This document shows positions 1 to 64,000 of a stretch of DNA of 64,000 nucleotides, piece by piece. Below the pieces are notes generated by a model that made no database searches, was not told the origin of the DNA, and was given only the letters and a program-made list of their open reading frames with translations. The position numbers were made by a program, and so were the translations under genes. The stretch is from assembly GCF_900105735.1 (NCBI RefSeq), contig NZ_LT629793.1, forward strand, positions 7,006,001 to 7,070,000, read 5' to 3'. The stretch comes from Pseudomonas yamanorum (GTDB lineage: Bacteria; Pseudomonadota; Gammaproteobacteria; Pseudomonadales; Pseudomonadaceae). Numbering within the stretch: position 1 is the first letter of the stretch; every line of letters begins with the position of its first letter.

Positions 1-1881
1 GATAACGTCCCGCGGCCGGTGTTCATCCGCGATCATGAGGGCCGGCTGGTCGCGTGTAACGACAGTTACCTGGACTTCCTTTCCATGGACCTGGACCAGG
101 TGATTGGCAAGCCAATTACCGAGTTGCAGTTGATGCCGCTGTCCGAGTCCCGGCAGTACCATGAGCATTACCTGCGGGTCGTGCGCGACGGCATCCCGAT
201 GATCGGCAGCGGTAGCCTGGTGGCGCCCTACGGTGAAACGCTGGCGCTTTTCTACTGGATTTTCCCGTGTTTCAACTCGCGGGGGCGAGCGGTCGGGGTG
301 ATTGCGGGATGGGTCGATGTCAGCGACCGCGAGCAGTTGATGATTCAGTTGAAGGCCTCGCAAAAAGAAGCGGACGACGCCAACAACGCCAAGACCTTGT
401 TCCTGGCGACCATGAGCCATGAAATCCGTACGCCCATGAACGCGGTGCTGGGCATGCTCGAAATGGCCACCAAACGCGCCGAGCAAGGCATTATCGATCG
501 GGTGTCACTGGACATTGCTTCCAGCTCGGCCAACAGTCTGGTGGATTTGCTGGGAGATATCCTCGACATCGTGCGCATCGAATCAGGTCAACTGACGCTG
601 GCCCCGAAAAGAGCGAATTTGCATGACGAGGTACTCAAGGTCGCGCGCATCTTCGACGGTGTGGCACAGCAAAAATTTCTCGAACTGCAGATTGAACTCG
701 ACCCCCAGGCCGACTGCGACGTGCTCGTCGACGCCATGCGGGTCAAGCAGGTGTTGTCGAACCTGCTGAGTAACGCGATCAAATTCACGGTTAAAGGCCA
801 GGTGCGTTTTTTCCTGCGCTGCACACCGGTTGTGGCCGGCTCCGAGCTGGACCTGACGATGAGTGTCATCGACACCGGCATTGGCATCTCGCCGGAGGAT
901 CAGGCCCTGTTGTTCAGCCCCTTCACCCAAGTCGGCCAACCAGCGGAAGCCATGCGTACGGGCTCCGGGCTGGGCTTGGCCATTTCCCGCAAGTTGTGCG
1001 AGATGATGGGCGGGCAGTTGACCTTGTCCAGTGAGCTGGGGCGCGGTACCCGTATTGATGTTGCGTTGCGCTTGCCAGTCCTTGAGAGCCTTGGTCCGCC
1101 GATCGTGGATTCGATAGCACCGGTAGTGCGTGCGAAACGCTTGAGCGTATTGGTGGTCGACGACTATCCGGCGAACCGCCTGCTGCTTTCCCAGCAGCTG
1201 ACTTACCTGGGGCATGACGTCGGTGATGCGGAGGACGGTGCACATGGCCTGAGAGCGTGGCGCCAGGGTGCGTATGACGTGGTGATCACCGACAGCCATA
1301 TGCCCATCATGAATGGCTACGACCTGGCCCGCGCCATCCGTGACGAAGAGCAGCGTCAAAACTCGAAACCCTGCGTGATCGTAGGCTTGACCGCCAATGC
1401 CCAGCCGGAGGAGAAACAGCGGTGCCTGAACGCCGGAATGGACGATTGCCTATTCAAGCCCATCCGGCTCGGAGAACTGAGTGCCCGATTGACTGTCATC
1501 GAGCCACTGATACATCCGAATGAAGCGCCAATAGCGATGGTGGGGCAGGGGATCAACCTTGACCTGACCTCGCTGATTCAATTGGCGCGGGGCGACGAAG
1601 AGTCGGTGAACACCATCATCAAGAACCTGGCGCTCAGCCTGGAAGAGGACATGGGCGTGTTGATGCAATGCTATGCGAACAAGGACGTCGAAGGGCTGGC
1701 AACGCTGGCACACCGGATAAAGGGCGGCGGCCGGATTGTCGGTGCGCAGAACGTGCTGATTCGTTGTGCGCAGTTGGAGGCGGCCTGTGAAGAGGCGACG
1801 CCTGCCCAACTGACTGCCGCCACCCTGGCCTTGGAGCAAGCCATGATCTCACTGAAAGCGGCCTTGATTGCCCTGGTGTGA
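1..1881 (+). CDS. BvgS/RocS-like hybrid sensor histidine kinase (C-terminal part, cut by window edge)
   Basis: The frame is already open at base 1 and shows no start with an upstream ribosome site, so the N-terminal sensor part lies outside the window. Visible domains in order: a PAS domain (about codons 5-105), HisKA with the H-box SHEIRTPMN near codon 140, a HATPase with N-box LSNLLSNAIKF and the G-boxes DTGIGIS and GSGLGLAIS, a receiver with acceptor Asp in ITDSHMP (about codon 430), and a C-terminal HPt with AHRIKGGG (about codon 570). This is the unorthodox His-Asp-His relay of BvgS, RocS1 and PvrS kinases. A receiver-EAL gene and fimbrial genes follow, as in Pseudomonas roc/cup loci, so control of those fimbriae is likely. 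The cognate NarL-type regulator is not visible and may lie upstream of the window. Confidence 0.9.
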   Translation, partial: DNVPRPVFIRDHEGRLVACNDSYLDFLSMDLDQVIGKPITELQLMPLSESRQYHEHYLRVVRDGIPMIGSGSLVAPYGETLALFYWIFPCFNSRGRAVGVIAGWVDVSDREQLMIQLKASQKEADDANNAKTLFLATMSHEIRTPMNAVLGMLEMATKRAEQGIIDRVSLDIASSSANSLVDLLGDILDIVRIESGQLTLAPKRANLHDEVLKVARIFDGVAQQKFLELQIELDPQADCDVLVDAMRVKQVLSNLLSNAIKFTVKGQVRFFLRCTPVVAGSELDLTMSVIDTGIGISPEDQALLFSPFTQVGQPAEAMRTGSGLGLAISRKLCEMMGGQLTLSSELGRGTRIDVALRLPVLESLGPPIVDSIAPVVRAKRLSVLVVDDYPANRLLLSQQLTYLGHDVGDAEDGAHGLRAWRQGAYDVVITDSHMPIMNGYDLARAIRDEEQRQNSKPCVIVGLTANAQPEEKQRCLNAGMDDCLFKPIRLGELSARLTVIEPLIHPNEAPIAMVGQGINLDLTSLIQLARGDEESVNTIIKNLALSLEEDMGVLMQCYANKDVEGLATLAHRIKGGGRIVGAQNVLIRCAQLEAACEEATPAQLTAATLALEQAMISLKAALIALV

Positions 1882-1910
1882 AATGGGGTCACACCCGATG
1901 GGATGGAGGT

Positions 1911-1941
1911 TCGGAAATTTCCGAATGAGCAGGAAATTTCC
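1911..1941. promoter_or_regulatory. Two palindromic GGAAATTTCC boxes upstream of the EAL gene (candidate BvgA-like operator)
   Basis: A perfect 14-bp palindrome, TCGGAAATTTCCGA, occupies 1911-1924. Its 10-bp core GGAAATTTCC recurs at 1932-1941, 19 bp further on. The same core is at 4679-4688 before the second pilin gene, and a one-mismatch form (GGAATTTTCC) is at 3812-3821 before the first. From memory, BvgA recognises inverted heptads of roughly TTTCYTA, which these resemble. Binding is inferred. Confidence 0.55.
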
Positions 1942-1971
1942 ATTGAGCGTGTAGGTTTTTTCCAAAGGCCA

Positions 1972-1987
1972 TTAGGAGCAATCCTAA
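1972..1987. promoter_or_regulatory. Inverted repeat TTAGGA-N4-TCCTAA before the EAL gene
   Basis: Six-base arms at 1972-1977 and 1982-1987 form a perfect dyad about 60 bp upstream of the EAL gene start. The TCCTAA arms resemble BvgA-type heptad halves, so this may be a third element of the same operator region. No strong -35/-10 pair is obvious nearby. Confidence 0.35.
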
Positions 1988-2048
1988 ATACACGGCGGGG
2001 GCGGGGCGCAATAATTTACCTGTCCCCACCACCTGTGTAAAAGCCGCC

Positions 2049-3263
2049 ATGTCTTTCCTACCGATACGCGTTCTGGTAATCGAAGAACAGCCTTTCAAAC
2101 GACTTATCGCCACCCGCGTTTTTCAGGATCTCGGTTGTGAAGACGTGGCGGCGGTGGCTGACGGGGCTGCCGCGCTGGAGATGCTGGCACGTACGGGCCC
2201 GGTGGATATCGTGTTGTGCAGCTTGAAACTGCAATGCACCCAGGGCCTGTCTGTGATCGAGGACCTCAGCCGTGGCGGCTTCCTGAAGGCACTGATCATT
2301 TGCAGTGTGTACCCGGCGAACTTGCACGGGGCCTTGGACCGGATGCTGTCGATGCACGGCGTGAAAGTGTTGGGGTATGTCGATACGCCCGTGCGCGCCA
2401 GTGAGTTGGGCCCGATGGTCGGTGCTTTCCTGGAGTCGGTTGCCGTGCGCAGGACCGACGTTTCCAACTCGATCAATTTGAAGTGGTTTACTCAGTCCGA
2501 ATTGAAAAGAGCGATTCTGGATAATGAGTTCAAGGCGTTTTTTCAACCAAAATTCAATCTGGTCACTGGTGCGGTCGACAGCCTGGAAGCCTTGGCTCGG
2601 TGGGACAACCCAAGCTATGGCTTGTTGTCGCCTGGCGACTTTTTGCCGTTGTTAAACAGCTTCTATTTGATGGACGATCTGTTTTTCGCGCTCTTTGAAC
2701 AGGGCTTGATGGTGTGGCAGGAAGTCCTGGCAACCGGGCGCCAATTGAACCTTGCATTCAATCTGCAGGCAGAGCAGTTCAGCAATCCGCAATTGGTCAC
2801 CGGCATTAATCTGTTGATTGAACGCTATCAGGTACCGGCGTCCTGCCTGACCTTTGAAATTACCGAAAGCGGTTTGCTCGAAACTTCCCCGGCGGTGCTG
2901 GAGAGCCTGATCCGTTTGCGGATGATGGGCGCCGGATTGTCCATCGACGATTTTGGCGTGGGGTTCTCATCGTTGGAGCGCCTGTGCCAGCTGCCCTTTA
3001 CCGAGATAAAACTCGACGGCGGTTTCGTTCAGGACCTCGATACTAACGCCGCCAATCGCGCCATTGTCAGCAGCACCCTCGCGCTGGGTGAGGCGCTGAA
3101 CATGTCGGTGGTGGTGGAGGGTGTCGAAACCGAAAAGCAGCGCCAGTCATTGATCAAGCTGGGCTGTGTGCACGCTCAAGGTTATCTCTGTGCGCGGCCT
3201 ATGAGCGCCAATCGGCTGCTGTTGTGGCTGGACTCGCAGCGCGCGTCGATCAACAACGTCTGA
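2049..3263 (+). CDS. RocR/BvgR-like response regulator: degenerate receiver plus EAL c-di-GMP phosphodiesterase
   Basis: A 404-aa protein. The N-terminal receiver-like domain (about 1-125) has Glu12-Glu13 where the acidic pair is expected and Ser58 in DIVLCSLK where the phospho-accepting Asp should be, so normal phosphorylation is unlikely. The EAL domain (about 165-395) keeps the signature: SLEALARW, a TFEITESG strand, IDDFGVGFSS, EIKLDGGF, VVEGVET and AQGYLCARP. Active cleavage of c-di-GMP is therefore plausible. RocR in P. aeruginosa has the same layout and acts on Cup fimbriae through the RocS kinases; its position between a BvgS-like kinase and a fimbrial operon fits that role. The gene has its own 167-bp upstream region carrying palindromic boxes. 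The ATG is preceded by only a weak ribosome site. Confidence 0.85.
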   Translation: MSFLPIRVLVIEEQPFKRLIATRVFQDLGCEDVAAVADGAAALEMLARTGPVDIVLCSLKLQCTQGLSVIEDLSRGGFLKALIICSVYPANLHGALDRMLSMHGVKVLGYVDTPVRASELGPMVGAFLESVAVRRTDVSNSINLKWFTQSELKRAILDNEFKAFFQPKFNLVTGAVDSLEALARWDNPSYGLLSPGDFLPLLNSFYLMDDLFFALFEQGLMVWQEVLATGRQLNLAFNLQAEQFSNPQLVTGINLLIERYQVPASCLTFEITESGLLETSPAVLESLIRLRMMGAGLSIDDFGVGFSSLERLCQLPFTEIKLDGGFVQDLDTNAANRAIVSSTLALGEALNMSVVVEGVETEKQRQSLIKLGCVHAQGYLCARPMSANRLLLWLDSQRASINNV

Positions 3264-3333
3264 ATACAGGCCATCAATGCGGCTGAATGCTTACTGGGTG
3301 TTCAGTTTTCTCGTGGGCCAAGAAGGGTGTTTC

Positions 3334-3756
3334 ATGGTGAATCCAAAGTTGCGTGTCTTGTTAGTTGACGAAGAACAATCCAGGTTAGTCAGCATAGAAA
3401 AGAACCTGTCGGGACTTGGCTACAGTCGTGTTGCCCCGCTGACATCATTCCGGGATTTATTGGTGATACTGGATAACGCGTTATGCCCGTTTGACCTGCT
3501 GATTATTCATCAGGTTGTGCTGGAAAACGCAGGCGAAGTGCTTGAGCAGCTAGTACGAAGTTCGCCGGCAATCAAACATTTACTGGTTTACCAGGGCAAT
3601 ACGCTGCAGGTGCTTTCCACTATCGAGTCGTCATCATCGTCGATGCGCTTTGAGTTGCCTTGCCTGCCGGACCGAGAGGCCATCAAGCAAGTAATGGGCT
3701 TTATCGACAAGGTCGAGTTGCATGAGGTTTACGGCAAGCAGCGGGTGTCTGTTTAG
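3334..3756 (+). CDS. Receiver-like protein lacking the phospho-acceptor Asp (140 aa), fimbrial locus I
   Basis: The ATG at 3334 is chosen because AGAAGGG lies just upstream; an in-frame start at 3277 has no such site. The product is a single CheY-like domain, starting LRVLLVDEEQ and followed by SIEKNLSGLGY. By alignment of FDLLIIH, the acceptor Asp is replaced by His59. The protein at 53148-53570 in the second fimbrial locus has the same length, the same opening and the same loss (Asn59), so the pair are clear homologues. No output domain is present. It probably works by protein contact, perhaps tuning a relay, the EAL protein or the regulator, but that is inference. It follows the EAL gene by 70 bp and precedes the pilin leader. 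Confidence 0.7.
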   Translation: MVNPKLRVLLVDEEQSRLVSIEKNLSGLGYSRVAPLTSFRDLLVILDNALCPFDLLIIHQVVLENAGEVLEQLVRSSPAIKHLLVYQGNTLQVLSTIESSSSSMRFELPCLPDREAIKQVMGFIDKVELHEVYGKQRVSV

Positions 3757-3811
3757 TTACAGGTGTATCACGACAAATACTAACGGTACTGGAAATGTCA
3801 TTGCTTCAGTC

Positions 3812-3894
3812 GGAATTTTCCCTAATTGCAAAGGGACCTTTAACGTTGAAGGGGTTGGCCGGAAAAAACATTATTCACTGCATGCAAGGTGCGC
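3812..3894 (+). repeat. Pilin leader repeat, copy 1 (GGAATTTTCC box plus conserved leader)
   Basis: The segment begins with GGAATTTTCC (3812-3821) and, from 3834, has a stretch starting GGACCTTT and running through TTGAAGGG and a (C)ATTATTCACT motif to GCGCA. The same series of words, at near-equal spacing, occurs at 4679-4760 ahead of the second pilin. The pilin genes and their control regions were thus duplicated together. A ribosome site GAGGC follows just before the pilin ATG at 3966. Confidence 0.6.
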
Positions 3895-3965
3895 AGTCAC
3901 AGCGAAGCAGTGAACGGTTCGCCGAGCATTTCGATCAACGATGTTTTAACCTTTCGAGGCAACTT

Positions 3966-4550
3966 ATGACGCGCACATACCGCATCTTCGCGCTCGCAGC
4001 GCTGACGTCGACCTTCGTGATACCGGCTGCACAGGCAGGCGATGGCACCGTTAACTTCAAAGGCCAACTGATTGGGCAGACGTGTACCGTCAGTGTGAAC
4101 GGTGGCAGCAACATGGGCACCGTCACGCTGCCGACACTGGGCATCACGGCCCTCGGCGCCGTAGGCGCTACCGCCGGCAGAACCCAGTTCACCATTGGGT
4201 TGAGTGCATGCGGCACCGGTAATTCCATCCAGGACTTTGTACAAGGTTTGACGGGCAATAGTGTGATTGGCAAGACGGCGTCCACTTACTTTGAGAGCGG
4301 CCCAGGCGTCGATCCCACCACCCGGAACATTATTAACACCGGTGGTGCCACCGGCGTGCAGCTCCAGTTGCTTGATTCCGGCGGCGATGTGATCAAGGCC
4401 GGTGACCCGGGACAACCGCGTACCCCGGCCATTACCAATCTCGCCAGCAACGGTGGCGTGATGACTTACGGCGTCCAGTACATCGCCAACGATGTTATTG
4501 CGCCGGGCAGCGTCGTGGGCTCGGTTACCTATTCCATCGCCTATAACTAA
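3966..4550 (+). CDS. Fimbrial major subunit 1 (chaperone-usher pilin)
   Basis: The ATG at 3966 sits behind GAGGCAACTT and opens a clear signal peptide (MTRTYRIFALAALTSTFVIP, then AAQAG). The 194-aa precursor has pilin features: a first strand DGTVNFKGQL, paired cysteines in QTCTV and SACGTG, an N-terminal donor-strand region, and the C-terminal pattern VVGSVTYSIAYN expected of a chaperone-recognised pilin. It should be exported by Sec, bound by the chaperone at 5423 and assembled by the usher. It is a paralogue of the next gene (DGTxNFxGQL, GVDPTT, GVQLQLLDS shared). Because the usher is broken, assembly from this locus is doubtful unless another usher takes over. Confidence 0.85.
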   Translation: MTRTYRIFALAALTSTFVIPAAQAGDGTVNFKGQLIGQTCTVSVNGGSNMGTVTLPTLGITALGAVGATAGRTQFTIGLSACGTGNSIQDFVQGLTGNSVIGKTASTYFESGPGVDPTTRNIINTGGATGVQLQLLDSGGDVIKAGDPGQPRTPAITNLASNGGVMTYGVQYIANDVIAPGSVVGSVTYSIAYN

Positions 4551-4678
4551 AACCCACAAGGACTTGAGAGCGATACCGCTGATCAAGTCTTTGATATATC
4601 CATTTCAACCAAAGAGCCGTTTGGCTGCACTTATACGAATTGAAAGTTCAAGCCTTCGGAAGAGTCTTAACTCTGGTA

Positions 4679-4760
4679 GGAAATTTCCGAGGCTGTTGCA
4701 GGACCTTTCAATTTGAAGGGTTTCACCAAAAGAAACATCATTCACTCTGTGCACAACGCA
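4679..4760 (+). repeat. Pilin leader repeat, copy 2
   Basis: This starts with the perfect palindrome GGAAATTTCC (4679-4688). From 4701 it repeats the GGACCTTT...TTGAAGGG...AAACATCATTCACT...GCA order seen at 3834-3894. It lies between the two pilin genes, which suggests that the second pilin has its own copy of the promoter or mRNA leader. Confidence 0.6.
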
Positions 4761-4825
4761 CCGCCATATTGCAATTGCGAGTGGCCTGCCAGGCATTTAT
4801 CCAACTAATGATTTTGAGGCAACTT

Positions 4826-5356
4826 ATGAACCGTACTTACCTCGTTCTTGCAGCGGCGACTTCCGCATTCGTGATGTCTGCTGCACAAGCCTCCGATGGC
4901 ACTATCAACTTCAGTGGCCAACTGACGGCTCAAACCTGCACCACGTCGGTCAATGGCACGAGCAATGTGGGCACCGTAACGCTTCCGACGTTCTCGATTG
5001 CGTCGCTGGCAAGCGCGGGGGCGACTGTTGGTGCCACCAACTTCACCATTAACCTGAGCGGCTGCCAGGGCACTATTGCGACCGCCGCTGCGATATTTGA
5101 AGCCGGCGCGGGCGTCGACCCGACCACCCAGAACATCCGCAACACCGGTAATGCGACTGGCGTGCAACTGCAGTTGCTCGACTCCAATGGTGCTGTGATC
5201 AAGGCCGGTGATACCAGCCAAACCGCCAACACTGCACGTACCGCTGTGACCGGCGCCACTGCCGTGCTGCCGTACGCCGTTCAGTACGTTGCCAGCGCGG
5301 CAACCACCGCCGGTACTGTCGTGGGTTCGGTTACCTACTCGATCAACTATCAGTAA
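4826..5356 (+). CDS. Fimbrial major subunit 2 (pilin paralogue)
   Basis: The ATG at 4826 follows GAGGCAACTT, the same ribosome-site context as pilin 1. The 176-aa precursor has a signal peptide ending SAAQAS, then DGTINFSGQLTAQTC, a second Cys in LSGCQG, and the C-terminal strand VVGSVTYSINYQ. It differs from pilin 1 mainly in surface loops between the cysteines and around the C-terminal third. The intact frame and own leader suggest that both pilins were used, as alternative or co-polymerised subunits; which one makes the shaft cannot be told from sequence. A strong hairpin follows directly. Confidence 0.85.
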   Translation: MNRTYLVLAAATSAFVMSAAQASDGTINFSGQLTAQTCTTSVNGTSNVGTVTLPTFSIASLASAGATVGATNFTINLSGCQGTIATAAAIFEAGAGVDPTTQNIRNTGNATGVQLQLLDSNGAVIKAGDTSQTANTARTAVTGATAVLPYAVQYVASAATTAGTVVGSVTYSINYQ

Positions 5357-5370
5357 AAGCTGCGCGGTCA

Positions 5371-5399
5371 GCGCATCTTCCAGGGCTTGGAAGATGCGC
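5371..5399 (+). promoter_or_regulatory. Intercistronic hairpin between pilin and chaperone genes
   Basis: A perfect 12-bp stem, GCGCATCTTCCA / TGGAAGATGCGC, has a 5-base loop. No T-run follows, so it is less a terminator than a stabilising or attenuating stem. Such stems commonly keep pilin mRNA more abundant than chaperone and usher mRNA. A comparable stem follows the pilin of the second locus (48434-48470). Confidence 0.6.
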
Positions 5400-5422
5400 C
5401 GACGATGTCGGGAGAGAATGAT

Positions 5423-6160
5423 ATGCAGCGTAAAAAAGCCTGGTGTCGTTACTTCGTAATGATGGCGACCTTGCTTGGTTGTTCCCAGGCGATGTCTTCG
5501 GTCGTCATCACCGGCACCCGTGTGATTTTTCCGGCGGATAAAAAGGAAGTCACCGTCAAGATTAACAACAACGGCACCAAGCCCGTACTGGTTCAGTCGT
5601 GGATTGATAGCGGTGATCCCGCGTCCACCCCAAGCAATTCTTCAGCGCCATTTGTGATTTCGCCACCGGTCTCCCGGGTTGATGCTGACAAGGGGCAGAG
5701 CCTGCGCCTGATGTTTACCGGTACTGCGCTGGCTTCAGACAAGGAGTCTGTGTTCTGGCTCAATGTGCTGGAAATTCCGGTCAAGGCCACCAGCGATCAA
5801 AACATGCTGCAAATGGCCTTTCGCTCGCGAATCAAAGTGTTTTATCGGCCAGCGAATTTACCTGGCACACCGTCAGCGGCCATCGAGGCGCTGCAGTGGA
5901 AGGTTGTTGCGCAACCCAATGGTACCTATGGGCTGCAGGCCTATAACCCAACGGCGTTTTACGTTTCACAAAGTGACCTGGTGCTGGTTAACGGCGGCCA
6001 GCGAATACTGAGTGAGGCGGGGATGATTGCGCCCGGTGAAACCCATATCTTTGCCTTGCCCGGCCTGAAGTCGATGCCGGCGCCCGGCGCCAAAGTTGAA
6101 TACAGCGCCATCAATGATTACGGCGCTCTGGTTCCTACCCACGAATCCCTCATGCCTTAG
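5423..6160 (+). CDS. Periplasmic fimbrial chaperone (PapD/CupB2-like), locus I
   Basis: The ATG at 5423 is preceded by GGAGAG. The 245-aa product has a signal peptide (QRKKAWCRYF start, a hydrophobic core, then QAMS) and the two immunoglobulin-like domains of PapD chaperones. Conserved parts include the N-terminal strand VVITGTRVIFPADKKEV, KPVLVQSWID, the SVFWLNVLEIP segment and FRSRIKVFYRP, where the family's pilin-binding basic residue lies. Its partner is the usher that follows 48 bp downstream. The frame is intact. It could in principle serve the second locus, whose chaperone is similar (QPILVQSWLD, SVVWLNVQEIP). Confidence 0.88.
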   Translation: MQRKKAWCRYFVMMATLLGCSQAMSSVVITGTRVIFPADKKEVTVKINNNGTKPVLVQSWIDSGDPASTPSNSSAPFVISPPVSRVDADKGQSLRLMFTGTALASDKESVFWLNVLEIPVKATSDQNMLQMAFRSRIKVFYRPANLPGTPSAAIEALQWKVVAQPNGTYGLQAYNPTAFYVSQSDLVLVNGGQRILSEAGMIAPGETHIFALPGLKSMPAPGAKVEYSAINDYGALVPTHESLMP

Positions 6161-6208
6161 GCCTATCAGGCCTTAATCGTTTTTCACCCTCCGTCGTCCG
6201 GGTAATTT

Positions 6209-8765
6209 ATGACTACGCTGTCTCTTCTGCGCGCGCGCCGGACGGAAATCGCTTGCGCCCACGCCAGCGATTTGCCGGTTTGGGGTCGCCGAACTTTACT
6301 GATTGTCAGTGCATTGTTGATGCCTTACGCCATGGCTGAAGACGTGCAGTTCGATAACTCTTTTCTTCCGGCAGGCTCGAGCGGAATTGACCTGACGCTG
6401 TTCCAGAGCGGGAACCCGGTGATGTCGGGTACGTACCGTGCCGACATTCTGGTGAACTCGAACCTGAGCATGCGTCAGGATATCCGTATCGTGTCCGACG
6501 CCAAGGGCAGGAACCCCAGGGTCTGTGTCGACACCCGGATGCTGGAGCTGATGGGCGTAAACGTAGAAGCCCTGTCGCCGACGGCAACTGCCAAGCTGGC
6601 GACTGACCCGTGCCCGGTCATCAATGAGCTGATTGACGGTGCCACGGCGCTGTTTTCCACCGACACGCAGCAACTGGACTTCAGCATTCCGCAGGCGGCC
6701 TTGCGGCGTAACGCCCGAGGGTACGTCAGCCCAGAATTATGGGACCGCGGGGTGACCGCGGGGTGACCGCAGGGATGCTCAGCTATGACTTCAACGCCAA
6801 CCACAACAAAACCCTTTCAGGCACTGACGATTCTGCATATCTCGGCTTGAACGCGGGGCTGAACGTGGGTGACTGGCGGTTGCGGCACAATGGTTCGTTC
6901 AATTGGGACAGCCTGACTGGCAGCAAATACCAGGAAATCAACACCTTTGCCCAACGCGACCTGACAGGCTTGAAAAGCCAGCTGACGGTAGGCGAAGCTA
7001 ACACCAGCGGCGAGATCTTCGACACACTGGCCTACCGTGGCGTCGAGGTGGCGACCGATGACCGCATGCTGCCGGATGCGCTGCGCGGTTATGCGCCCGT
7101 GGTGCGCGGTATCGCTCGCACCAACGCGCGGGTCACCATCAGCCAGGGCGGCAATGTCTTGCTGCAGACCACGGTGGCGCCCGGCGCCTTTGTCATCGAT
7201 GACTTGTATGCCACCGGCTATGGCGGCGACCTGCAAGTGAACGTGCTGGAAGCCGACGGTACCCAGCAAAGCTTCATCGTGCCTTACGCCTCGGTCAACC
7301 AGTTGCTGCGTCCTGGCACCTCACGTTTCAGCGTGACAGCCGGTGAAACCCGCAATAACTACATCAGTAAACAGGTTGAGCTGCTGCAAGGCACTTACCA
7401 GTACGGCCTGGCCAACTCGCTGACCGGTTATACCGGTGGCCAGGCCAGCGATGGTTACCTGTCGGTGCTGGGCGGTATTGCATTTGGCACACCCATCGGC
7501 GCCTTCGGGGTTGACGTGACCCATGCCCAGACCGAACTGCGCTCCGGTGACCAGCAGGGGCAGAGCCTGCGCGTGTCTTTCAGTGAGAATGTCCAAAGCA
7601 CCGGCAGCAACTTCTCCCTGGCGGCTTATCGTTTTTCCACCAGCGGTTACTTCGATTTCAACAACGCCGTGCTGTTCAGGGATGCGGAACAGAACGGTAC
7701 CGACACCAGCCAGTTTGGCCAACCGCGCAGTCGCCTGACCCTGTCCCTCGACCAAAGCCTGGCCAACTGGGGCATTTATCGTTGAGCGGGTTTACCGAGA
7801 ACTACTGGAACCAGCCGGGCCAGGATATCCAGTACCAGATGGGCTACAGCACACAGATCGGGCGGGTAAGCCTGGGCTTCAACCTCAGTCGCAGCCGCTC
7901 CGGCCTGGCCGAGATGCAAACCACTGAATTGTTTACCGTGAGCATGCCGATCGGGTTCGGGTCCTCAAGCAATACACCGCAGTTCTCGGGCCGTTTGGCG
8001 CGCGACAGCCAGGGTAACTACAGCCAGCAGGCGAGCGTGAGCGGCAGTGCCGGTGAAGATCAGCAATACGGCTACAGCCTGACGGCAGACCGTGATGGCG
8101 CGAGCCAGTCGACCGACACCTCGGTCAGCGGCCAATACCTGGGCTCCAAAGCCCGGGTCAACGGTTCCCTCAGCGAAGGCGATGGCTACAGCAGCCTGTC
8201 CCTGGGTGGTGGCGGCACGATTGTGGTCCATCCAAAAGGTGTGACGTTGACGCCTTACACCGGTGAAACCATGGCGGTGATCAGCGCGCCTGGTGCGGCC
8301 GGCGCGAAGGTGGTGGGTTATCCAGGCCTTCGCCTCGATGGCAACGGTTCGGCGGTGATCAACTATTTGCAGCCGTATCAGTTGAACGAGATCGCAATCG
8401 ACCCAGACGGTATATCCCAGGACGTCGAGCTGAGCGAAACCAGCCAGAAGATCGCCCCCCGGGCGGGTGCCGTGGTAGCGGTGGACTTCGCCACGGTGCA
8501 CGGGACGGCCTTGTTGTTGAACGTGCGCTTGAAGGACCAGAGTCCGTTGCCGTTCGGTGCCACCGTAGTGGATGACGCAGGTAACCCGGTAGGCACTGTA
8601 GGGCAGGGCGGGCAACTGTATGCACGTATCAAGGACGGCACACAAAGCCTGCTGGTCAATTGGGGTAAAGAGAGCGGTCAGACCTGCACGCTGAAAGTGC
8701 CGGCCCTTAAAGAGCAGGGTCAGATATTGAAGGGCAACGCGCTGTGCCTGAGTGCTGGGTCATGA
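6209..8765 (+). pseudogene. Fimbrial outer-membrane usher, broken by two frame changes
   Basis: Three consecutive frames make one usher. The first (from ATG 6209) holds the signal peptide and N-terminal domain (DVQFDNSFLPAG, PVMSGTYRADI). The second, ending at 7785, holds most of the barrel (RGVEVATDDRMLPDALRGYA). The third, ending at 8765, holds the barrel end and C-terminal domains (TENYWNQPGQD, PFGATVVDDAGNPVG). Break 1 is an 11-bp tandem duplication (gaccgcggggt at 6743-6753 and 6754-6764). Break 2, near 7780-7781, fits a 2-bp gain: removing CG restores IYLSGFTENYW. Without these 13 bases the gene is exactly 848 codons, close to the intact usher at 50432 (851 aa). As read it cannot make a full pore. 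The direct repeat in break 1 could revert by slippage; assembly error should also be kept in mind. Confidence 0.85.
6743..6764 (+). repeat. 11-bp tandem duplication in the usher gene
   Basis: gaccgcggggt occurs twice head to tail, and a third partial unit (gaccgc) follows. Loss of one unit restores the reading frame from PELWDRGVTAG into MLSYDFNAN. The two-unit form inserts an early stop at 6764-6766. Confidence 0.9.
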
Positions 8766-8824
8766 GGTACGCGGCGAATGCAGCGATGCAGTCTTCAGTC
8801 AACTATACGTGCAGAGGTAATTCC

Positions 8825-9934
8825 ATGAAGGTGCTTTATTCCCTGATCGCCGCTCTGCTGTTGTGTGGCCTTGCGCAGTCGGCCCAAGCGATCAATTGTG
8901 TCTACATCAATGGCAACAAGGGGTTTGTAGGCACGACCGCATTGCAGATCAGCTCCCTCAGTGTGCCGAGGGATGCGCCAGTGGGCACAGTGCTCTTTCA
9001 GCAGAACTTCAATCAGAGCGGTGCAGGCGCCGATTTCAAGTGTCTCAGTACCGGTGGAGCGGCAACCTTGAACACTCTTTTGACGCTGAAGAGCACGTTG
9101 GCCAATACCGGTTACAGCGCGGGACCTTACGCCAGCTTCGTCTATCAAACAGGCGTAGCGGGCATTGGTGTCGCCTGGGTTAACGGAACATCGGTGCAAA
9201 CTGCTGCCGTCAGGGCAGCGATTCCAAATGGCTGCGCATTGTCGGGAAGCGCCGACTGTTTCATATCCGGCCTCAAGATTGCGCCAGCAACCGGGATAGT
9301 GCTGATAAAGACCGGGCCAGTGGGAACGGGCACCATCAGCGGCAGTTCGCTGGGTACGCTGGAACAGGATTTCTCTGTTCCCAATAGCCCTACCTCTGTC
9401 GCCAACAAAGTGGGGCTGACCGGCAGCATCAACATCGTCGCCCTGACCTGCATGACCTCGGACGTTAACGTACCCATGGGCACCAACAAGATTGCGTCGT
9501 TCAGCGGGATAGGTTCGGCCAGCACGCCGGTGAACTTCATGATCAGCCTGACGGGTTGCCCGGGGTTTCCAGGCTATTACGGCAACACCAGTTCGATCCC
9601 GACAAGCTCGCAATCGGCGGTCATCAGTGCGGGCACCCTCGTGCCCAATACCCTCAGCCTACGGTTGGACCCGGTCGACACACCGATTGATGCCACCCAT
9701 GGTGTGTTGAGCCTGTCGGCGGGTGCAGACCCGGCGACGGGTGTCGGTCTACAGGTGCTTGATGCTTCAGGCGCGCCTTGGGCGCTGTCCCAGAATCAGT
9801 TGCTGAACCTTCCGCTGGCCGCTGGCACCACGGCGTTGAACATCCCGTTGAGCGCGCGTTATTTGCAAACGGCCGCCACGGTGACAGCAGGTTCAGCCAA
9901 CGCTGTGGCGACTTACACCATTATCTATCAGTAA
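8825..9934 (+). CDS. Two-domain fimbrial tip adhesin, locus I
   Basis: The ATG at 8825 follows GCAGAGGTAATTCC. The 369-aa precursor starts with a signal peptide ending AQSAQA and then INCVYINGNKG. It is about twice pilin length. The N-terminal half (about 20-200) would be the receptor-binding lectin-type domain, and the C-terminal half (about 210-369) is pilin-like, with VGLTGSINIVALTCM, a matching Cys in SLTGCPG and the terminal strand ATYTIIYQ. It is the last gene of the operon, the usual place for the adhesin. Its last 14 bases overlap the end of the convergent RND gene. The ligand cannot be guessed. Confidence 0.75.
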   Translation: MKVLYSLIAALLLCGLAQSAQAINCVYINGNKGFVGTTALQISSLSVPRDAPVGTVLFQQNFNQSGAGADFKCLSTGGAATLNTLLTLKSTLANTGYSAGPYASFVYQTGVAGIGVAWVNGTSVQTAAVRAAIPNGCALSGSADCFISGLKIAPATGIVLIKTGPVGTGTISGSSLGTLEQDFSVPNSPTSVANKVGLTGSINIVALTCMTSDVNVPMGTNKIASFSGIGSASTPVNFMISLTGCPGFPGYYGNTSSIPTSSQSAVISAGTLVPNTLSLRLDPVDTPIDATHGVLSLSAGADPATGVGLQVLDASGAPWALSQNQLLNLPLAAGTTALNIPLSARYLQTAATVTAGSANAVATYTIIYQ

Positions 9935-12900
9935 CCACGCCTGGCTCCTCATCCTGGCCAGGGACCGGCCGTTCAACCTCCTGATGGTGCGTTGAACCAA
10001 TAAACATATACATCGCCGGCACCATGAACAGCGTCAGCACGGTACCGATCGACAACCCGGCAAAGATCACCAGGCCCATGTCATGCCGTCCCGCAGCTCC
10101 GGCACCGGAGGCCCACACCAGCGGCACCACGCCCAGCACCATGGCCGCAGTGGTCATCAGGATCGGCCGCAGACGCACGCCGGCAGCTTCTTCTATGGCC
10201 TCACGCTTGCTGTGACCGGCGCGCTGCAGCTCATTGGCGAACTGCACGATCAGGATCCCGTGCTTGGTGATCAACCCCAGCAACGTCACCAGCCCCACCT
10301 GGGTGTACACGTTGATCGAGGCAAACCCCATGGTGATAAACGCCAGCGCGCCGAAGAGTGCAGGGGGCACCGAGAACAGGATCACCACCGGGTCGCGGAA
10401 GCTCTCGAACTGAAACGCCAGGGCCAGGTACACGATCAGGATCGAGAACATCAGCAAGCCGAAGAACCCGCCGGACTCCTGCATGAACTGGCGCGACTCG
10501 CCGGAAAAGTCCGAGGTGTAGCCCGAGGGTGCGACGTTGGTGAGGATGGTGTTCAATTTCGCCAGCAGTTCGCCTTGGGCCACGCCACTCACACCCGACA
10601 GGGTCGCCGAGTTGAGTTGCTGGAAGTGGTTGATGGATTCCGGCTGGGTTGAGGTTTCGATGTGCGCCACGGTGCGCGCCTGGATCATGCTGCCGGATGG
10701 GGTGCGGATGTAGTAATCGAGAATCTGGTCCGGGTTGAGCCGGTCAACCTGCAACACCTGGGGAATGACTTTGTACGAGCGCCCGGCAGTGGAGAAGTAG
10801 TTCACGTAGTTGCCACCGAGTGCAGCGGACAGCGCCGCACCGACGTCGGCCTGGGTCATGCCCAGTGCGGCGATTTTTTCCCGGTCCACCACCAGCTTGG
10901 CTTGTGGCTTGTCGAGTTTCAGGTCCATGTCGGAGAAATAGAACAGCTGTTGTTTCTGTGCCTCGGCCACCACGGCCTGTGCGACTTCGTTGAGGTTTTC
11001 CACCGAGTCGGTGGTGGTGATCACGAACTGTACCGGCAAGCCTTGGGCGCCCGGCAGCGATGGCAGCGGGAAGGCCGCGATGGTGGCGCCGGGTACCTGG
11101 TTCCATTTCTGCTGGAGTTCCAATATCAGTTCAGCTTGGGAGCGCGAGCGGTCGCCCCAGTTTTTCAGCAGCACACCGCCCAGGCCCTGGTTGAGGATGG
11201 GCAGCCCGGTCAACTGGAACATCTGCGCGTATTCAGGCTCTTTGTTGGCAATCTGGAACGCCTGGTCGGCAATCCGCTCCATCTGCTGCGGCGAGGCGGT
11301 GGGCGGGCCTTTGATCTGCATGAACACCAGCCCCTGGTCCTCGGTGGGCGACAGTTCGCTTTTGGCGGTCATGCCGCTGGCGGCCACCAGCAGGAACAGC
11401 ACAAAGCCAAACGTCACCAGCACCGGCCACACGTTCAGGCCCCCTGAGAGCACGCGGTGGTAACGACCCCGCAACCAGTCAAAGTACTGATCGAGCTTGC
11501 GGGCGAAACGACCTTCTTCCTGCCCGGTCTTGAACAGCCGGGAAGTCATCATCGGCGAAAGCGTCAACGCCACCACGGCCGATACAGTCACGGCACCCGC
11601 CAGCGAGAAGCAGAACTCCTTGAACAGCGCACCGGTAAGTCCGCTGCGCAGCCCGATAGGCACGTACGCGGCGATCAGCACTACGGTCATCGCAACGATC
11701 GGACCACCCAGTTCCCGCGCTGCGACCAGCGCAGCCTCGAGCACGCCTTTGCCTTCCTCCTTGATATGCCGGTCGACGTTTTCCACCACGATAATCGCGT
11801 CGTCCACCACCAGACCGATCGCCAATACCAGGGCGAGCAGGGTCAGCAGGTTAATCGAGTACCCCAGCAGGTACATGATGAAGAAGGTCCCGACCAGGGA
11901 CAGCGGGATCGCCACCAGCGGCACGATCACCGCGCGGAACGAGCCGAGGAACAGGTAGATCACCACCGACACAATGATCATGGCCTCGACCAGGGTCTTC
12001 ACCACCTCATAGATCGAGGTGTTGATGAACGCCGTGGAGTCATACACGATCTCGCCGCGTACCCCGGTGGGCAATTGGGATTGCAGCTCGGGGAAGGCCT
12101 CACGCACGCTGTCGGCCACCGTCAGGATGTTTGCAGTCGGCGCTGTCTTGATGCCGATGAACACCGAACGCTTGCCGGAAAACGCCACGCTGCTGTCGTA
12201 GCTTTCAGCGCCGAGGGTGACGGTGGCCACGTCCTCCAGGTACACCAGGGCATCGCCTTTCTGTTTAATCACCAGCCGCTTGAATTCATCCACCGTGTGC
12301 AAATCGGTTCCGGCCGTCAGGTCGACCGTCACCGTTTGCCCGCGGGTGGAGCCGACCGCAGACAGGTAGTTGTTGTTAGCCAAGGCGGTGGACACGTCCT
12401 GGGCGGTCACGTTATGTGCGGCGAGTTTGTCCGGGTCCATCCAGGCGCGCAGGGCGAACTGGCGCCCGCCGAGGATTTCTGCGGTTTGCACGCCCTGGAT
12501 CGAGTCCAGCTTGGGCTTGACCACCCGCACCAGGTAATCGGTGATGTTATTGGTGGCCAGTGTGTCGCTGTAGAAACCCAGGTACATGGCGTCAGTGGTC
12601 TGCCCGACCGCCACCGTCAGCACCGGCTCCTGGGACTGTGCCGGCAGTTGGTTCTTGACCGAGTTGACCTGGGTATTGATCTCGGTAAGTGCCTTGCTGG
12701 CGTCGTAGTTCAACCGCAGTGTGGCGGTAATTGTCGAGACACCGGTGATGCTCGTTGAAGACAGGTAGTCGATGCCCTGGGCCTGGGCGATAGCCGACTC
12801 AAGCGGCTGGGTGATAAAGCCGGCCACCGTGGACGCGTCCGCGCCGTAGTAAGCGGTGGTGATGGTGACCACCGTATTTTCGGTGCGCGGCCATTGGTTC

Positions 12901-13001
12901 ACCGGCAATTCGAAGATCGAGCGCAGCCCCAGGATCAGGATGAACAGCGAAACCACAATCGCCCAGACCGGCCGCTGAATAAAGGTATCGGTAAGCTTCA
13001 T
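9921..13001 (-). CDS. RND (HAE1-type) multidrug efflux inner-membrane pump
   Basis: A 1026-aa AcrB/MexB-type transporter driven by proton influx. The start MKLTDTFIQRPVWA is the typical N-terminal helix of the family. The proton-relay pair is present in GLVVDDAIIVVENVDRH (about residues 400-416), and the duplicated 6+6 membrane-helix layout with two large periplasmic loops is clear. It is the third gene of an operon read right to left: outer-membrane factor, adaptor, pump. The adaptor stop is 9 bp upstream of this start. Substrates are not predictable. Long open frames on the opposite strand are shadows of this gene. Confidence 0.93.
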   Translation of the reverse strand: MKLTDTFIQRPVWAIVVSLFILILGLRSIFELPVNQWPRTENTVVTITTAYYGADASTVAGFITQPLESAIAQAQGIDYLSSTSITGVSTITATLRLNYDASKALTEINTQVNSVKNQLPAQSQEPVLTVAVGQTTDAMYLGFYSDTLATNNITDYLVRVVKPKLDSIQGVQTAEILGGRQFALRAWMDPDKLAAHNVTAQDVSTALANNNYLSAVGSTRGQTVTVDLTAGTDLHTVDEFKRLVIKQKGDALVYLEDVATVTLGAESYDSSVAFSGKRSVFIGIKTAPTANILTVADSVREAFPELQSQLPTGVRGEIVYDSTAFINTSIYEVVKTLVEAMIIVSVVIYLFLGSFRAVIVPLVAIPLSLVGTFFIMYLLGYSINLLTLLALVLAIGLVVDDAIIVVENVDRHIKEEGKGVLEAALVAARELGGPIVAMTVVLIAAYVPIGLRSGLTGALFKEFCFSLAGAVTVSAVVALTLSPMMTSRLFKTGQEEGRFARKLDQYFDWLRGRYHRVLSGGLNVWPVLVTFGFVLFLLVAASGMTAKSELSPTEDQGLVFMQIKGPPTASPQQMERIADQAFQIANKEPEYAQMFQLTGLPILNQGLGGVLLKNWGDRSRSQAELILELQQKWNQVPGATIAAFPLPSLPGAQGLPVQFVITTTDSVENLNEVAQAVVAEAQKQQLFYFSDMDLKLDKPQAKLVVDREKIAALGMTQADVGAALSAALGGNYVNYFSTAGRSYKVIPQVLQVDRLNPDQILDYYIRTPSGSMIQARTVAHIETSTQPESINHFQQLNSATLSGVSGVAQGELLAKLNTILTNVAPSGYTSDFSGESRQFMQESGGFFGLLMFSILIVYLALAFQFESFRDPVVILFSVPPALFGALAFITMGFASINVYTQVGLVTLLGLITKHGILIVQFANELQRAGHSKREAIEEAAGVRLRPILMTTAAMVLGVVPLVWASGAGAAGRHDMGLVIFAGLSIGTVLTLFMVPAMYMFIGSTHHQEVERPVPGQDEEPGVVTDR

Positions 13002-13010
13002 GGGACACCT

Positions 13011-14198
13011 TTAGTGTTCTTGGGGAGTCGGCGCAGGATCGTTCAGCGGCGCAGCGCTGTTATCGACCTTCACCGGCGAGCCATTCTTGAGCTTCATCTG
13101 GCCGCTGGTGATCAGCAAGTCGCCTTCCTTCACGCCCGACAGGATCGCCACCTGATCGCCCCGGGTTGGCCCGGTCTTGATAAAGGTTTGTTGCGCCGTC
13201 AGGACTTCCTCACCCTTGTCGTCCTTGCTCGATGTGGCGATGAACACCGTGGTGCCGTAGGGGTTGTAGGTCACCGATGTCTGCGGAACGGTGAGGTAGC
13301 GCTGCGTCGCACCGGAGTTGACCACGGCGCGGGCAAACATCCCGGGCACGAGACTTTGTTTGGGGTTGTCGACGGTCGCTTCCACCGTGACGTTGCGCGT
13401 GGTCGAGTCGAACTGGGTGTCGATGGTGCTGACCTTGCCGGTGAAGGTTTGATTGGACAGGCCGTCGGCCGTCACTGAAACCCCCTGGCCGATGGCGATT
13501 GCCTCCAGTTGGGTCTGGGGCACCGTGAAGTCGATGTAGATCGGATCGAAGGTCTGCAGGGTGGCGATCTTGTCGCCGGGGTTGAGGTATTGGCCCGGGT
13601 TGACGCTGGTGATCCCGATGCGCCCGGCAAACGGTGCACGAATGGTCTTTTTCGCCACCAGCGCGCGCTGTTGTTCGGCGGCAGCGAGCTTGGCTTTCAG
13701 GTCGGCGGTGTCAGTGTCCACTTGTGCCTGGGAGATGGCGTTGACCGCCAGTTGCGCCTTGTCACGCTTGAGGACGATCACCGCCAGATCAGCCGTAGCC
13801 TCCAGGGAATGCAGTTGCGCGATGTCCGAGTCGGCATTCAACTGCACCAGCAGCGCTTGCGCCGCCACCTCTTGCCCCGGCGTAAAGCCGATGGTGCGCA
13901 CGATGCCGCCCACTTCAGTGGTCACATCCACCCCTCTGACCGCCTTCATCGATCCTACGGCGCTGACATTCGGTTGCCAATCGCTGAACGGCACCTTCAT
14001 GGCCGTGACCACGGAGGCGGGCCTGGGCATTTTCGACTGGGCGATCAGCGCCGAAATCTGCACGAACTTCACTCCGGCAATAATCGCCACAATCACCAGC
14101 ACCACCACGATCATGATGAGCATCGGCCGCCACAGTCGACGCTTGCGCGGTGTGCCGGGCTCGGGTGGCAGGGGAGAGGCAGTAATGACGTCAGCCAT
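13011..14198 (-). CDS. Efflux periplasmic adaptor (membrane fusion protein)
   Basis: The ATG at 14198 (MADVITASPLPPE) is chosen over longer in-frame starts because those would lie inside the upstream gene. The 395-aa protein has an N-terminal membrane anchor (about 23-45), a split biotinyl-lipoyl domain (VTTEVGGIVRTIGFTPGQEV and IRAPFAGRIGITSVNPGQYL) around an alpha-helical hairpin, a beta-barrel (IDFTVPQTQLEAI) and a membrane-proximal domain. It should bridge the RND pump and the outer-membrane channel of the same operon. Confidence 0.92.
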   Translation of the reverse strand: MADVITASPLPPEPGTPRKRRLWRPMLIMIVVVLVIVAIIAGVKFVQISALIAQSKMPRPASVVTAMKVPFSDWQPNVSAVGSMKAVRGVDVTTEVGGIVRTIGFTPGQEVAAQALLVQLNADSDIAQLHSLEATADLAVIVLKRDKAQLAVNAISQAQVDTDTADLKAKLAAAEQQRALVAKKTIRAPFAGRIGITSVNPGQYLNPGDKIATLQTFDPIYIDFTVPQTQLEAIAIGQGVSVTADGLSNQTFTGKVSTIDTQFDSTTRNVTVEATVDNPKQSLVPGMFARAVVNSGATQRYLTVPQTSVTYNPYGTTVFIATSSKDDKGEEVLTAQQTFIKTGPTRGDQVAILSGVKEGDLLITSGQMKLKNGSPVKVDNSAAPLNDPAPTPQEH

Positions 14199-14226
14199 GG
14201 GTGTTCTCGCTGTTTCAGATTTCAGT

Positions 14227-15852
14227 TCAGTCGAACCGTGCCGAATCGGCAGGCACTGCCTTGTTTTTGGCCGGCATGATCTCGTTCCACGACGGCAGGC
14301 CGAAGCGATCAGGCCGGCCCTTGGTGGCAGGGTCCACATCGGTTCGGTTCCACCACCCGCCACCCAATGCCTGGAAGAGCGCCGTGGTATCGCTGTAACG
14401 GGAAGCCTGGGCCTTGACGCGGGCCAGCACGGTGTTCTGGTAGGTTTGCTGGGCCGTAAGCAGGTTGATATAGGCCACGGCACCGAGCTTGAACTGCGCC
14501 TGCACCAGGTCCAGGTTGGCTTGGGCAGAGCGCTCGGCCACCACCTGCTGGTTGAGTGCGTCGGCGTCGGCCTCCAGCGCCCGCAGCGCGTTGGCCACGT
14601 CCTGGAACGCGCCAATCACCGTGCCACGGTAGCGCGCTGCCGACTCGTCATAGGCCGCCACAGCGGCGCGTTTACGATGTTCCAGTGCGCCGGCATCAAA
14701 GATCGGTTGGGTGATCGACCCGGCCAGGCTCCAGACGCCACTGCCCGCCGAAAACAATTTAGTCCCGCTGGCCACCGTGGAGCCCACCGACCCGGTAATG
14801 CTGAACTGGGGCAACTGATTGGCCACGGCGACACCAATGTTCGCACTGGCCTGATGCAGTTGCGCCTGGGCAGAACGCACATCCGGCCGCTGGCCGACGA
14901 TGGCCGAAGGCAGGCTGAGTGGCAGTTCTTCCGGCAGGTGCAGGGAGGCCAGGTTGAAGCGCTCATCCCGGTCCTGGTTGGGAAACCGGCCGAGGTAGGC
15001 CATCAACTGGTTGCGAGTCTGCGCCAATTGCTTTTGCAGGGGCGGCAGGCTGGCACGGGTTTGCGCCAGTGCGGTCTGCTGCGTGAGCACGTCGGTGTCG
15101 CCGATGGCCCCCAGCCGGCGCTGCGCCTGCAGGAGGTCGAGCTGGCCGCTCTGGATCCTGATGATTTCTTCGGTGGCGGCGACTTGATCGCGTATCGACG
15201 CCAGACTGACCGCCGTATTGACCACGTTGGAGGTCAATGTGAGATACGTCGCCTCCAGCTGGAAGCGCTCGTACTCGGCCTGGGCCGAGGTGGATTCGAT
15301 TTGCCGGCGCGTACCGCCGAACACGTCCGGCGCATAGGACACACTCAGCGACGCCGAGCTCACCGTGAGAATCGGCGACTCCGGTATGCCCGAGGTGACG
15401 CCTGAGACTTTCTCGCGGGCCTTCTGCACATTGCCGCTGACGGAAGGGAAGAGCGACGCCTGGTCGGCATAGACCAGTTCATTAGCCTGGCGCAACGCCG
15501 CCTGGGCCGCGGTGACATCCGGGTTGGCACGTAACGCTTCTTCCACCAGCGCGTTCAATGCCGGGGAGCGGAACAGCGTCCACCATTGCCCGGGAATATC
15601 CATCCCGGCAATCAGCCGCTGTGCGGCGCCGCCGGCGTCGATATCGGCCTTGGCGGTGGCAGAGAGTTTCTCTCGTGAGTAATCGGCATTCGCCGGCACA
15701 TCGGGCCGCGTGAAATCCGGCCCGACCGTACAACCCGCGAGGGCGATGCACAGCAGACTCAAGGGAGCCATAAGGTGTGGTTGTCGAAAAAGGGCGCGTA
15801 TATGCGCCACTGGTTGCGGTGCCGATGCAAGCTGCCGAGGCTGCTCTTTCAT
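14227..15852 (-). CDS. Efflux outer-membrane channel lipoprotein (NodT/OprM family)
   Basis: 541 aa. A lipobox LCIALAGC near residue 41, followed by TVGPDFTRPDVP, is the standard start of mature OprM-type channels, giving a lipid-anchored trimeric tunnel. Two repeated outer-membrane-efflux domains follow (for example NPDVTAAQAALRQANE and RSAQAQLHQASANIGVAVA). The n-region before the lipobox is long when the start is placed at 15852; a later ATG at 15771 has no ribosome site, so I keep the longer form. It is the first gene of the efflux operon and ends 28 bp before the adaptor start. Confidence 0.9.
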   Translation of the reverse strand: MKEQPRQLASAPQPVAHIRALFRQPHLMAPLSLLCIALAGCTVGPDFTRPDVPANADYSREKLSATAKADIDAGGAAQRLIAGMDIPGQWWTLFRSPALNALVEEALRANPDVTAAQAALRQANELVYADQASLFPSVSGNVQKAREKVSGVTSGIPESPILTVSSASLSVSYAPDVFGGTRRQIESTSAQAEYERFQLEATYLTLTSNVVNTAVSLASIRDQVAATEEIIRIQSGQLDLLQAQRRLGAIGDTDVLTQQTALAQTRASLPPLQKQLAQTRNQLMAYLGRFPNQDRDERFNLASLHLPEELPLSLPSAIVGQRPDVRSAQAQLHQASANIGVAVANQLPQFSITGSVGSTVASGTKLFSAGSGVWSLAGSITQPIFDAGALEHRKRAAVAAYDESAARYRGTVIGAFQDVANALRALEADADALNQQVVAERSAQANLDLVQAQFKLGAVAYINLLTAQQTYQNTVLARVKAQASRYSDTTALFQALGGGWWNRTDVDPATKGRPDRFGLPSWNEIMPAKNKAVPADSARFD

Positions 15853-15859
15853 ATTTACT

Positions 15860-15871
15860 CTGATTAATCAG
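15860..15871. promoter_or_regulatory. 12-bp palindrome CTGATTAATCAG upstream of the efflux operon
   Basis: This perfect palindrome lies 8 bp upstream of the outer-membrane factor start codon, within the 15853-16155 gap between divergent genes. It may be an operator for a repressor encoded elsewhere. I see no regulator gene next to the operon and nothing else clear in the gap. Confidence 0.35.
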
Positions 15872-16155
15872 CGGGTTAACTGTTTGGTTGAGCAATGAGT
15901 GGCGGTGCATCAGGCCGGCCCATGAAGGACGCGGGTTGACTGGGGTAACGTCGCGTTGGTCAGGTGGATTGAACGTTAATTCAAGATTGCGGTAACCGCC
16001 AATAGAGGGAATCTTTATCGGGCGGGGTTCGGTGAGGTTCGGGACTATCTGCGCAGGTGGTATCAAGCATAGAGGCTTACCGCGAATGACCTGTATGAAG
16101 TTAAAGTGCCCGCTTGATAAACGCGTTTTAACCTCGAAAGGGACGTCGATTCACC

Positions 16156-16791
16156 ATGAAAAAAGCTTCTCGCATTCTGCTCACCGTTCTTTTGTTGGGT
16201 CTTGGCGCCTCAACCCAGGCGGCTGAAGGTTTCATTGGCACCGGTACTAACGCCGGTAACGTTTACGAAGCCGATGGCCACGGCGGGCTAAGGGGCACCG
16301 GGGGAAATCTGGGCGGCGACTACGAACTGCAAAAAGACGGGTCGCTGAAGGGCACTGGCACCAATATTGGAAGAGGCTTTGTCCCGGCCGATGACGGCGG
16401 CCTCACCGGCACCGGCAACAACCTGGGCAAAAGGTTTAGCCCGGATGGCGCGGGTGGCTACAAGGGGCACGGCGCCGCCTATGGCGAAGACTACAAGTCT
16501 GACGGCAAGGGCTATTTCCGCGGTGAAGACACCGCCTTGGGCGGTAGCTGGAGGTCCGATGGCAAGGGTGGCTATGAGGGGACGGGGGAAAACCGCAAGC
16601 GTGGCTACGAATCCGATGGCCGTGGCGGGTACATCGGCACGGGGAAAAACCGTGGCCGTGGGCTTGAATCCGATGGCAAGGGTGGCTTTATCGGCACTGG
16701 CGACAATGCCGGTGGCGGCTGGGTACCTGACGGGTACGGTGGCTACAAGGGAATCGGCAACGTAAAAGGCGAACACTGGCGGCCTGACTGA
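16156..16791 (+). CDS. Secreted protein made of about ten 19-residue Gly-rich repeats
   Basis: The ATG at 16156 follows AAGGGACG. A signal peptide (MKKASRILLTVLLLGLGAS, TQAA) precedes about 187 residues built from a unit of almost exactly 19 aa (57 bp) with the pattern G-(Y/F/L)-x-G-T-G-x-N-x-G-x-x-(Y/F/W)-x-(S/P)-D-G-x-G. Examples: GLTGTGNNLGKRFSPDGAG and GYIGTGKNRGRGLESDGKG. The aromatic-DG-Gly rhythm suggests a stacked beta-hairpin or solenoid structural protein. I do not recognise a named family. It stands alone between the efflux operon and the binding-protein gene; a hairpin follows. Location is likely periplasmic or extracellular. Confidence 0.7.
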   Translation: MKKASRILLTVLLLGLGASTQAAEGFIGTGTNAGNVYEADGHGGLRGTGGNLGGDYELQKDGSLKGTGTNIGRGFVPADDGGLTGTGNNLGKRFSPDGAGGYKGHGAAYGEDYKSDGKGYFRGEDTALGGSWRSDGKGGYEGTGENRKRGYESDGRGGYIGTGKNRGRGLESDGKGGFIGTGDNAGGGWVPDGYGGYKGIGNVKGEHWRPD

Positions 16792-16806
16792 TTTCCCGAC
16801 TGTCGC

Positions 16807-16835
16807 CGATAAATGCATTATTTGCATTTTTATCG
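16807..16835 (+). terminator. AT-rich hairpin after the repeat-protein gene
   Basis: CGATAAATGCA pairs with TGCATTTTTATCG around a TTATT loop, with one unpaired base. It lies 16 bp past the stop codon. The stem is AT-rich and the T-run lies inside it, so it is a weak terminator candidate. Confidence 0.4.
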
Positions 16836-16975
16836 AATTAGGTTATGCGTAATCAGTATTTTACACGCAGCATCCAGGGCTTCATCGTATAGGCAAGCTG
16901 GATTACCTATAAACACTGCCGAGACCGCACGCGCGGATCGACTTTAAATGCTTGAGAAGGCATCTGGAGACGAAC

Positions 16976-17932
16976 GTGCGTTACCTGAAAAAACTGGCGG
17001 CCGGGTTGGCCGCCACACTGCTGTGCCTGACCGCGAACGCGCAAACGCTGGTGGTCGGAGACCAAAGCTACAACGCCCAGGCCGTGATGGAAGCAGCGGG
17101 GGTGCTGGAGGATCTGCCCTATACCCTTGAATGGAAGCAGTTCACCGCCGGGTCTCCGGTGGCGGAAGCCCTCAATTCCAACAGCCTCGATATCGGCTTG
17201 CTCGGTGATGCGCCCGTGCTGTTCATGGGTGCGCTGGGTGCGCCGATCAAGGTGATTGCCATCAGCCAGCAAAACCTCGAGGGCGTAGCCATCCTGGTGA
17301 AAAAGGACTCCTCGATCCACAGCCTTGCGGATCTGAAAGGCAAGCGCGCCGCCATCTGGAAAGGCTCCTGGAGCCAGCAACTGCTGCTGACCGCCCTGGA
17401 TAAAGCGGGCGTGCCAAAAGACTCCCTGGAATTGCGTTACCTCAGCGCGCTGGATGCCTCCCACGCGCTGGAAGGCGGTTCCGTTGACGTCATCGCCACC
17501 TGGGAACCCTACGTCACCCAACAGGAACGCCAAGGTGCGCGAGTACTGGCGACCGCTGAAGGGCTGATCCCGGCCCAGAGCTTCATCGCTGCCAGCACCC
17601 AGGCCGTCGACGGCAAACGTGCGCAAATCAGTGATTTTCTCCAACGCCTGAAAAAAGCCCGCGATTGGACTCGCCAAAGCCCGGCCAACGCTGACGCCTA
17701 TGCCGATGCCTGGGCCAAGCGCACCCGCGCAGATGCCGACATTGCCCGCGCCTGGTTTGCCCGGGCACGTACGACGGTTGAACCGGTGACGGCCCAATCG
17801 CCTGTTGAGGCGCAAAAGACCGTGGACTTTTTTGCAAGCCAGGGACTGGTCAAGTCTTACCCGGCAGCCAAGCTGTTCGACGACTCCTTCGCGGCGTCCT
17901 TGCAGCCTGCCGTCGCCAAAATTCAGCCCTGA
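16976..17932 (+). CDS. ABC-transporter substrate-binding protein, aliphatic sulfonate/taurine type (SsuA-like)
   Basis: The GTG at 16976 is preferred because GGAGA lies 5 bases before it and it starts a clean signal peptide (RYLKKLAAGLAATLLCLTAN, AQT). The upstream in-frame ATG at 16952 would add a charged stretch. The 318-aa protein has the SsuA/TauA fold features: DIGLLGDAPVLFMGALGAP, VAILVKKDSSIHSLADLKGK, and DVIATWEPYVT. It should capture an organosulfur compound in the periplasm. No permease or ATPase gene is next to it; a flavin monooxygenase gene follows 23 bp on, so the pair likely serves sulfur scavenging. Confidence 0.83.
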   Translation: MRYLKKLAAGLAATLLCLTANAQTLVVGDQSYNAQAVMEAAGVLEDLPYTLEWKQFTAGSPVAEALNSNSLDIGLLGDAPVLFMGALGAPIKVIAISQQNLEGVAILVKKDSSIHSLADLKGKRAAIWKGSWSQQLLLTALDKAGVPKDSLELRYLSALDASHALEGGSVDVIATWEPYVTQQERQGARVLATAEGLIPAQSFIAASTQAVDGKRAQISDFLQRLKKARDWTRQSPANADAYADAWAKRTRADADIARAWFARARTTVEPVTAQSPVEAQKTVDFFASQGLVKSYPAAKLFDDSFAASLQPAVAKIQP

Positions 17933-17955
17933 ACGCTTCAAGGAATACGTCAGAC

Positions 17956-19290
17956 ATGACCCAAAAAAGACAGCTCAAACTGGGCGCCCTGACCATGGGC
18001 TGCGGCGGGCCCGGCCGCCACAATCTATGGCTCGATCCTCAACTGCCGGCCGATGCCAGCGTCAACGTCGACTGGTACATCGACATCGCACGCCAGGCCG
18101 AGGCGGCATTGTTCGACTTGATATTTATCGTCGACAGCCAATTCATCACCCCGGGCTCGCCATCCCACTACCTGAATCGGCTGGAGCCGCTGACATTGTT
18201 GTCGGCACTGGCCGTGAGTACCCGGCATCTGGGCTTGGTCGGCACGCTGACCACCTCTTACAACTCGCCCTATAACGTTGCGCGGCGCCTGGCCTCACTC
18301 GACCTGATCAGCAAAGGCCGCGCTGGCTGGAATGTGGTCACCAGTGGCGACGCCGGTACCGCCGGCAACTACAGTCGCGACGAACATTATGACTACGACA
18401 CCCGCTATGGCCGGGCAGCCGAACACGTCCAGGTGGTGCAGGGGCTGTGGAACTCCTATGAGGAAGAGGCTTTCGTGCGTGACCGCGCCACCGGCCAATT
18501 TCTCGACCCGAGCAAACTCCATAGCCTGAACCACAAAGGTGAGCACTTTTCGGTAGTCGGGCCGCTGAATATCCAGCGCTCACCCCAAGGCCAACCGGTG
18601 ATCTTCCAGGCCGGCGATTCGGAACAAGGCCGCGACCTCGGCGCCGCCACCGCCGATGTGATCTTCACCCACGCGGCCAGCATCGAGCAGGGCCAGGCGT
18701 TCTACCGGGATATCAAGGGCAGGGCGCTGCAACATGGCCGTGATCCGGAGCAATTGCTGGTGATGCCCGGCGCCGAGATTTACGTGGGCGACACTGATGA
18801 GCATGCCCGTGAAATCGAACAGCACTACCATCAGGCCGATCACAGTTTTGAGCTGGCGCTGAAGGAGTTTGGGCGTAATTTTGGCTGGCATGATTTCAGC
18901 CAGTACGACCTGGATGCTCCGTTTCCGCAGGAAAGCCTGGAGGCTGCCCGCAGCAGTTTTTTCACGGCGGCCAAACGGATTGCTGACCAGGCCCGGGACA
19001 AAGGCTTTACGTTGCGCCAGGCGGTGGAGTTTGGACGGCAGTTGCGCCCGGGGGCATTTGTCGGGTCGGCGGAGACCGTTGCGCGGAAAATGGCTGACTG
19101 GTTTGAAGCCCGTGCGGTGGATGGTTTTAACATCTACATCGGCCATCCGGAGCAGTTCAACCGATTCACCCAGGAGGTCATCCCGTTGTTGCAGGCGCGT
19201 GGCGTGTATCGCACGGCGTATGAAGGAACGACGCTGCGGGAAAGCCTGGGGTTGCAGATTCCGCGCTTTGCTCGCAACGGCGGTGTTTGA
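17956..19290 (+). CDS. FMN-dependent monooxygenase of the NtaA/SnaA/DszA family
   Basis: 444 aa, start preceded by AAGGAA. The N-terminal LKLGALTMGCGGPGRHNLW, the LITPGSPSHYLNRLEPLTLL-like segment and SKGRAGWNVVTSGDAGTAGN are hallmarks of the class C, luciferase-like flavin monooxygenases that use FMNH2 supplied by a separate reductase. These act on sulfonates, sulfones, nitrilotriacetate and similar compounds. Co-transcription with an SsuA-like binding protein points to desulfonation. No reductase gene is adjacent, so FMNH2 would have to come from elsewhere. Confidence 0.85.
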   Translation: MTQKRQLKLGALTMGCGGPGRHNLWLDPQLPADASVNVDWYIDIARQAEAALFDLIFIVDSQFITPGSPSHYLNRLEPLTLLSALAVSTRHLGLVGTLTTSYNSPYNVARRLASLDLISKGRAGWNVVTSGDAGTAGNYSRDEHYDYDTRYGRAAEHVQVVQGLWNSYEEEAFVRDRATGQFLDPSKLHSLNHKGEHFSVVGPLNIQRSPQGQPVIFQAGDSEQGRDLGAATADVIFTHAASIEQGQAFYRDIKGRALQHGRDPEQLLVMPGAEIYVGDTDEHAREIEQHYHQADHSFELALKEFGRNFGWHDFSQYDLDAPFPQESLEAARSSFFTAAKRIADQARDKGFTLRQAVEFGRQLRPGAFVGSAETVARKMADWFEARAVDGFNIYIGHPEQFNRFTQEVIPLLQARGVYRTAYEGTTLRESLGLQIPRFARNGGV

Positions 19291-19386
19291 CTCAAAAAGG
19301 GCGTTCAGATGAATAAACTGGTTGGCAGCGGAATTTTTTAGACATACTGAGGGTTCAAGCCACTCATTTGTCCCGAGACTTTCCTG

Positions 19387-21333
19387 ATGCCATCCCAACC
19401 CGTACAAGGGTCGTTCAATCAGGACGACCGGTATCGACTGCTCGTCGACGCAGTAGTCGACTACGCCATCTACATGCTGGATACGAACGGGTTGATTCGT
19501 AGCTGGAACTCGGGGGCGAAGAAGATCAAGCAGTACGAACAGAGTGAAGTGCTGGGCAGGCATTTTTCGCTGTTTTACACCCCGGAAGATCTGGCCTCGG
19601 ACTTGCCCGCCCGAGCGCTCAAAAGCGCCGAACAGTCAGGCCGCTTCGAGGGCGAAGGCTGGCGCATCAGGAAAGATGGCACGCGTCTGTGGGCGCTGGT
19701 CATTATCGACCCGATACGCGCCGACGATGGCACGCTGATTGGCTTCGCCAAAGTCACACGGGACCTGACCGAGCGCAAGGCTGCGGAGCAGGCCCTGCGT
19801 CAGAGCGAGCAGCAATTCAGCCTGCTGGTGCAAGGCGTTACCGACTACGCGCTCTATATGCTCGACCCCAACGGCGTGATCACCACCTGGAACGCCGGTG
19901 CCCAGCGCATCAAGGGATATGAACCGGCAGAAGTCATCGGTAAACACTACTCCCTGTTTTTCCAGCGTGAGGATGCAGACAACAAGGTCCCGCAGCGCGC
20001 CCTTGAAACGGTTATCCGGGAAGGCCGGTATGAAGGGCAGGGTTGGCGCCTGCGCAAAGACGGCACGGGATTCCTGGCCCATGTCGTTATCGACCCGATA
20101 AAGAATGAACAGGGCGAGCTCGTGGGTTTCGCGAAAATTACCCGGGACGTTACCGAGAGCGTTCAGGCTCAACAGGAGATCAAGGAAACCCGGGAGGCGT
20201 TATTCCAGGCCCAGAAAATGGAGTCTCTGGGGCAGCTCACCGGCGGTATCGCCCATGACTTCAACAACCTCCTCATGGTGATTCTGGGGAGCCTCGAACT
20301 CGCCAAGAAGCGTGTCCCTCAGGACTCCAGAACCTACTCATTACTGAATAATGCCATCGCCGGCGCCCAGCGCGGTGCGACGCTGACTCAGCGGATGCTG
20401 GCCTTTGCCCGTCGCCAGGAGCTTGATCCGCAGCCAGTGGATGTGGGTGATCTGATCAGAAACATGTCAGACCTGCTGTCCCGCATGTTAGGCGCAGGCA
20501 TCAGCGTCGACACACAGTTCCCACTGATCCTGCGGCCGGTGCTGGTCGACATGAGCCAACTGGAAATGGCCGTCATGAACCTGGTGATCAACGCCCGGGA
20601 CGCCATGGAAGGCCGGGGCAGGATTCTGATTTCGGCGAGGGAGGATTCGTTTCCCGGCAGGCCGGATGACTCGGAAAGGCTGATTTGCATCGCTGTCATC
20701 GACACCGGCCCCGGAATGAATGACGCGACCTTGCAGCGGGCCATGGAGCCGTTCTTCACCACCAAGGGCGCGGGAAAAGGCACGGGGCTCGGCCTTTCGA
20801 TGGTTCATGGCCTGGCAGCACAGTCACAGGGCCACTTTGTGCTGAAGAGCAAGGAAGGAGAGGGCACAACCGCAGAACTTTGGTTACCGGTGGCGGTGAT
20901 GGATACCACGCAGTCTGCGGCGGTGGCATCCACTGCAAACACGCCAGCTGCCTCCCATCAGCAAAGCCTCGAGATTCTGCTGGTAGACGACGACCCGCTG
21001 GTGCTGATCAGCACGGGAGCCATGCTTGAAGATCTGGGCCATCATGTTGTGGCGGCGGCAGACGGGCACGCTGCGTTGGCGTTCCTGGCGCAAGGCACGC
21101 GCTTTGACTTGGTCATTACGGACATGGCAATGCCGGATATGACGGGGATTGAGCTGGCCGGCAACATCGAGGCGCTGTACCCCAAGATTCCCATCATTCT
21201 TTCGTCTGGATTTGCAGAGATATCCCTGAACCTCAAAACCACACTGACGCGCTTGCCCAAGCCATTTGATCAATCGGCATTGGCGAAAGTGATCGCCGAA
21301 ACCCTGCGCACCCGGATCGAAAAGCCGTGTTGA
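19387..21333 (+). CDS. Soluble PAS-PAS hybrid histidine kinase
   Basis: 648 aa with no membrane segment. Two near-duplicate PAS domains (about 15-135 and 138-258) share NGxIxxWNxGAxxIKxYE and a xKDGTxxxAxVxIDPI motif; such repeats often bind a small ligand or haem, but none can be assigned. HisKA follows with GQLTGGIAHDFNN (His near 287), then a HATPase with NLVINARDAME and GKGTGLGLSMVHGL, then a receiver (about 525-640) with acceptor Asp in VITDMAMPDM. The start is the ATG at 19387. It overlaps the next gene by 7 bp, suggesting co-translation. Confidence 0.88.
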   Translation: MPSQPVQGSFNQDDRYRLLVDAVVDYAIYMLDTNGLIRSWNSGAKKIKQYEQSEVLGRHFSLFYTPEDLASDLPARALKSAEQSGRFEGEGWRIRKDGTRLWALVIIDPIRADDGTLIGFAKVTRDLTERKAAEQALRQSEQQFSLLVQGVTDYALYMLDPNGVITTWNAGAQRIKGYEPAEVIGKHYSLFFQREDADNKVPQRALETVIREGRYEGQGWRLRKDGTGFLAHVVIDPIKNEQGELVGFAKITRDVTESVQAQQEIKETREALFQAQKMESLGQLTGGIAHDFNNLLMVILGSLELAKKRVPQDSRTYSLLNNAIAGAQRGATLTQRMLAFARRQELDPQPVDVGDLIRNMSDLLSRMLGAGISVDTQFPLILRPVLVDMSQLEMAVMNLVINARDAMEGRGRILISAREDSFPGRPDDSERLICIAVIDTGPGMNDATLQRAMEPFFTTKGAGKGTGLGLSMVHGLAAQSQGHFVLKSKEGEGTTAELWLPVAVMDTTQSAAVASTANTPAASHQQSLEILLVDDDPLVLISTGAMLEDLGHHVVAAADGHAALAFLAQGTRFDLVITDMAMPDMTGIELAGNIEALYPKIPIILSSGFAEISLNLKTTLTRLPKPFDQSALAKVIAETLRTRIEKPC

Positions 21334-21968
21334 ATGAGAGCACTGACCGCCCACTCTTTGTTTCCATGGACGGGCCCAAGGGCACCGGCAAGACCACACT
21401 GCTGGAAGCCGTTACGAAAGCACTGAGGGCTGACAACAAAAAGGTGATCCGGCTGTGCGAGAGAAAAAGCGATCCCTACCGAAGTGAAACAATGGTCCTC
21501 GTTAACCAACTCGCCAGAACGCCCAGCCGGGAGTTGGAGTGGGAGGTGTGTAAGCGCTTCGCCAACAGCCGTGCCTGGATTTCCCGACACGTGCTGACTC
21601 AACAGCCGACAGACAGCATTGTCTTGATTGACCGCTGGTACCCGTCGGATGCCGCATTTCGCCGGGGAGTCCCGTTGACAGATATCCTGCAGTTGAACAG
21701 TGATCGAAACGTGCAAGTGCCGGACCTGCATGTCGGGGTGGTCACCGACCCCGATATTTCATGGGCAAGGGCCGCTGCACGCCGGCGCGGGCTGAGCAGC
21801 ACCGTGATCCACAGGCTGGAAGAACACATCGCCTGTACCCAGGCGTTCGAGCGAGCGGTTGCGGATCACGGCTGGGTGTTGTGCCGTAATGAAGGAACCA
21901 TTGACGGCGCGACACAGCAGGTCATTTCCGAGATTTACAACGTCCTTGAATCATCCCGGTGTGATTGA
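21327..21968 (+). CDS. Thymidylate-kinase-like P-loop protein
   Basis: 213 aa. A GTG at 21327 overlaps the kinase stop; the later ATG (MDGPKG) would delete the first strand before the P-loop and is rejected. The Walker A motif is DGPKGTGKTT, an IDRWYPSD segment matches the DR(Y/W) motif of dTMP kinases, and an Arg-rich RAAARRRG lies where the LID would be. It is not the housekeeping tmk by context. Its place after a hybrid kinase is unusual. A role in nucleotide or protein phosphorylation is open. Its 3' end overlaps the convergent helicase gene by 18 bp. Confidence 0.65.
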   Translation: MLNESTDRPLFVSMDGPKGTGKTTLLEAVTKALRADNKKVIRLCERKSDPYRSETMVLVNQLARTPSRELEWEVCKRFANSRAWISRHVLTQQPTDSIVLIDRWYPSDAAFRRGVPLTDILQLNSDRNVQVPDLHVGVVTDPDISWARAAARRRGLSSTVIHRLEEHIACTQAFERAVADHGWVLCRNEGTIDGATQQVISEIYNVLESSRCD

Positions 21969-24900
21969 CCCCGCCTGCTCTTGATAGCCTTTGCGCAGTT
22001 TCTCCGCGATCAGCTTTTCCGCTTCGCGCACTGCGCGTTCGGGGCTGTCGAGGGACTTGATCAAGGTCTGGCCCTTGGTGCCGATGCGACCGAAGTTCAC
22101 CACCACGTCCGCCTCCGTGACGCCGATACGCCAGAACTTGTTGGAGTTGCCTTCGCCAAAGGTGAACTCACGCATCGGGGTCTGTGCTTCAGGGGCTGGC
22201 GACGCCTCGACCTCGACGGTTTCGGGTTCCACTTCCTGTTCAGGTTCTGGCAGCGCAGGCGCCTCTTCACCCCGTAGCAGCGCTTCAATCTGACTCAGCA
22301 CCTCTTCCGGGGCCCGCAGCCAGTCATGGCTGAGCACGTCGATAATCTTCCAGCCGAAACTGCGCAGCACGGTCGGGCGGAAGATATAACGCTCACGCAC
22401 GTCAGTCGCGGCCGCCGTATCGCCGTCCAGCAACACGCCGAGGCTGAAGTGTTCACCGCTGGCGTCACTGATCGCCAGGTCGCAGCGGAACTGCGAACGA
22501 CCGACGTATTCCTGCACCGTATGCCCGCGTTTGCGTAACGCGGCGGCGAGGGCGCTGCGCAGGCTGTCCTTGGGCAGGCTGACCGCAAAGGATTGCTTGG
22601 CGCCTGGATTGAGGTTGGCAAGGATGCCCTGGGATCGCGGCGCGTCGCCGTTGGCGCTGGCCTGGGCGAATTGCAGGAACCCGCGCAATGCTGCGGCACC
22701 GTCGTTGTGGGTGTTGGTGATGGCATCCGCTTCGATGCTGGAGACGATCGCCATGCGCTTGCGCGCACGGCTGAAGATCACGTTCAGGCGTTTTTCCCCG
22801 CCGCGCTGGTTGATCGGGCCGAAGTTCATCAGCATCTTGCCGTTCGGTCCTGGTGCGTAGCAGATGCTCAGGATGATCACGTCGCGTTCATCCCCCTGGA
22901 CGTTCTCCAGGTTCTTGACGAACAGGCCGTTGAACTGCCCGGCGTCTTCACGCACATACTCTTGTTCAAGGCGGGTGGCAAAGGCCGAGTCACTGGCGGC
23001 CAGGTCCTCCAGGGCCTGCTCGATGGCGCCTTGCTGGGCCTCGGAGAAGGCCACGATGCCCAGGCTCAGGCCGGTCTCGCGTTGCAGCAGTTCACGCACC
23101 AGGTTGGCGATGTAGCGTGCTTCGGCCAAGTTGCTGCGGCTCAGGTAGACGCCATCGCTCATCTTCAGAAAGCTGATCGGGCTGTCGAGCAGCGTATCGG
23201 CGCCCTGAATCACCGCTTGGGCATCCATGGAGTCCAGGGCCGCTTGGGCCAGGGCCGGGCGCTCGATACGCCGGTCGGGAATGGTGATCAGCCGGCCTTC
23301 ATAGAACGCCGCGTTGGAGAAGCTGATCAACGCTTCATGGCGGCTGCGGTAGTGCCAAGCCAGCAGAGTCGCCGGTAAATTACGCGCGGCCTGGCTCAGC
23401 AGGCTGTCGGCATCGAGGTTGATTGCGATCTGCTCGCCGTCCTCCATGGCAATCAGTTCGTTATCGTCCTGTTCGCCGGCGCTGGAGAAGAAGTTGGTGG
23501 GTGGCAATTGCATCTCGTCACCCACCACGATCACCTGTTGCGCACGACTCAAGGCCGGCACGGCTTCTTCGCTGGGGATCTGGCTGGCTTCGTCGAAAAT
23601 CACCACGTCGAACAGGTCCGGGGTCAGCGGCAGCGTGTCGGACACCGACAGCGGGCTCATCAGCCAGATAGGCTTGAGGTCGTTGATCACGCGGCCACTG
23701 TCACCACTCGCCATTTCACGGATGGAGCGATAACGCATGGTCTTGCCCAGCTCGTGTTCCAGTTCACGGCGGCCCTTGGCATAGGCTTTCTTGAACTCAC
23801 GGGCCTGGGCGTCCAGCTGAGTCACCGACATCGCCGATTGCTTCACGTGTTCCAGGAAACGCTGGTGCAGCGTGGCGCTGAGCACATGGGCGTTGTGTTT
23901 GAGCAGGCTGCTTTCAGCCTGGCTGACCTGCCGCGCGGCCAGGCTCAAGGCCGGGCCATCGAAGCGCGCCAGTTGCGGGTTGGCACGATACAGGCGGGTC
24001 AGGTTTTCCTGGGCAATCAACCCATCCAGCGCCTTTTGCGCCAAGGCGTGCTGTTGCACGGCCAACAGGCAGACGGGGTCGGCCTGGTGCAGCTCATTGA
24101 GCAGGGGCAGGGTGTCGGGCAGTTCCTCGAGTTCTTCACGCAGGTCGCGCAAGTATTCGGCCAACTCGCCCAGGCTCGGTGCCGGTTCAAACACGCAGTG
24201 CTGTGCAACCAGCTCGGCCAGGCGTGCAACCGGCTGGCGCAGGCTGGCTTCCTGGCGTACACCCGGCAGGGCGTTTGGGTTACCACGCAGGCCTTCGACC
24301 CACTGGCGCAATAACGGTGATGTGCTCAGTTGCTGGAGCAGGGCTTGCAGGTTTTGCACGAACTGGTCGATGTCCTGGATGCCGTAGTGACTTTGCAGGC
24401 GCTGCTGCTCGGCCTGCAACTCGGCGGTGGCGCGGTGTTCGCCGGCCAGGTTATCGAGCACGCTGCGGTAGCTGGGGCGCACCGCGTGCTGGCTGAAGTC
24501 GTAGCGCCGTTGCAACTCGCCGCGCAGCCGCCACCAGGCCGGTTGCAGCCAACGCAGCAACGAGCCTTCCAGGCGCTGCACCAGATCCTGTGCGGCCTGG
24601 GTGTCCTGGGGCGCGAGTTTGTCGCGCCAATGGCGGGTGGTTTCAGCGGCGTTGTGTTGTTGCACGGTCAGCGTTTGCAGAGCGGCTTGTTCGGCCTGCA
24701 ACGCCTGGGAACCGGGTGAGCCCGATTCCAACAGGTCGAGGTGCGATGCCAGGTTGGCGCCGGTCAATTGCTCGGCTGCCTGGGTCAGCACCCGCGCATC
24801 CGCGAGACGCGTGTCACTGGACAGCAGGCTGGAGGATGACTCCAGAAACGGCTCGACGCTGTCCATCAGCCCACCGGCTTCATCCAGGAATGCCTTGAGC

Positions 24901-27407
24901 TGGCCATAGGCATGTTCGTGGGTAATGAGGCTTGAGGCCAGATGGCTGAAAGGGTGACGCGCAAAACTGTCGAGGCCGAAGCGCTCGTTGATCGCCTGAT
25001 ACAGGCGGCCAGTCAGTTCACTTTGCGCCTGCCAGTGACGCCATTCGGGCAAGCGTTCCAGAACTTCGGGCGGCAGCTTGGCAGCCACAGGCGGCAGGTC
25101 GATCAGATGCCGCACCAGTTCGCGCACCGAGCAGGCCAGCGTTTCCGGCACCTCGGTCATGGCCTGTTCAAAGCGCTCGATCAGACCCAGCTGTTGGCCC
25201 AGGGTGGCCAGTGTGGCGCTGCGTCGGGCTTGCAACTGCGACGACTGGGCATCGCCGGCTATCCAGCGCTCATAGCATTCGCGCAGGTTGCCCACGAAGG
25301 CCTTTTTGTCGGTCTGGGAGTCGTGAATCAGGCAGCACAACTCACCCAGTTCACTCTGTTGCAGGCGATGGAACACCACATCCAGTGCCGCGCGCTTTTC
25401 GCACACGAACAGCACCCGCAGGCCGCGACCGGCATAGTCGGCGATCAGGTTGGTGATGGTCTGGGACTTGCCGGTACCCGGCGGCCCCTGAATGATGAAA
25501 TTGCGCCCGGTACGGGCCAGGCTGACGGCGGCATTCTGCGTCGCATCGCCGGCCACCACGTTCCATTGTTCCGGCAGCGGGATCGGGTCCGGTGCCTGGA
25601 CTTCGACCTCCCGGGGCTCAATGGAGAACATCCGGTCAAACGCTTCGTTCTGCGCCGGCTCGTCGATCAACTGCGCGTAATCGCGCACCAGCGACATCTT
25701 GCGATAGTTGAAGTTGGCCAGGGTGACCTGGGTCAGGTCGATGTCCCAGGCGTAGCGATGCCCCTGATTCTCGGGCAAAGCGTAGGTGCTGTTTTCAGTG
25801 CTGCGGGCGACCATTTGTGGATGCTGGTCGCGCAGCGAAGGTTTGCCACCGACCGCCATGCGCAGCGGCAACACGCTGGGCAGGACTTTTTGCTGGAACA
25901 GTTGCAGGCCCAACGGGCGGTAGTCTTCGCGGTCGTAGCTGAAATCCGGCTTCACCAACGGCATGGCCGAGCGCTGACGGGCGCGGCGCCGCTGGAAGTG
26001 CTGCAGGTGCTGCACTGCCTTCTGGTGGATCAGTTCGATTTGCGGTTTGCTTTGCAGGCGCAACTCCACGCCGGGCTCGGTCAGCTTGATCTGGCGCGCA
26101 ATATCCGCGTGGATTTCTTCAAGCGAGGTTTTTTGCAGGTCGACGGTTTCCGGCAACTGGATATCGTAGAGCTGGCGCAACTGATGACGCAGTACCGGGT
26201 TGAATTCGGCCTCGGTCTCATCGCACTGCAACATGAACTGGTCGCGCACACCTTTTTTGCGGCTCAGCTCCACCGGCAGCCACAGCAGCGGGGTGACGAT
26301 GCGTTCTTCCGGCGTGTCCTTGAGGTTGTGCCAGCGCATGAACGCGACCACCAGGCGCAGGTTGCTGAAGCCGAACTCGGCACGATCGCGGCGGGTTTCC
26401 TGGATGATGCGTTCCAGGGACGCCTGCAGCCAGGTCTGGTCTTCAAACCGCAGCCATTGCTGCAGGCCAACCGGCTTGCCGCTCAACACCTGCTCGGAGA
26501 AACCACCGAAGGTAGGCTGCCAGGTGCACAGCGATTCAGGTCGGATGCTTTCGATCCGCATCACCAGCGGCACGCTGGCCACGGTCAGGTTGACGTTGGC
26601 CTGGGTCGGCCGGAAGTGCAGCAGGCGATTGCGCCGCGACAGGTCGAACAGCCGGTTGCGCAGGTGCTCCAGCACCACGGTGCGCCGCGACGCCGGGCCT
26701 TCGGCCTGGGCCAGCACACGCTCGACATCCAGGCTGGCCGGCTGCTCGCGCCAGGACTCCAGGCGCCGGGCCAGGGAACTGACATCGGTGGCGCGCTCAT
26801 GCCGGTTGAGTTCGGTCATCTCGACGATCAGGTTGGCCAGCACCGGGTTGAGCCGGCCATTGAGCTGGAACAGGTTGCGCCGATGCCGGGCAAAGGTCTT
26901 TACATCGTTGATATCGGCAAAGTCCAACCCGCAGGCCAGGCACGCGAGCAACTGCCCGAGTTGGAAAATATCGGTGATTTCGTCGTGATGCCCGAGACGA
27001 TGCTCCCAGCTGTGCAAGTCCGTGAGGAACACCGGGTGGTCGATGGCCTGGTGCGGGTCTTCCTGCACGTGCAGGTCGGTAATGGCCACGCCACTTTCCG
27101 AATCCCGGGTCAGGCGTACCGTGCCGACGATATTCAGCGCCGACTCCGGATTGGGCTGCACTTGCTTGATCGCTTCCAGCGCCAGACGCGGCGGTACACC
27201 TTCGGGGTTACGCAGTTGCAGGGTGCGCTCCGGCCCTTGCAGCACGTCGAGATAACTGAGCTGGGCGACACGCCCCTGATCATGCAGTTGCGCCACCTGG
27301 CGCAGCAGCGGCAACGCCAGGAACACCACATCATCGATAGGCACGGCAGCGCCATCGTGGCTCTGCAGCAATTGAGTGAAGGTGACGGGTTGGGTTATTG
27401 GGTCCAT
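21951..27407 (-). CDS. Large DUF4011-type SF1 helicase with kinase-like N-terminus, Vsr-like nuclease domain and WGR domain
   Basis: 1818 aa. Residues about 30-230 resemble the C-lobe of a protein kinase without catalytic motifs (LLRQVAQLHDQG, DIFQLGQLLACL, ERATDVSSLARRLESW). A DUF4011 region (about 250-430, LRNRLFDLSRRNRLLHFRP) follows. The SF1 helicase core has Walker A GPPGTGKSQT near 640, a long helical insert, Walker B DEASQIPSEEA near 1270 with GDEMQLPPT, and C-terminal helicase motifs (NVQGDERDVIILS). A Vsr/MTES_1575-like nuclease fold (about 1615-1705, RSQFRCDLAI, GWKIIDVLSHDW) and a WGR domain (about 1740-1810, WRIGVTEADVVVNFGRIGTK) end the protein. From memory, DUF4011-helicase-Vsr proteins have been tested as antiphage systems. 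Its start overlaps the metallopeptidase gene by 13 bp. Confidence 0.85.
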   Translation of the reverse strand: MDPITQPVTFTQLLQSHDGAAVPIDDVVFLALPLLRQVAQLHDQGRVAQLSYLDVLQGPERTLQLRNPEGVPPRLALEAIKQVQPNPESALNIVGTVRLTRDSESGVAITDLHVQEDPHQAIDHPVFLTDLHSWEHRLGHHDEITDIFQLGQLLACLACGLDFADINDVKTFARHRRNLFQLNGRLNPVLANLIVEMTELNRHERATDVSSLARRLESWREQPASLDVERVLAQAEGPASRRTVVLEHLRNRLFDLSRRNRLLHFRPTQANVNLTVASVPLVMRIESIRPESLCTWQPTFGGFSEQVLSGKPVGLQQWLRFEDQTWLQASLERIIQETRRDRAEFGFSNLRLVVAFMRWHNLKDTPEERIVTPLLWLPVELSRKKGVRDQFMLQCDETEAEFNPVLRHQLRQLYDIQLPETVDLQKTSLEEIHADIARQIKLTEPGVELRLQSKPQIELIHQKAVQHLQHFQRRRARQRSAMPLVKPDFSYDREDYRPLGLQLFQQKVLPSVLPLRMAVGGKPSLRDQHPQMVARSTENSTYALPENQGHRYAWDIDLTQVTLANFNYRKMSLVRDYAQLIDEPAQNEAFDRMFSIEPREVEVQAPDPIPLPEQWNVVAGDATQNAAVSLARTGRNFIIQGPPGTGKSQTITNLIADYAGRGLRVLFVCEKRAALDVVFHRLQQSELGELCCLIHDSQTDKKAFVGNLRECYERWIAGDAQSSQLQARRSATLATLGQQLGLIERFEQAMTEVPETLACSVRELVRHLIDLPPVAAKLPPEVLERLPEWRHWQAQSELTGRLYQAINERFGLDSFARHPFSHLASSLITHEHAYGQLKAFLDEAGGLMDSVEPFLESSSSLLSSDTRLADARVLTQAAEQLTGANLASHLDLLESGSPGSQALQAEQAALQTLTVQQHNAAETTRHWRDKLAPQDTQAAQDLVQRLEGSLLRWLQPAWWRLRGELQRRYDFSQHAVRPSYRSVLDNLAGEHRATAELQAEQQRLQSHYGIQDIDQFVQNLQALLQQLSTSPLLRQWVEGLRGNPNALPGVRQEASLRQPVARLAELVAQHCVFEPAPSLGELAEYLRDLREELEELPDTLPLLNELHQADPVCLLAVQQHALAQKALDGLIAQENLTRLYRANPQLARFDGPALSLAARQVSQAESSLLKHNAHVLSATLHQRFLEHVKQSAMSVTQLDAQAREFKKAYAKGRRELEHELGKTMRYRSIREMASGDSGRVINDLKPIWLMSPLSVSDTLPLTPDLFDVVIFDEASQIPSEEAVPALSRAQQVIVVGDEMQLPPTNFFSSAGEQDDNELIAMEDGEQIAINLDADSLLSQAARNLPATLLAWHYRSRHEALISFSNAAFYEGRLITIPDRRIERPALAQAALDSMDAQAVIQGADTLLDSPISFLKMSDGVYLSRSNLAEARYIANLVRELLQRETGLSLGIVAFSEAQQGAIEQALEDLAASDSAFATRLEQEYVREDAGQFNGLFVKNLENVQGDERDVIILSICYAPGPNGKMLMNFGPINQRGGEKRLNVIFSRARKRMAIVSSIEADAITNTHNDGAAALRGFLQFAQASANGDAPRSQGILANLNPGAKQSFAVSLPKDSLRSALAAALRKRGHTVQEYVGRSQFRCDLAISDASGEHFSLGVLLDGDTAAATDVRERYIFRPTVLRSFGWKIIDVLSHDWLRAPEEVLSQIEALLRGEEAPALPEPEQEVEPETVEVEASPAPEAQTPMREFTFGEGNSNKFWRIGVTEADVVVNFGRIGTKGQTLIKSLDSPERAVREAEKLIAEKLRKGYQEQAGSITPG

Positions 27408-28597
27408 GTGTCGACCTCCGCTTTGAGCGCGCGAGCGATCGGGTCGAGCTCACGTTTGGGTAATTTGATATCGCGTTTTAGCACGCTGATAAAGTCGTCG
27501 GCGCTGCCGAGTTTCTTCGCGGTGCGCGCGGCATGCAGCAATGCTTCGTCGCGCAGGTCACGGTCCACCAGGCTCAGGTCGAGCATGATGAAGTGCAGGT
27601 ATTCGTGGATGCTCGCGTCGATACGTTCGGCATTCAGCGTGCCAAGGTCCAGGGGCGTTTCATTGTCTTTCCAGTCGGGAAAGAACCCCCGCACCTGATT
27701 GAGCACAGCGTCCGACTGCAACACCGGTGCACTGATAAAGCTGGCGATAAAGCCGCGGGTGAGGGCGGTCAGCTCCACCTGGTCGGTCACATCCAGGCGA
27801 CTGAGCGACAACGGCCCGCGCAATCGGCGGTGCAGCCAGGCGTCCGTCTCCGGGAGCTGCTGCCACCAGCTGTCTACTGCCTGGGAACGCAGAAACGCCT
27901 CCGGATGCGATACGCCCTGAGACAGCTGTGCATCCTTGCCATCCAGTTCACGGGCCTGCTGCAGATAGCTGGCCGCATCGACGCTGACAATCCCGGTGTG
28001 AATCTTCACCAGCGAGGTGATGGACGCTTCCGGCCCACTCGCCACCAGGGCTGCACCGCGGTCGGCATAGATTTCGGTGTGCAGGCTATATAAACGTGCG
28101 GTCTGTTCCAGACTGGCTGGCGTATACACGTCAGCCATCGCGTGATTCAGAATGCGGTCGGCGGTGAGATAGTCCCCATCGTGCTCCGACCACAAACGGT
28201 AATGGGCCAGCTCATGCCCCAGCAACGCCAGCAACTCCTGGGCGTCGAGCCGTTCAAGAATCGGCCCGTAGAACACCACATGCACCTCACCGGCCAGGTA
28301 ATACAGGCTCGCATTCATCACGCCGTCGCCGGCCTGGTAGAGCGTGGCGGGTGCCTGGATCTGCAAGCACTGCAACGCCGTCTCGCAAGCCTGATAGGCC
28401 TGCGGGTGAGTCTCGGGGCTCAGGCGATAGGTGTCTCGCAGCAATTGCGCGCGTACGTCCTGGGCATGTTCCTGCTGAACACCCAGGGACGAGGCCCAGC
28501 TCCACACGGCAGGTTCACTGGTTTTCAGGTACTCGACCACCTGTTGGTGGTAAGGCAGTGGCGTCAGGCTGCTGATGTCCAGCGCGGGGGTACTCAT
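27395..28597 (-). CDS. M48-like zinc metallopeptidase, coupled to the helicase gene
   Basis: 400 aa, no signal peptide or clear membrane helix. The zinc motif HELAH lies at about 127-131 (LLGHELAHYRLW), and a third-ligand candidate Glu lies in HTEIYADRGA (about 175), the spacing and surroundings seen in M48-type peptidases. The C-terminal half is helical and unassigned. It is the first gene of a two-gene unit: its end overlaps the helicase start by 13 bp, so the products are probably made together. A cytoplasmic peptidase paired with a helicase-nuclease suggests a switch or effector pair, but this is inference. Confidence 0.8.
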   Translation of the reverse strand: MSTPALDISSLTPLPYHQQVVEYLKTSEPAVWSWASSLGVQQEHAQDVRAQLLRDTYRLSPETHPQAYQACETALQCLQIQAPATLYQAGDGVMNASLYYLAGEVHVVFYGPILERLDAQELLALLGHELAHYRLWSEHDGDYLTADRILNHAMADVYTPASLEQTARLYSLHTEIYADRGAALVASGPEASITSLVKIHTGIVSVDAASYLQQARELDGKDAQLSQGVSHPEAFLRSQAVDSWWQQLPETDAWLHRRLRGPLSLSRLDVTDQVELTALTRGFIASFISAPVLQSDAVLNQVRGFFPDWKDNETPLDLGTLNAERIDASIHEYLHFIMLDLSLVDRDLRDEALLHAARTAKKLGSADDFISVLKRDIKLPKRELDPIARALKAEVDTWTQ

Positions 28598-28805
28598 CGT
28601 TCAAACGTCCTTGAGGATACGGCTCCATAAGCTGCGCCTGGGCTGGCATCCCGGTATCAGTGATAGGCAATAAACGCGGAGCATACCTAGGGGTTGGGGA
28701 AATTACTTGTGAAAGTACACAGCCCGTGTGCGCTGGCGTGTTCAAGCCGTTAACGGTGGGACCTTTGTGCATACGCGCAGAAAAAGATTGAATATTCACA
28801 TCTAT

Positions 28806-28821
28806 TGTTATTTAAATAACA
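28806..28821. promoter_or_regulatory. 16-bp palindrome upstream of the deoxynucleoside salvage operon
   Basis: TGTTATTTAAATAACA is a perfect palindrome about 60 bp before the cdd start, inside a wider imperfect dyad (CTATTG ... CAATAG, 28803-28828). It is the strongest symmetric element in the 28598-28880 gap between the divergent metallopeptidase gene and cdd. It is probably the operator for a nucleoside-responsive repressor; no regulator gene is adjacent. Confidence 0.5.
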
Positions 28822-28880
28822 CCACAATAGCGTCACGACCTCCCTGGCCGTGCTCGCAACAAGATGGGATGACCCTGTGC

Positions 28881-29279
28881 ATGACAAGTGAAGAACATTT
28901 GATGGAACAGGCAAAGCGTGCCGCCGAGAGCACGTACTCGCCTTACTCCCATTTCCCGGTCGGCGCAGCATTGCTGACTGCCGACGGTGAGGTGGTACAG
29001 GGTTGCAACGTGGAGAACATCTCTTACGGGCTGACCAATTGTGCCGAGCGTAGCGCGTTGTTCAGCGCCATCAGCCAGGGCCATGCGCCGGGCAGTTTCA
29101 AGGCGATGGCTGTTTATGCACCCAACGTTTCACTGATAAGCCCTTGCGGTGCCTGCCGCCAGGTGATGCTGGAGTTGATGGCCAAGGATGCGGTGGTGAT
29201 TTGCCAGGGCAGTGACCCTGCCGCCACGCGTACCTGGACCCTGGCGCAATTGCTGCCGGGCGCCTTCGACGCTTTCTAA
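28881..29279 (+). CDS. cdd: Cytidine deaminase
   Basis: 132 aa, the usual length of the homotetrameric Zn enzyme, which deaminates cytidine and deoxycytidine to uridine and deoxyuridine. The zinc and catalytic motifs are complete: NCAERSAL supplies one Cys and the catalytic Glu, and PCGACRQ the other two Cys. SPYSHFPVGAAL and GCNVENISYG are substrate-binding segments. The ATG at 28881 (MTSEEHLMEQAKR) is chosen as the family N-terminus; upstream in-frame starts add unrelated sequence. First gene of a salvage operon with a transporter, deoA and deoB. Confidence 0.93.
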   Translation: MTSEEHLMEQAKRAAESTYSPYSHFPVGAALLTADGEVVQGCNVENISYGLTNCAERSALFSAISQGHAPGSFKAMAVYAPNVSLISPCGACRQVMLELMAKDAVVICQGSDPAATRTWTLAQLLPGAFDAF

Positions 29280-29333
29280 TCCTGGGCAGGCCTTCGGGCC
29301 TGCGTCCGCTTGGTCCATTGTTGAGACGCCTGC

Positions 29334-30599
29334 ATGATCAGTCTTGTCGGAATAGCGACCCTTATTCTCATTGCCATTGCTTTATCTCATCAACGACGCT
29401 CGATCAACTGGCGCACCGTCTCGGTAGCGTTTCTGATCCAGGTGTTGATCGGTGCTTTTGCGCTGTACGTGCCTTGGGGCCAGACGGTGCTGGCCTCGCT
29501 ATCGGGGGCGGTGGCCTCGCTGCAGCTCTACGCGAACAAAGGCATCGAGTTTCTGTTTGGCGGCCTGAGTTCGCCGCACATGTTTGAAGTGTTCGGCAGC
29601 GGTGGGTTTGTATTCGCGATCCGAGTATTGCCGATGATCGTGTTCTTCGGCAGCTTTATCTCGGTGCTGTATTACATCGGCGTGATGGGCTGGATCATCC
29701 GGTTGGTGGGCGGTGCGCTGCGCCTGTTGCTGGGCACCAGCCGCATCGAGTCGATGGTGGTGACGTCGGCGATTTTCATTGGTCAGTCGGAAGTACCGCT
29801 GGTGGTACGGCCGTTCATTGCCAAGCTGACTCGCTCGGAGTTATTCGCGGTGATGGTCGGCGGGTTCGCGGCGGTGGCCGGCTCGGTGCTGTTGGGTTAC
29901 GCCGGGCTGGGGGTGGAGCTCAAGTACCTGATCGCGGCGTGTTTCATGTCGGCGCCCGGTGCGCTGTTGATGGCGAAGCTGATGGAGCCGGAAACCGAAT
30001 CAGCCCGCACCGAACAGGTGATCGAGGAACTGGGGCAGGCAGAGAATCGCCCCACCAATATCATCGATGCCGCCGCCGAAGGAGCCCAGGTTGGCTTGCG
30101 CCTGGCACTGTCCGTCGGTGCCATGCTGCTGGCGTTTATCGCGCTGATCGCCCTGTTCAACGGGCTACTGGGCTGGGCCGGCAACTGGTTTGGCTACCCG
30201 CAGTTGACCCTGCAACTGGTGCTCGGGCACGTGCTGGCGCCCATCGCTTTTCTGCTGGGGGTGCCGTGGCACGAGGCGGTCATGGCCGGCGGTTTTATCG
30301 GTGAAAAGCTGGTCCTCAACGAGTTCGTCGCCTATGCCGACCTGGCCAACTACCTGACCCCGGCCAAAGCCGCCGAGGCCGGTGTGCCGCTGTTGTCGGT
30401 CCACACCCAAGTGATCGTCACCTTCGCCCTGTGCGGCTTTGCCAATCTGTCCTCGATTGCCATTCAGCTGGGCGGCCTGACGGGTATCGCCCCGCAACGC
30501 CGCCAAGAACTGGCGCGGCTGGGCCTGCGGGCCATGATCGGCGGCACGCTTTCCAATCTGATGAGTGCGGCGATTGTCGGCTTTTTCATCTCGCTGTAA
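29334..30599 (+). CDS. Concentrative nucleoside transporter (CNT/NupC family)
   Basis: 421 aa integral membrane protein that should import nucleosides by cation symport. Family features include the N-terminal helices, [32 protein letters not shown] and the C-terminal segments [19 protein letters not shown] and [20 protein letters not shown]. It lies between cdd and deoA in the same direction, so it supplies substrate for the pathway encoded around it. NupC-like by family; the exact orthologue name in this organism is not certain. Confidence 0.92.
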
Positions 30600-30609
30600 G
30601 GAGCACAGT

Positions 30610-31917
30610 ATGTGGTTGCCACAAGAAGTGATTCGCCGTAAACGCGACGGGCACGCCCTGGCCGCAATGGACATTCAACGGTTTGTCGCCGGCATTGCCG
30701 ACGGCAGCCTCAGCGATGGGCAGGTCGCGGCGTTCGCCATGGCGGTTTTTATCAAGGGTATGGATGTGACCGAGCGCATCGCCTTGACCGAAGCGATGCG
30801 CGACTCCGGCCAAGTATTGAGTTGGGATCTGCCGGGGCCGATCGTGGACAAGCATTCCACCGGCGGCGTCGGCGACATGATCAGCTTGCTGCTGGCACCT
30901 CTGCTGGCGGCCTGCGGCTGTTACGTGCCGATGATTTCCGGGCGTGGCCTGGGGCACACCGGCGGCACCCTGGACAAGCTCGAGAGCATCCCCGGTTACG
31001 ACTGCCAACCCAGCCCTGAACGTTTGCGCACGGTGGTGGCCGAAGTCGGTTGCGCCATCATCGGCCAGACCGCCAACCTTGCACCCGCGGACAAACGTTT
31101 ATATGTGATCCGCGATGTGACCGGGTCGGTCGAGTCGATTGATCTGATCACCGCATCGATCCTCGGCAAGAAACTCGCCGCCGGCCTCGACGTATTGATC
31201 ATGGATGTAAAAACCGGCAACGGTGCATTTATGGCCGAGCCCGAACAGGCGCGCGAACTGGCCGCCAGCATCGTCGCCGTGGCCAACGGTGCCGGGGTCA
31301 ACACCCGCGCCCTGATCACCGATATGAACCAGCCCCTGGCCCGCAGTGCCGGCAATGCCCTGGAGGTTGCCGAAGCCGTAGCACTGCTCAAGGGCGAGGT
31401 GCGCAGTGAACGCCTGTGGGCAGTGACCTTGGCCCTGGCTACCGAGGTACTGACGATGGCCGGCCTGGCGAGGGATGAGGCTCAGGCCCGTGATCAATTG
31501 CTTCAGGCCTGGCAGAGCGGGGCAGCCTTGCAGCGCTTCGAGCAAATGGTCAGTGCCCTGGGTGGCCCGCAGGGCTTTGCTCACAACCCCGATGCGCATT
31601 TACCCAAGGCCGCCGTGTCGGTACCGGTGTGGGCCGAGGAGGAGGGCTGCGTCAGCGAGATCGACACCCGGGCGGTGGGCTTGGCGGTGGTGGCATTGGG
31701 CGGCGGGCGCAGCCATCCAGACGATGTGCTGGACCTGTCGGTCGGCTTCAGCGAGTTGGCCTTTGTCGGTGAACAGGTGAACGCGCAAAGACCCTTGGGC
31801 TGGGTACACGCGCGCAATACAGAGCAGGCCGAACAGGGGGCATCCGCCTTGCGCGCAGCCTATCGATTAGGCGGTGAGCGTTTAGCTGAACGCAATTTGA
31901 TCCAGGAAATACTATGA
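30610..31917 (+). CDS. deoA: Thymidine phosphorylase
   Basis: 435 aa. The ATG at 30610 follows AAGGAGCACAGT. The family signature is present: [20 protein letters not shown] (phosphate and nucleoside site), [20 protein letters not shown], and [15 protein letters not shown]. It splits thymidine and deoxyuridine to base plus 2-deoxyribose-1-phosphate, the step after cdd. The stop overlaps the deoB start as ATGA, so the two are translationally coupled. No deoC or deoD lies in the cluster. Confidence 0.95.
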
Positions 31918-33140
31918 GCAAGGCCATCGTGTTGGTGCTGGATTCGTTGGGCATCGGTGCCAGTGCCGACGCCGCCCTTTTTGGTGACTCAGGCGCCGAC
32001 ACCTTGCGCCATATCGCCGAGGCGTGCGCCCGTGGCGAAGCCGATGGGCCGTTGCGCCGGGGGCCGTTGTCCCTGCCGAATCTGGGACGCTTGGGATTGG
32101 GGGCTGCAGCGGCGGCCAGTGGCGACGGACCGTTGCCGGGCCACTGGGGCGACGCCGCACCGAGCGGTGCTTTCGGCCACGCACGGGAGCAATCGTCTGG
32201 CAAAGACACACCGTCCGGGCACTGGGAAATGATGGGCGTGCCGGTGTTGTTCGACTGGGGTTATTTCGAAAAGCCGGTCAACTCCTTTCCGCCACAGTTG
32301 CTGGCCGACCTGATTGAACGGGCAGGCTTGCCGGGCATCCTGGGCAACTGCCATGCCTCGGGTACCACGGTGCTGGACGAGTTGGGTGAGGCACACATCC
32401 GCAGCAAGCAGCCGATTTGCTACACCTCGGCCGACAGCGTGATGCAGATCGCGGCCCATGAAAGCCATTTCGGGCTCGAGGAGTTGTACCGGGTGTGTGA
32501 AATCGCCCGCACTTTGTGTGATGAATACACCGTTGGCAGGGTCATTGCCCGTCCGTTCACCGGGGAACACACGCGTGAGTTTCGCCGCACCGGCAATCGC
32601 CGCGACTACACCGTGCCGCCGCCATCGGCGACATTGCTTGATCATCTCTGCGACGCAGGCGGCACCGTGCACGCGGTGGGCAAGATCGGCGACATTTTCG
32701 CGCACCGCGGCATCAGTCGGTTGTACAAGGCCGACGGCAACGACGCGCTGTTCGATGCCACGCTCAAGGCTTACACGGAAGCGCCAGACAACAGCCTGGT
32801 GTTTGCCAATTTCGTCGACTTCGACATGCTCTACGGCCACCGCCGGGACCTGGCCGGGTATGCGGCCGCGCTGGAAGCGTTCGACCGCAGGCTGCCGGAG
32901 TTATTGGCGTTGATGGACCCGCAAACGTTGCTGGTCATCAGCGCCGACCACGGTTGTGATCCTTCTCGTCCGGGCAGCGATCACACCCGCGAGCATGTGC
33001 CTGTATTGGCTTATGGTGCGGGCGTGGCGGCGGGGTGGTTGGGCGAGCGTGACAGCTTTGCTGATATTGGCCAGACGGTGGCGATGCATTTGGGGTTGGG
33101 GCCGTTGGAGTGGGGGACCTCTTTCAGAAGGAGCCCATGA
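31914..33140 (+). CDS. deoB: Phosphopentomutase
   Basis: 408 aa, alkaline-phosphatase superfamily. Metal-binding motifs are clear at both ends: [10 protein letters not shown] near the start, and [20 protein letters not shown] near the C-terminus. [10 protein letters not shown] contains the family segment after the phospho-Thr region ([12 protein letters not shown]). It moves phosphate from C1 to C5 of (deoxy)ribose, turning the deoA product into 2-deoxyribose-5-phosphate. Last gene of the operon; a convergent LysR gene ends 86 bp away. Confidence 0.95.
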
Positions 33141-33226
33141 CCAACACGCAAGTCTGGTCTGCGACGTTCTCAATCGCACGGGCTATCTGATGAATGAGCC
33201 ATACCGCAGGCAGTATTTTTTACTCC

Positions 33227-34132
33227 TTAAACACGACGAGGCTCGCCCTCGGCAATTTTGCGCATCAGGCTCAGGTAGCGACTTGCTGCCAGCCCCAAGG
33301 GGCGGTTCTTTACCCAGATGATATCGACCCATAACCGCATCTGACTTGGCATGTAGTCAAACACCACCTCCGTCAATGCGCCCGAAGTGATCAGGGGTTG
33401 TACCAGCGGTTGTGGAAGATAAGCCCAGCCCAATCCTTGCTGCACCAGGTCCAGCGTTGCCAGATAGTTGTCGCTGTGCCAAATCCGCCGTGAAAGCACA
33501 ACACGTGGATCAGAGTCTGTAGGGCCTCCAGTAGCAACGATGATCTGCCGAACGTTGACCAACTGCTCTTCACTCAAAGGGCGCTTCTTGCCGGCGGCCG
33601 CAGGATGATCAGGAGAGGCAACGGCTACCAACAATTGGCTCCCCGCTTCAAGAAACGTCTCCCGCTCGTCAAGCCCTGGTCGTTCAAATCCCAGTGCCAA
33701 TTGCACACGCCCGTCATGGAGCATGCGCATCGCCTCCGGATGCGACGCGGAGCGAATCTCGATTTCAAGCGTGGGGAACTCGCTGGCGATAATGGACAGC
33801 GGACGATTCCATACGCCTGTTTGCAACTCCGGCGCCATCGCAAGGACCAAGCGCTCCTCCAACCCCTGATGAAGCTGGAGCGCATGGGCGTCCAGCAGGT
33901 TCAACTGGCTGGCAACCTGGCGTGCCTGGGGCTCCAGTGCTTTGGCGGCGGCCGTAGGAATGGCTTTGCGGGTTGACCGATCAAACAGCAATAAATCCAG
34001 CTCTGCTTCAAGCTGCGACACCGCCATGTTAATGGCCGAGGGTACCCGGCCCAATTTGCGTGCGGCGGCAGAAAAGGAGCCGCTGTCGACAACCGCAAGG
34101 AAAACTTTGAGTGACTCACTAGTAAAGGCCAT
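33227..34132 (-). CDS. LysR-family transcriptional regulator
   Basis: The ATG at 34132 (MAFTSESLKVFLAVVDSGSF) matches the family N-terminus better than a TTG four codons upstream. The winged-helix DNA-binding part spans about 1-65 (SFSAAARKLGRVPSAINMAV, SQLEAEL), and a type-2 periplasmic-binding-protein-like effector domain fills about 90-295. 301 aa, normal length. It is divergent from the remains of an SDR gene; the 29-bp dyad between them (34149-34177) is its probable operator. It may also control the aminotransferase and ligase genes downstream. Confidence 0.88.
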   Translation of the reverse strand: MAFTSESLKVFLAVVDSGSFSAAARKLGRVPSAINMAVSQLEAELDLLLFDRSTRKAIPTAAAKALEPQARQVASQLNLLDAHALQLHQGLEERLVLAMAPELQTGVWNRPLSIIASEFPTLEIEIRSASHPEAMRMLHDGRVQLALGFERPGLDERETFLEAGSQLLVAVASPDHPAAAGKKRPLSEEQLVNVRQIIVATGGPTDSDPRVVLSRRIWHSDNYLATLDLVQQGLGWAYLPQPLVQPLITSGALTEVVFDYMPSQMRLWVDIIWVKNRPLGLAASRYLSLMRKIAEGEPRRV

Positions 34133-34148
34133 AGCAGTTGTCAAATTT

Positions 34149-34177
34149 TCTGATAATGATCGTCTTTATTTATCAGA
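34149..34177. promoter_or_regulatory. Dyad TCTGATA-N15-TATCAGA between LysR gene and SDR remnant
   Basis: Seven-base perfect arms at 34149-34155 and 34171-34177 lie just upstream of the LysR start codon. The size and position suit a LysR-type recognition site. Confidence 0.5.
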
Positions 34178-34228
34178 TTTATTCGCCTAATTTCCACCCC
34201 TATTACCAATTAAGACGTGGGGTACACC

Positions 34229-34527
34229 ATGTTAAATACTGATTTGAGGGGGCAGGTGGCACTTGTCAGTGGTGCCGGAAGTGAAGCGGGTATTGGTATG
34301 GCGATCGCGCGCAGGCCGGGTGCAGCGGGCGCAATGGTGGGCATGAACATGGGGCTTGCGCTTGAAGTCGCCAAGCAGGGGATTACCGTCAACAGCGTGG
34401 CCCCCGCGAAGCGGCGGCGGTTGCATTTCTGGCATCGCCTGACGCCAGTTACATCACGGGGGAAGTCCTCGTGGTGGATGGCGGGAACTGTCTGATCGAG
34501 AGCAAAGCCTCTCACGGCGATTATTAA
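34229..34527 (+). pseudogene. Short-chain dehydrogenase remnant with internal deletions and a frameshift
   Basis: The beginning (RGQVALVSGAGSEAGIGMAI) is the nucleotide-binding start of an SDR. It jumps to a late segment (GLALEVAKQGITVNSVAP), losing the central part with the catalytic Ser-Tyr-Lys. After a further loss and frame change the C-terminus appears in another frame (AAVAFLASPDASYITGEVLV, VDGGN) and ends at 34527. About 300 bp remain of an expected 750. It is non-functional, but shows what once stood divergent from the LysR gene. Confidence 0.8.
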
Positions 34528-34606
34528 GTTTGAATACGCTCCAGCGCGCTCAATCCACGATATTGGGCGGGGGGCTATAACCAAGATTTATAAAAGCGCG
34601 ATGTAT

Positions 34607-34628
34607 CAAAGAACAGTTGAGTTCTTTG
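34607..34628. promoter_or_regulatory. 22-bp dyad CAAAGAAC-N6-GTTCTTTG before the aminotransferase gene
   Basis: Perfect 8-base arms at 34607-34614 and 34621-34628, 69 bp upstream of the aminotransferase start. Probably an operator for the aminotransferase-ligase pair. Confidence 0.5.
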
Positions 34629-34696
34629 AGCCGTATCCGGCTGTCATTCAGCAACGAACTTTTAATTAATTTGGTAATTAACATAGGGTATTGATC

Positions 34697-36097
34697 ATGT
34701 CGAAAAGTGGAATTAGTGAATCAGCGATTGCTGCTTTTACCGCTTCCGAGCGTGCCCGGTTTATAGAAAACAACCCAACTTCACTGGCGCTGGCCGAGCG
34801 CGCCAAGGCGAATCTGTTCAACGGTGTGCCCATGCACTGGATGAGCGACTGGTCGATGCCTTCGCCGCTCTTTGTCCAGCGTGCAAAAGGGGCGCGCTTC
34901 ACCGACGTTGACGGGCATGAATACATAGACTTTTGCCTGGGCGACACCGGCACGATGTTTGGCCATTCACCTGATCCTATTGTCCGCGCCATAACCGAGC
35001 AGGCGAATAATGGCTTGACCACGATGCTGCCGGGCGAAGACGCGGTGATCTGCGGCGAATTGCTGGCTCAGCGATTCGAGCTGCCTTACTGGCAAGTGAC
35101 CGCCAATGCGACTGACGCCAACCGGTATGTGCTGCGCTGGGCGCGCGCTATCACCCAGCGCAACGTCTTGCTGGTGTTCGATGGCTGCTACCACGGCACC
35201 GTGGATGACGTGATGGTGCGCTACCGCGATGGCAAAACAGTGCCCCGTTCAGGTCTTGTGGGCCAAGCCTACGACTTGAGCCAATACAGTCGATCCATCC
35301 CCTTCAACGATGTCGCCGCACTGGAGGCGGCGTTAGCCCAGGGCGATGTGTGCGCGCTGATGTGCGAGCCGGCAATGACGAACATTGGCATGGTCCTGCC
35401 GGATCCGGGGTTCATGCAAAAGTGCCGGGAGCTGACCCTTAAATATGGCAGCCTGTTGGTCATTGATGAGACCCATACTATTTCCACCGGCCTCGGTGGA
35501 TGCACTCGCCAGTGGGATTTGAAACCCGACTTTTTCGTGGTGGGTAAACCCATTGCCGGTGGCGTGCCTTGCGCGGTGTTTGGCGTTAGCGAGCCAGTCG
35601 CCTCGGCCATGCGCGACGTCCAGAAGACCATCAGCGAGGAGAGCGGCGGGCATGGCCACAGTGGCATGGGAACGACGCTGTCCGCCAACGCACTGGCGAT
35701 GCGTTGCATGCGCGTCAGTCTCGAAGAGGTCATGACGGAGTCTGCGTACGAGCACATGTTGCCCCTGGCCTCAAGGCTGGCCCAGGGATTTCGAGGGTTG
35801 TTCAAGCGGCACCAACTGAACTGGTCTGTCACAGAGTTGGGCGCGCGTTGTGAGTTTCAATTCTGTGCTACCTCGCCAAGAACAGGCGCGCAAGCCGAGG
35901 CGGCTTTTCATGACAGCCTTCAAATGGCGCTGCATCTTTATCTGATCAATCGCGGAATCCTGATCACGCCTTTTCACAACATGACCCTGTGCTGTCCGCA
36001 AACAAGTGATGCGGATATCGACAGGCTGATCGGTGAGTTGGATAACGCGCTTTCCACGCTGCTTGCCCTACCTGGAGCGCGGGTTATCCCTTCATAA
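34697..36097 (+). CDS. Class-III PLP aminotransferase / glutamate-1-semialdehyde-aminomutase-like enzyme
   Basis: 466 aa; ATG at 34697 with AGGG upstream. The fold-type I features are clear: a GTMFGHSPDPIV segment, VFDGCYHGTVDDVMV, the PLP-aspartate in LLVIDETHTISTGLGG, and the Schiff-base Lys in FFVVGKPIAGGVPCAVFG (about residue 285). The closest named relatives by eye are GSA aminomutase-like aminotransferases, but this is not hemL by context. It is followed 70 bp on by a PuuA-like ligase, suggesting use of an amine or amino acid. Confidence 0.8.
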   Translation: MSKSGISESAIAAFTASERARFIENNPTSLALAERAKANLFNGVPMHWMSDWSMPSPLFVQRAKGARFTDVDGHEYIDFCLGDTGTMFGHSPDPIVRAITEQANNGLTTMLPGEDAVICGELLAQRFELPYWQVTANATDANRYVLRWARAITQRNVLLVFDGCYHGTVDDVMVRYRDGKTVPRSGLVGQAYDLSQYSRSIPFNDVAALEAALAQGDVCALMCEPAMTNIGMVLPDPGFMQKCRELTLKYGSLLVIDETHTISTGLGGCTRQWDLKPDFFVVGKPIAGGVPCAVFGVSEPVASAMRDVQKTISEESGGHGHSGMGTTLSANALAMRCMRVSLEEVMTESAYEHMLPLASRLAQGFRGLFKRHQLNWSVTELGARCEFQFCATSPRTGAQAEAAFHDSLQMALHLYLINRGILITPFHNMTLCCPQTSDADIDRLIGELDNALSTLLALPGARVIPS

Positions 36098-36167
36098 CTG
36101 CACGCCTGAAAACGCCATTGTTCTTAAATACTGTCCAGTCGTTTGAATGAGCGCCAAGAGGTTTGAC

Positions 36168-37535
36168 ATGCAATTTGCTGATAAAAAAGAGGCCGTAGAT
36201 TATCTGGCCGCCCACCCTGAAGTACTGAGCATCGAGTTGTTTCTTATCGACGCAAACGGTGTTCCACGCGGCAAACTGTTGCATCGCAACGAACTATTGG
36301 CGATCTACGAAAGTGGTCGGCCGCTGCCAAGTTCCATTCTCGCCTTGACCGTGCAGGGTGAAGACGTAGAAGACACGGGCTTGGTCTGGGATGTCGCTGA
36401 TGCCGATTGCTGGACCTACCCGTTAGCGGGAAGCCTGACCTTGCAACCTTGGCGCACTCATCCCACAGGCCAAGTGCATGTAAGCATGCACCCGACCCAA
36501 GGCATTCCCGCCGCACCGGCCGACCCGCGGCACGTACTGGTGCATGCCATTGACCGGCTGAAAGCCGATGGATTCCACCCGGTAATGGCCGTTGAATTAG
36601 AGTTCTACCTGCTGGACCAACAACGCGATGCCAATGGTCGGCCGCAGCCAGCGTTGCAGACCAATGGCGTCCGCCCTCAGGCACCGCAGGTTTATGGCAT
36701 TTACGAGTTGGAGCAGCTTCAACCTTTTCTTGATGACCTCTACGCTGCGTGCGCGCTACAGGGGCTGCCGGTACGTACGGCCATCTCCGAGTACGCTCCA
36801 GGCCAAGTCGAATTGACGCTGGAGCATCGTTTCGATGCGCTTCAGGCTATTGATGAAGGCGTACGTTACAAACGCCTGGTCAAAGGTGTAGCCAACAAAC
36901 ATGGACTACAAGCGTGCTTCATGGCCAAGCCGTTCAGCGACCAGGCCGGCAGCGGTATGCACCTGCACGTCAGCCTGGCCGACGAGGAGGGTAATAACCT
37001 GTATGCGAGCGAAGACCCACAGGGTACGCCACTGTTGCGTCACTCAATTGGCGGGATGATGGCGACCCTGTTTGACTCGCTGGCAATATTTTGCCCCCAT
37101 GCCAATTCCTATCGCCGGTTCCAGACCGGTAGTTACGCGCCGTTGGCCAAAAGTTGGGGAGTAAACAATCGCACGGTGTCGTTCCGCGTCCCCGGAGGCC
37201 CCGCAATAAGTCGGCACATCGAACACCGCATTTGCGGGGCCGATGCCAACCCGTATCTTGCCGCTGCCGCATTACTTGCGGGCATTCACTACGGCATCAC
37301 TCGTCAAAGCGATCCCGGCGCGGCGATTGAAGGAAATGGGTATGAACAGGCAACTGATTTCCTGCCTACTGACTGGCTAACAGCGTTGCAGGCCCTGCAA
37401 GATTCAGCTTGGGCACACGAGGCGCTGGGAGCCGAATTCCTTAAAGTGTATCTGGCGATCAAATGGCGCGAGTTCCGTAAATTCAACGCCGAAGTCGGGG
37501 AGCAGGACTGGCGCTGGTACCTCACGCACGCATAA
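36168..37535 (+). CDS. Glutamine-synthetase family ligase (gamma-glutamylputrescine synthetase-like)
   Basis: The ATG at 36168 is chosen because AAGAGG lies 7 bases before it; an in-frame ATG at 36147 lacks a site. 455 aa. Metal and substrate motifs of GS-fold enzymes are present: AVELEFYLLD, EYAPGQVELTLEH, AGSGMHLHVSL, the ATP/glutamate segment NNRTVSFRVPGG, and RHIEHRICGADANPYL. It belongs to the PuuA/GlnA-like branch that couples glutamate to an amine. With the aminotransferase it probably begins an amine-use pathway. The 224-bp gap after it shows nothing I can name. Confidence 0.82.
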   Translation: MQFADKKEAVDYLAAHPEVLSIELFLIDANGVPRGKLLHRNELLAIYESGRPLPSSILALTVQGEDVEDTGLVWDVADADCWTYPLAGSLTLQPWRTHPTGQVHVSMHPTQGIPAAPADPRHVLVHAIDRLKADGFHPVMAVELEFYLLDQQRDANGRPQPALQTNGVRPQAPQVYGIYELEQLQPFLDDLYAACALQGLPVRTAISEYAPGQVELTLEHRFDALQAIDEGVRYKRLVKGVANKHGLQACFMAKPFSDQAGSGMHLHVSLADEEGNNLYASEDPQGTPLLRHSIGGMMATLFDSLAIFCPHANSYRRFQTGSYAPLAKSWGVNNRTVSFRVPGGPAISRHIEHRICGADANPYLAAAALLAGIHYGITRQSDPGAAIEGNGYEQATDFLPTDWLTALQALQDSAWAHEALGAEFLKVYLAIKWREFRKFNAEVGEQDWRWYLTHA

Positions 37536-37759
37536 GTGTCGGCCCGTCAGCATGACCTGATAATGGAGCGCTGACGGCACCGACTCAGCTGTATTTACGA
37601 ACACATGGGACTGCGTACTGAGGGAAATCACGCCCGCGTCACCGCGTATCACGGCTGGACGATCGCGAAGCTTTTTTGGAGGACTGGCTATTAACCCGCC
37701 TGGGCGTTGCTCCTAAGCTGGACTGACTGATTTTCAGCCAGCAACAGAAGGGTGTGAAC

Positions 37760-38509
37760 ATGAAAAAGCTGCACAAGAAAGTCGCTCTGGTGACCGGTGC
37801 CTCCAAAGGCATCGGCGCGGCGATTGCCAGGCAATTGGCCAAGGATGGCGCCACCGTGATCGTTAACTACGCCAGCAGTCGTGAGGATGCCGACCGCGTG
37901 GTCGAACAGATTCTGCAGACTGGCGCCAGGGCCTACGCAGTGCAGGCCGATGTTTCCAACAGCACTGACCTTAAGGCTCTGTTCAAAACCATTGTGCATG
38001 AGCATGGCCACCTCGACATCCTGGTCAACAATGCCGGCGTCTATTCGACCAACCCGTTGGCTGACATTACGCAGGAGGAGTTCCACCGCCAATTCAACCT
38101 CAACGTCCTGGGGCTGATTCAATGTACTCAGGCAGCGGTTGAGGTATTCAATTCGGCAGGTGGCAGCATCGTCAACATCAGTTCCAGCGTTACCTCGTTC
38201 ACACCGGCCAACTCGACGGTGTACACCGCGTCCAAAGCGGCGGTCGATGCTATTACCCGTACCTTGGCCAATGAGTTAGGCCCCAGGAATATCCGTGTCA
38301 ACTCGGTCAACCCTGGGTTAGTCGTCACCGAAGGCGTGCATGCCAGCGGTTTCTTCGAAGACGCGTTCCGCCAGAAGATCGAAGCCATTACGCCGCTGGG
38401 TCGCATCGGTCAGCCCGAAGACATTGCACCCGCCGTCGCGTTCCTGGCGTCGTCGGATGCAAGCTGGATTACCGGTGAAACCCTGATAGTCGGCGGCGGC
38501 CTGCATTAA
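37760..38509 (+). CDS. SDR-family oxidoreductase
   Basis: 249 aa; ATG at 37760 behind AAGGG. Classic SDR: VALVTGASKGIGAAIARQLA (TGxxxGxG), NNAG in DILVNNAGVYST, catalytic Ser in VNISSSVTSF, and YTASK (Tyr-x-x-x-Lys). The C-terminus AVAFLASSDASWITGETLIV is NAD(P)-side standard. Substrate unknown; FabG-like in size. Its stop overlaps by 4 bp the end of the convergent AraC gene, its likely regulator before that gene was cut. Confidence 0.88.
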   Translation: MKKLHKKVALVTGASKGIGAAIARQLAKDGATVIVNYASSREDADRVVEQILQTGARAYAVQADVSNSTDLKALFKTIVHEHGHLDILVNNAGVYSTNPLADITQEEFHRQFNLNVLGLIQCTQAAVEVFNSAGGSIVNISSSVTSFTPANSTVYTASKAAVDAITRTLANELGPRNIRVNSVNPGLVVTEGVHASGFFEDAFRQKIEAITPLGRIGQPEDIAPAVAFLASSDASWITGETLIVGGGLH

Positions 38510-38931
38510 GCCTGGGCGGTGTGCTCGCGCACATAGTGACGGGGCGACTGCGACATGACGCGCTTGAACGCCGTGCTGAAGGCGCTCTCGGACTCATAGC
38601 CCAATGAAAACGCGATGGTGGAAATGGAGTCATCGGAGCTCTTCAGCCTGTCGCTGGCCAGCAACATGCGCCAGCGCGTCACGTACTCCATCGGTGCAGC
38701 ACCGACCACCTGCTTGAAGCGCAATGCGAACGCCGAACGCGACATGGTTGCCAGCTGCGCCAGTTCCAAGACACTCCAACGATGGGCCGGGTCAGCATGG
38801 ATCGCGCTCAGGGCGACGCTGAGGTGACGGTCGGCCAAGCCGTAAAACCAACCGACGCCACTGCTGTCCAGGTTCGCCAGGTGGGTACGCAGCACCTCGA
38901 CCAGCATCAGATGCGCCAAATGCTCGTTCAT
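38506..38931 (-). pseudogene. AraC-family regulator, N-terminus removed by transposon insertion
   Basis: The remaining 141 codons hold the end of the cupin part (MNEHLAHLMLVEVLRTHLA) and the complete double helix-turn-helix (SVLELAQLATMSRSAFALRF and SISTIAFSLGYESESAFSTA, FKRV). Full proteins of this type are about 300 aa. Homology stops exactly at 38931; to the right, the frame continues as 17 foreign codons read from the transposon end. The missing N-terminal half should sit beyond the other end of the transposon. Confidence 0.85.
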
Positions 38932-38977
38932 GGGGTCATGCCGAGATAAAGGAAATTTAGGACATTTGACCTGTAAC
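38932..38977 (+). repeat. Left terminal inverted repeat of the transposon
   Basis: The sequence starts GGGGTCATGCCGAGATAAAG and goes on through GAAATTTAGGACATTTGACC. From memory this is close to the 46-bp ends of Tn4651/Tn4652 and Tn5041. The length is set by that comparison, not by the partner, which is out of view. The five bases before it, TTCAT (38927-38931), would be the target duplication. Confidence 0.75.
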
Positions 38978-39053
38978 AGCATGATCTAATTATATTTTCA
39001 TGGAGCGCCACTCCACACACAAAAACGCAAAATTCGGCCATTTCAGTAATGGT

Positions 39054-40049
39054 TCAAGAGCTACTCGCACCATCTCTGTCAGCTGGTAGCGAATGCCCGA
39101 GTAGCTTCAGGTGTGCTACGGCCTCAACCAGGCGCTCCTGTAGGTTTTGCGCATACTCCGCTTGGGAAGCATTAATCTCGCCAAGCCGCGCCACCTCATC
39201 TTGCAGGGTTTGGCAGTGTTGCTCCACGGCGTCCTCCTTCCGCTCAGCAGTGGCCAGTGCACTCTGAGCGGACTCCAGAGTTTGGAGCTTTTGCTCCAGC
39301 ATCTGTTGCTGGGCTCGCTGATCCTTTTGCAGTTGTCGTGCCTCGGTGAGCAGCCGCTCATTGTCGCGGTTCAGTCGGGTCAGTTCGTCCTGCTTGACGA
39401 TCAGGGTTTACTGCAACTGGCGTATCTCCAGTTGCACCTGTTGAACCTGGGACTCGTGACGGCGTTGTTCCTGCTCACGCTGCTCCTTGCTGGCCTGGCG
39501 ATAGTGCTCCAGGGCATCGCGGGCGTGCTGATGCTTTTCCTCCAGCGAAAGGATCTGCCCGTCGCGATCCAGCAGACGTGCCGCTTGATCGAGGTTGGCC
39601 TGCTGCAAGCGGGCGTTCTCTACCTCGGCTTGCTGGCGTTGCTGCTGCGCCTTCTGCAACTCTTGTTGAGCAACTTGGAGGTGTACATCTGAAGCAGCGG
39701 CCTGACCTTCCAGCTGCTGGATACGATTTTCGGCCTGGCGGATCTGATTCTGATAGTCGAGCCGTTCGCGTGCCAGTTGCTCGCGCTCCTGGGCCACAGT
39801 GGTCTGGGCTTCCTTTTTCAGTTGATCGGCCAACTGGCCTACCAAATTGGCCAGTTGCTCGCTGAGCGGCAGTGCGTCCCCGTGGGGCTCCACGCCTTCA
39901 AGTTCTTTCAGGTAGCGGTGAATCGTGGTTTTCGAGCCGGTATTGCCCAGCTCGACCCGTACCGCATCGATGCTGGGGTTTTCTCCCCGAGCCAAGATGG
40001 TCAACCGCGCCCTCTGAACCAGCGCCTTGTTGATGCCGCCTCGCGCCAT
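39054..40049 (-). pseudogene. tnpT: tnpT, KfrA-like cointegrate-resolution accessory protein, with an in-frame nonsense codon
   Basis: The ATG at 40049 follows AGGAGC. The first part (MARGGINKALVQRARL, SKTTIHRYLKELEGVEP) is a KfrA-type DNA-binding domain; the rest is coiled coil rich in Gln, Glu and Arg. The frame runs 331 codons but has TAA at 39408-39410 after RQLQ (codon 214), and continues in the same frame with TLIVKQDELTRLNRDNERLL to 39054. One C-to-T change (CAA to TAA) explains it. TnpT assists TnpS at the resolution site in Tn4651-type elements, so resolution may be weakened. The 213-aa truncated form keeps the DNA-binding part. Confidence 0.8.
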
Positions 40050-40231
40050 GCTCTGCTCCTACGTTTTCGTACTGTTGTACATACCACGTATTTACGTCCT
40101 ATATTTGCATAAAGTACAGACATCTAAAGCAGTATTCATCTGATAAAATAATCAAGACTTATCACATCATAGCGCTGCTTTTCGTCTTTTTCAGCGCTGG
40201 GAACGGTACGTTTTCGCGGAGAAGGGCCGAG
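40050..40231. other. Putative resolution (rst/res) site and divergent tnpS/tnpT promoters
   Basis: The 182 bp between the divergent genes contain inverted arms AGCGCTG (40171-40177) and CAGCGCT (40192-40198), a repeated ACGTTTTCG word near 40062 and 40209, and several ACGTA/GTAC words. In Tn4651-type elements the recombination site of TnpS lies exactly here. Confidence 0.55.
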
Positions 40232-41179
40232 ATGAACAAAGCGGATCGCTACCTGCAGGCCGGCACCCGGGAAAACACCCGGCGCAGCTACCGCGCGGCA
40301 GTGGAGCACTTCGAAGTGATCTGGGGTGGGTTTCTGCCGGCGACTGGCGATGGCATCGTGCGTTACCTCGCCGAGTACGCGGATAAACACACCATCAGTA
40401 CCCTGAAGCAGCGCCTGGCTGCCCTGGCTCAGTGGCATATCACTCAAGGATTTCCTGACCCGACTAAGACACCCACCGTGCGGCAGATGATCAAAGGCAT
40501 CCGCACCTTGCACCCGGTCCAAGAGAAGCAAGCGGCCCCTCTCCATCTCCTTCATCTGGAACAAGCGGTGACCTGGCTCGAGCGCGAAGCCGCGCACGCA
40601 GCGGAGCGACATGACTTCCATAACGTGATGAAACATCGACGCGACATCGCCTTGGTACTGATCGGATTCTGGCGAGGTTTTCGGGGAGATGAATTGGCAC
40701 GTCTGCAGGTCGAGCACACTCAAGCGGCTCCTGGCGCCGGCATCACCTTCTACCTGCCGCACACGAAGGGCGATCGACAGCATCTGGGCGCGAGCTTTCA
40801 AACGCCCGCCCTCAAAAAGCTCTGCCCTGTTCAGGCCTATATCAACTGGATCACCGTGGCCGGCATTGCCCGCGGGCCAGTGTTCAGGAAGGTGGATCGC
40901 TGGGGGAATCTCGCTGACGGCGCTATCAACCCGAACAGCCTGATCCCGCTGCTCCGCCGCATTCTTAAGCAAGCGGGTGTCCCGGCAGAGATGTACAGCA
41001 GCCACTCGATGCGACGCGGATTTGCGACCTGGGCGTCCGCCAATGGTTGGGACATCAAATCACTGATGAGTTACGTGGGCTGGAAGGATATCAAGTCAGC
41101 GCTGCGCTACGTAGATGCTGGCTCTTCCTTTGGAGGGCTTGCGATTAGAGCGTCAGCGCCAAAAATGGATCTTCTGTAA
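40232..41179 (+). CDS. tnpS: TnpS, tyrosine recombinase for cointegrate resolution
   Basis: 315 aa; ATG at 40232 behind GGAGAAGGG. The N-terminal core-binding domain begins NKADRYLQAGTRENTRRSYR. The catalytic domain has Arg I in GFWRGFRGDELARL, the HxxR in SSHSMRRGFATW, then VGWKDIKSALRYVD with the Trp/His position and the nucleophile Tyr. It is divergent from tnpT, as in Tn4651/Tn4652, and should recombine the site between them to resolve transposition cointegrates. The frame is intact. Confidence 0.85.
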   Translation: MNKADRYLQAGTRENTRRSYRAAVEHFEVIWGGFLPATGDGIVRYLAEYADKHTISTLKQRLAALAQWHITQGFPDPTKTPTVRQMIKGIRTLHPVQEKQAAPLHLLHLEQAVTWLEREAAHAAERHDFHNVMKHRRDIALVLIGFWRGFRGDELARLQVEHTQAAPGAGITFYLPHTKGDRQHLGASFQTPALKKLCPVQAYINWITVAGIARGPVFRKVDRWGNLADGAINPNSLIPLLRRILKQAGVPAEMYSSHSMRRGFATWASANGWDIKSLMSYVGWKDIKSALRYVDAGSSFGGLAIRASAPKMDLL

Positions 41180-41303
41180 GAAACCGCTTACGGGATGGTG
41201 ATTCTCAGGGAGATACCGGGACGGCATTAGTCAGCATGTCGGTGTTAATAGCGCAGCAGAAACCTTGGAATTCGTCTCGCTCATCCAAGTTGTGTAAGTG
41301 CAT

Positions 41304-41360
41304 CGAATTGACCATCTGTTTGCACCGCTGGTGACCACCCATTTGCATTCGACCTGACCA
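41304..41360 (-). repeat. 57-bp inverted-repeat arm with 23-bp internal period (left)
   Basis: Read on the minus strand, TGGTCA occurs at offsets 1, 24 and 47 and TGCAAA at 14 and 37, so the unit is 23 bp. The arm aligns without gaps to 41994-42050 at 39 of 57 bases. Such multiple terminal repeats resemble IS21-family ends. The rest of 41180-41534 shows no gene. Confidence 0.55.
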
Positions 41361-41534
41361 GCACACGCCGTAGTGACGACCGGCAGAGAACGGCCCAGAG
41401 TGTGTAAAAACGCTAGATCCCGTCTCGATGCTGGGCGGCTGTCCGGCTTCGTAGCCTGGCCAAGGCACCATGTCCCTTCCTGCCCCCCCCAGCAACGCGC
41501 CAGATCATCGGGACACGTAAACACAGGCCGGTTT

Positions 41535-41980
41535 TTAGGCCGTTAACGCCTTCAGCAAGTAATGGGTACCGATGATGTTCATGACCCGTTTCAAGTTGTA
41601 GGGGAGCACATTCAAGCTCATCTCCGTACTCACCCCGGCCAGCTTTCGCGTCAGGAAGTGCGTTTCCCCCATCCATTGGTTGAGTCCGGCATCAAACGCC
41701 TGGCCAACCACATCAGTTCGACGCTGCGTTGAGCTTCTCGCTCCAAACGGCGGCTCGACTGGATGCGGTTGAGATAACCGTAGACATAGATCTTCAACAA
41801 GACCGAGGGGTGGTAAGCAGGCCAGCCAGTATAGGCTGGGATGGCACCTTCAAAACTCAGATCGACCAAGTCGAGTTCATCGACAAAGACGTCGACTACG
41901 CGCACCGGGGTTGGTATCGCTGACATAGTCGTCGAGGCTATCGGAAAGTAAGGTCCCTTGGCCTCGATGTTCAGGTAAAT
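41535..41980 (-). pseudogene. IS1182-family transposase remnant
   Basis: Three pieces of one transposase remain on the minus strand. An N-terminal scrap reads GQGTLLSDSLDDYVSDTNP. The DUF772-like part, in a second frame from 41926, reads VRVVDVFVDELDLVDLSFEG and YHPSVLLKIYVYGYLNRIQS. The C-terminus (VSTEMSLNVLPYNLKRVMNI) is in a third frame and ends at 41535. The whole catalytic core is gone. It sits between the two inverted arms at 41304 and 41994. Confidence 0.7.
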
Positions 41981-41993
41981 CCTATGCGATCGG

Positions 41994-42050
41994 TGGTCAA
42001 TGCGAATGCAAATGACTGATCAAGTCGGATGCAAACGGGTTGTCAAGTGA
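41994..42050 (+). repeat. 57-bp inverted-repeat arm with 23-bp internal period (right)
   Basis: TGGTCA, TGATCA and TTGTCA stand 23 bp apart, with TGCAAA words between them at the same period. It is the partner of 41304-41360 in inverted orientation, with the IS1182 remnant between the two. Confidence 0.55.
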
Positions 42051-42085
42051 AGTGCAATTTCGCATTGCATTCCCGCCGTTTTCAA

Positions 42086-42349
42086 TTAACCCGACTTTCT
42101 TAGTTTTTTATGCAAAAATTCGATGAAATGCTGGGTCTTGGCGGGCAGAAGCCTGGTTTGCGTGATGGCATCAACCGGCACCGACTCCCCCTGCCAGGTG
42201 GGCAGTACCCGACGTAGCCGGCCCGCCGCTACGTCATCAGCCACCAATTGCTCGGGCATCACAATGACTCCCATATCCAGGGCTGCCAAACGACGGATCA
42301 TGCCGATACTGTTGATCGAGAACCGTCCCCCGCCGAGCTTCACAATCAT
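42086..42349 (-). pseudogene. LysR-family regulator, C-terminal fragment
   Basis: About 87 codons reading FSINSIGMIRRLAALDMGVI, VMPEQLVADDVAAGRLRRVL and FIEFLHKKLR. This is the end of a LysR effector-binding domain. No DNA-binding part is found upstream, so it is a leftover. Confidence 0.65.
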
Positions 42350-43021
42350 ATTGGTGTTGCCATCGTGCTCGTGATTACGGCGCTCAGTTGGAGCAAGCGC
42401 TTAGAAGCGCAGTCGTGACTGTCGGGCGCAAGGTATACTCAGGTGTAGCGCACGAGCTCTTCGGTACCGGAGAGGTAGTGCAAAAAGCGCAGGACGCCCA
42501 GGCTCACGCTTGAAGGCGGACTTAGACAAATAGGCAAAACGAGCACGACGATCAGTGTGAGTTTCTCGCGCCTTATATTACTCACTCACTAGCAGGAGAT
42601 GATCATGAAAAAGCTATCTATATGTGCTTAGGCCTCTTCAGTGTATTCATCCTCCATGAATGCTTTGACAACGCGGATAACGCATCGTAAGACAACTCCA
42701 ATGGCTTCAAGCCTCCTGTCCAGATGCAGGAAATAAGACAGATGAGAGTAAGTTGCGATTGGCGCCCTAGACAGGAGTGCACTCCTTGGGCCAATAATAT
42801 TTAGCACAATAAAATGGTGATCGAAATGAATTGCCTGATTTGTATGGAGGCTGCTGAACGCTTTAAATGCAACTGCCCGTGTCTGCCCGGAGTACGGGAG
42901 GAATCGAATCTCAGCTGGGTTGATTCTCGTACTGATAGATCAAGGGCCAATTTTCGATATTTTGTATGCCAGTGGTGGCTTCGAGGATTTGTTGTATTCA
43001 AAAAATTCTCCGTTACAATAT
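42350..43021. other. No supportable gene
   Basis: A ribosome-site-like AGGAG precedes an ATG at about 42605 (MKKLSICA), but a stop follows after eight codons and the continuation has no recognisable family. Open frames on both strands at 42801-43029 overlap each other and resemble nothing I know. The base composition is AT-rich, as in the neighbouring kinase operon. Confidence 0.5.
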
Positions 43022-43645
43022 TTAAATAAGACCGTTTCTTTTTGCAAGGTCGGCCAAGTCTAGAATACCGTTAACCTGAAGTTTTTGCTGAAGCCTACTT
43101 CGGTATGTGCTGACAGTTTTACTGCTTATGTGTAGGTTTGTTGCTATGCTAATGTTAGATTCGCCCCTTGTTAAGGCTCGCAATACGTTTAGTTCTCTAG
43201 GGGATAATTGACTGATCATTTCCCTTTCTGTTGAAGCGAAGTCCTGCTTGCGAACGGAATTCATGATTTCTTTTGAGAACCAAGTATTGTTGCTTTTTAG
43301 CGCCATGCAAGCGGCTAATAGTTCTGACATGTCACTATCTTTCCGAAGGTAGCCACTAGCACCTGCATGGATACAGCGGACGGCAATCTCAGTACTCTGC
43401 ACGCCGGTTAGGATAAGGGTGCGATATTCTTTGGATTGCAACCAAAGTTTTTTGAGTACCCCCAATCCGTCAAGTTTAGGTAAGTCAATATCGAGTATTA
43501 TAATATCTGGATCGAGTTCTTGAATCATCTGAAGTGCGGTTAATCCGTCACTAGCCTCTCCTAAAACATCAAAGCCATTTTGTGTAAGAAAAGAGCGTAG
43601 GGCGCAGCGTATCACCGGGTGATCGTCTACCAATAAAATTTTCAT
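43022..43645 (-). CDS. NarL/FixJ-family response regulator (BvgA/RocA1/RcsB-like)
   Basis: 207 aa. The receiver has the acidic pair DD at 7-8, acceptor Asp52 in IIILDIDLPKLDG and Lys in GYLRKDSDM. A LuxR-type helix-turn-helix (about 145-205) reads LSPRELNVLRALTRGESNIS and KTVSTYRSRLQQKL. It overlaps the end of the BvgS-like kinase by 4 bp, so the two are made together and are a cognate pair. By analogy with BvgA and RocA1, the phosphorylated regulator should act on the divergent fimbrial operon starting at 47828. Confidence 0.9.
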   Translation of the reverse strand: MKILLVDDHPVIRCALRSFLTQNGFDVLGEASDGLTALQMIQELDPDIIILDIDLPKLDGLGVLKKLWLQSKEYRTLILTGVQSTEIAVRCIHAGASGYLRKDSDMSELLAACMALKSNNTWFSKEIMNSVRKQDFASTEREMISQLSPRELNVLRALTRGESNISIATNLHISSKTVSTYRSRLQQKLQVNGILDLADLAKRNGLI

Positions 43646-46600
43646 GTCTTGTCCTTGCTATCTAGATTTGATGTCGTGTTCCGACTCTTCAGGCGTGTGT
43701 AAATAAGCTGTTCTAGTCGTTGCAGCGCACGTGTAAGGGTTGATACTTCGTCTTCCAAATAGGCTGTGTTTTTTGATTTGGCGCTAGCTTCAATCGCTAT
43801 GCAAGCATCTACAACCTCATTTGCATCGACATACTGGGCCGCGCCCTTGATACGGTGAGCGAGGCTGGCCAAGCCTGGTAGATTTTGCTCTTCGAGATAA
43901 ATTGATATTTTTTCGGCATCGAGTCTATTGGTATAAATGAGCTCCTCAAAAAAAGCATCATCTTTCGTAAAATTTTTGTTTTCAAAGTCCGTATCAGCTG
44001 TAATTAACCTGTTTTCCGAAGACTGCGATACCTGTGTTCTATCACCGAAGATCCGGCTGATCTGGCGATTTATTTCTTCAAGTGTAATTGGTTTGAATAG
44101 ACATTCGGTCATGCCAGCCTTTTTACAAGCAACAATCATCTCTGACTGTGCGTTAGCGGTCAGTCCCAGAATAGGAATGCGAGATTCAGCAAGGTTACTT
44201 TCTACTTTACGCAGCATGCGAGTAAAATCCAGGCCGTCGATTCTAGGCATATTACAGTCTGTGATAATAAGATCGTATGGCGTCTTGGCGTTGCGCCATA
44301 ATGAGAAAGCCATTTCACCATCCTCGGCAGCATCAACTGTATGCCCCGAGAACTCCAGCTGTCTGGAGAGGAGCAGCCGGTTTGCGGAATGGTCATCAGC
44401 AATCAGAATATGCAGGCGAGCTAGCTGATGTTCATTTAACGTTGCAGGCGCATAAAGCTCCGACTTGTTAGATAGTCGTGCGCTGAAGCTTAGCCCGAAC
44501 GTTGAGCCCGCACCGAGTTCACTTTCGACCTCTATGGAGCTTGACATTAATGCCGCTAAGCGTTGCGAAATACTAAGCCCAAGCCCTGTGCCTCGATCTG
44601 CCATACTTTGATTACCCACCTGGACAAATGGTTCGAAGATGGCCTCCTGTTGCTCATCGCTCATACCAGGCCCTGTATCGGTGACCTCAACGGTGTAACG
44701 TCTCGACTGGGCGTCAGAGATATTGATGTCTTGAAAAATAGACAGTTCAACATTACCAGATTTCGTGAATTTTATAGCGTTACTCAGTAAGTTAGAGACA
44801 ATTTGCTTGAGCATAAGCGAGTCTACAAGGACGTAAGGATCCTGCACTTCAATAATTAGCATTATTTCAAGGCCTTTTTTCTTCGCGCTCTGCTCAAATA
44901 AAGTAAAAACGGACTCAATCAGTTCAGCTATATTGGTTGCTTGAAGGGATGATGTTATTGCTCCTGCCTCTATTTTTGATAAGTCCAGTATATCCCCGAC
45001 TAAAGCTAGAAGTGATTGTGCTGACTCATGAGCGATTTGCAGATATTCCTTAGCTTGCTCTTTATCATCGCTTCGATATTGTAATAACTCAAGAAGACCG
45101 GTAATAGCATTCATGGGCGTCCTGATTTCGTGGCTCATACTGGCTAGGAAAACTGATTTTGAACGGCTCGCCGCATCTGCTATTTCTTTAGCTTTAATTA
45201 TATCCAGCAGTAAGCGCTCTCGTTCAGTGATGTCGAGCCAGCCTCCGATAATACCAACGTGTTCACCGGCAGAGTTTCGGAATGGTAGTGTCCAGTGGTA
45301 AATTTGATAAGGAAGTCCTTGTACAAAGACTTCCAGGTTTGCAAAAGTTGGTTTTCCGTCAATGAGCGTCTGCTTGTATAATGAGTGATACGACTCCGTG
45401 ATTTCGGAGGTCATGATAGGGCTTTCATTTAAAGTTTTGCCTATTACTTCTTTGCGATCTGTTTTTAAGAAGTCCAGATAAGCGTCGTTGCACTGTAAAA
45501 GACGCCCATGTTTGTCACGTACGTACTGTGCGACGGGAGATCCATCCACCAGGGTTCGGGTGAATTCAAGTTGATCACTTAGCGCTAACTCCGCCTTTTT
45601 TCTTTGATTGATTTGTTTGCGAAGATAGACGTTCCAAGCAATGAACAGAAGAGCTATTGCGACTGTAATCCCGACTGAATTGTATACAAAGCTCCGGTAA
45701 TTGCTCCAAGAACTGGCCGGTGTTGGATTTGATCGTGTACGCCAGCGTTCAACTATACGTGAAAGCTCCTCTGGGGGGATGTCCATCATTGCTTTATTAA
45801 TAATACTCAATAATAGTGGCTCATCTTGCCGTGTGGCCATGGCGATATGGGCCGTCCGAGCCCCAACATTAGAGTTTATACGCATGCTATCTTTAAAAAA
45901 ATTTTCAATAAAATACTCTGCGCTGATTTGAGTATTAACGGTTCCATCTACCTTGCCTGTAGATAATAGCTCAATTCCGTTCGCAGCGTCGCCAGTACGC
46001 ACAAGCTTGATCTTTGGGAACTCCATACTCAGCCACGGTATGAGTGGATTTCCTTCAGGGATCGCTAAGCTTTTTCCATTCAGATCCTCCAGCGATAAAA
46101 GTGGTGGATCATCTATCTTCGAAGCAATGACGAAAGGGCTTGCTAAATAAGGTCTGCTAAACAACATGGTTTCTTTACGATTCTCGCCCACCGCCAAGGC
46201 TCCAATCAAATCCGCTTGGTTGCTATTAAGCATATCTACAGCGGTGATGATACTGTCCGCTGGTATCACCGTGAATATTAACCCTGATCGTTTCTGAATA
46301 TGACTTAGCACATCTGCGCCTAAGCCATGAAGTACCAGTTTTTCATCGAAAAAAGTAATAGGTGCATATGTGCCATTCACCACAACACGGACGTGTTTGT
46401 TGGCATTGAGCCAGATTTTCTCAGGATGAGTAAGTGCCAAAGGATTTGCTCTTTCAACATGTTGAGCGCCCATTCTCCACCTTGATGCGATGCGCATCCT
46501 CCGTGCGAGAGGTAGGGAAACTAATACTTGATTGATACCGTCCAGTAACGCAAGGTTATCAGCGCTCACTGCAAAGCTGGCGTTAAATGAAGGAGTTCGG

Positions 46601-47436
46601 GATAGAGAACCGGCGGTAGCTTTGTTCAGATATGCTCGATTGATCAAGTATTCGGCTGAGGCAAGATCGCTCCAGAGGACATCAACCTGACCATATACCA
46701 ATGCTGCAACCGCATTTTGCGGGGTGTTGTAGTGCACGATCTGCGCATGTGGGTACAGAATTTTAACTCTAGCGACGACTTGAGCATCCGCAGCGATACC
46801 CAATCTTCGTCCAGCTAAATCACCCGAGGTGTCTAAGACATCGCTTGGACGTTTTAAAATTACACTCTGATTAAGAAAGTAGGGAAGAGATGTAAGGATA
46901 TCCGATCTCGTATGTGCATCATCAGTATAGAGTGCCAGCATTTCGACCTGACCTTGGAGCAGAGCCTGTTCTGCTTCCACTTGGCTGGCAAAACGGAATA
47001 TAGCCAGTGGGATATTTAAGCTTTGTGAGAGGACGCCTAAATAGTCAGCACTTATGCCTTCAAATCCATCAGCTTGGTACTGAAGGTCGAACGGAGGGTA
47101 GGGGTCTGTGCCCCATACCGCGACCCTTATGCGCCTATGATTTTCGAGCCAGTTTAGGGTAGCTGGCGAGAGGTCGGCAGCAGCAGGTATTACAGGCGTT
47201 CGGACGATCAACCGAAGAGCATCGAGCTCGGCTAGCAGGACAGAGCTATGAAGCAAAATGAGGATGAGGCTCAGGGCTCTGAAAAAATAGATGGTCGTAT
47301 CCTCATTTCTATAGGTTTTGGGTTCGCAGGGTATGGCAACCATTCGGCGATAGCCTGAGACTACGCCTAACTTACCGCTGTCCCGGCTAGTTACGTCAGT
47401 GACGTGTCTGCTGAACGCTAGGGGTACTGAAGACAT
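43642..47436 (-). CDS. BvgS-like unorthodox sensor kinase, full length, fimbrial locus II
   Basis: 1264 aa. An N-terminal membrane segment near 50-68 (FFRALSLILILLHSSVLLA) is followed by two periplasmic SBP_bac_3 Venus-flytrap domains (about 85-315 and 330-565; IRVAVWGTDPYPPFDLQYQA and VRVVVNGTYAPITFFDEK). A second membrane helix lies near 580-600, then PAS (about 625-740), HisKA with ASMSHEIRTPMNA (about 768), HATPase, receiver with Asp in LIITDCNMP (about 1057) and HPt with LAHRIKGAAQ (about 1190). All relay residues are present. An alternative start 31 codons later is possible; neither has a good ribosome site. The gene is divergent from the fimbrial operon and AT-richer than the chromosomal genes around the transposon. 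Confidence 0.9.
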   Translation of the reverse strand: MSSVPLAFSRHVTDVTSRDSGKLGVVSGYRRMVAIPCEPKTYRNEDTTIYFFRALSLILILLHSSVLLAELDALRLIVRTPVIPAAADLSPATLNWLENHRRIRVAVWGTDPYPPFDLQYQADGFEGISADYLGVLSQSLNIPLAIFRFASQVEAEQALLQGQVEMLALYTDDAHTRSDILTSLPYFLNQSVILKRPSDVLDTSGDLAGRRLGIAADAQVVARVKILYPHAQIVHYNTPQNAVAALVYGQVDVLWSDLASAEYLINRAYLNKATAGSLSRTPSFNASFAVSADNLALLDGINQVLVSLPLARRMRIASRWRMGAQHVERANPLALTHPEKIWLNANKHVRVVVNGTYAPITFFDEKLVLHGLGADVLSHIQKRSGLIFTVIPADSIITAVDMLNSNQADLIGALAVGENRKETMLFSRPYLASPFVIASKIDDPPLLSLEDLNGKSLAIPEGNPLIPWLSMEFPKIKLVRTGDAANGIELLSTGKVDGTVNTQISAEYFIENFFKDSMRINSNVGARTAHIAMATRQDEPLLLSIINKAMMDIPPEELSRIVERWRTRSNPTPASSWSNYRSFVYNSVGITVAIALLFIAWNVYLRKQINQRKKAELALSDQLEFTRTLVDGSPVAQYVRDKHGRLLQCNDAYLDFLKTDRKEVIGKTLNESPIMTSEITESYHSLYKQTLIDGKPTFANLEVFVQGLPYQIYHWTLPFRNSAGEHVGIIGGWLDITERERLLLDIIKAKEIADAASRSKSVFLASMSHEIRTPMNAITGLLELLQYRSDDKEQAKEYLQIAHESAQSLLALVGDILDLSKIEAGAITSSLQATNIAELIESVFTLFEQSAKKKGLEIMLIIEVQDPYVLVDSLMLKQIVSNLLSNAIKFTKSGNVELSIFQDINISDAQSRRYTVEVTDTGPGMSDEQQEAIFEPFVQVGNQSMADRGTGLGLSISQRLAALMSSSIEVESELGAGSTFGLSFSARLSNKSELYAPATLNEHQLARLHILIADDHSANRLLLSRQLEFSGHTVDAAEDGEMAFSLWRNAKTPYDLIITDCNMPRIDGLDFTRMLRKVESNLAESRIPILGLTANAQSEMIVACKKAGMTECLFKPITLEEINRQISRIFGDRTQVSQSSENRLITADTDFENKNFTKDDAFFEELIYTNRLDAEKISIYLEEQNLPGLASLAHRIKGAAQYVDANEVVDACIAIEASAKSKNTAYLEDEVSTLTRALQRLEQLIYTRLKSRNTTSNLDSKDKT

Positions 47437-47689
47437 CAGCGCGAAGTCCAGCCTATAACCGCGTTGATGGTCGACCGATGCTTTCCAGCATAGTAGAGCC
47501 GATGGAGAACGCTTTATCCAGCATATCGATGCCGCTTAGCAAATTAGCAAACTCGTGTTGGTCGGAAATATGAGGCGCTAAAACGACTTGCACGAAGCCC
47601 CTCTTTGCTTCGAGCCCTCGCTGTGCTTGGCTTTATCTATTGTTGATCACTGATGAAAGACTTGGAGTCCACCACCCATTGATATCTAT

Positions 47690-47709
47690 TTGTAGTCCAT
47701 TTCCTACAA
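47690..47709. promoter_or_regulatory. Dyad TTGTAG-N8-CTACAA containing TTTCCTA, upstream of pilin II
   Basis: Perfect 6-base arms (47690-47695, 47704-47709) embed TTTCCTA (47700-47706), an exact BvgA-type heptad by memory. It lies 119 bp before the pilin start in the 47437-47827 gap. That gap also holds a minus-strand frame of about 59 codons (about 47449-47620) with no start or family that I can support. Confidence 0.4.
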
Positions 47710-47827
47710 GCTTTGTGGTCGAATCCCTCCTCAGTTCGCCTAGAGGCCTACAGATGAATGAAGGGTATGACTTTATCTTATTCCTACCTGCAGATCGCAG
47801 GCAAATTCATCTTTATGAGACCCACAC

Positions 47828-48406
47828 ATGAAACAGATTTCGCTTATCGCCCTCGCTATGGCCGCCGCTGTTTCCAGCAATGCATTTGCTGAGACCGGTA
47901 CCCTGACTTTCACTGGTAACCTGAACACTTCGACCTGTACCGTAACTCCTGGCGGTTCTGCTGGTTCAGGTGGTAGCGCAGGCGTTATCGATGTTGCCAT
48001 GGGTGATGTGTCGTTCGCGGATCTGGGAACAGTTGCTGGTGATGGCAGTGTGGGCGCGTCCTTTACTCCTATCGACCTTGGGCTCGAATGCTCTGAGGCC
48101 ACAGGCAAAACCTCGGTGGTAATGAGCTTCGATCCGGCGAGCGGTAGCGGTCTTGATGCTTCTGATAACCGACTTCTGAGCCTTGCATCTGGCGGTGCGA
48201 CCGGTGCTGGTATTGCGCTCATCAATTCCAACAACAAAATTATCGATTTGGGCGCTGGAGAAGAAATTAAGGCACCTCTAACCGTTGACGGCAGCGGTGA
48301 GGGTACTGCAGATTTTGCCTTGCGTGCCACATATGTAAGTAATGGTGGAACTGAAGCTGCTGGTGTTGCCAACGCAAGCCTGCCGTTTCTGCTGACCTAC
48401 GAGTAA
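47828..48406 (+). CDS. Fimbrial major subunit, locus II
   Basis: 192-aa precursor; signal peptide MKQISLIALAMAAAVSSNAF, AE. The mature part starts TGTLTFTGNLNTSTCTV with the first Cys, the second Cys in LGLECSEA, a Gly/Ser-rich loop (GGSAGSGGSAG) and the pilin-type ending ANASLPFLLTYE. It is more distant from the two locus I pilins than they are from each other. It is the first gene of the transposon-borne fimbrial operon, and there is only one pilin here. Confidence 0.85.
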   Translation: MKQISLIALAMAAAVSSNAFAETGTLTFTGNLNTSTCTVTPGGSAGSGGSAGVIDVAMGDVSFADLGTVAGDGSVGASFTPIDLGLECSEATGKTSVVMSFDPASGSGLDASDNRLLSLASGGATGAGIALINSNNKIIDLGAGEEIKAPLTVDGSGEGTADFALRATYVSNGGTEAAGVANASLPFLLTYE

Positions 48407-48433
48407 CACCATAACGGCGAGCATTTAACGCTT

Positions 48434-48470
48434 CCCATCTATGTGAATCAACGGTTTGAACATAAATGGG
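48434..48470 (+). promoter_or_regulatory. Intercistronic hairpin after pilin II
   Basis: CCCAT-C-TATGT (48434-48444) pairs with ACATA-A-ATGGG (48460-48470), giving ten base pairs with one mismatch. No T-run follows. It mirrors the stem after the pilin genes of locus I and probably sets a pilin-rich mRNA ratio. Confidence 0.5.
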
Positions 48471-48555
48471 GGGCGGCTCTTCTCACCTTGGTAGTACGTT
48501 ATGTCCTGCTGTCCGAGGTAAAATTTTAGAGCGTTAAGATCTGGGTGATACTCTA

Positions 48556-49545
48556 ATGAAGCTTCTTGCTCTTGCGGTACTTACGAGTACCGCGATGTGC
48601 TCTGAGGCCTTCGCTGATATAGGCGAGAATCCTTGTCAGTTCGGGCCAATAACTATTACTAACAATTTTATCGATGATATTTCTGGCGCTCCTTTGGGCT
48701 CAGAAATTGGTACTGTTGATTTCGATATTACTATTGAAAGCTGTGCCTTAGGGGGCGGAGTACCTGGGGGCGGAGGCTTCTACTTAGCTGGACAACCTTC
48801 ACCTGGGTACCCAAATTGGTGCTCCACCACTATTGATAGCGTGAAAATTTCCTCAGGCAAGTGGGGGGGGAACGGGAGCTGTAGCTATAATCATTCACAG
48901 CTCGGCTCGATTGGCCCAGGGCTAGGGGACTTTTATTTCGAACAGACGTCCTATCCACTGAGATATACCCGTCAGCTAGTTTATAAAAAAGTCGCTGAAA
49001 TCCCTGTCGGCGTAACTCAGCTTAATTTGCACGATCCAAGGCTGATGTTTGGCTTTGGGCCGAATGGTAGTTCGTATACCGGATTGGTTTCAAATCTTGC
49101 GACATTCCCTAGTGGCGAAGTGGTTGGAACGAGATGTTCACTATCCTCAAGCGTCATACCGGTTGATTTTGGACAGATAAGTAGTTCTGGGGCATCCAGA
49201 GAATTCGAGATTGCATTTGGTGACTGTAGTGGTCGAGAGGATGCAGTTTCCTTCAATAATGCTGTGAGTGTGGAATTTAGCTCGGAGAATATACGAGCAG
49301 ATGGCACGGCTCTATTGAATTGTAACGCCGCAGACTGTGCTAAAGGCATCCAAATTGGGCTGAAAGATAGTAGTGGACGGGATATTAATTTATTGTCGGG
49401 GATAAAGCTATCCAGCAATAATCCATCAATCAGTGATGACGGATTGATCCATACATTTATCGCTGAGGTGGAAGCTCGGGTGGATGAGGCTATAGAAGTT
49501 GGTAAAATTGATACACAGCTAGTGTTTGAAACTGTTGTGGAGTGA
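48556..49545 (+). CDS. Two-domain fimbrial tip adhesin, locus II
   Basis: 329-aa precursor with a signal peptide (MKLLALAVLTSTAMCSEAFA). The N-terminal domain (about 22-185) has four cysteines and a Gly-rich loop (ALGGGVPGGGGF), as expected of a binding domain. The C-terminal pilin-like domain (about 195-329) has TRCSLSSSVIPVDFGQISSS, ASREFEIAFGDC and the end strand IDTQLVFETVVE. It resembles the locus I adhesin in layout but not in detail, so ligand choice probably differs. In this operon it comes second, not last. Confidence 0.75.
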   Translation: MKLLALAVLTSTAMCSEAFADIGENPCQFGPITITNNFIDDISGAPLGSEIGTVDFDITIESCALGGGVPGGGGFYLAGQPSPGYPNWCSTTIDSVKISSGKWGGNGSCSYNHSQLGSIGPGLGDFYFEQTSYPLRYTRQLVYKKVAEIPVGVTQLNLHDPRLMFGFGPNGSSYTGLVSNLATFPSGEVVGTRCSLSSSVIPVDFGQISSSGASREFEIAFGDCSGREDAVSFNNAVSVEFSSENIRADGTALLNCNAADCAKGIQIGLKDSSGRDINLLSGIKLSSNNPSISDDGLIHTFIAEVEARVDEAIEVGKIDTQLVFETVVE

Positions 49546-49606
49546 TTCTGATCGCGGTATCTATTAACTTCCGCGATGCATGTGTGTTCAAGAGGGTAGC
49601 TATAGT

Positions 49607-50338
49607 ATGCGAATATATATAAAAATCTTAACGGTTGGTATTTTCGTGCTTGCATCCCAAGCGCATGCTGGCATTTCGTTGAGTCAAACTCGGTTGGTTT
49701 TCGAGGCTGAGAATAAAGAAGAAAACCTCACTGTCCGCAATGAGTCGGATCAGCCAATTCTCGTACAGTCTTGGTTGGATGGGGGTAAGGCGGAAGACAA
49801 AGCGGTGCCATTTGCAGTCACACCACCGCTTACAAAGCTTGGTGCAAAAGGTCAACAACTGCTGCGGCTGCTCTACAAAGGCAGCGGTCTGCCTCAAGAT
49901 AGAGAGTCAGTGGTATGGCTAAACGTACAGGAAATTCCTGCGAAGAGTGATGCAGCGAACACATTGCAAATTGCAGTACGTCAACGAATTAAAGTGTTCT
50001 ATCGCCCGTCTGATCTTACGGGTAGCGTAGCAGACGCACCGTCAAGTCTGCAGTGGCTGCTGGAAAAAGATGGTAAGTCCATTAGTGTGCATAACCCTAG
50101 CGCCTACCATGTTTCAACACTGCAGATTTACTTGGGTTCCGGTTCGGTAAAAACCTTGGTCAGTGATCGACGCATGTTTGCGCCGGGTGAAAAGGCCTCT
50201 CTTCCAGTTCCTGGTGAGTTCACGGGTGGCGGCACAACATTGAGCTTTTTAAGCATTAATGATTGGGGAGGGCAGCAAGCATTCGGTGCGTCGTTGCAAC
50301 CAAATGTCTCTACCCCGGCTGCATTAATAAATAAATAA
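49607..50338 (+). CDS. Periplasmic fimbrial chaperone, locus II
   Basis: The ATG at 49607 (MRIYIKILTVGIFVLASQAH) has AGAGGG upstream and opens a signal peptide. The 243-aa product shows PapD-type strands: ISLSQTRLVFEAENKEENLT, QPILVQSWLDGG, ESVVWLNVQEIPAK and VRQRIKVFYRPSDL. It follows the adhesin gene by 61 bp and precedes the usher. Confidence 0.88.
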   Translation: MRIYIKILTVGIFVLASQAHAGISLSQTRLVFEAENKEENLTVRNESDQPILVQSWLDGGKAEDKAVPFAVTPPLTKLGAKGQQLLRLLYKGSGLPQDRESVVWLNVQEIPAKSDAANTLQIAVRQRIKVFYRPSDLTGSVADAPSSLQWLLEKDGKSISVHNPSAYHVSTLQIYLGSGSVKTLVSDRRMFAPGEKASLPVPGEFTGGGTTLSFLSINDWGGQQAFGASLQPNVSTPAALINK

Positions 50339-50431
50339 AATCTTCCCTGTAAGCTCAAGTAAAGCGCCGATTGATACTCGGTGCCAAGGGGCTTTCTTGT
50401 CTCAAAAATAGCTGAATTCAGGTTGATAACC

Positions 50432-52987
50432 ATGCGCAAAGTAACGCAATCATCCAATGTTAATCGGAGTATCCCCCATTGGAGATTATCTCGGCTATCT
50501 CTCGCCATCACTCTTGGGTTTTCCGGCCAGGCATTTGCAGAGAGCGAAGTAAAAAAAGACTTCCCGTTATTAGCATATAATATGGCATTTGTGCACGGGC
50601 TTGGCGAGCCAGAAGACCTCAAGCAGTTTATTGAGGGTAATAGTGTCATGCCCGGTACATATCGACTTGACGTCTATGCCAATCGATCATTGATTGCTCG
50701 TCAAGATATTACGTTCGAGCGCTCATCAGATGGAGAGGTGCGCCCTTGTCTGACCTACGAGATGCTGAAAAATTTTGGGATCGACATGGACAGCTTGAAG
50801 GAGTCAGGAAAACTTGACCCTGAAATGTCGCAAAGCGCTTGCATTGATTTGAAGAGCGTAATTCCTGAGGCGAATATTGAGTACGAGCAAAATTTACTCC
50901 GGCTGCACATCAATGTTCCCCAGGCGAGCATGACGCGATCATCTCGTGGCTACATTAATCCGGAACTTTGGGATGAAGGAGTTTCAGCCGCGTTCAGTAA
51001 CTACAGCTTGAACACGGGGCGTCGCAATACCGATAGCGGGACAACAGATTCATTAAGTTTGAATATGCGAAATGGCATCAACGTAGGGCCATGGCGTTTG
51101 CGTAACGAGTCAACGTATACAGATAACAGTAACCGCAGCGGTGAATTTTCTAGTAACCGGAACTATGCTCAGCGCGATATCACCAGTTTGAAGAGTCAAC
51201 TAACGCTGGGCGAAACATATTCCGACGCTGATATTTTTGACAGTGTCCGTTTCCGAGGCGTCTCGCTAGGTTCAGATCAAGCGATGCTGCCTGAGAGTGA
51301 GCGTGGATATGCTCCTGTTGTGCGTGGTGTGGCTAACAGTAATGCGAGCGTGGAGGTCAAACAAAATGGCTATGTCATTTATAGCACCTACGTTTCTGCA
51401 GGGCCTTTTGAGATTACAGATATCTATCCAAGTGGTTCGAATGGTGATCTAGAAATCTCCATTACTGAGGCCGATGGTCAAGTTCGTACATTTACTCAAA
51501 CCTTTGCATCGCTACCAGTAATGACTCGGAAAGGAAATTTTCGTTATAGCCTCGATGTAGGACAATACGATTCGTTTCGAGATGAGAATGAGCAGCCTTT
51601 GTTTGGTACCGGGAATCTGGTTTACGGTCTTACAGATGACGTGACGGTTTTCGGCGGCCTGATGGCTAGTGATGGTTACAGTGCTGTTAATGGTGGTGCG
51701 GGCTTTAATACACGGTTAGGAGCTCTCTCTGTTGATGCCACACAATCTCAAAGCGATAGTAAGCAGGGCGATAACAAAGGTCAGAGTATCCGTTTCCTTT
51801 ACAGTAAAACGGTTCCGGACACAAATACTACTTTCACTTTGGCGGGTTACCGTTATTCGACAGAGGGCTATAGAACACTTGACGAACACGTGGATAGTAA
51901 CAGCCTGGACATTGGAGACCGTCCGACCGGACGGGCGCGTTCGAAATTCAATTTGACGGTGAATCAGCGCCTTGGTCTTCGCGAAGGTACCGTATATCTC
52001 TCGGCCTCCGATCAAGACTATTGGAATCTTTCCGGACGAACTCGTACTTTACAAGCAGGTTACAGTGGTGCGTGGGATAAACTTAATTATTCCCTAAACG
52101 TTACTCACAGCCGTTATGCAGACAACTACTCTCATCGGTACGGCCAGAATTCCGGTAAAGATCGGGATACACAAGTTACCTTGAGTGTATCGTTTCCCTT
52201 GGGTGATGAAGCACGATCATCCCGCGTCAGTTTCAATGCGACCCATGATAAGACTGGAACGGGTACGCGAGGCAATGTCAGTGGTTACGTCGCTGGTCGC
52301 GACGACGTCAATTACCTGGTCGGTGCGGGCCGTACTGCATCAGGCGAAAGTAGTGGTGAGGCCAGTATCACTGCTAAGACTCCGTACGCCACCGTTGGAG
52401 CCGGTTATAGTCAAGGGTCTAGTTACGATAATGTTACGTTGAGCGCCCGTGGTTCTGTCGTCGCGCATGGTGGCGGCATTAACTTTGGTCAACCTATTGG
52501 GGAGACGTTTGCGCTAGCCGAGGTTGAAGACACACCAGGAGTACAAGTGGGCAATTATGCTGGTGTTAGAACTGGCGGCAATGGATACGCGATCATCCCG
52601 AATGCTCAGCCTTACCGCACCAACTGGGTGAACTTGAACACTCGTGATCTCGGCGCAGATATCGAGTTGGAAACAACCAGTCAGCAGATAATTCCAAGAC
52701 GCGGCTCTATAACAAAAGCAAAATTCAAGGCGAAATCAGGTATACGCCTTGAGGCAGTGTTCAACTCACTCAGCGGATCTAAAGTCCCTTTTGGTGCAGT
52801 TGTAGAGAACGAAGAGGGGCAGCAGTTGGCCATTGTCGATCCGAGACAAACAGCATTGGTACTTTTAGAGAAGCCCGAAGGTGAGTTGAAGGTAAAATGG
52901 GGTAAACAGAGCTGTATGGCAGCTTACTCACTTACCGATCTGAAGTCTGGTGAAAACTATCAGACGCAAACATTAAGCTGTAAATAA
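50432..52987 (+). CDS. Fimbrial outer-membrane usher, locus II (intact)
   Basis: The ATG at 50432 is used since MRKVTQSSNVNRSIPHW opens a signal peptide ending QAFA; AGG lies 9 bases before it. The 851-aa protein keeps all usher regions: N-terminal domain (GNSVMPGTYRLDVYANRS), barrel (RGYINPELWDEGVSAAFSNY, RGVSLGSDQAMLPESERGYA), plug, and two C-terminal domains (PFGAVVENEEGQQLAIV) with a closing Cys pair region (KQSCMAAYSL). It has no frame break, unlike its resident counterpart at 6209-8765. It should form the secretion pore for locus II fimbriae. Confidence 0.92.
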   Translation: MRKVTQSSNVNRSIPHWRLSRLSLAITLGFSGQAFAESEVKKDFPLLAYNMAFVHGLGEPEDLKQFIEGNSVMPGTYRLDVYANRSLIARQDITFERSSDGEVRPCLTYEMLKNFGIDMDSLKESGKLDPEMSQSACIDLKSVIPEANIEYEQNLLRLHINVPQASMTRSSRGYINPELWDEGVSAAFSNYSLNTGRRNTDSGTTDSLSLNMRNGINVGPWRLRNESTYTDNSNRSGEFSSNRNYAQRDITSLKSQLTLGETYSDADIFDSVRFRGVSLGSDQAMLPESERGYAPVVRGVANSNASVEVKQNGYVIYSTYVSAGPFEITDIYPSGSNGDLEISITEADGQVRTFTQTFASLPVMTRKGNFRYSLDVGQYDSFRDENEQPLFGTGNLVYGLTDDVTVFGGLMASDGYSAVNGGAGFNTRLGALSVDATQSQSDSKQGDNKGQSIRFLYSKTVPDTNTTFTLAGYRYSTEGYRTLDEHVDSNSLDIGDRPTGRARSKFNLTVNQRLGLREGTVYLSASDQDYWNLSGRTRTLQAGYSGAWDKLNYSLNVTHSRYADNYSHRYGQNSGKDRDTQVTLSVSFPLGDEARSSRVSFNATHDKTGTGTRGNVSGYVAGRDDVNYLVGAGRTASGESSGEASITAKTPYATVGAGYSQGSSYDNVTLSARGSVVAHGGGINFGQPIGETFALAEVEDTPGVQVGNYAGVRTGGNGYAIIPNAQPYRTNWVNLNTRDLGADIELETTSQQIIPRRGSITKAKFKAKSGIRLEAVFNSLSGSKVPFGAVVENEEGQQLAIVDPRQTALVLLEKPEGELKVKWGKQSCMAAYSLTDLKSGENYQTQTLSCK

Positions 52988-53000
52988 AGTTTCTCCTTTG

Positions 53001-53025
53001 CGCCAGTTCGCTGGCGTATTTTTAT
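53001..53025 (+). terminator. Rho-independent terminator after usher II
   Basis: CGCCAG-TTCG-CTGGCG (53001-53016) forms a six-pair stem with a stable TTCG loop and is followed by TATTTTTATTAT. It lies 13 bp after the usher stop, separating the structural genes from the receiver-like gene at 53148, which needs read-through or its own promoter. Confidence 0.75.
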
Positions 53026-53147
53026 TATATTTCAAATGTTTTAGTTTCAGAATCTTAGTGCTCTTGCCCTCAGTCTCTTCTCAGTTGATTCTTATTTTGG
53101 GAGGTGGGTTGAGAGAGATTGTCCCTCGGTTATGTGAGGTATGGTTG

Positions 53148-53570
53148 ATGATAACCAAAAATTTTCGCGTAATGATTGTTGATGCAGATCACTCCCAGCG
53201 TCTGTTTATCGAGAAAACACTCAATGGTCTAGGATATTACTCTGTTCTAGGAATGGCCACCATGAAAGAGGCCACAGCAATATTGCCATTCTCTAATGCG
53301 CGCTTTGATTTGTTGATGGTTAATAGTCTAGCAATTTTCGAGTTCGGTTTAGATGCAGCAGAGTTCTGCAAAAATAGTCGATTCGTAAAGAATGCAGTTT
53401 TTTATGGTAATTTTGTGCCACTTTTCAGCGAGCCGTCAACATATAGTGATATATTTTCGAGCAAGGTTATTTCGCCTTACGCTATAAAGATGAATACGCT
53501 AAACGCTTTAATGCAAGAGCTTGATGATGCGGTGACTAAAAAGAAATTTAACGTTAAAGTTGTAGCATAA
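53148..53570 (+). CDS. Receiver-like protein lacking the phospho-acceptor Asp (140 aa), fimbrial locus II
   Basis: The ATG at 53148 follows GAGG; with it the product is 140 aa, exactly the length of the locus I homologue at 3334. The opening FRVMIVDADHSQRLFIEKTL and GLGYYSV align with the partner without gaps. The acceptor position in RFDLLMVN is Asn59 instead of Asp. The acidic pocket is reduced to the D12-x-D14 region. No output domain. Retention of such a protein at both fimbrial loci argues for a real, phosphorylation-independent job, perhaps binding the BvgS-like kinase or its regulator. Confidence 0.7.
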   Translation: MITKNFRVMIVDADHSQRLFIEKTLNGLGYYSVLGMATMKEATAILPFSNARFDLLMVNSLAIFEFGLDAAEFCKNSRFVKNAVFYGNFVPLFSEPSTYSDIFSSKVISPYAIKMNTLNALMQELDDAVTKKKFNVKVVA

Positions 53571-53586
53571 ACTCTATGGTTGGTGA

Positions 53587-53844
53587 GTGGTTCGTGCGAA
53601 TATCAAGTTGTGGGGCGGGAGCGTGAGGTGTACTTTAAATTTGTGTAAAGATTTCAATTTTAATTCTACTGTTCTTGAGGGTGAAGCCCTGATGAATGAA
53701 CTCGATGCTGCCAATGTATACTTGTCAAGTTTAATAATTAATGGGTTTTTCTCCGATAGAATTTTCGCGGCAGCAGTTGATCGCCAGAGAAAATCTTATG
53801 ATGCTTGGAATACCTTGCTTCGTACCTACGGCATGTTTCAATAG
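53587..53844 (+). CDS. Small protein of unknown function after locus II
   Basis: Up to 85 aa if started at the GTG at 53587. A better start may be the ATG at 53692 (NELDAANVYLSSLIINGFFS), which has GAGGGTGA before it and gives 50 aa. The sequence is probably helical (IFAAAVDRQRKSYDAWNTLL). I recognise no family. It is in the same direction as, and 16 bp after, the receiver-like gene. Confidence 0.4.
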   Translation: MVRANIKLWGGSVRCTLNLCKDFNFNSTVLEGEALMNELDAANVYLSSLIINGFFSDRIFAAAVDRQRKSYDAWNTLLRTYGMFQ

Positions 53845-54086
53845 TGGGTTATAACTTGAGTTGTATCCTTAGGAAGTATATGTCTAAACGGCTTGTTTGG
53901 CGTATTGAATGCGTATAGGAGTGCCTCAATGTCGACCATGAGCATTCCGGTATATAGCTCGCCCCATGTCCGGGCGCATAATCTGACCATCGCGCGTCGC
54001 CCAAAAATGGCATCGCGCAGCACTTGGCAAACCTCCATTGCAGTGAGTGCAGGCATAGACTCGTCAGGGCAATCGGTTAAAGTCAT
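53838..54086 (-). CDS. Hypothetical protein (82 aa)
   Basis: A minus-strand frame, MTLTDCPDESMPALTAMEVC then QVLRDAIFGRRAMVRLCART. The composition looks protein-like, but no ribosome site is evident and the family is unknown. It overlaps the preceding plus-strand frame by 7 bp. It may be a fragment. Confidence 0.35.
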   Translation of the reverse strand: MTLTDCPDESMPALTAMEVCQVLRDAIFGRRAMVRLCARTWGELYTGMLMVDIEALLYAFNTPNKPFRHILPKDTTQVITHY

Positions 54087-54165
54087 AAAAGAAACCAGCC
54101 GGCTTTGATCGTTTTACCAAAGGTACACCGGCAGGCCTGAATTAGGTAATCACAGGGAGGAGGGG

Positions 54166-54669
54166 AAGAAGCTATTTCTGGACGGCGAGTTCACCCAGCT
54201 GAACAAAGATACGAAGCTGATCTCGCTGGCACTCGTGTCCGAAGTAGGCCGCGAATTTTACATCGAGCTCTCAGGCACGTACCAGACGAAAGACTGCAGC
54301 GACTTCGCGATCCAGAACGTCCTGCCACAGCTTGACCTGTCACTGCATGGGCAAACTCTTTCCGAAGCTCAAGCATCACTGCTTGCTTTCCTGAGCGACC
54401 TTGAAGGCCTGCTCGAGATTTGATCGGACGCTCCAGACTGGAACTGGGATCTCTTCTGCCAATTGGCCTACGTAAATCATCGTTGGTCAGCTAACGTTGC
54501 CAATCGTCCAACCAACCTGATTCTACTATTCAGGCATTTTGAAGCGGATGATATCGGCAACGTGACGCTCTCGGAACTTCCCCATCACGCGCTGCTGGAT
54601 ACTCGGCTCTTAGCCGACCTTTATCGTCGACTGACTGCCGGTTCCAATCGAGGCATTGAACATGGCTGA
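54166..54669 (+). pseudogene. Rv2179c-like 3'-5' exoribonuclease, start codon lost and in-frame stop
   Basis: One frame reads KKLFLDGEFTQLNKDTKLIS, LALVSEVGREFYIEL ... GLLEI, stop (TGA at 54421-54423), then SDAPDWNWDLFCQL ... NRPTNLILLF ... HHALLDTRLLADLYRRL, ending at 54669. The DxEFT and HxAxxDxR elements are those of DEDDh-type exonucleases of the Rv2179c group, where the stop falls at the Cys of an ICSDAP-like motif. A good GGAGG site lies before 54166, but the expected ATG position reads AAG, so initiation also looks lost. Two single-base changes would suffice to inactivate it. Confidence 0.65.
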
Positions 54670-54722
54670 TGATCTTTGTACGCGTGAGTCTCTCAGGCGC
54701 AAAGCGTTTTGGACACCTTCGA

Positions 54723-54752
54723 TTGTCTACTTTGCATAGTGCTGACTATACT
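54723..54752 (+). promoter_or_regulatory. Sigma-70-type promoter of the MvaT-family gene
   Basis: TTGTCT (54723-54728) and TATACT (54747-54752) are separated by 18 bp and lie 27 bp before the start codon at 54780. Confidence 0.5.
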
Positions 54753-54779
54753 GCCAACACTAAATGTCTGAGGTGTTAC

Positions 54780-55148
54780 ATGTCCCGTCTCGCTGAATTC
54801 CGTGCGCTTGAACAACAGCTTGCTGCCCAATTAGCAGAGCTTGAAACACTGAAAAACGATGATGGTCTGAAGCGTGAGATTGAATTCGAAACGAAATTTC
54901 GTGATCTGCTGGGTGAGTATGGTTACAGCTTGCGCAATATTGTCGCGATTATCGATCCGCACTCTTCAAACCGCCGTGCTCCAGCAGCTGCTGAAATCAA
55001 AGGCTCCCGTAAGGCTCGGGCTCTAAAGGTTTACAAGAATCCTCACTCGGGCGAAGTCGTCGAGACTAAGGGCGGCAACCACAAGGTGTTGAAAGAATGG
55101 AAGGCTCAGTACGGTTCTGACAAGGTCGAGACTTGGCTGGCTCAGTAA
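54780..55148 (+). CDS. MvaT/MvaU-family H-NS-like nucleoid protein
   Basis: 122 aa; ATG at 54780 behind GAGG. The N-terminal coiled coil for dimerisation (SRLAEFRALEQQLAAQLAEL) and the C-terminal DNA-binding part (KVYKNPHSGEVVETKGGNHK, VLKEWKAQYG) match MvaT, MvaU and the Tur proteins of Pseudomonas. These silence AT-rich foreign DNA. Here the gene is itself transposon cargo, next to an AT-rich fimbrial locus; P. aeruginosa MvaT represses cup fimbriae, so it may hold locus II silent until the BvgS-like relay is active. The paralogue name cannot be fixed by eye. It has its own promoter and terminator. Confidence 0.9.
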   Translation: MSRLAEFRALEQQLAAQLAELETLKNDDGLKREIEFETKFRDLLGEYGYSLRNIVAIIDPHSSNRRAPAAAEIKGSRKARALKVYKNPHSGEVVETKGGNHKVLKEWKAQYGSDKVETWLAQ

Positions 55149-55167
55149 AATAGTTTGAGTACAAATT

Positions 55168-55193
55168 GAGGGCCCTTCGGGGCCCCTCTTTAT
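55168..55193 (+). terminator. Rho-independent terminator of the MvaT-family gene
   Basis: GAGGGCCC-TTCG-GGGCCCCTC folds with one bulged base and is followed by TTTAT. It lies 20 bp after the stop. Confidence 0.75.
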
Positions 55194-55205
55194 GGGAGTT
55201 AAGAA

Positions 55206-55535
55206 ATGCTTCGTTTAGCAGCGCTTGAGCTGGCAACGAGCTTCAGGTTGGCAGTCGAGATAGTCGTACAGACCGGCAATGTCACCATGCACATTCAAGG
55301 TTTCCCACGCGGATGCTGCGGAATCATTTCTGAACTCATGGGCGACTATTTGAACACCGTAGGGCTCGGCGAATTCTTCTACGTTTGCGGGATGAAGGAC
55401 GGTGCTTCACATGCCTAGCTTGAAGTCGATGGATTGATCGTCGATATCACCGGAGATCAATTCCCTGACCGACCTGGTATCTATGTTGACAAACCAGACG
55501 CTTGGTACGGCGAGTGGGAGGAGGACACCAAGCAC
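55206..55535 (+). pseudogene. Unknown protein with Cys-His-Asp pattern, nonsense codon and IS-truncated end
   Basis: The frame reads MLRLAALELATSFRLAVEIV ... FPRGCCGIISELMGDYL ... KDGASHA, then TAG at 55416-55418, and continues in the same frame LEVDGLIVDITGDQFPDRPG ... YGEWEEDTK. TAG for TGG (SHAWLEVDG) is the simple explanation. The order Cys (PRGCCG), His (ASHAWLEV) and Asp (VDITGDQF) resembles a transglutaminase- or papain-like triad, which is inference. The end is cut at the IS5-type fragment near 55540. No named family recognised. Confidence 0.6.
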
Positions 55536-55876
55536 TTAGCGCTTCATGAACCGACGCATGGGCGTGATTTCGTAGAGTGCCTCTTCCATGGCCGGATCAC
55601 TCAGGGAAAACCAATTTTGCAGCAGGTGAATGCGCAGCATGGTCTCCAGTGGGTAGGGTTTTCTACCGCCACCGGCCTTAGGGTAGAAAGGTTCGATCAG
55701 CCCCAGTAGGCCTGTCCAGGGTTCGACCTGAACCATCTGGGAAAGAAAGCGCTCGCGGCGGGTTTGCTTGCGCTTACCGGCGTACTCGAAGTCGGAAAAG
55801 CTCATCTGGCTCATGGGCGGCTCGGATCAGGTGGTCAGGCGATTTTCGCATACCCGGGACTTGTTCGGAGAATCCC
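55536..55876 (-). mobile_element. Truncated IS5-family element
   Basis: From 55553 to 55876 the minus strand matches the first 324 bp of the element starting at 57158, with one difference seen (a Gln for a Glu codon in KRKxTRRERF). It holds the IS end (GGATTCTCCGAACAAGTCCC) and the first 87 or so transposase codons (start at 55814), then breaks off. A CTAG tetranucleotide at 55875-55878 is the kind of target used by IS5 elements. Confidence 0.85.
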
Positions 55877-56350
55877 TAGCGAATATGAAGGGGACGAATT
55901 TCGCCTCAATTATGAGTCATGTTGCAGTCAATGGTGTTGCAAGCTTCCAAACGCACAGTACAGGTAGCGAAGCCCGTAAAACGAGGCAATTGCCGGAGGC
56001 CCTTTCCAGTGCACCGGCTGATTCAGCGGGATGACAGAAAACACAATTGCCTTAGCATTTCCGTTTTTCGCGACCAATTTGAGAGTTCGATCAGGTCCTT
56101 GTGGTAGATCAACCGATACCTAGGGTCGGCCAAATTGATGGCTTACCGTCGACATACACATCCCCGTCGATTGGGATTACGAATTGCGACTTGCCCTTCG
56201 GGGACTGAGATCTCTAGCTGTCCGCCGCTCTCAATGGAGATATCCAGCAAACGGACGTCTGTCAGGAGCGTCATCAGGGATGACACCATCGCTGTCGATA
56301 AGCATAGTCGATCAGGCGAAAACTTTATTTCTAAGACAGTATCCTAGCCG
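55877..56350. other. Spacer between IS arm and lipoprotein gene; possible gene scrap
   Basis: No intact gene. On the minus strand around 56105-56300, two frames carry pieces that could belong together (LLDISIESGGQLEISVPEGQ and IPIDGDVYVDGKPSIWPTLG), suggesting a frameshifted remnant of an unknown gene. Confidence 0.3.
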
Positions 56351-56689
56351 TTAGTTAGGAATATCGATGTTTGCACTCGTGTTCTGACGATAAATTGTAT
56401 ATGGCAGGACAAGCGTGTCAAGTATACCAGAAGGTATGATATCTACGATCTGCAACGGAACAAATCCAGGCGCTGCGGAGTCCTTACCCCCCATAATAGG
56501 GGGGCCATTTAGAACACACAAATTGTAAAAAAACCCGCTGTAAACGCGCGGAATGGAATCACATTGGGTTTTCCACTCCTTGAGATTGCGACCGGCCACA
56601 TCATCCCCACGAAAAACTGTATTTATCGTTCCGCACCCCGAAAGTAACAAACCTATAGCTACAAGTGACACGCTATGTATATTTATCAT
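56351..56689 (-). CDS. YceK/YidQ-like lipoprotein
   Basis: 112 aa; the ATG at 56689 has GGAG six bases before it. A lipobox LLLSGC follows a short hydrophobic stretch (INIHSVSLVAIG), giving a lipid-anchored protein of about 95 residues. The segments YSGFFYNLCVLNGPP and VDIIPSGILDTLVLPYTIYR are typical of small YceK/YidQ outer-membrane lipoproteins of unknown function. It is the only intact gene between the two inverted IS5-type copies. Confidence 0.7.
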   Translation of the reverse strand: MINIHSVSLVAIGLLLSGCGTINTVFRGDDVAGRNLKEWKTQCDSIPRVYSGFFYNLCVLNGPPIMGGKDSAAPGFVPLQIVDIIPSGILDTLVLPYTIYRQNTSANIDIPN

Positions 56690-57157
56690 ATGCAGCTCCA
56701 TCTATTTAGCAGAGTCGGTAGCTTAACGCAGAATCTTGCACCGTTGGAAAACATGGCGATGCCTACGAGCCATGGAGGTACCAACCTCTTAAGAACATCG
56801 TTTGGACATACCCCGCATGTAGGACGTTCTCACGCGCCTACCGGCGCGGCAGCACGGTAGATCGCAAAAGCCTTTTCACTGTCTACACGGCTAGTTTTCA
56901 TGCTATTCAAGAGTTCATCCTTTATCGCCTGAGGAGCATCGCCAGCAGTAGCGGAAGTCAGCCGATACAAGTCTCGGTTTTGTCGACTGCATCCATCTTA
57001 GCCTCAGCGGTCTTGGTGACGGATAGGCGCTTATTGGAGAAAACAGACCAAAGAGTGGAAGAGAACTTCGTTACCCCTTGGCTCGCTACTCTACTCACCG
57101 CCAATGTAATGAGTGCAAAAATTGCAAATGATTATATAAGTTTTGTTGATAGCTTTA
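56690..57157. other. Spacer without an intact gene
   Basis: A minus-strand start (MKTSRVDSEKAFAIYRAAAP) near 56904 ends after 23 codons. A plus-strand frame (56980-57207) has no ribosome site and runs into the IS end, so it is probably a leftover of a gene cut by the insertion. Confidence 0.35.
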
Positions 57158-58152
57158 GGGATTCTCCGAACAAGTCCCGGGTATGCGAAAATCGCCTGAC
57201 CACCTGATCCGAGCCGCCCATGAGCCAGATGAGCTTTTCCGACTTCGAGTACGCCGGTAAGCGCAAGGAAACCCGCCGCGAGCGCTTTCTTTCCCAGATG
57301 GTTCAGGTCGAACCCTGGACAGGCCTACTGGGGCTGATCGAACCTTTCTACCCTAAGGCCGGTGGCGGTAGAAAACCCTACCCACTGGAGACCATGCTGC
57401 GCATTCACCTGCTGCAAAATTGGTTTTCCCTGAGTGATCCGGCCATGGAAGAGGCACTCTACGAAATCACGCCCATGCGTCAGTTCGCGCTTCTGACACT
57501 GAGCGCTCCGATCCCAGAAGACACCACGATCATGAACTTCCGACACCTGCTGGAGAAGCATCAACTGGCTTCTGCAAGCCTCGCGGTCATCAACGGCTAT
57601 TTGCAGGAAAAAGGCCTGTCGTTGCGCGAGGGCACCATCGTCGACGCTACAATTATTCATGCCCCAAGCTCGACCAAGAACAAAGACGGCGAGCGCGATC
57701 CCGAGATGCATCAGACCAAGAAGGGTAACCAGTATTTCTTTGGTATGAAGGCGCACATCGGCGCTGACGTTGAGTCAGGACTGGTTCATCACGTTCATGG
57801 CACCGCCGCCAACATGGCCGATGTCAGCCAAGTCGCCGAACTGCTCCATGGGGAAGAAAACGCGGTGTATGCGGACGCTGGATACACCGGTGTCGAGAAG
57901 CGTGACGTGATCTGGCAAATCGCGGCTCGGCGCAGCACGTATTCCAAGCTGAACAAACGCATCCTGCTGTACAAAGCCAAGCGCAAGATCGAGTATTCCA
58001 AAGCGCAGACACGCGCCAAGGTTGAGCATCCGTTTCGGGTCATCAAGCGCCAGTTTGGTTACGTGAAAGTACGCTTTCGTGGGCTGATGAAAAACACGGC
58101 CCAACTGACCACGCTATTCGCCCTGTCGAACCTGTGGATGGCTCGAAAGTGA
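57158..58152 (+). mobile_element. IS5-family insertion sequence (right end not identified)
   Basis: The left end GGATTCTCCGAACAAGTCCC follows TTAG (57155-57158), an IS5-type YTAR target. The transposase fills the rest. I could not find a matching inverted copy of the end within the 168 bp after the transposase stop; CACGGAGAACC near 58180 is only a weak match. Confidence 0.7.
57220..58152 (+). CDS. IS5-family transposase
   Basis: 310 aa, complete. DDE transposase of the IS5/IS1384 kind: the N-terminal DUF772 region ([20 protein letters not shown]), first Asp in GTIVDATIIHAPSS, second Asp in YADAGYTGVEKRD, and the Y-R-E region with ARAKVEHPFRVIKRQFGY. The N-terminal third is duplicated in inverted orientation at 55553-55814. 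Confidence 0.93.
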   Translation: MSQMSFSDFEYAGKRKETRRERFLSQMVQVEPWTGLLGLIEPFYPKAGGGRKPYPLETMLRIHLLQNWFSLSDPAMEEALYEITPMRQFALLTLSAPIPEDTTIMNFRHLLEKHQLASASLAVINGYLQEKGLSLREGTIVDATIIHAPSSTKNKDGERDPEMHQTKKGNQYFFGMKAHIGADVESGLVHHVHGTAANMADVSQVAELLHGEENAVYADAGYTGVEKRDVIWQIAARRSTYSKLNKRILLYKAKRKIEYSKAQTRAKVEHPFRVIKRQFGYVKVRFRGLMKNTAQLTTLFALSNLWMARK

Positions 58153-58320
58153 CTGATGGGTATGGGCGAGTTACGCGCTTAACACGGAGAACCAGGCGAA
58201 AAACGCTCCTGCCGGAGACTGCATTAGGCCGTTTTCAGGGAATAGCGCTGCGCGCCTCGCAAATTACGGCTTGCCATCGCTGCGCGACAAGTTAATCGGA
58301 GCATCCTTAGGAGAATCACA

Positions 58321-58904
58321 ATGACGTACGAAAATTTCAGTGCTGACAATGCTGCCCTCCTGTTGATCGATCACAAGGTCGGGACCATGGTCTGGGCCAA
58401 ATCCATGCCTTTCGAAGAACTGAAGCGCAACGCGCTGATGCTGGCGAAAGCGGCACGCATCCTCAAGCTGCCAGTGGTGCTGACATCCAGCATGGAAGAA
58501 TATGCCCAAGGCCCTCTGCTTAGCGAACTGGAAGAGATTCTTCCTGTGGAGTTTGCTGGCCGTATAAAGCGACTGGGCATCGTCAACGCAATGGACGACG
58601 AAAACTTCGCGGCTGCCGTGAAGGCGACAGGTCGTAAGAAGCTCATCATTGCAGGTGTGACCAACGACGTTTGCACCGTCTATCCGGCACTCTCGTTGGT
58701 ACGAGATGGCTACGAGGTTCAAGTGGTCGCCGATGGTGGCGCATCGCCTACCGCCATGGCTGATGACATCGCTTTGCGCCTATGGATAAAGGAGGTGTGA
58801 CCCTCACGACCACCAACCAACTGATCGCCGAACTGGCAGGCAGCTGGGCAACACCAGAGGGCGGCGAGCTGGTTCAGGTGCTCATGGAATCTTTCGGTAG
58901 CTAA
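58321..58904 (+). pseudogene. Isochorismatase-family cysteine hydrolase with a 1-bp frameshift near the end
   Basis: The ATG at 58321 follows TAGGAG. The first frame, to 58800, has the family catalytic Asp (LLLIDHKVG), Lys (GRIKRLG region) and Cys in AGVTNDVCTVYPALSLV, then VVADGGASPTAMADDIALR, where it drifts into LWIKEV and stops. The expected end continues one base out of phase: MDKGGVTLTTTNQLIAELAG ... LMESFGS, stop at 58904. The total is 584 bp, one short of 195 codons, so one base was lost near 58780. The catalytic core remains, so partial activity cannot be ruled out. Confidence 0.8.
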
Positions 58905-59170
58905 GATAGCTTTCATCGGTCCGGCACAATTCCCGTAGAGAGTTTTCCGGGCTTTAAGTCGATTCCATACGCCCGTGCTGAAAGTCTCGTAGAGGGGAAA
59001 CTGACGCATAGCGGTTGCCAACTGCCTCCAAAACCTACAGATTGGGCCTTGGGTTCGTCTGTTGGGAGCGGTTCATACACGGCGCACCAGAATATTGTTT
59101 AACCCATGCCTGAGATAAACTCTCAACTGCCTATTTATGCTCTAGAAACGCATCTGCCTGGAGTTCTTCG

Positions 59171-59800
59171 ATGGATGCAACCACGCTATTCCTCTACATC
59201 GTGACAGTCAGCGCAGTAATGATGACGCCGGGGCCGTCGATGCTGTTAGCACTAAATAACGGTGCTTCACACGGCATGCGTATTGCGGGCTGCGGTATTG
59301 CCGGTGCGGCGCTTTCCGATGTGATTTTGATTGGTGCGGTGGGCTGTGGCTTGGGGGCATTACTGCATGCCTCCGAGCAGTTGTTTTCGCTGGTGAAGTG
59401 GGGTGGGGCGGTCTATCTGTTGTACCTGGCCTGGGTGTTGTGGAAATCGCCGACCCAGGCGTTGGCGCAGAAATGTTCCGCAAGCACGACCAACGGGCGT
59501 TCGGCGTTCATGCGTTCGCTGTTTGTCGGGCTTTCCAATCCCAAGGGGCTGCTATTTTTCTCGGCGTTCCTGCCACAGTTCGTGCATCCCGGTGAGCCGG
59601 TGGCGCAGCAGTACGTGGTGCTGGCGCTGGTCAGTGCGGCGATTGACTGCGTGATGATGGCGATCTATGCCTTTGGCGGTCGTCATGCCATGCGCACGTT
59701 TTCTTCCCGGGTCATGTTGTGGATCAACCGCAGTTGCGCCGGGATGCTGGCGCTGCTAGCGGTGGGGTTGAGTCTTTATCGGCGCAGCGATCTACGTTGA
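59171..59800 (+). CDS. LysE/RhtB-family exporter
   Basis: 209 aa; GGAG eight bases before the ATG. Six predicted membrane helices with the family start TVSAVMMTPGPSMLLALNNG, then GCGIAGAALSDVILIGAVGC and SLFVGLSNPKGLLFFSAFLP. These proteins export amino acids or related small metabolites. It stands alone; the 266 bp before it (58905-59170) contain nothing I can name. Confidence 0.88.
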   Translation: MDATTLFLYIVTVSAVMMTPGPSMLLALNNGASHGMRIAGCGIAGAALSDVILIGAVGCGLGALLHASEQLFSLVKWGGAVYLLYLAWVLWKSPTQALAQKCSASTTNGRSAFMRSLFVGLSNPKGLLFFSAFLPQFVHPGEPVAQQYVVLALVSAAIDCVMMAIYAFGGRHAMRTFSSRVMLWINRSCAGMLALLAVGLSLYRRSDLR

Positions 59801-59849
59801 GGGTCAGCGCTCCCTCAGCGCCCCTTATCCTCAGTCTGCCAGACCCCGG

Positions 59850-59957
59850 CACACAGGGTTCACCCAGCACTTCTTTGGCCTTGTCGCGAATCCTGTAAAT
59901 GGTCTGGCGAGACGTATCGAAAGCCAACCCGGCGTTCGTACGTGGGGTTGAGGGCAA
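59850..59957 (-). pseudogene. Possible serine-recombinase helix-turn-helix scrap
   Basis: The minus strand reads NAGLAFDTSRQTIYRIRDKA, like the C-terminal helix-turn-helix of resolvases/invertases (LARxxxTSRQTIxRxRD). No catalytic part is found. The remaining bases up to 60085 show no gene. Confidence 0.35.
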
Positions 59958-60085
59958 TCAAATTACCATGACAACACCTACTCGCATCAACTGACCATGA
60001 GCTGTACGGTGGCCATGCAAATAGGTAGGGCAAGTCGATGCAACTCCTCGTTATTCTCAGAGGCGTCTCTCAATTAACATGGGGG

Positions 60086-60501
60086 TTAAGCTAGGCTGGC
60101 GCCAAGGTTTGAATGATTGGGCATCTCCCGTCCTGTTTGACCGGCGCCGCACTGCCCGATCAACCCGGACAATACCTCGCGCATTGAAGCCAAATTGATC
60201 ATCTTGCGCTTAATCAGTGCAACCTTTACTCGCTGCCCGCTCTCGTGTCTTTGTACAAGAGCGAGCTCCCTCAAGCCGTAGCAGACAGACCCGCGATATT
60301 CTGCCGCGTGAAACCCAACGCGGGCGCACGCTTGAGTGCTTGAGTGGATGTGTTTCACCTTTGCCGCCGGGTAGCGCCGGTAAGCCCCTACCGGCTTGAC
60401 TGGCTCATCGAATAACCACGCCGCTGATAGTAGCGAACCGTCTCCACATTTGGCGCGGCAAGGCACTTCGCCACGCGACCGATGATCAGTTCTTCAGTCA
60501 T
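60086..60501 (-). pseudogene. merR-like regulator, frameshifted and decayed
   Basis: From the ATG at 60501 the frame reads MTEELIIGRVAKCLAAPNVE then TVRYYQRRG. It then shifts, and another frame gives LFDEPVKPVGAYRRYPAAKV ... RKMINLASMREVLSGLIGQC ... NHSNLGAS. The helix-turn-helix, the GxxRRY wing and the ARMExVLxxLxxxC-like end are those of MerR (mercury) regulators. The middle part is scrambled. It points to a lost mer module; several Tn4651/Tn5041-type elements carry mercury resistance. Confidence 0.7.
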
Positions 60502-60509
60502 AAAAAACT

Positions 60510-60541
60510 TTGATTCCGTACCAACCTACAGAGGTTAGACT
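60510..60541 (+). promoter_or_regulatory. MerR-type promoter with 19-bp spacer and central dyad
   Basis: TTGATT (60510-60515) and TTAGAC (60535-60540) stand 19 bp apart, and the spacer plus its edge holds AACCT-N4-AGGTT (60523-60536). Overlong spacers with a dyad are the mark of MerR-family promoters. It reads away from the merR remnant, but no resistance gene follows, only 100 bp before the end of tnpC. Confidence 0.55.
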
Positions 60542-60641
60542 GTAAATAACTGGTGCGGAGACAACACAGCAAGGCCTCATGGGATGGAAAGCAAATTCTG
60601 ATAGCGGGAGTGTTCGCGGCAATGGGGGTATCGTTGATGGT

Positions 60642-61004
60642 CTAGTCCTGATAGTCCGGAGCAAGTGCTGCCAAAGGAGCAACCTGTTTAGAACCCGCTT
60701 GCAAGCAATAACATAAAGCAGAAATATCCTCTTGAAGCGCTATTGCCTCTTCCCAAATGCTGTCGACATCACTGGCAGCGACGGCAAGGGAGGAGCCTTC
60801 CAATACGGTCATGGCCATAGCATGCAGACGTAAGAAGTCGTCCCGAATACTGGCGATCCCTCCGATTTGAGCAAGGCAGGCATCCAACCGGTCCACCCAG
60901 TTATGCAATTCAGAGGTTTCGTAGCTCGCGCGCAGGGACTTAAGTGCCTTGACGTCGACTTCCCCATAGGGTGTCACTCGAAACGAAGCGGGTGGAATGT
61001 GCAT
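60642..61004 (-). CDS. tnpC: TnpC, small regulator of transposase amount
   Basis: 120 aa, the size I recall for TnpC of Tn4652, which lowers TnpA after transcription. It starts MHIPPASFRVTPYGEVDVKA, and the rest is helical (RDDFLRLHAMAMTVLEGSSL). Its ATG overlaps the tnpA stop (TGATG), so it is translated in step with tnpA. Identification rests on length, partner and arrangement; I cannot align it here. Confidence 0.75.
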   Translation of the reverse strand: MHIPPASFRVTPYGEVDVKALKSLRASYETSELHNWVDRLDACLAQIGGIASIRDDFLRLHAMAMTVLEGSSLAVAASDVDSIWEEAIALQEDISALCYCLQAGSKQVAPLAALAPDYQD

Positions 61005-64000
61005 CAGGTCGTCTCCTCAACGTTGTTATTAGGCATCTGTTGCGCACGCATTGACCCCGCAGCCTGCTGGAAAATAGAATCCATGATCCAAGGTTCCGGT
61101 GGACGCTTGAGTTTCAGGTTGAACTCCCCAAAGCGTTTAACATTGCTGGTCAGGTAGGGACTAAGAAACGATACGTCGTCGTCAGTGAACTGCCAGCCAT
61201 CCTGGGCGAGCTTCTGCAGGATGCGCATCATGTCGACGGTGTTCTGCAAGATCACCGAGGAGGCAATCATATCGTTGTAACGCAAGCGCTTCTGTTGCTC
61301 ATCTGGATCGTTCTCGGCGATGACATCGCCGCCGAAGGACAGCCACTTTGAGAATCCGTTGTAAGACTCAATCTTGTTGGTATTGGCAGTTACTTCTTGG
61401 CGCAACTCACGATTGCCAATCCATTTGAGCAGAAAAATGGTCCGGATCACGCATCCCAGCTCCTGTGCTGCATGGTAGAGCTTGTTGCGCCGACTGTAAG
61501 AACCGAGTTTACGCAGCAGCATTGGCGAAGATATTTTGCCGGCCTGAATCGACAGCGCCACCTGCATCAGATCTTGCCAATGGGTCTCTATCTGGCTCCA
61601 GTCGACGGTATCGGCGAAGAGGCTGTTGATGTGTTTGTACTTGGCCGAGCGATCGGGTCGATACATGACCAGGTTGCGCCAGTTGCGGATGCGAGGCATT
61701 AGATTGATGCCCAATAGATGGGTGAACGCAAACACCGTCGCAGACTGGCCTTGAGTGTCTGAATAGACCGTATCGACTTCAACGCTATGGTCCGCTTTCA
61801 GCAAGCCCTCGATGACATAGATAGCCTCCCAGATACCTGGTGGGATGAAGTGCTGAAAGACAGCGATGTAGTTATTTGCCACATGCCGATAGGCGACTGC
61901 GCCCATCTTCCGGTAGCGGAAGTGATAGCCGGCGAGCAGGTTTTCATCGTAGAAGTCGAATTGAGTCCCGTCGGCCGCCACCGCCTTGCCATCACCCCAG
62001 AGCTTGGGTAGATCGAGTTGAAGGTAGAGTTCGACCAACTCCCGGTTAGCCTTATCCAGCTTGTCGAGTGGCAAGTGCCGACGATTGGTGTAAGACAGCA
62101 TGTGTGGGGTTACGTTACCCGCCAGATGGCGAGCGGCCTGGTTTGGCCCTAGGTTGCAGCCCATGGCGAATATCGTCATCAGGTAGCGTTCGGCCGGCTC
62201 CTTCAGTTTGGGGTCGCTGCCGGACATCGGTCCGAAATGGCGGGTGAACTGAATCCAGTGTTCAATGTTGGCCATAATGTCGAGCACATGCCTGGCAGGC
62301 ATACGCTGAGTAATCGCCGTTTGTAGCGAGATTGCTGAGGGCGGGATGTCACGGGCGACCACTCGGCGCAACACAGGATCACCGGCCTCATTAATTGACA
62401 CGTCACCGTGGCAACTGGGAAGTTTGTCATCCAACTGCTGAGCGGTGCTCTCAAGTTGCTCCTTCAAGCTGGCGACAAACTCTTTGGCGGTACTCGGCAG
62501 GCCGACCTTTTCGCAGTATTCCGGCAGACGAGCCAGGAACTCATCCCAGGGCAATAACTGTTTGCGGTAGTCAGCAAACGACTCCGAACCCAGGACACAG
62601 ATATCGCCAGAGCGAAGCTCATTGGCCAGATGAGAAAAAACGCAGACTTCCAGGAAGCGCCGGTTGGTCGGTGGCCCTTCGCTGGCGGCGCGACGGACAA
62701 CTTTGATCCAACGATCCGAGGAGAACGACAGGTCCACATGCTCGTCGATCCATTCCCTATGCCGGTTCTCGTTGTCCTGGACCAAATGCAAAGCGTCGAT
62801 AAGCGAGCGATCCTGGGTTGTTGGCTCCAGTTGCAGCAGATGGCTCAGGCGGAACAGCAGTGATCGATGGGATTTGAAGTGTTTCCAGAGTAGCGGGAGA
62901 TAGTTACTGCCGCCTGTGGCCTGGACTTCGGCGCAGGCCTCGCGAAGGTGATCAAGACTCCCCTCGGGGGACAGATACTCGCGAATCAAGCTGCCAGCTT
63001 CCCGATCACTTGGTTCTTGGCTGAGAATCTGAATCACACCATCCAAGGTAGCCACGAGCAACTCTAGCTTTTTGCGCTGACGTAGCTGTATCTGCTCCAA
63101 CTCATCCTTGGCTCGCTTGTGAATCGTCGCGACTCGCTTGATGAACATCTCAGCAAGGTGATCCCGTGCTCGTACACGCATGAGGTAGATCAGCGCCAGC
63201 ATCAAGGTGTAGCGCTTTGGAAGCGAGCAATCCTTAAGCTCTGAAACATCTGCTTTCTCTGCTTGATTCGAAAAAAACCAAATCTTGGTATCAACGATTC
63301 CCTCAAAGATAGCGTCGAGGTCGCCGAATCCCTCCAACCAACTTAAGTGGTCGATCAATATCTCCAAGTGTTTGCGAGAGGGCTTCTTGGGGACCTGCTT
63401 TAGGGCATTGAATTCGCTTTGACGACGACCGAAATCGGTGTCAAGAAGCTCTCTGAGACGATAGATCACATCAATCGGAGCCCTATCGACGACTCGGTTG
63501 AAAATCTTTTCCTGGAGAGCAACTTGGGCGTCTTCAGCCGCATCATTGAGCGTCGAGTACGCCGGCAGCTCGTAACCTCGCTCAAGTAGCTCGCCAATCA
63601 GGACATTGATGACATCAACGCGCTGATCAAGGACCTCCGCCGCTTCGTGGGCAGTTTCCTCGGCAATTTTCAGAGCATCGCTCCCATAAAACGCGGTGAT
63701 CTGTAGATATTGACGGATAGCTCTTTGATGGCGATACAAGGTTCGGGGAGTCGCATAACGAGGCACTATGCGAACCCCGTAACGGAGGCAAGACCTGACA
63801 TGATTGACGATTTCAGTCGGAATCACTTCGAGACTGGGAAAGTAATGAAGCTGTTGGAATGTTTTCAGCAGAACAGCTAAACCAATGGTAAGAGCAGGGC
63901 TTTTAGCCGTTCTAGAGAGCCATTCGAGCTCAGATTCTGAGAGCGAATAGCACTGATGAAGTTCTTTCGACGACAAGTGCGCCGGCAGCTTCGGATAGGC
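61004..64000 (-). CDS. tnpA: TnpA, Tn3-superfamily transposase (N-terminus outside window)
   Basis: The frame is open through the right edge: before codon SSKELHQCYSLS the sequence continues AYPKLPAH, so the start lies beyond 64,000. About 998 codons are visible, and Tn4652 TnpA is about 1004 aa from memory. The DDE core is in the second half: AVAADGTQFDFYDENLL (first Asp), DTVYSDTQGQSATVFAF (second Asp) and VTANTNKIESYNGFSKWLSF (Glu). No frame break is visible. It reads inward from the right end and is followed by tnpC. Confidence 0.9.
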   Translation of the reverse strand, partial: AYPKLPAHLSSKELHQCYSLSESELEWLSRTAKSPALTIGLAVLLKTFQQLHYFPSLEVIPTEIVNHVRSCLRYGVRIVPRYATPRTLYRHQRAIRQYLQITAFYGSDALKIAEETAHEAAEVLDQRVDVINVLIGELLERGYELPAYSTLNDAAEDAQVALQEKIFNRVVDRAPIDVIYRLRELLDTDFGRRQSEFNALKQVPKKPSRKHLEILIDHLSWLEGFGDLDAIFEGIVDTKIWFFSNQAEKADVSELKDCSLPKRYTLMLALIYLMRVRARDHLAEMFIKRVATIHKRAKDELEQIQLRQRKKLELLVATLDGVIQILSQEPSDREAGSLIREYLSPEGSLDHLREACAEVQATGGSNYLPLLWKHFKSHRSLLFRLSHLLQLEPTTQDRSLIDALHLVQDNENRHREWIDEHVDLSFSSDRWIKVVRRAASEGPPTNRRFLEVCVFSHLANELRSGDICVLGSESFADYRKQLLPWDEFLARLPEYCEKVGLPSTAKEFVASLKEQLESTAQQLDDKLPSCHGDVSINEAGDPVLRRVVARDIPPSAISLQTAITQRMPARHVLDIMANIEHWIQFTRHFGPMSGSDPKLKEPAERYLMTIFAMGCNLGPNQAARHLAGNVTPHMLSYTNRRHLPLDKLDKANRELVELYLQLDLPKLWGDGKAVAADGTQFDFYDENLLAGYHFRYRKMGAVAYRHVANNYIAVFQHFIPPGIWEAIYVIEGLLKADHSVEVDTVYSDTQGQSATVFAFTHLLGINLMPRIRNWRNLVMYRPDRSAKYKHINSLFADTVDWSQIETHWQDLMQVALSIQAGKISSPMLLRKLGSYSRRNKLYHAAQELGCVIRTIFLLKWIGNRELRQEVTANTNKIESYNGFSKWLSFGGDVIAENDPDEQQKRLRYNDMIASSVILQNTVDMMRILQKLAQDGWQFTDDDVSFLSPYLTSNVKRFGEFNLKLKRPPEPWIMDSIFQQAAGSMRAQQMPNNNVEETT

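What the first reader, a model, noticed from the sequence alone, without database searches (positions are those of the whole stretch)
38932..64000. A Tn4651/Tn4652-type transposon that carries a complete chaperone-usher fimbrial locus with its own phosphorelay and silencer
Directly seen: tnpT/tnpS, tnpC/tnpA, a terminal-repeat-like sequence cutting an AraC gene, and between them an intact BvgS-like kinase, NarL-type regulator, pilin, adhesin, chaperone, usher and receiver-like protein, plus an MvaT-family gene. Known Tn4651-family cargo is catabolic or metal resistance; the nearest precedent I know for a mobile cup locus is cupD on PAPI-1, an integrative element. A unit transposon that moves surface fimbriae with dedicated signalling and a possible silencer would be a new kind of cargo.
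Basis: partly seen in the sequence, partly recalled or inferred. Interest (0 to 1): 0.95.

Follow-up and report, generated by a model that had tools for sequence, protein, structure and literature searches.

The report
Jumping gene carrying complete fimbriae locus
A 25-kilobase mobile DNA element (a transposon) is lodged inside a regulator gene of a likely Pseudomonas chromosome and carries a full set of genes for hair-like surface fibres plus a predicted sensor-regulator pair to control them, and a sister element in a related genome carries an unrelated set, so the ability to stick to surfaces likely travels as transposon cargo.

Summary
The genome continues past 64,000; an inverted end stops at 64172 (40/46 identical; next best 24/46), followed by TTCAT and the missing AraC half. 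Joined flanks less one TTCAT give one open 306-aa AraC frame. The element is 25,241 bp; its tnpA is 82.5% identical to Tn4651 of pWW0. Between tnpS and tnpC lie open genes for a BvgS-like kinase, NarL-type regulator, pilin, adhesin, chaperone and usher, foreign in composition.

Corrections: tnpT has an in-frame stop; the 'receiver' has N at the phosphorylation site; an EAL gene beside the one close chromosomal relative found (G041) is missing; MvaT has no shown link to the fimbriae; Tn4651-group virulence cargo (TnXax1) and transposon-borne fimbriae (Tn6011) are known.

New here: of 26 tnpA places in 20 of 398 genomes, a second (G096) has an unrelated SCPU-type chaperone-usher operon between tnpS and tnpC-tnpA. 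A dyad in the kinase-pilin gap recurs only in G041 among 220 loci held. That the cargo entered before insertion is inferred. New variant of a known kind.

The parts
38506..38931 (-). C-terminal half of the interrupted AraC-family gene (host); N-terminal half at extended coordinates 64178-64672
   Evidence: joined flanks less one TTCAT give one open 306-aa frame
38927..38931 (.). left copy of the 5-bp target duplication TTCAT (right copy at extended 64173-64177)
38932..38977 (+). left terminal inverted repeat (IRL); its partner IRR lies outside the window at extended 64127-64172 (genome 7070127-7070172; L006 2128-2173)
   Evidence: 40/46 identical to IRR; next best place 24/46
39054..40049 (-). 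tnpT (cointegrate resolution protein), interrupted by an in-frame TAA at 39408-39410
   Evidence: Pfam KfrA_N; pieces 79% and 64% to pWW0 TnpT; stop seen
40232..41179 (+). tnpS (tyrosine recombinase)
   Evidence: Pfam Phage_integrase; 68% to pWW0 TnpS
43022..43645 (-). NarL-type response regulator
   Evidence: Pfam Response_reg + GerE; acceptor Asp motif present
43642..47436 (-). BvgS-like unorthodox sensor kinase: two SBP_bac_3, PAS, HisKA, HATPase, receiver, Hpt
   Evidence: Pfam; phospho-His/Asp motifs present; best NCBIfam match EvgS, below its cut-off
47691..47708 (.). dyad TGTAG-N8-CTACA in the divergent kinase-pilin gap: proposed regulator site
   Evidence: one match in the window, also in the same gap of G041, in no other of the 220 loci held
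47828..48406 (+). major pilin
   Evidence: Pfam Fimbrial
48556..49545 (+). tip adhesin-like protein with C-terminal pilin domain
   Evidence: Pfam Fimbrial at residues 186-322; adhesin role inferred
49580..50338 (+). periplasmic chaperone
   Evidence: Pfam PapD_N, PapD_C
50381..52987 (+). outer-membrane usher (FimD-like)
   Evidence: Pfam Usher, PapC_N, PapC_C; relatives
53148..53570 (+). degenerate receiver-like protein, N at the acceptor site
   Evidence: low-confidence model (pLDDT 56)
54780..55148 (+). MvaT-family gene; link to the fimbriae not shown
   Evidence: Pfam MvaT_DBD
55548..55877 (-). partial IS5-family copy, inverted, 99.4% identical to 57157-57486
57157..58200 (+). IS5-family insertion sequence
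   Evidence: Pfam DDE_Tnp_1; annotated IS5 family (some ISPa41) in matching plasmid records
58321..58800 (+). isochorismatase-family gene (cargo)
   Evidence: Pfam
59171..59800 (+). LysE-family exporter (cargo)
   Evidence: Pfam
60642..61004 (-). tnpC
   Evidence: NCBIfam TnpC_regulator above cut-off; 49% to pWW0 TnpC
61004..64000 (-). tnpA transposase, open frame; its start codon lies 30 bases beyond the window (extended 64030), and the right end IRR follows at extended 64127-64172
   Evidence: 82.5% to pWW0 Tn4651 transposase

Best explanation
A 25,241-bp Tn4651-type (Tn3-family) unit transposon sits inside an AraC-family gene of a likely Pseudomonas chromosome and holds an open chaperone-usher fimbrial locus together with its BvgS-like kinase and NarL-type regulator, and it likely brought the whole set in by one transposition. 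Shown: ends, TTCAT duplication, interrupted AraC frame, open tnpA, gene content and foreign composition. Inferred: the locus was captured between tnpS and tnpC before this insertion (a chromosomal relative exists beside tRNA-Pro in G041); TnpA joined the ends to the AraC target, making the 5-bp repeat; the cointegrate was resolved while tnpT was whole, or by host recombination. Predicted to work in the host: the kinase's two periplasmic binding domains sense a ligand, phosphate passes His-Asp-His to the regulator's Asp, and the regulator acts at the divergent kinase-pilin gap (candidate dyad 47691-47708) to switch on pilin-adhesin-chaperone-usher. The locus appears to lack a working RocR-type partner: its receiver lacks the acceptor Asp and the EAL gene of the G041 locus is absent, so control would rest on the kinase and regulator. 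With tnpT now broken, further rounds would likely end in unresolved cointegrates unless another TnpT acts.
For: Ends 40/46 against 24/46 for the next-best place, TTCAT on both sides, AraC frame restored by joined flanks. tnpA, tnpS, tnpC 82.5, 68, 49% and tnpT pieces 79 and 64% to pWW0 Tn4651. Locus proteins by Pfam, phosphorelay motifs present. Third-position GC 38-47% in the fimbrial locus against 69% tnpS, 63% tnpA, 62-71% in three host genes. Orthologous locus in G041 with no match to the window's transposon proteins within 39 kb. Second case with an unrelated operon in G096.
Against: No second site or second genome with this same transposon plus cargo was found (at most two candidates per genome were scored in 26 and 32), so joint movement rests on one insertion. 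Capture after insertion is not excluded. tnpT carries an in-frame stop. No empty site was seen in 17 other genomes. The dyad and signalling path are untested; the promoter scan found no sigma-70-like site in the gap.
Confidence: 0.78

Rival explanations
1. The transposon landed in AraC first, and the fimbrial locus entered it later in place, by homologous or IS-mediated recombination; it has never moved as cargo.
For: A transposase fragment and a LysR fragment lie left of the fimbrial locus and IS5 copies right of it; no other copy of the combined element was found.
Against: G096 shows a whole fimbrial operon between tnpS and tnpC-tnpA in a sister element; the locus differs in composition from both host and transposon, which fits older capture elsewhere but does not prove it.
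Confidence: 0.17
2. The element moved once with its cargo but is now stuck: the broken tnpT blocks resolution and it is inherited vertically as an ordinary chromosomal locus. (Compatible with the best explanation for the past.)
For: In-frame stop at codon 214 of 331.
Against: tnpA, tnpS, tnpC open and both ends present; other tnpS/tnpT pairs in this genome could act in trans, untested.
Confidence: 0.4
3. The MvaT gene is a dedicated silencer of the fimbrial locus.
For: It lies 1.2 kb behind the receiver gene; cupA of P. aeruginosa is controlled by MvaT (PMC2696094, abstract passage).
Against: No mvaT match in the 39 kb around the G041 locus; fragments and IS copies share its surroundings; the genome has three other mvaT genes and plasmids carry relatives up to 77%.
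Confidence: 0.12
4. The two ends belong to separate elements and bracket the locus by chance.
For: The ends differ at 6 of 46 positions.
Against: Identical 5-bp flanks and exact restoration of the AraC frame.
Confidence: 0.02

Closest known systems
Tn4651/Tn4652 (TOL plasmid pWW0, P. putida KT2440)
   Same: tnpT-tnpS at one end, tnpC-tnpA at the other, related ends
   Different: between the pWW0 ends lie xyl catabolic and metal genes; here fimbriae with a phosphorelay; tnpT broken here
TnXax1 of Xanthomonas (Tn4651 subgroup)
   Same: tnpST-type unit transposon with host-interaction cargo (PMC7157771; PMC6304161; passages read)
   Different: cargo are effector and lytic transglycosylase genes, not a multi-gene surface organelle with signalling
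Tn6011 (mrkABCDF on IncX plasmids)
   Same: a transposon carrying a chaperone-usher fimbrial operon (PMC3402527; passages read)
   Different: composite, IS-flanked, enterobacterial; of its control genes only a truncated gene on one plasmid is mentioned in the passages
cupD with PvrSR/RcsCB on PAPI-1
   Same: mobile cup locus probably acquired together with two-component genes (PMC2696094, PMC3842833; passages read)
   Different: on a pathogenicity island and flanked by direct repeats; two sensors and an EAL regulator; here one BvgS-like sensor, no EAL
Roc (RocS1-RocA1-RocR) control of cupB/cupC
   Same: unorthodox sensor plus activating regulator for cup genes (PMC2696094); RocR was the top fold hit for the receiver (weak model)
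   Different: no EAL partner; receiver lacks the acceptor Asp
G096 element (this work)
   Same: sister Tn4651-type element, tnpA 93%, fimbrial operon between tnpS and tnpC
   Different: SCPU-type operon without signalling genes; left half not joined in the assembly

Membership tests
Tn4651 subgroup of the Tn3 family | Tn3-type transposase close to Tn4651 TnpA | tested here: met
   82.5% over 990 residues to pWW0; NCBIfam Tn3 transposase above cut-off
Tn4651 subgroup of the Tn3 family | terminal inverted repeats of about 46 bp of the family type | tested here: met
   40/46 between ends; same first 18 bases as the pWW0 left end, gapless 25-27/46 over the full length, probably because of a small indel (no gapped alignment made)
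Tn4651 subgroup of the Tn3 family | 5-bp target duplication | tested here: met
   TTCAT both sides, AraC frame restored
Tn4651 subgroup of the Tn3 family | divergent tnpS and tnpT genes present | tested here: met
Tn4651 subgroup of the Tn3 family | unbroken tnpT | tested here: not met
   in-frame TAA at codon 214 of 331; lowers the claim of a working element, not its kinship
Tn4651 subgroup of the Tn3 family | rst resolution site between tnpS and tnpT | tested here: inconclusive
   20-bp joint of the G096 contigs found in pWW0 and two other elements at 3-4 mismatches, not here and not in 5 other stretches with tnpS/tnpT
Tn4651 subgroup of the Tn3 family | transposition by TnpA | not testable with these tools
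   needs a transposition assay
chaperone-usher fimbriae | pilin, PapD-type chaperone, FimD/PapC-type usher in open frames | tested here: met
   Pfam above cut-offs
chaperone-usher fimbriae | fibres assembled on the surface | not testable with these tools
   needs microscopy
Roc/Sad cup regulatory system | BvgS-like unorthodox sensor with DNA-binding regulator | tested here: met
Roc/Sad cup regulatory system | REC-EAL antagonist (RocR) | tested here: not met
   receiver-only, N at acceptor site; G041 EAL has no match in 43001-64000 better than E 0.2
IS-bounded composite transposon | fimbrial locus between two like IS copies | tested here: not met
   both copies of the IS5 element lie right of the locus; the transposase fragment on the left is another one
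integrative conjugative element | relaxase or conjugation genes between the ends | tested here: not met
   none among the 20 ORFs scanned; shorter or overlapping ORFs not scanned

The most novel reading that the evidence does not exclude
Tn4651-type unit transposons are a recurring vehicle for chaperone-usher fimbriae in Pseudomonas: they have captured, separately, a FimD-like fimbrial locus with its own phosphorelay (this window) and an archaic SCPU-type operon (G096), and thereby reshuffle which surface fibres a strain bears, a cargo class for these transposons not described in the papers seen.
Probability: 0.6. Interest if true: 0.72.

Novelty: new variant of a known kind. Interest (0 to 1): 0.62.

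Why it matters
Fimbriae decide what a bacterium sticks to. A unit transposon that carries the organelle and its sensor together, and a second one with a different organelle, gives a concrete route by which adhesion can be swapped between chromosomes without an integrative element, and it makes the co-transfer of a regulator with its own target genes directly testable.

Tried and rejected
Silencer: rejected as part of the unit. 'Missing brake' from loss of EAL: kept only as a remark, because the G041 receiver and the window receiver are not detectably alike (blastp E 0.026), so the two 3' modules may never have been the same. Structure of the receiver: the AlphaFold model from 3 sequences is poor (pLDDT 56); its best PDB match, RocR, has E 1.1e-3 and is only a hint. 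rst core from the G096 contig joint: did not generalise. Plasmid carriage of the cargo: 97 plasmid records match parts of the element and none covers 80%; the best place of each plasmid record is under 60% identity for both ushers. Context of the 13 ushers at 61-76% identity was not fetched; the one scan of genome contigs found only ushers at 32-38%. An empty AraC site elsewhere: not found in 17 other genomes. tnpA in 390 genomes of the order: 7 hold a match, only this genome and G303 above 80%. Literature: no paper on a Tn3-family unit transposon with a chaperone-usher locus appeared in the listings; I read passages of seven papers, none in full. PMC5023117 and PMC10104325 were seen in listings only.
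Full report
What was checked. The window is G000:C1:7006001-7070000 of a 7,087,425-bp single-contig genome. The continuation L006 was read. The left 46-base end at 38932 has an inverted partner ending at extended coordinate 64172, 40/46 identical; the next-best place for the same 46-mer scores 24/46 in the window (both strands) and the extension (minus strand). TTCAT flanks both ends, and the flanks joined less one TTCAT give one open AraC-family frame of 306 aa. The element is 25,241 bp long.

The vehicle. Against Tn4651 on pWW0 the transposase is 82.5% identical, TnpS 68%, TnpC 49%, and the two pieces of TnpT 79% and 64%. NCBIfam names TnpC and the Tn3 transposase above their cut-offs. tnpT has an in-frame TAA at 39408-39410, codon 214 of 331; pWW0 TnpT has 332 residues. 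So the unit has moved, but its resolution system is now probably defective; this last step is inference.

The cargo. Pfam shows a NarL-type regulator, a kinase with two periplasmic binding domains, PAS, HisKA, HATPase, receiver and Hpt, a pilin, an adhesin-like protein with a C-terminal pilin domain, a chaperone and a usher, all in open frames. The phosphotransfer motifs are present. The 140-aa receiver-like protein and its two relatives found (62 and 63% identical) all carry N where the acceptor Asp would be; its Pfam receiver match is sub-threshold (E 0.043), and a low-confidence model matches RocR best. Receiver-only proteins with the same N stand in two of the 20 fimbrial stretches compared (L111, L113). 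Third-position GC of the fimbrial locus is 38-47%, of tnpS 69%, tnpA 63%, and of three host genes 62-71%. The rest of the interior holds fragments, an MvaT gene, a whole and a partial IS5 copy (99.4% alike), an isochorismatase-family gene and a LysE-family exporter.

Relatives. Thirteen proteins in the large protein set are 61-76% identical to the usher, the next about 50% (7994 candidates scored, best 120 listed). Of 398 genomes of the genus 234 hold some usher match at E 1e-50; of the matches listed only G041 is close (74%; the others at most 51%) (the list is cut, and at most two candidates per genome were scored). In G041 the same genes in the same order (regulator 70%, kinase 58%, pilin 78%, adhesin 40%, chaperone 66%, usher 73%) lie about 0.7 kb from a tRNA-Pro gene, behind genes that by eye are pheT and a MerR gene; none of the window's transposon proteins matches in these 39 kb; the locus is followed by a receiver-like frame without a Pfam match and an EAL gene. 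The EAL gene has no counterpart in 43001-64000 (best E 0.2). Twenty further loci, taken from the upper part of the list, with 46-49% ushers have pilin-chaperone-usher with other kinase/EAL/regulator matches before them (18 of 20) or none (L108, L109). A DNA search of 392 genomes gave 11 with a match, its own among them, and only G041 strongly; the window's own genome has a remnant at 1146793-1147472 with a pilin piece (75%) and a usher piece (79%) beside IS debris. So the locus is an existing chromosomal type that was likely captured.

Control region. In the 391-bp kinase-pilin gap the dyad TGTAG-N8-CTACA stands at 47691-47708, its only match in the window (0.02 expected). The G041 gap holds the only match in its 19.5-kb stretch, and of 220 loci held (many overlapping) only copies of these two places match. 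It is a candidate regulator site; no sigma-70-like site was found.

A second case. The transposase was searched in 398 genomes of the genus: 20 have it at E 1e-100, at 26 places (at most two candidates per genome scored, so more copies may exist; three places are at 38%, and several are partial). One-sided stretches of 4.5-40 kb on the cargo side were read for all 26 (25 stretches); tnpS was met in 15 of the 25, so in the other 10 the far end was not seen. Fimbrial genes were sought there with five queries at E 1e-5. They lie inside the element in 2 of 26: the window and G096:C61. G096:C61 (10,802 bp) runs tnpS - adhesin - usher - chaperone - two pilins - tnpC - tnpA (93%) - right end, which is the contig end; three of the five fimbrial proteins are SCPU-domain proteins. 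'Archaic' is my label for this type, recalled. Its left half is likely one of two contigs that share a 20-base joint with it, so its left end and target repeat are not shown. G096 has another usher of this type elsewhere (68%), and 181 of 398 genomes hold relatives at E 1e-60 (best 76%). In G052:C1 fimbrial genes lie outside the end repeat and were not counted. Other elements with target repeats read off: G303 (CTGCA; arsenic-type genes), G005 (TATTA; mercury-type genes), G360 (AACAC); these gene types are by eye, not scanned. In 390 genomes of the order, 7 hold the transposase at E 1e-200, only this genome and G303 above 80%.

How it probably works. TnpA moved the unit into AraC (shown by its scars). 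The kinase and regulator are predicted to switch on the divergent pilin operon, which follows the logic of Roc and Rcs/Pvr control of cup genes (PMC2696094, PMC3842833, passages), without the EAL partner. Travelling with its own activator would let the locus work in a new host; untested.

What is known. Tn4651-subgroup elements with virulence cargo (TnXax1: PMC7157771; PMC6304161), a fimbrial composite transposon (Tn6011: PMC3402527) and cup loci on islands (cupD above; a prophage remnant and an island of P. fluorescens-group strain SS101, PMC3390384) are in print; P. putida work seen in passages (PMC3056050) lists Tn4652 parts and Csu pili apart. A Tn3-family unit transposon with a chaperone-usher locus was not in the listings. 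Hence: new variant of a known kind, with a second example.

Noticed in passing
window 6302-8763: A further fimbrial usher gene is broken into pieces in different reading frames; the genome has 12 usher matches: nine whole genes, this one in two pieces, and one remnant.
   Followed up: partly
L098 (G000:C1:1146793-1147472): Remnants of a locus like the one in the transposon (pilin start 75%, usher piece 79%) amid IS debris, next to another whole usher operon.
   Followed up: partly
L099-L100 (G000:C1:1236535-1252139): A tnpS/tnpT pair followed by genes that look like Tn7-type transposition genes (by eye, not scanned) abuts another fimbrial locus whose kinase seems cut down to its Hpt end.
   Followed up: no
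L101 (G000:C1:168442-170537): A tnpS/tnpT pair with no close tnpA found beside it; the tnpA search listed only the window's copy in this genome.
   Followed up: no
L111 19155-19700 and L113 1170-1562: Receiver-only proteins with N at the acceptor site in stretches around other fimbrial loci: perhaps a wider family of non-phosphorylated receivers tied to cup genes.
   Followed up: partly
L173 (G096:C22 1-9772): A second tnpT in G096 is split by about 8.5 kb that holds what looks by eye like another Tn3-family transposase.
   Followed up: no
window 55548-58200: A whole and a partial IS5 copy in inverted order, 99.4% alike, enclose a DUF1375 lipoprotein-like gene.
   Followed up: no
L156-L157 (G052:C1): A fimbrial locus lies outside the end repeat of another Tn4651-type element, within about 17 kb of it.
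   Followed up: no
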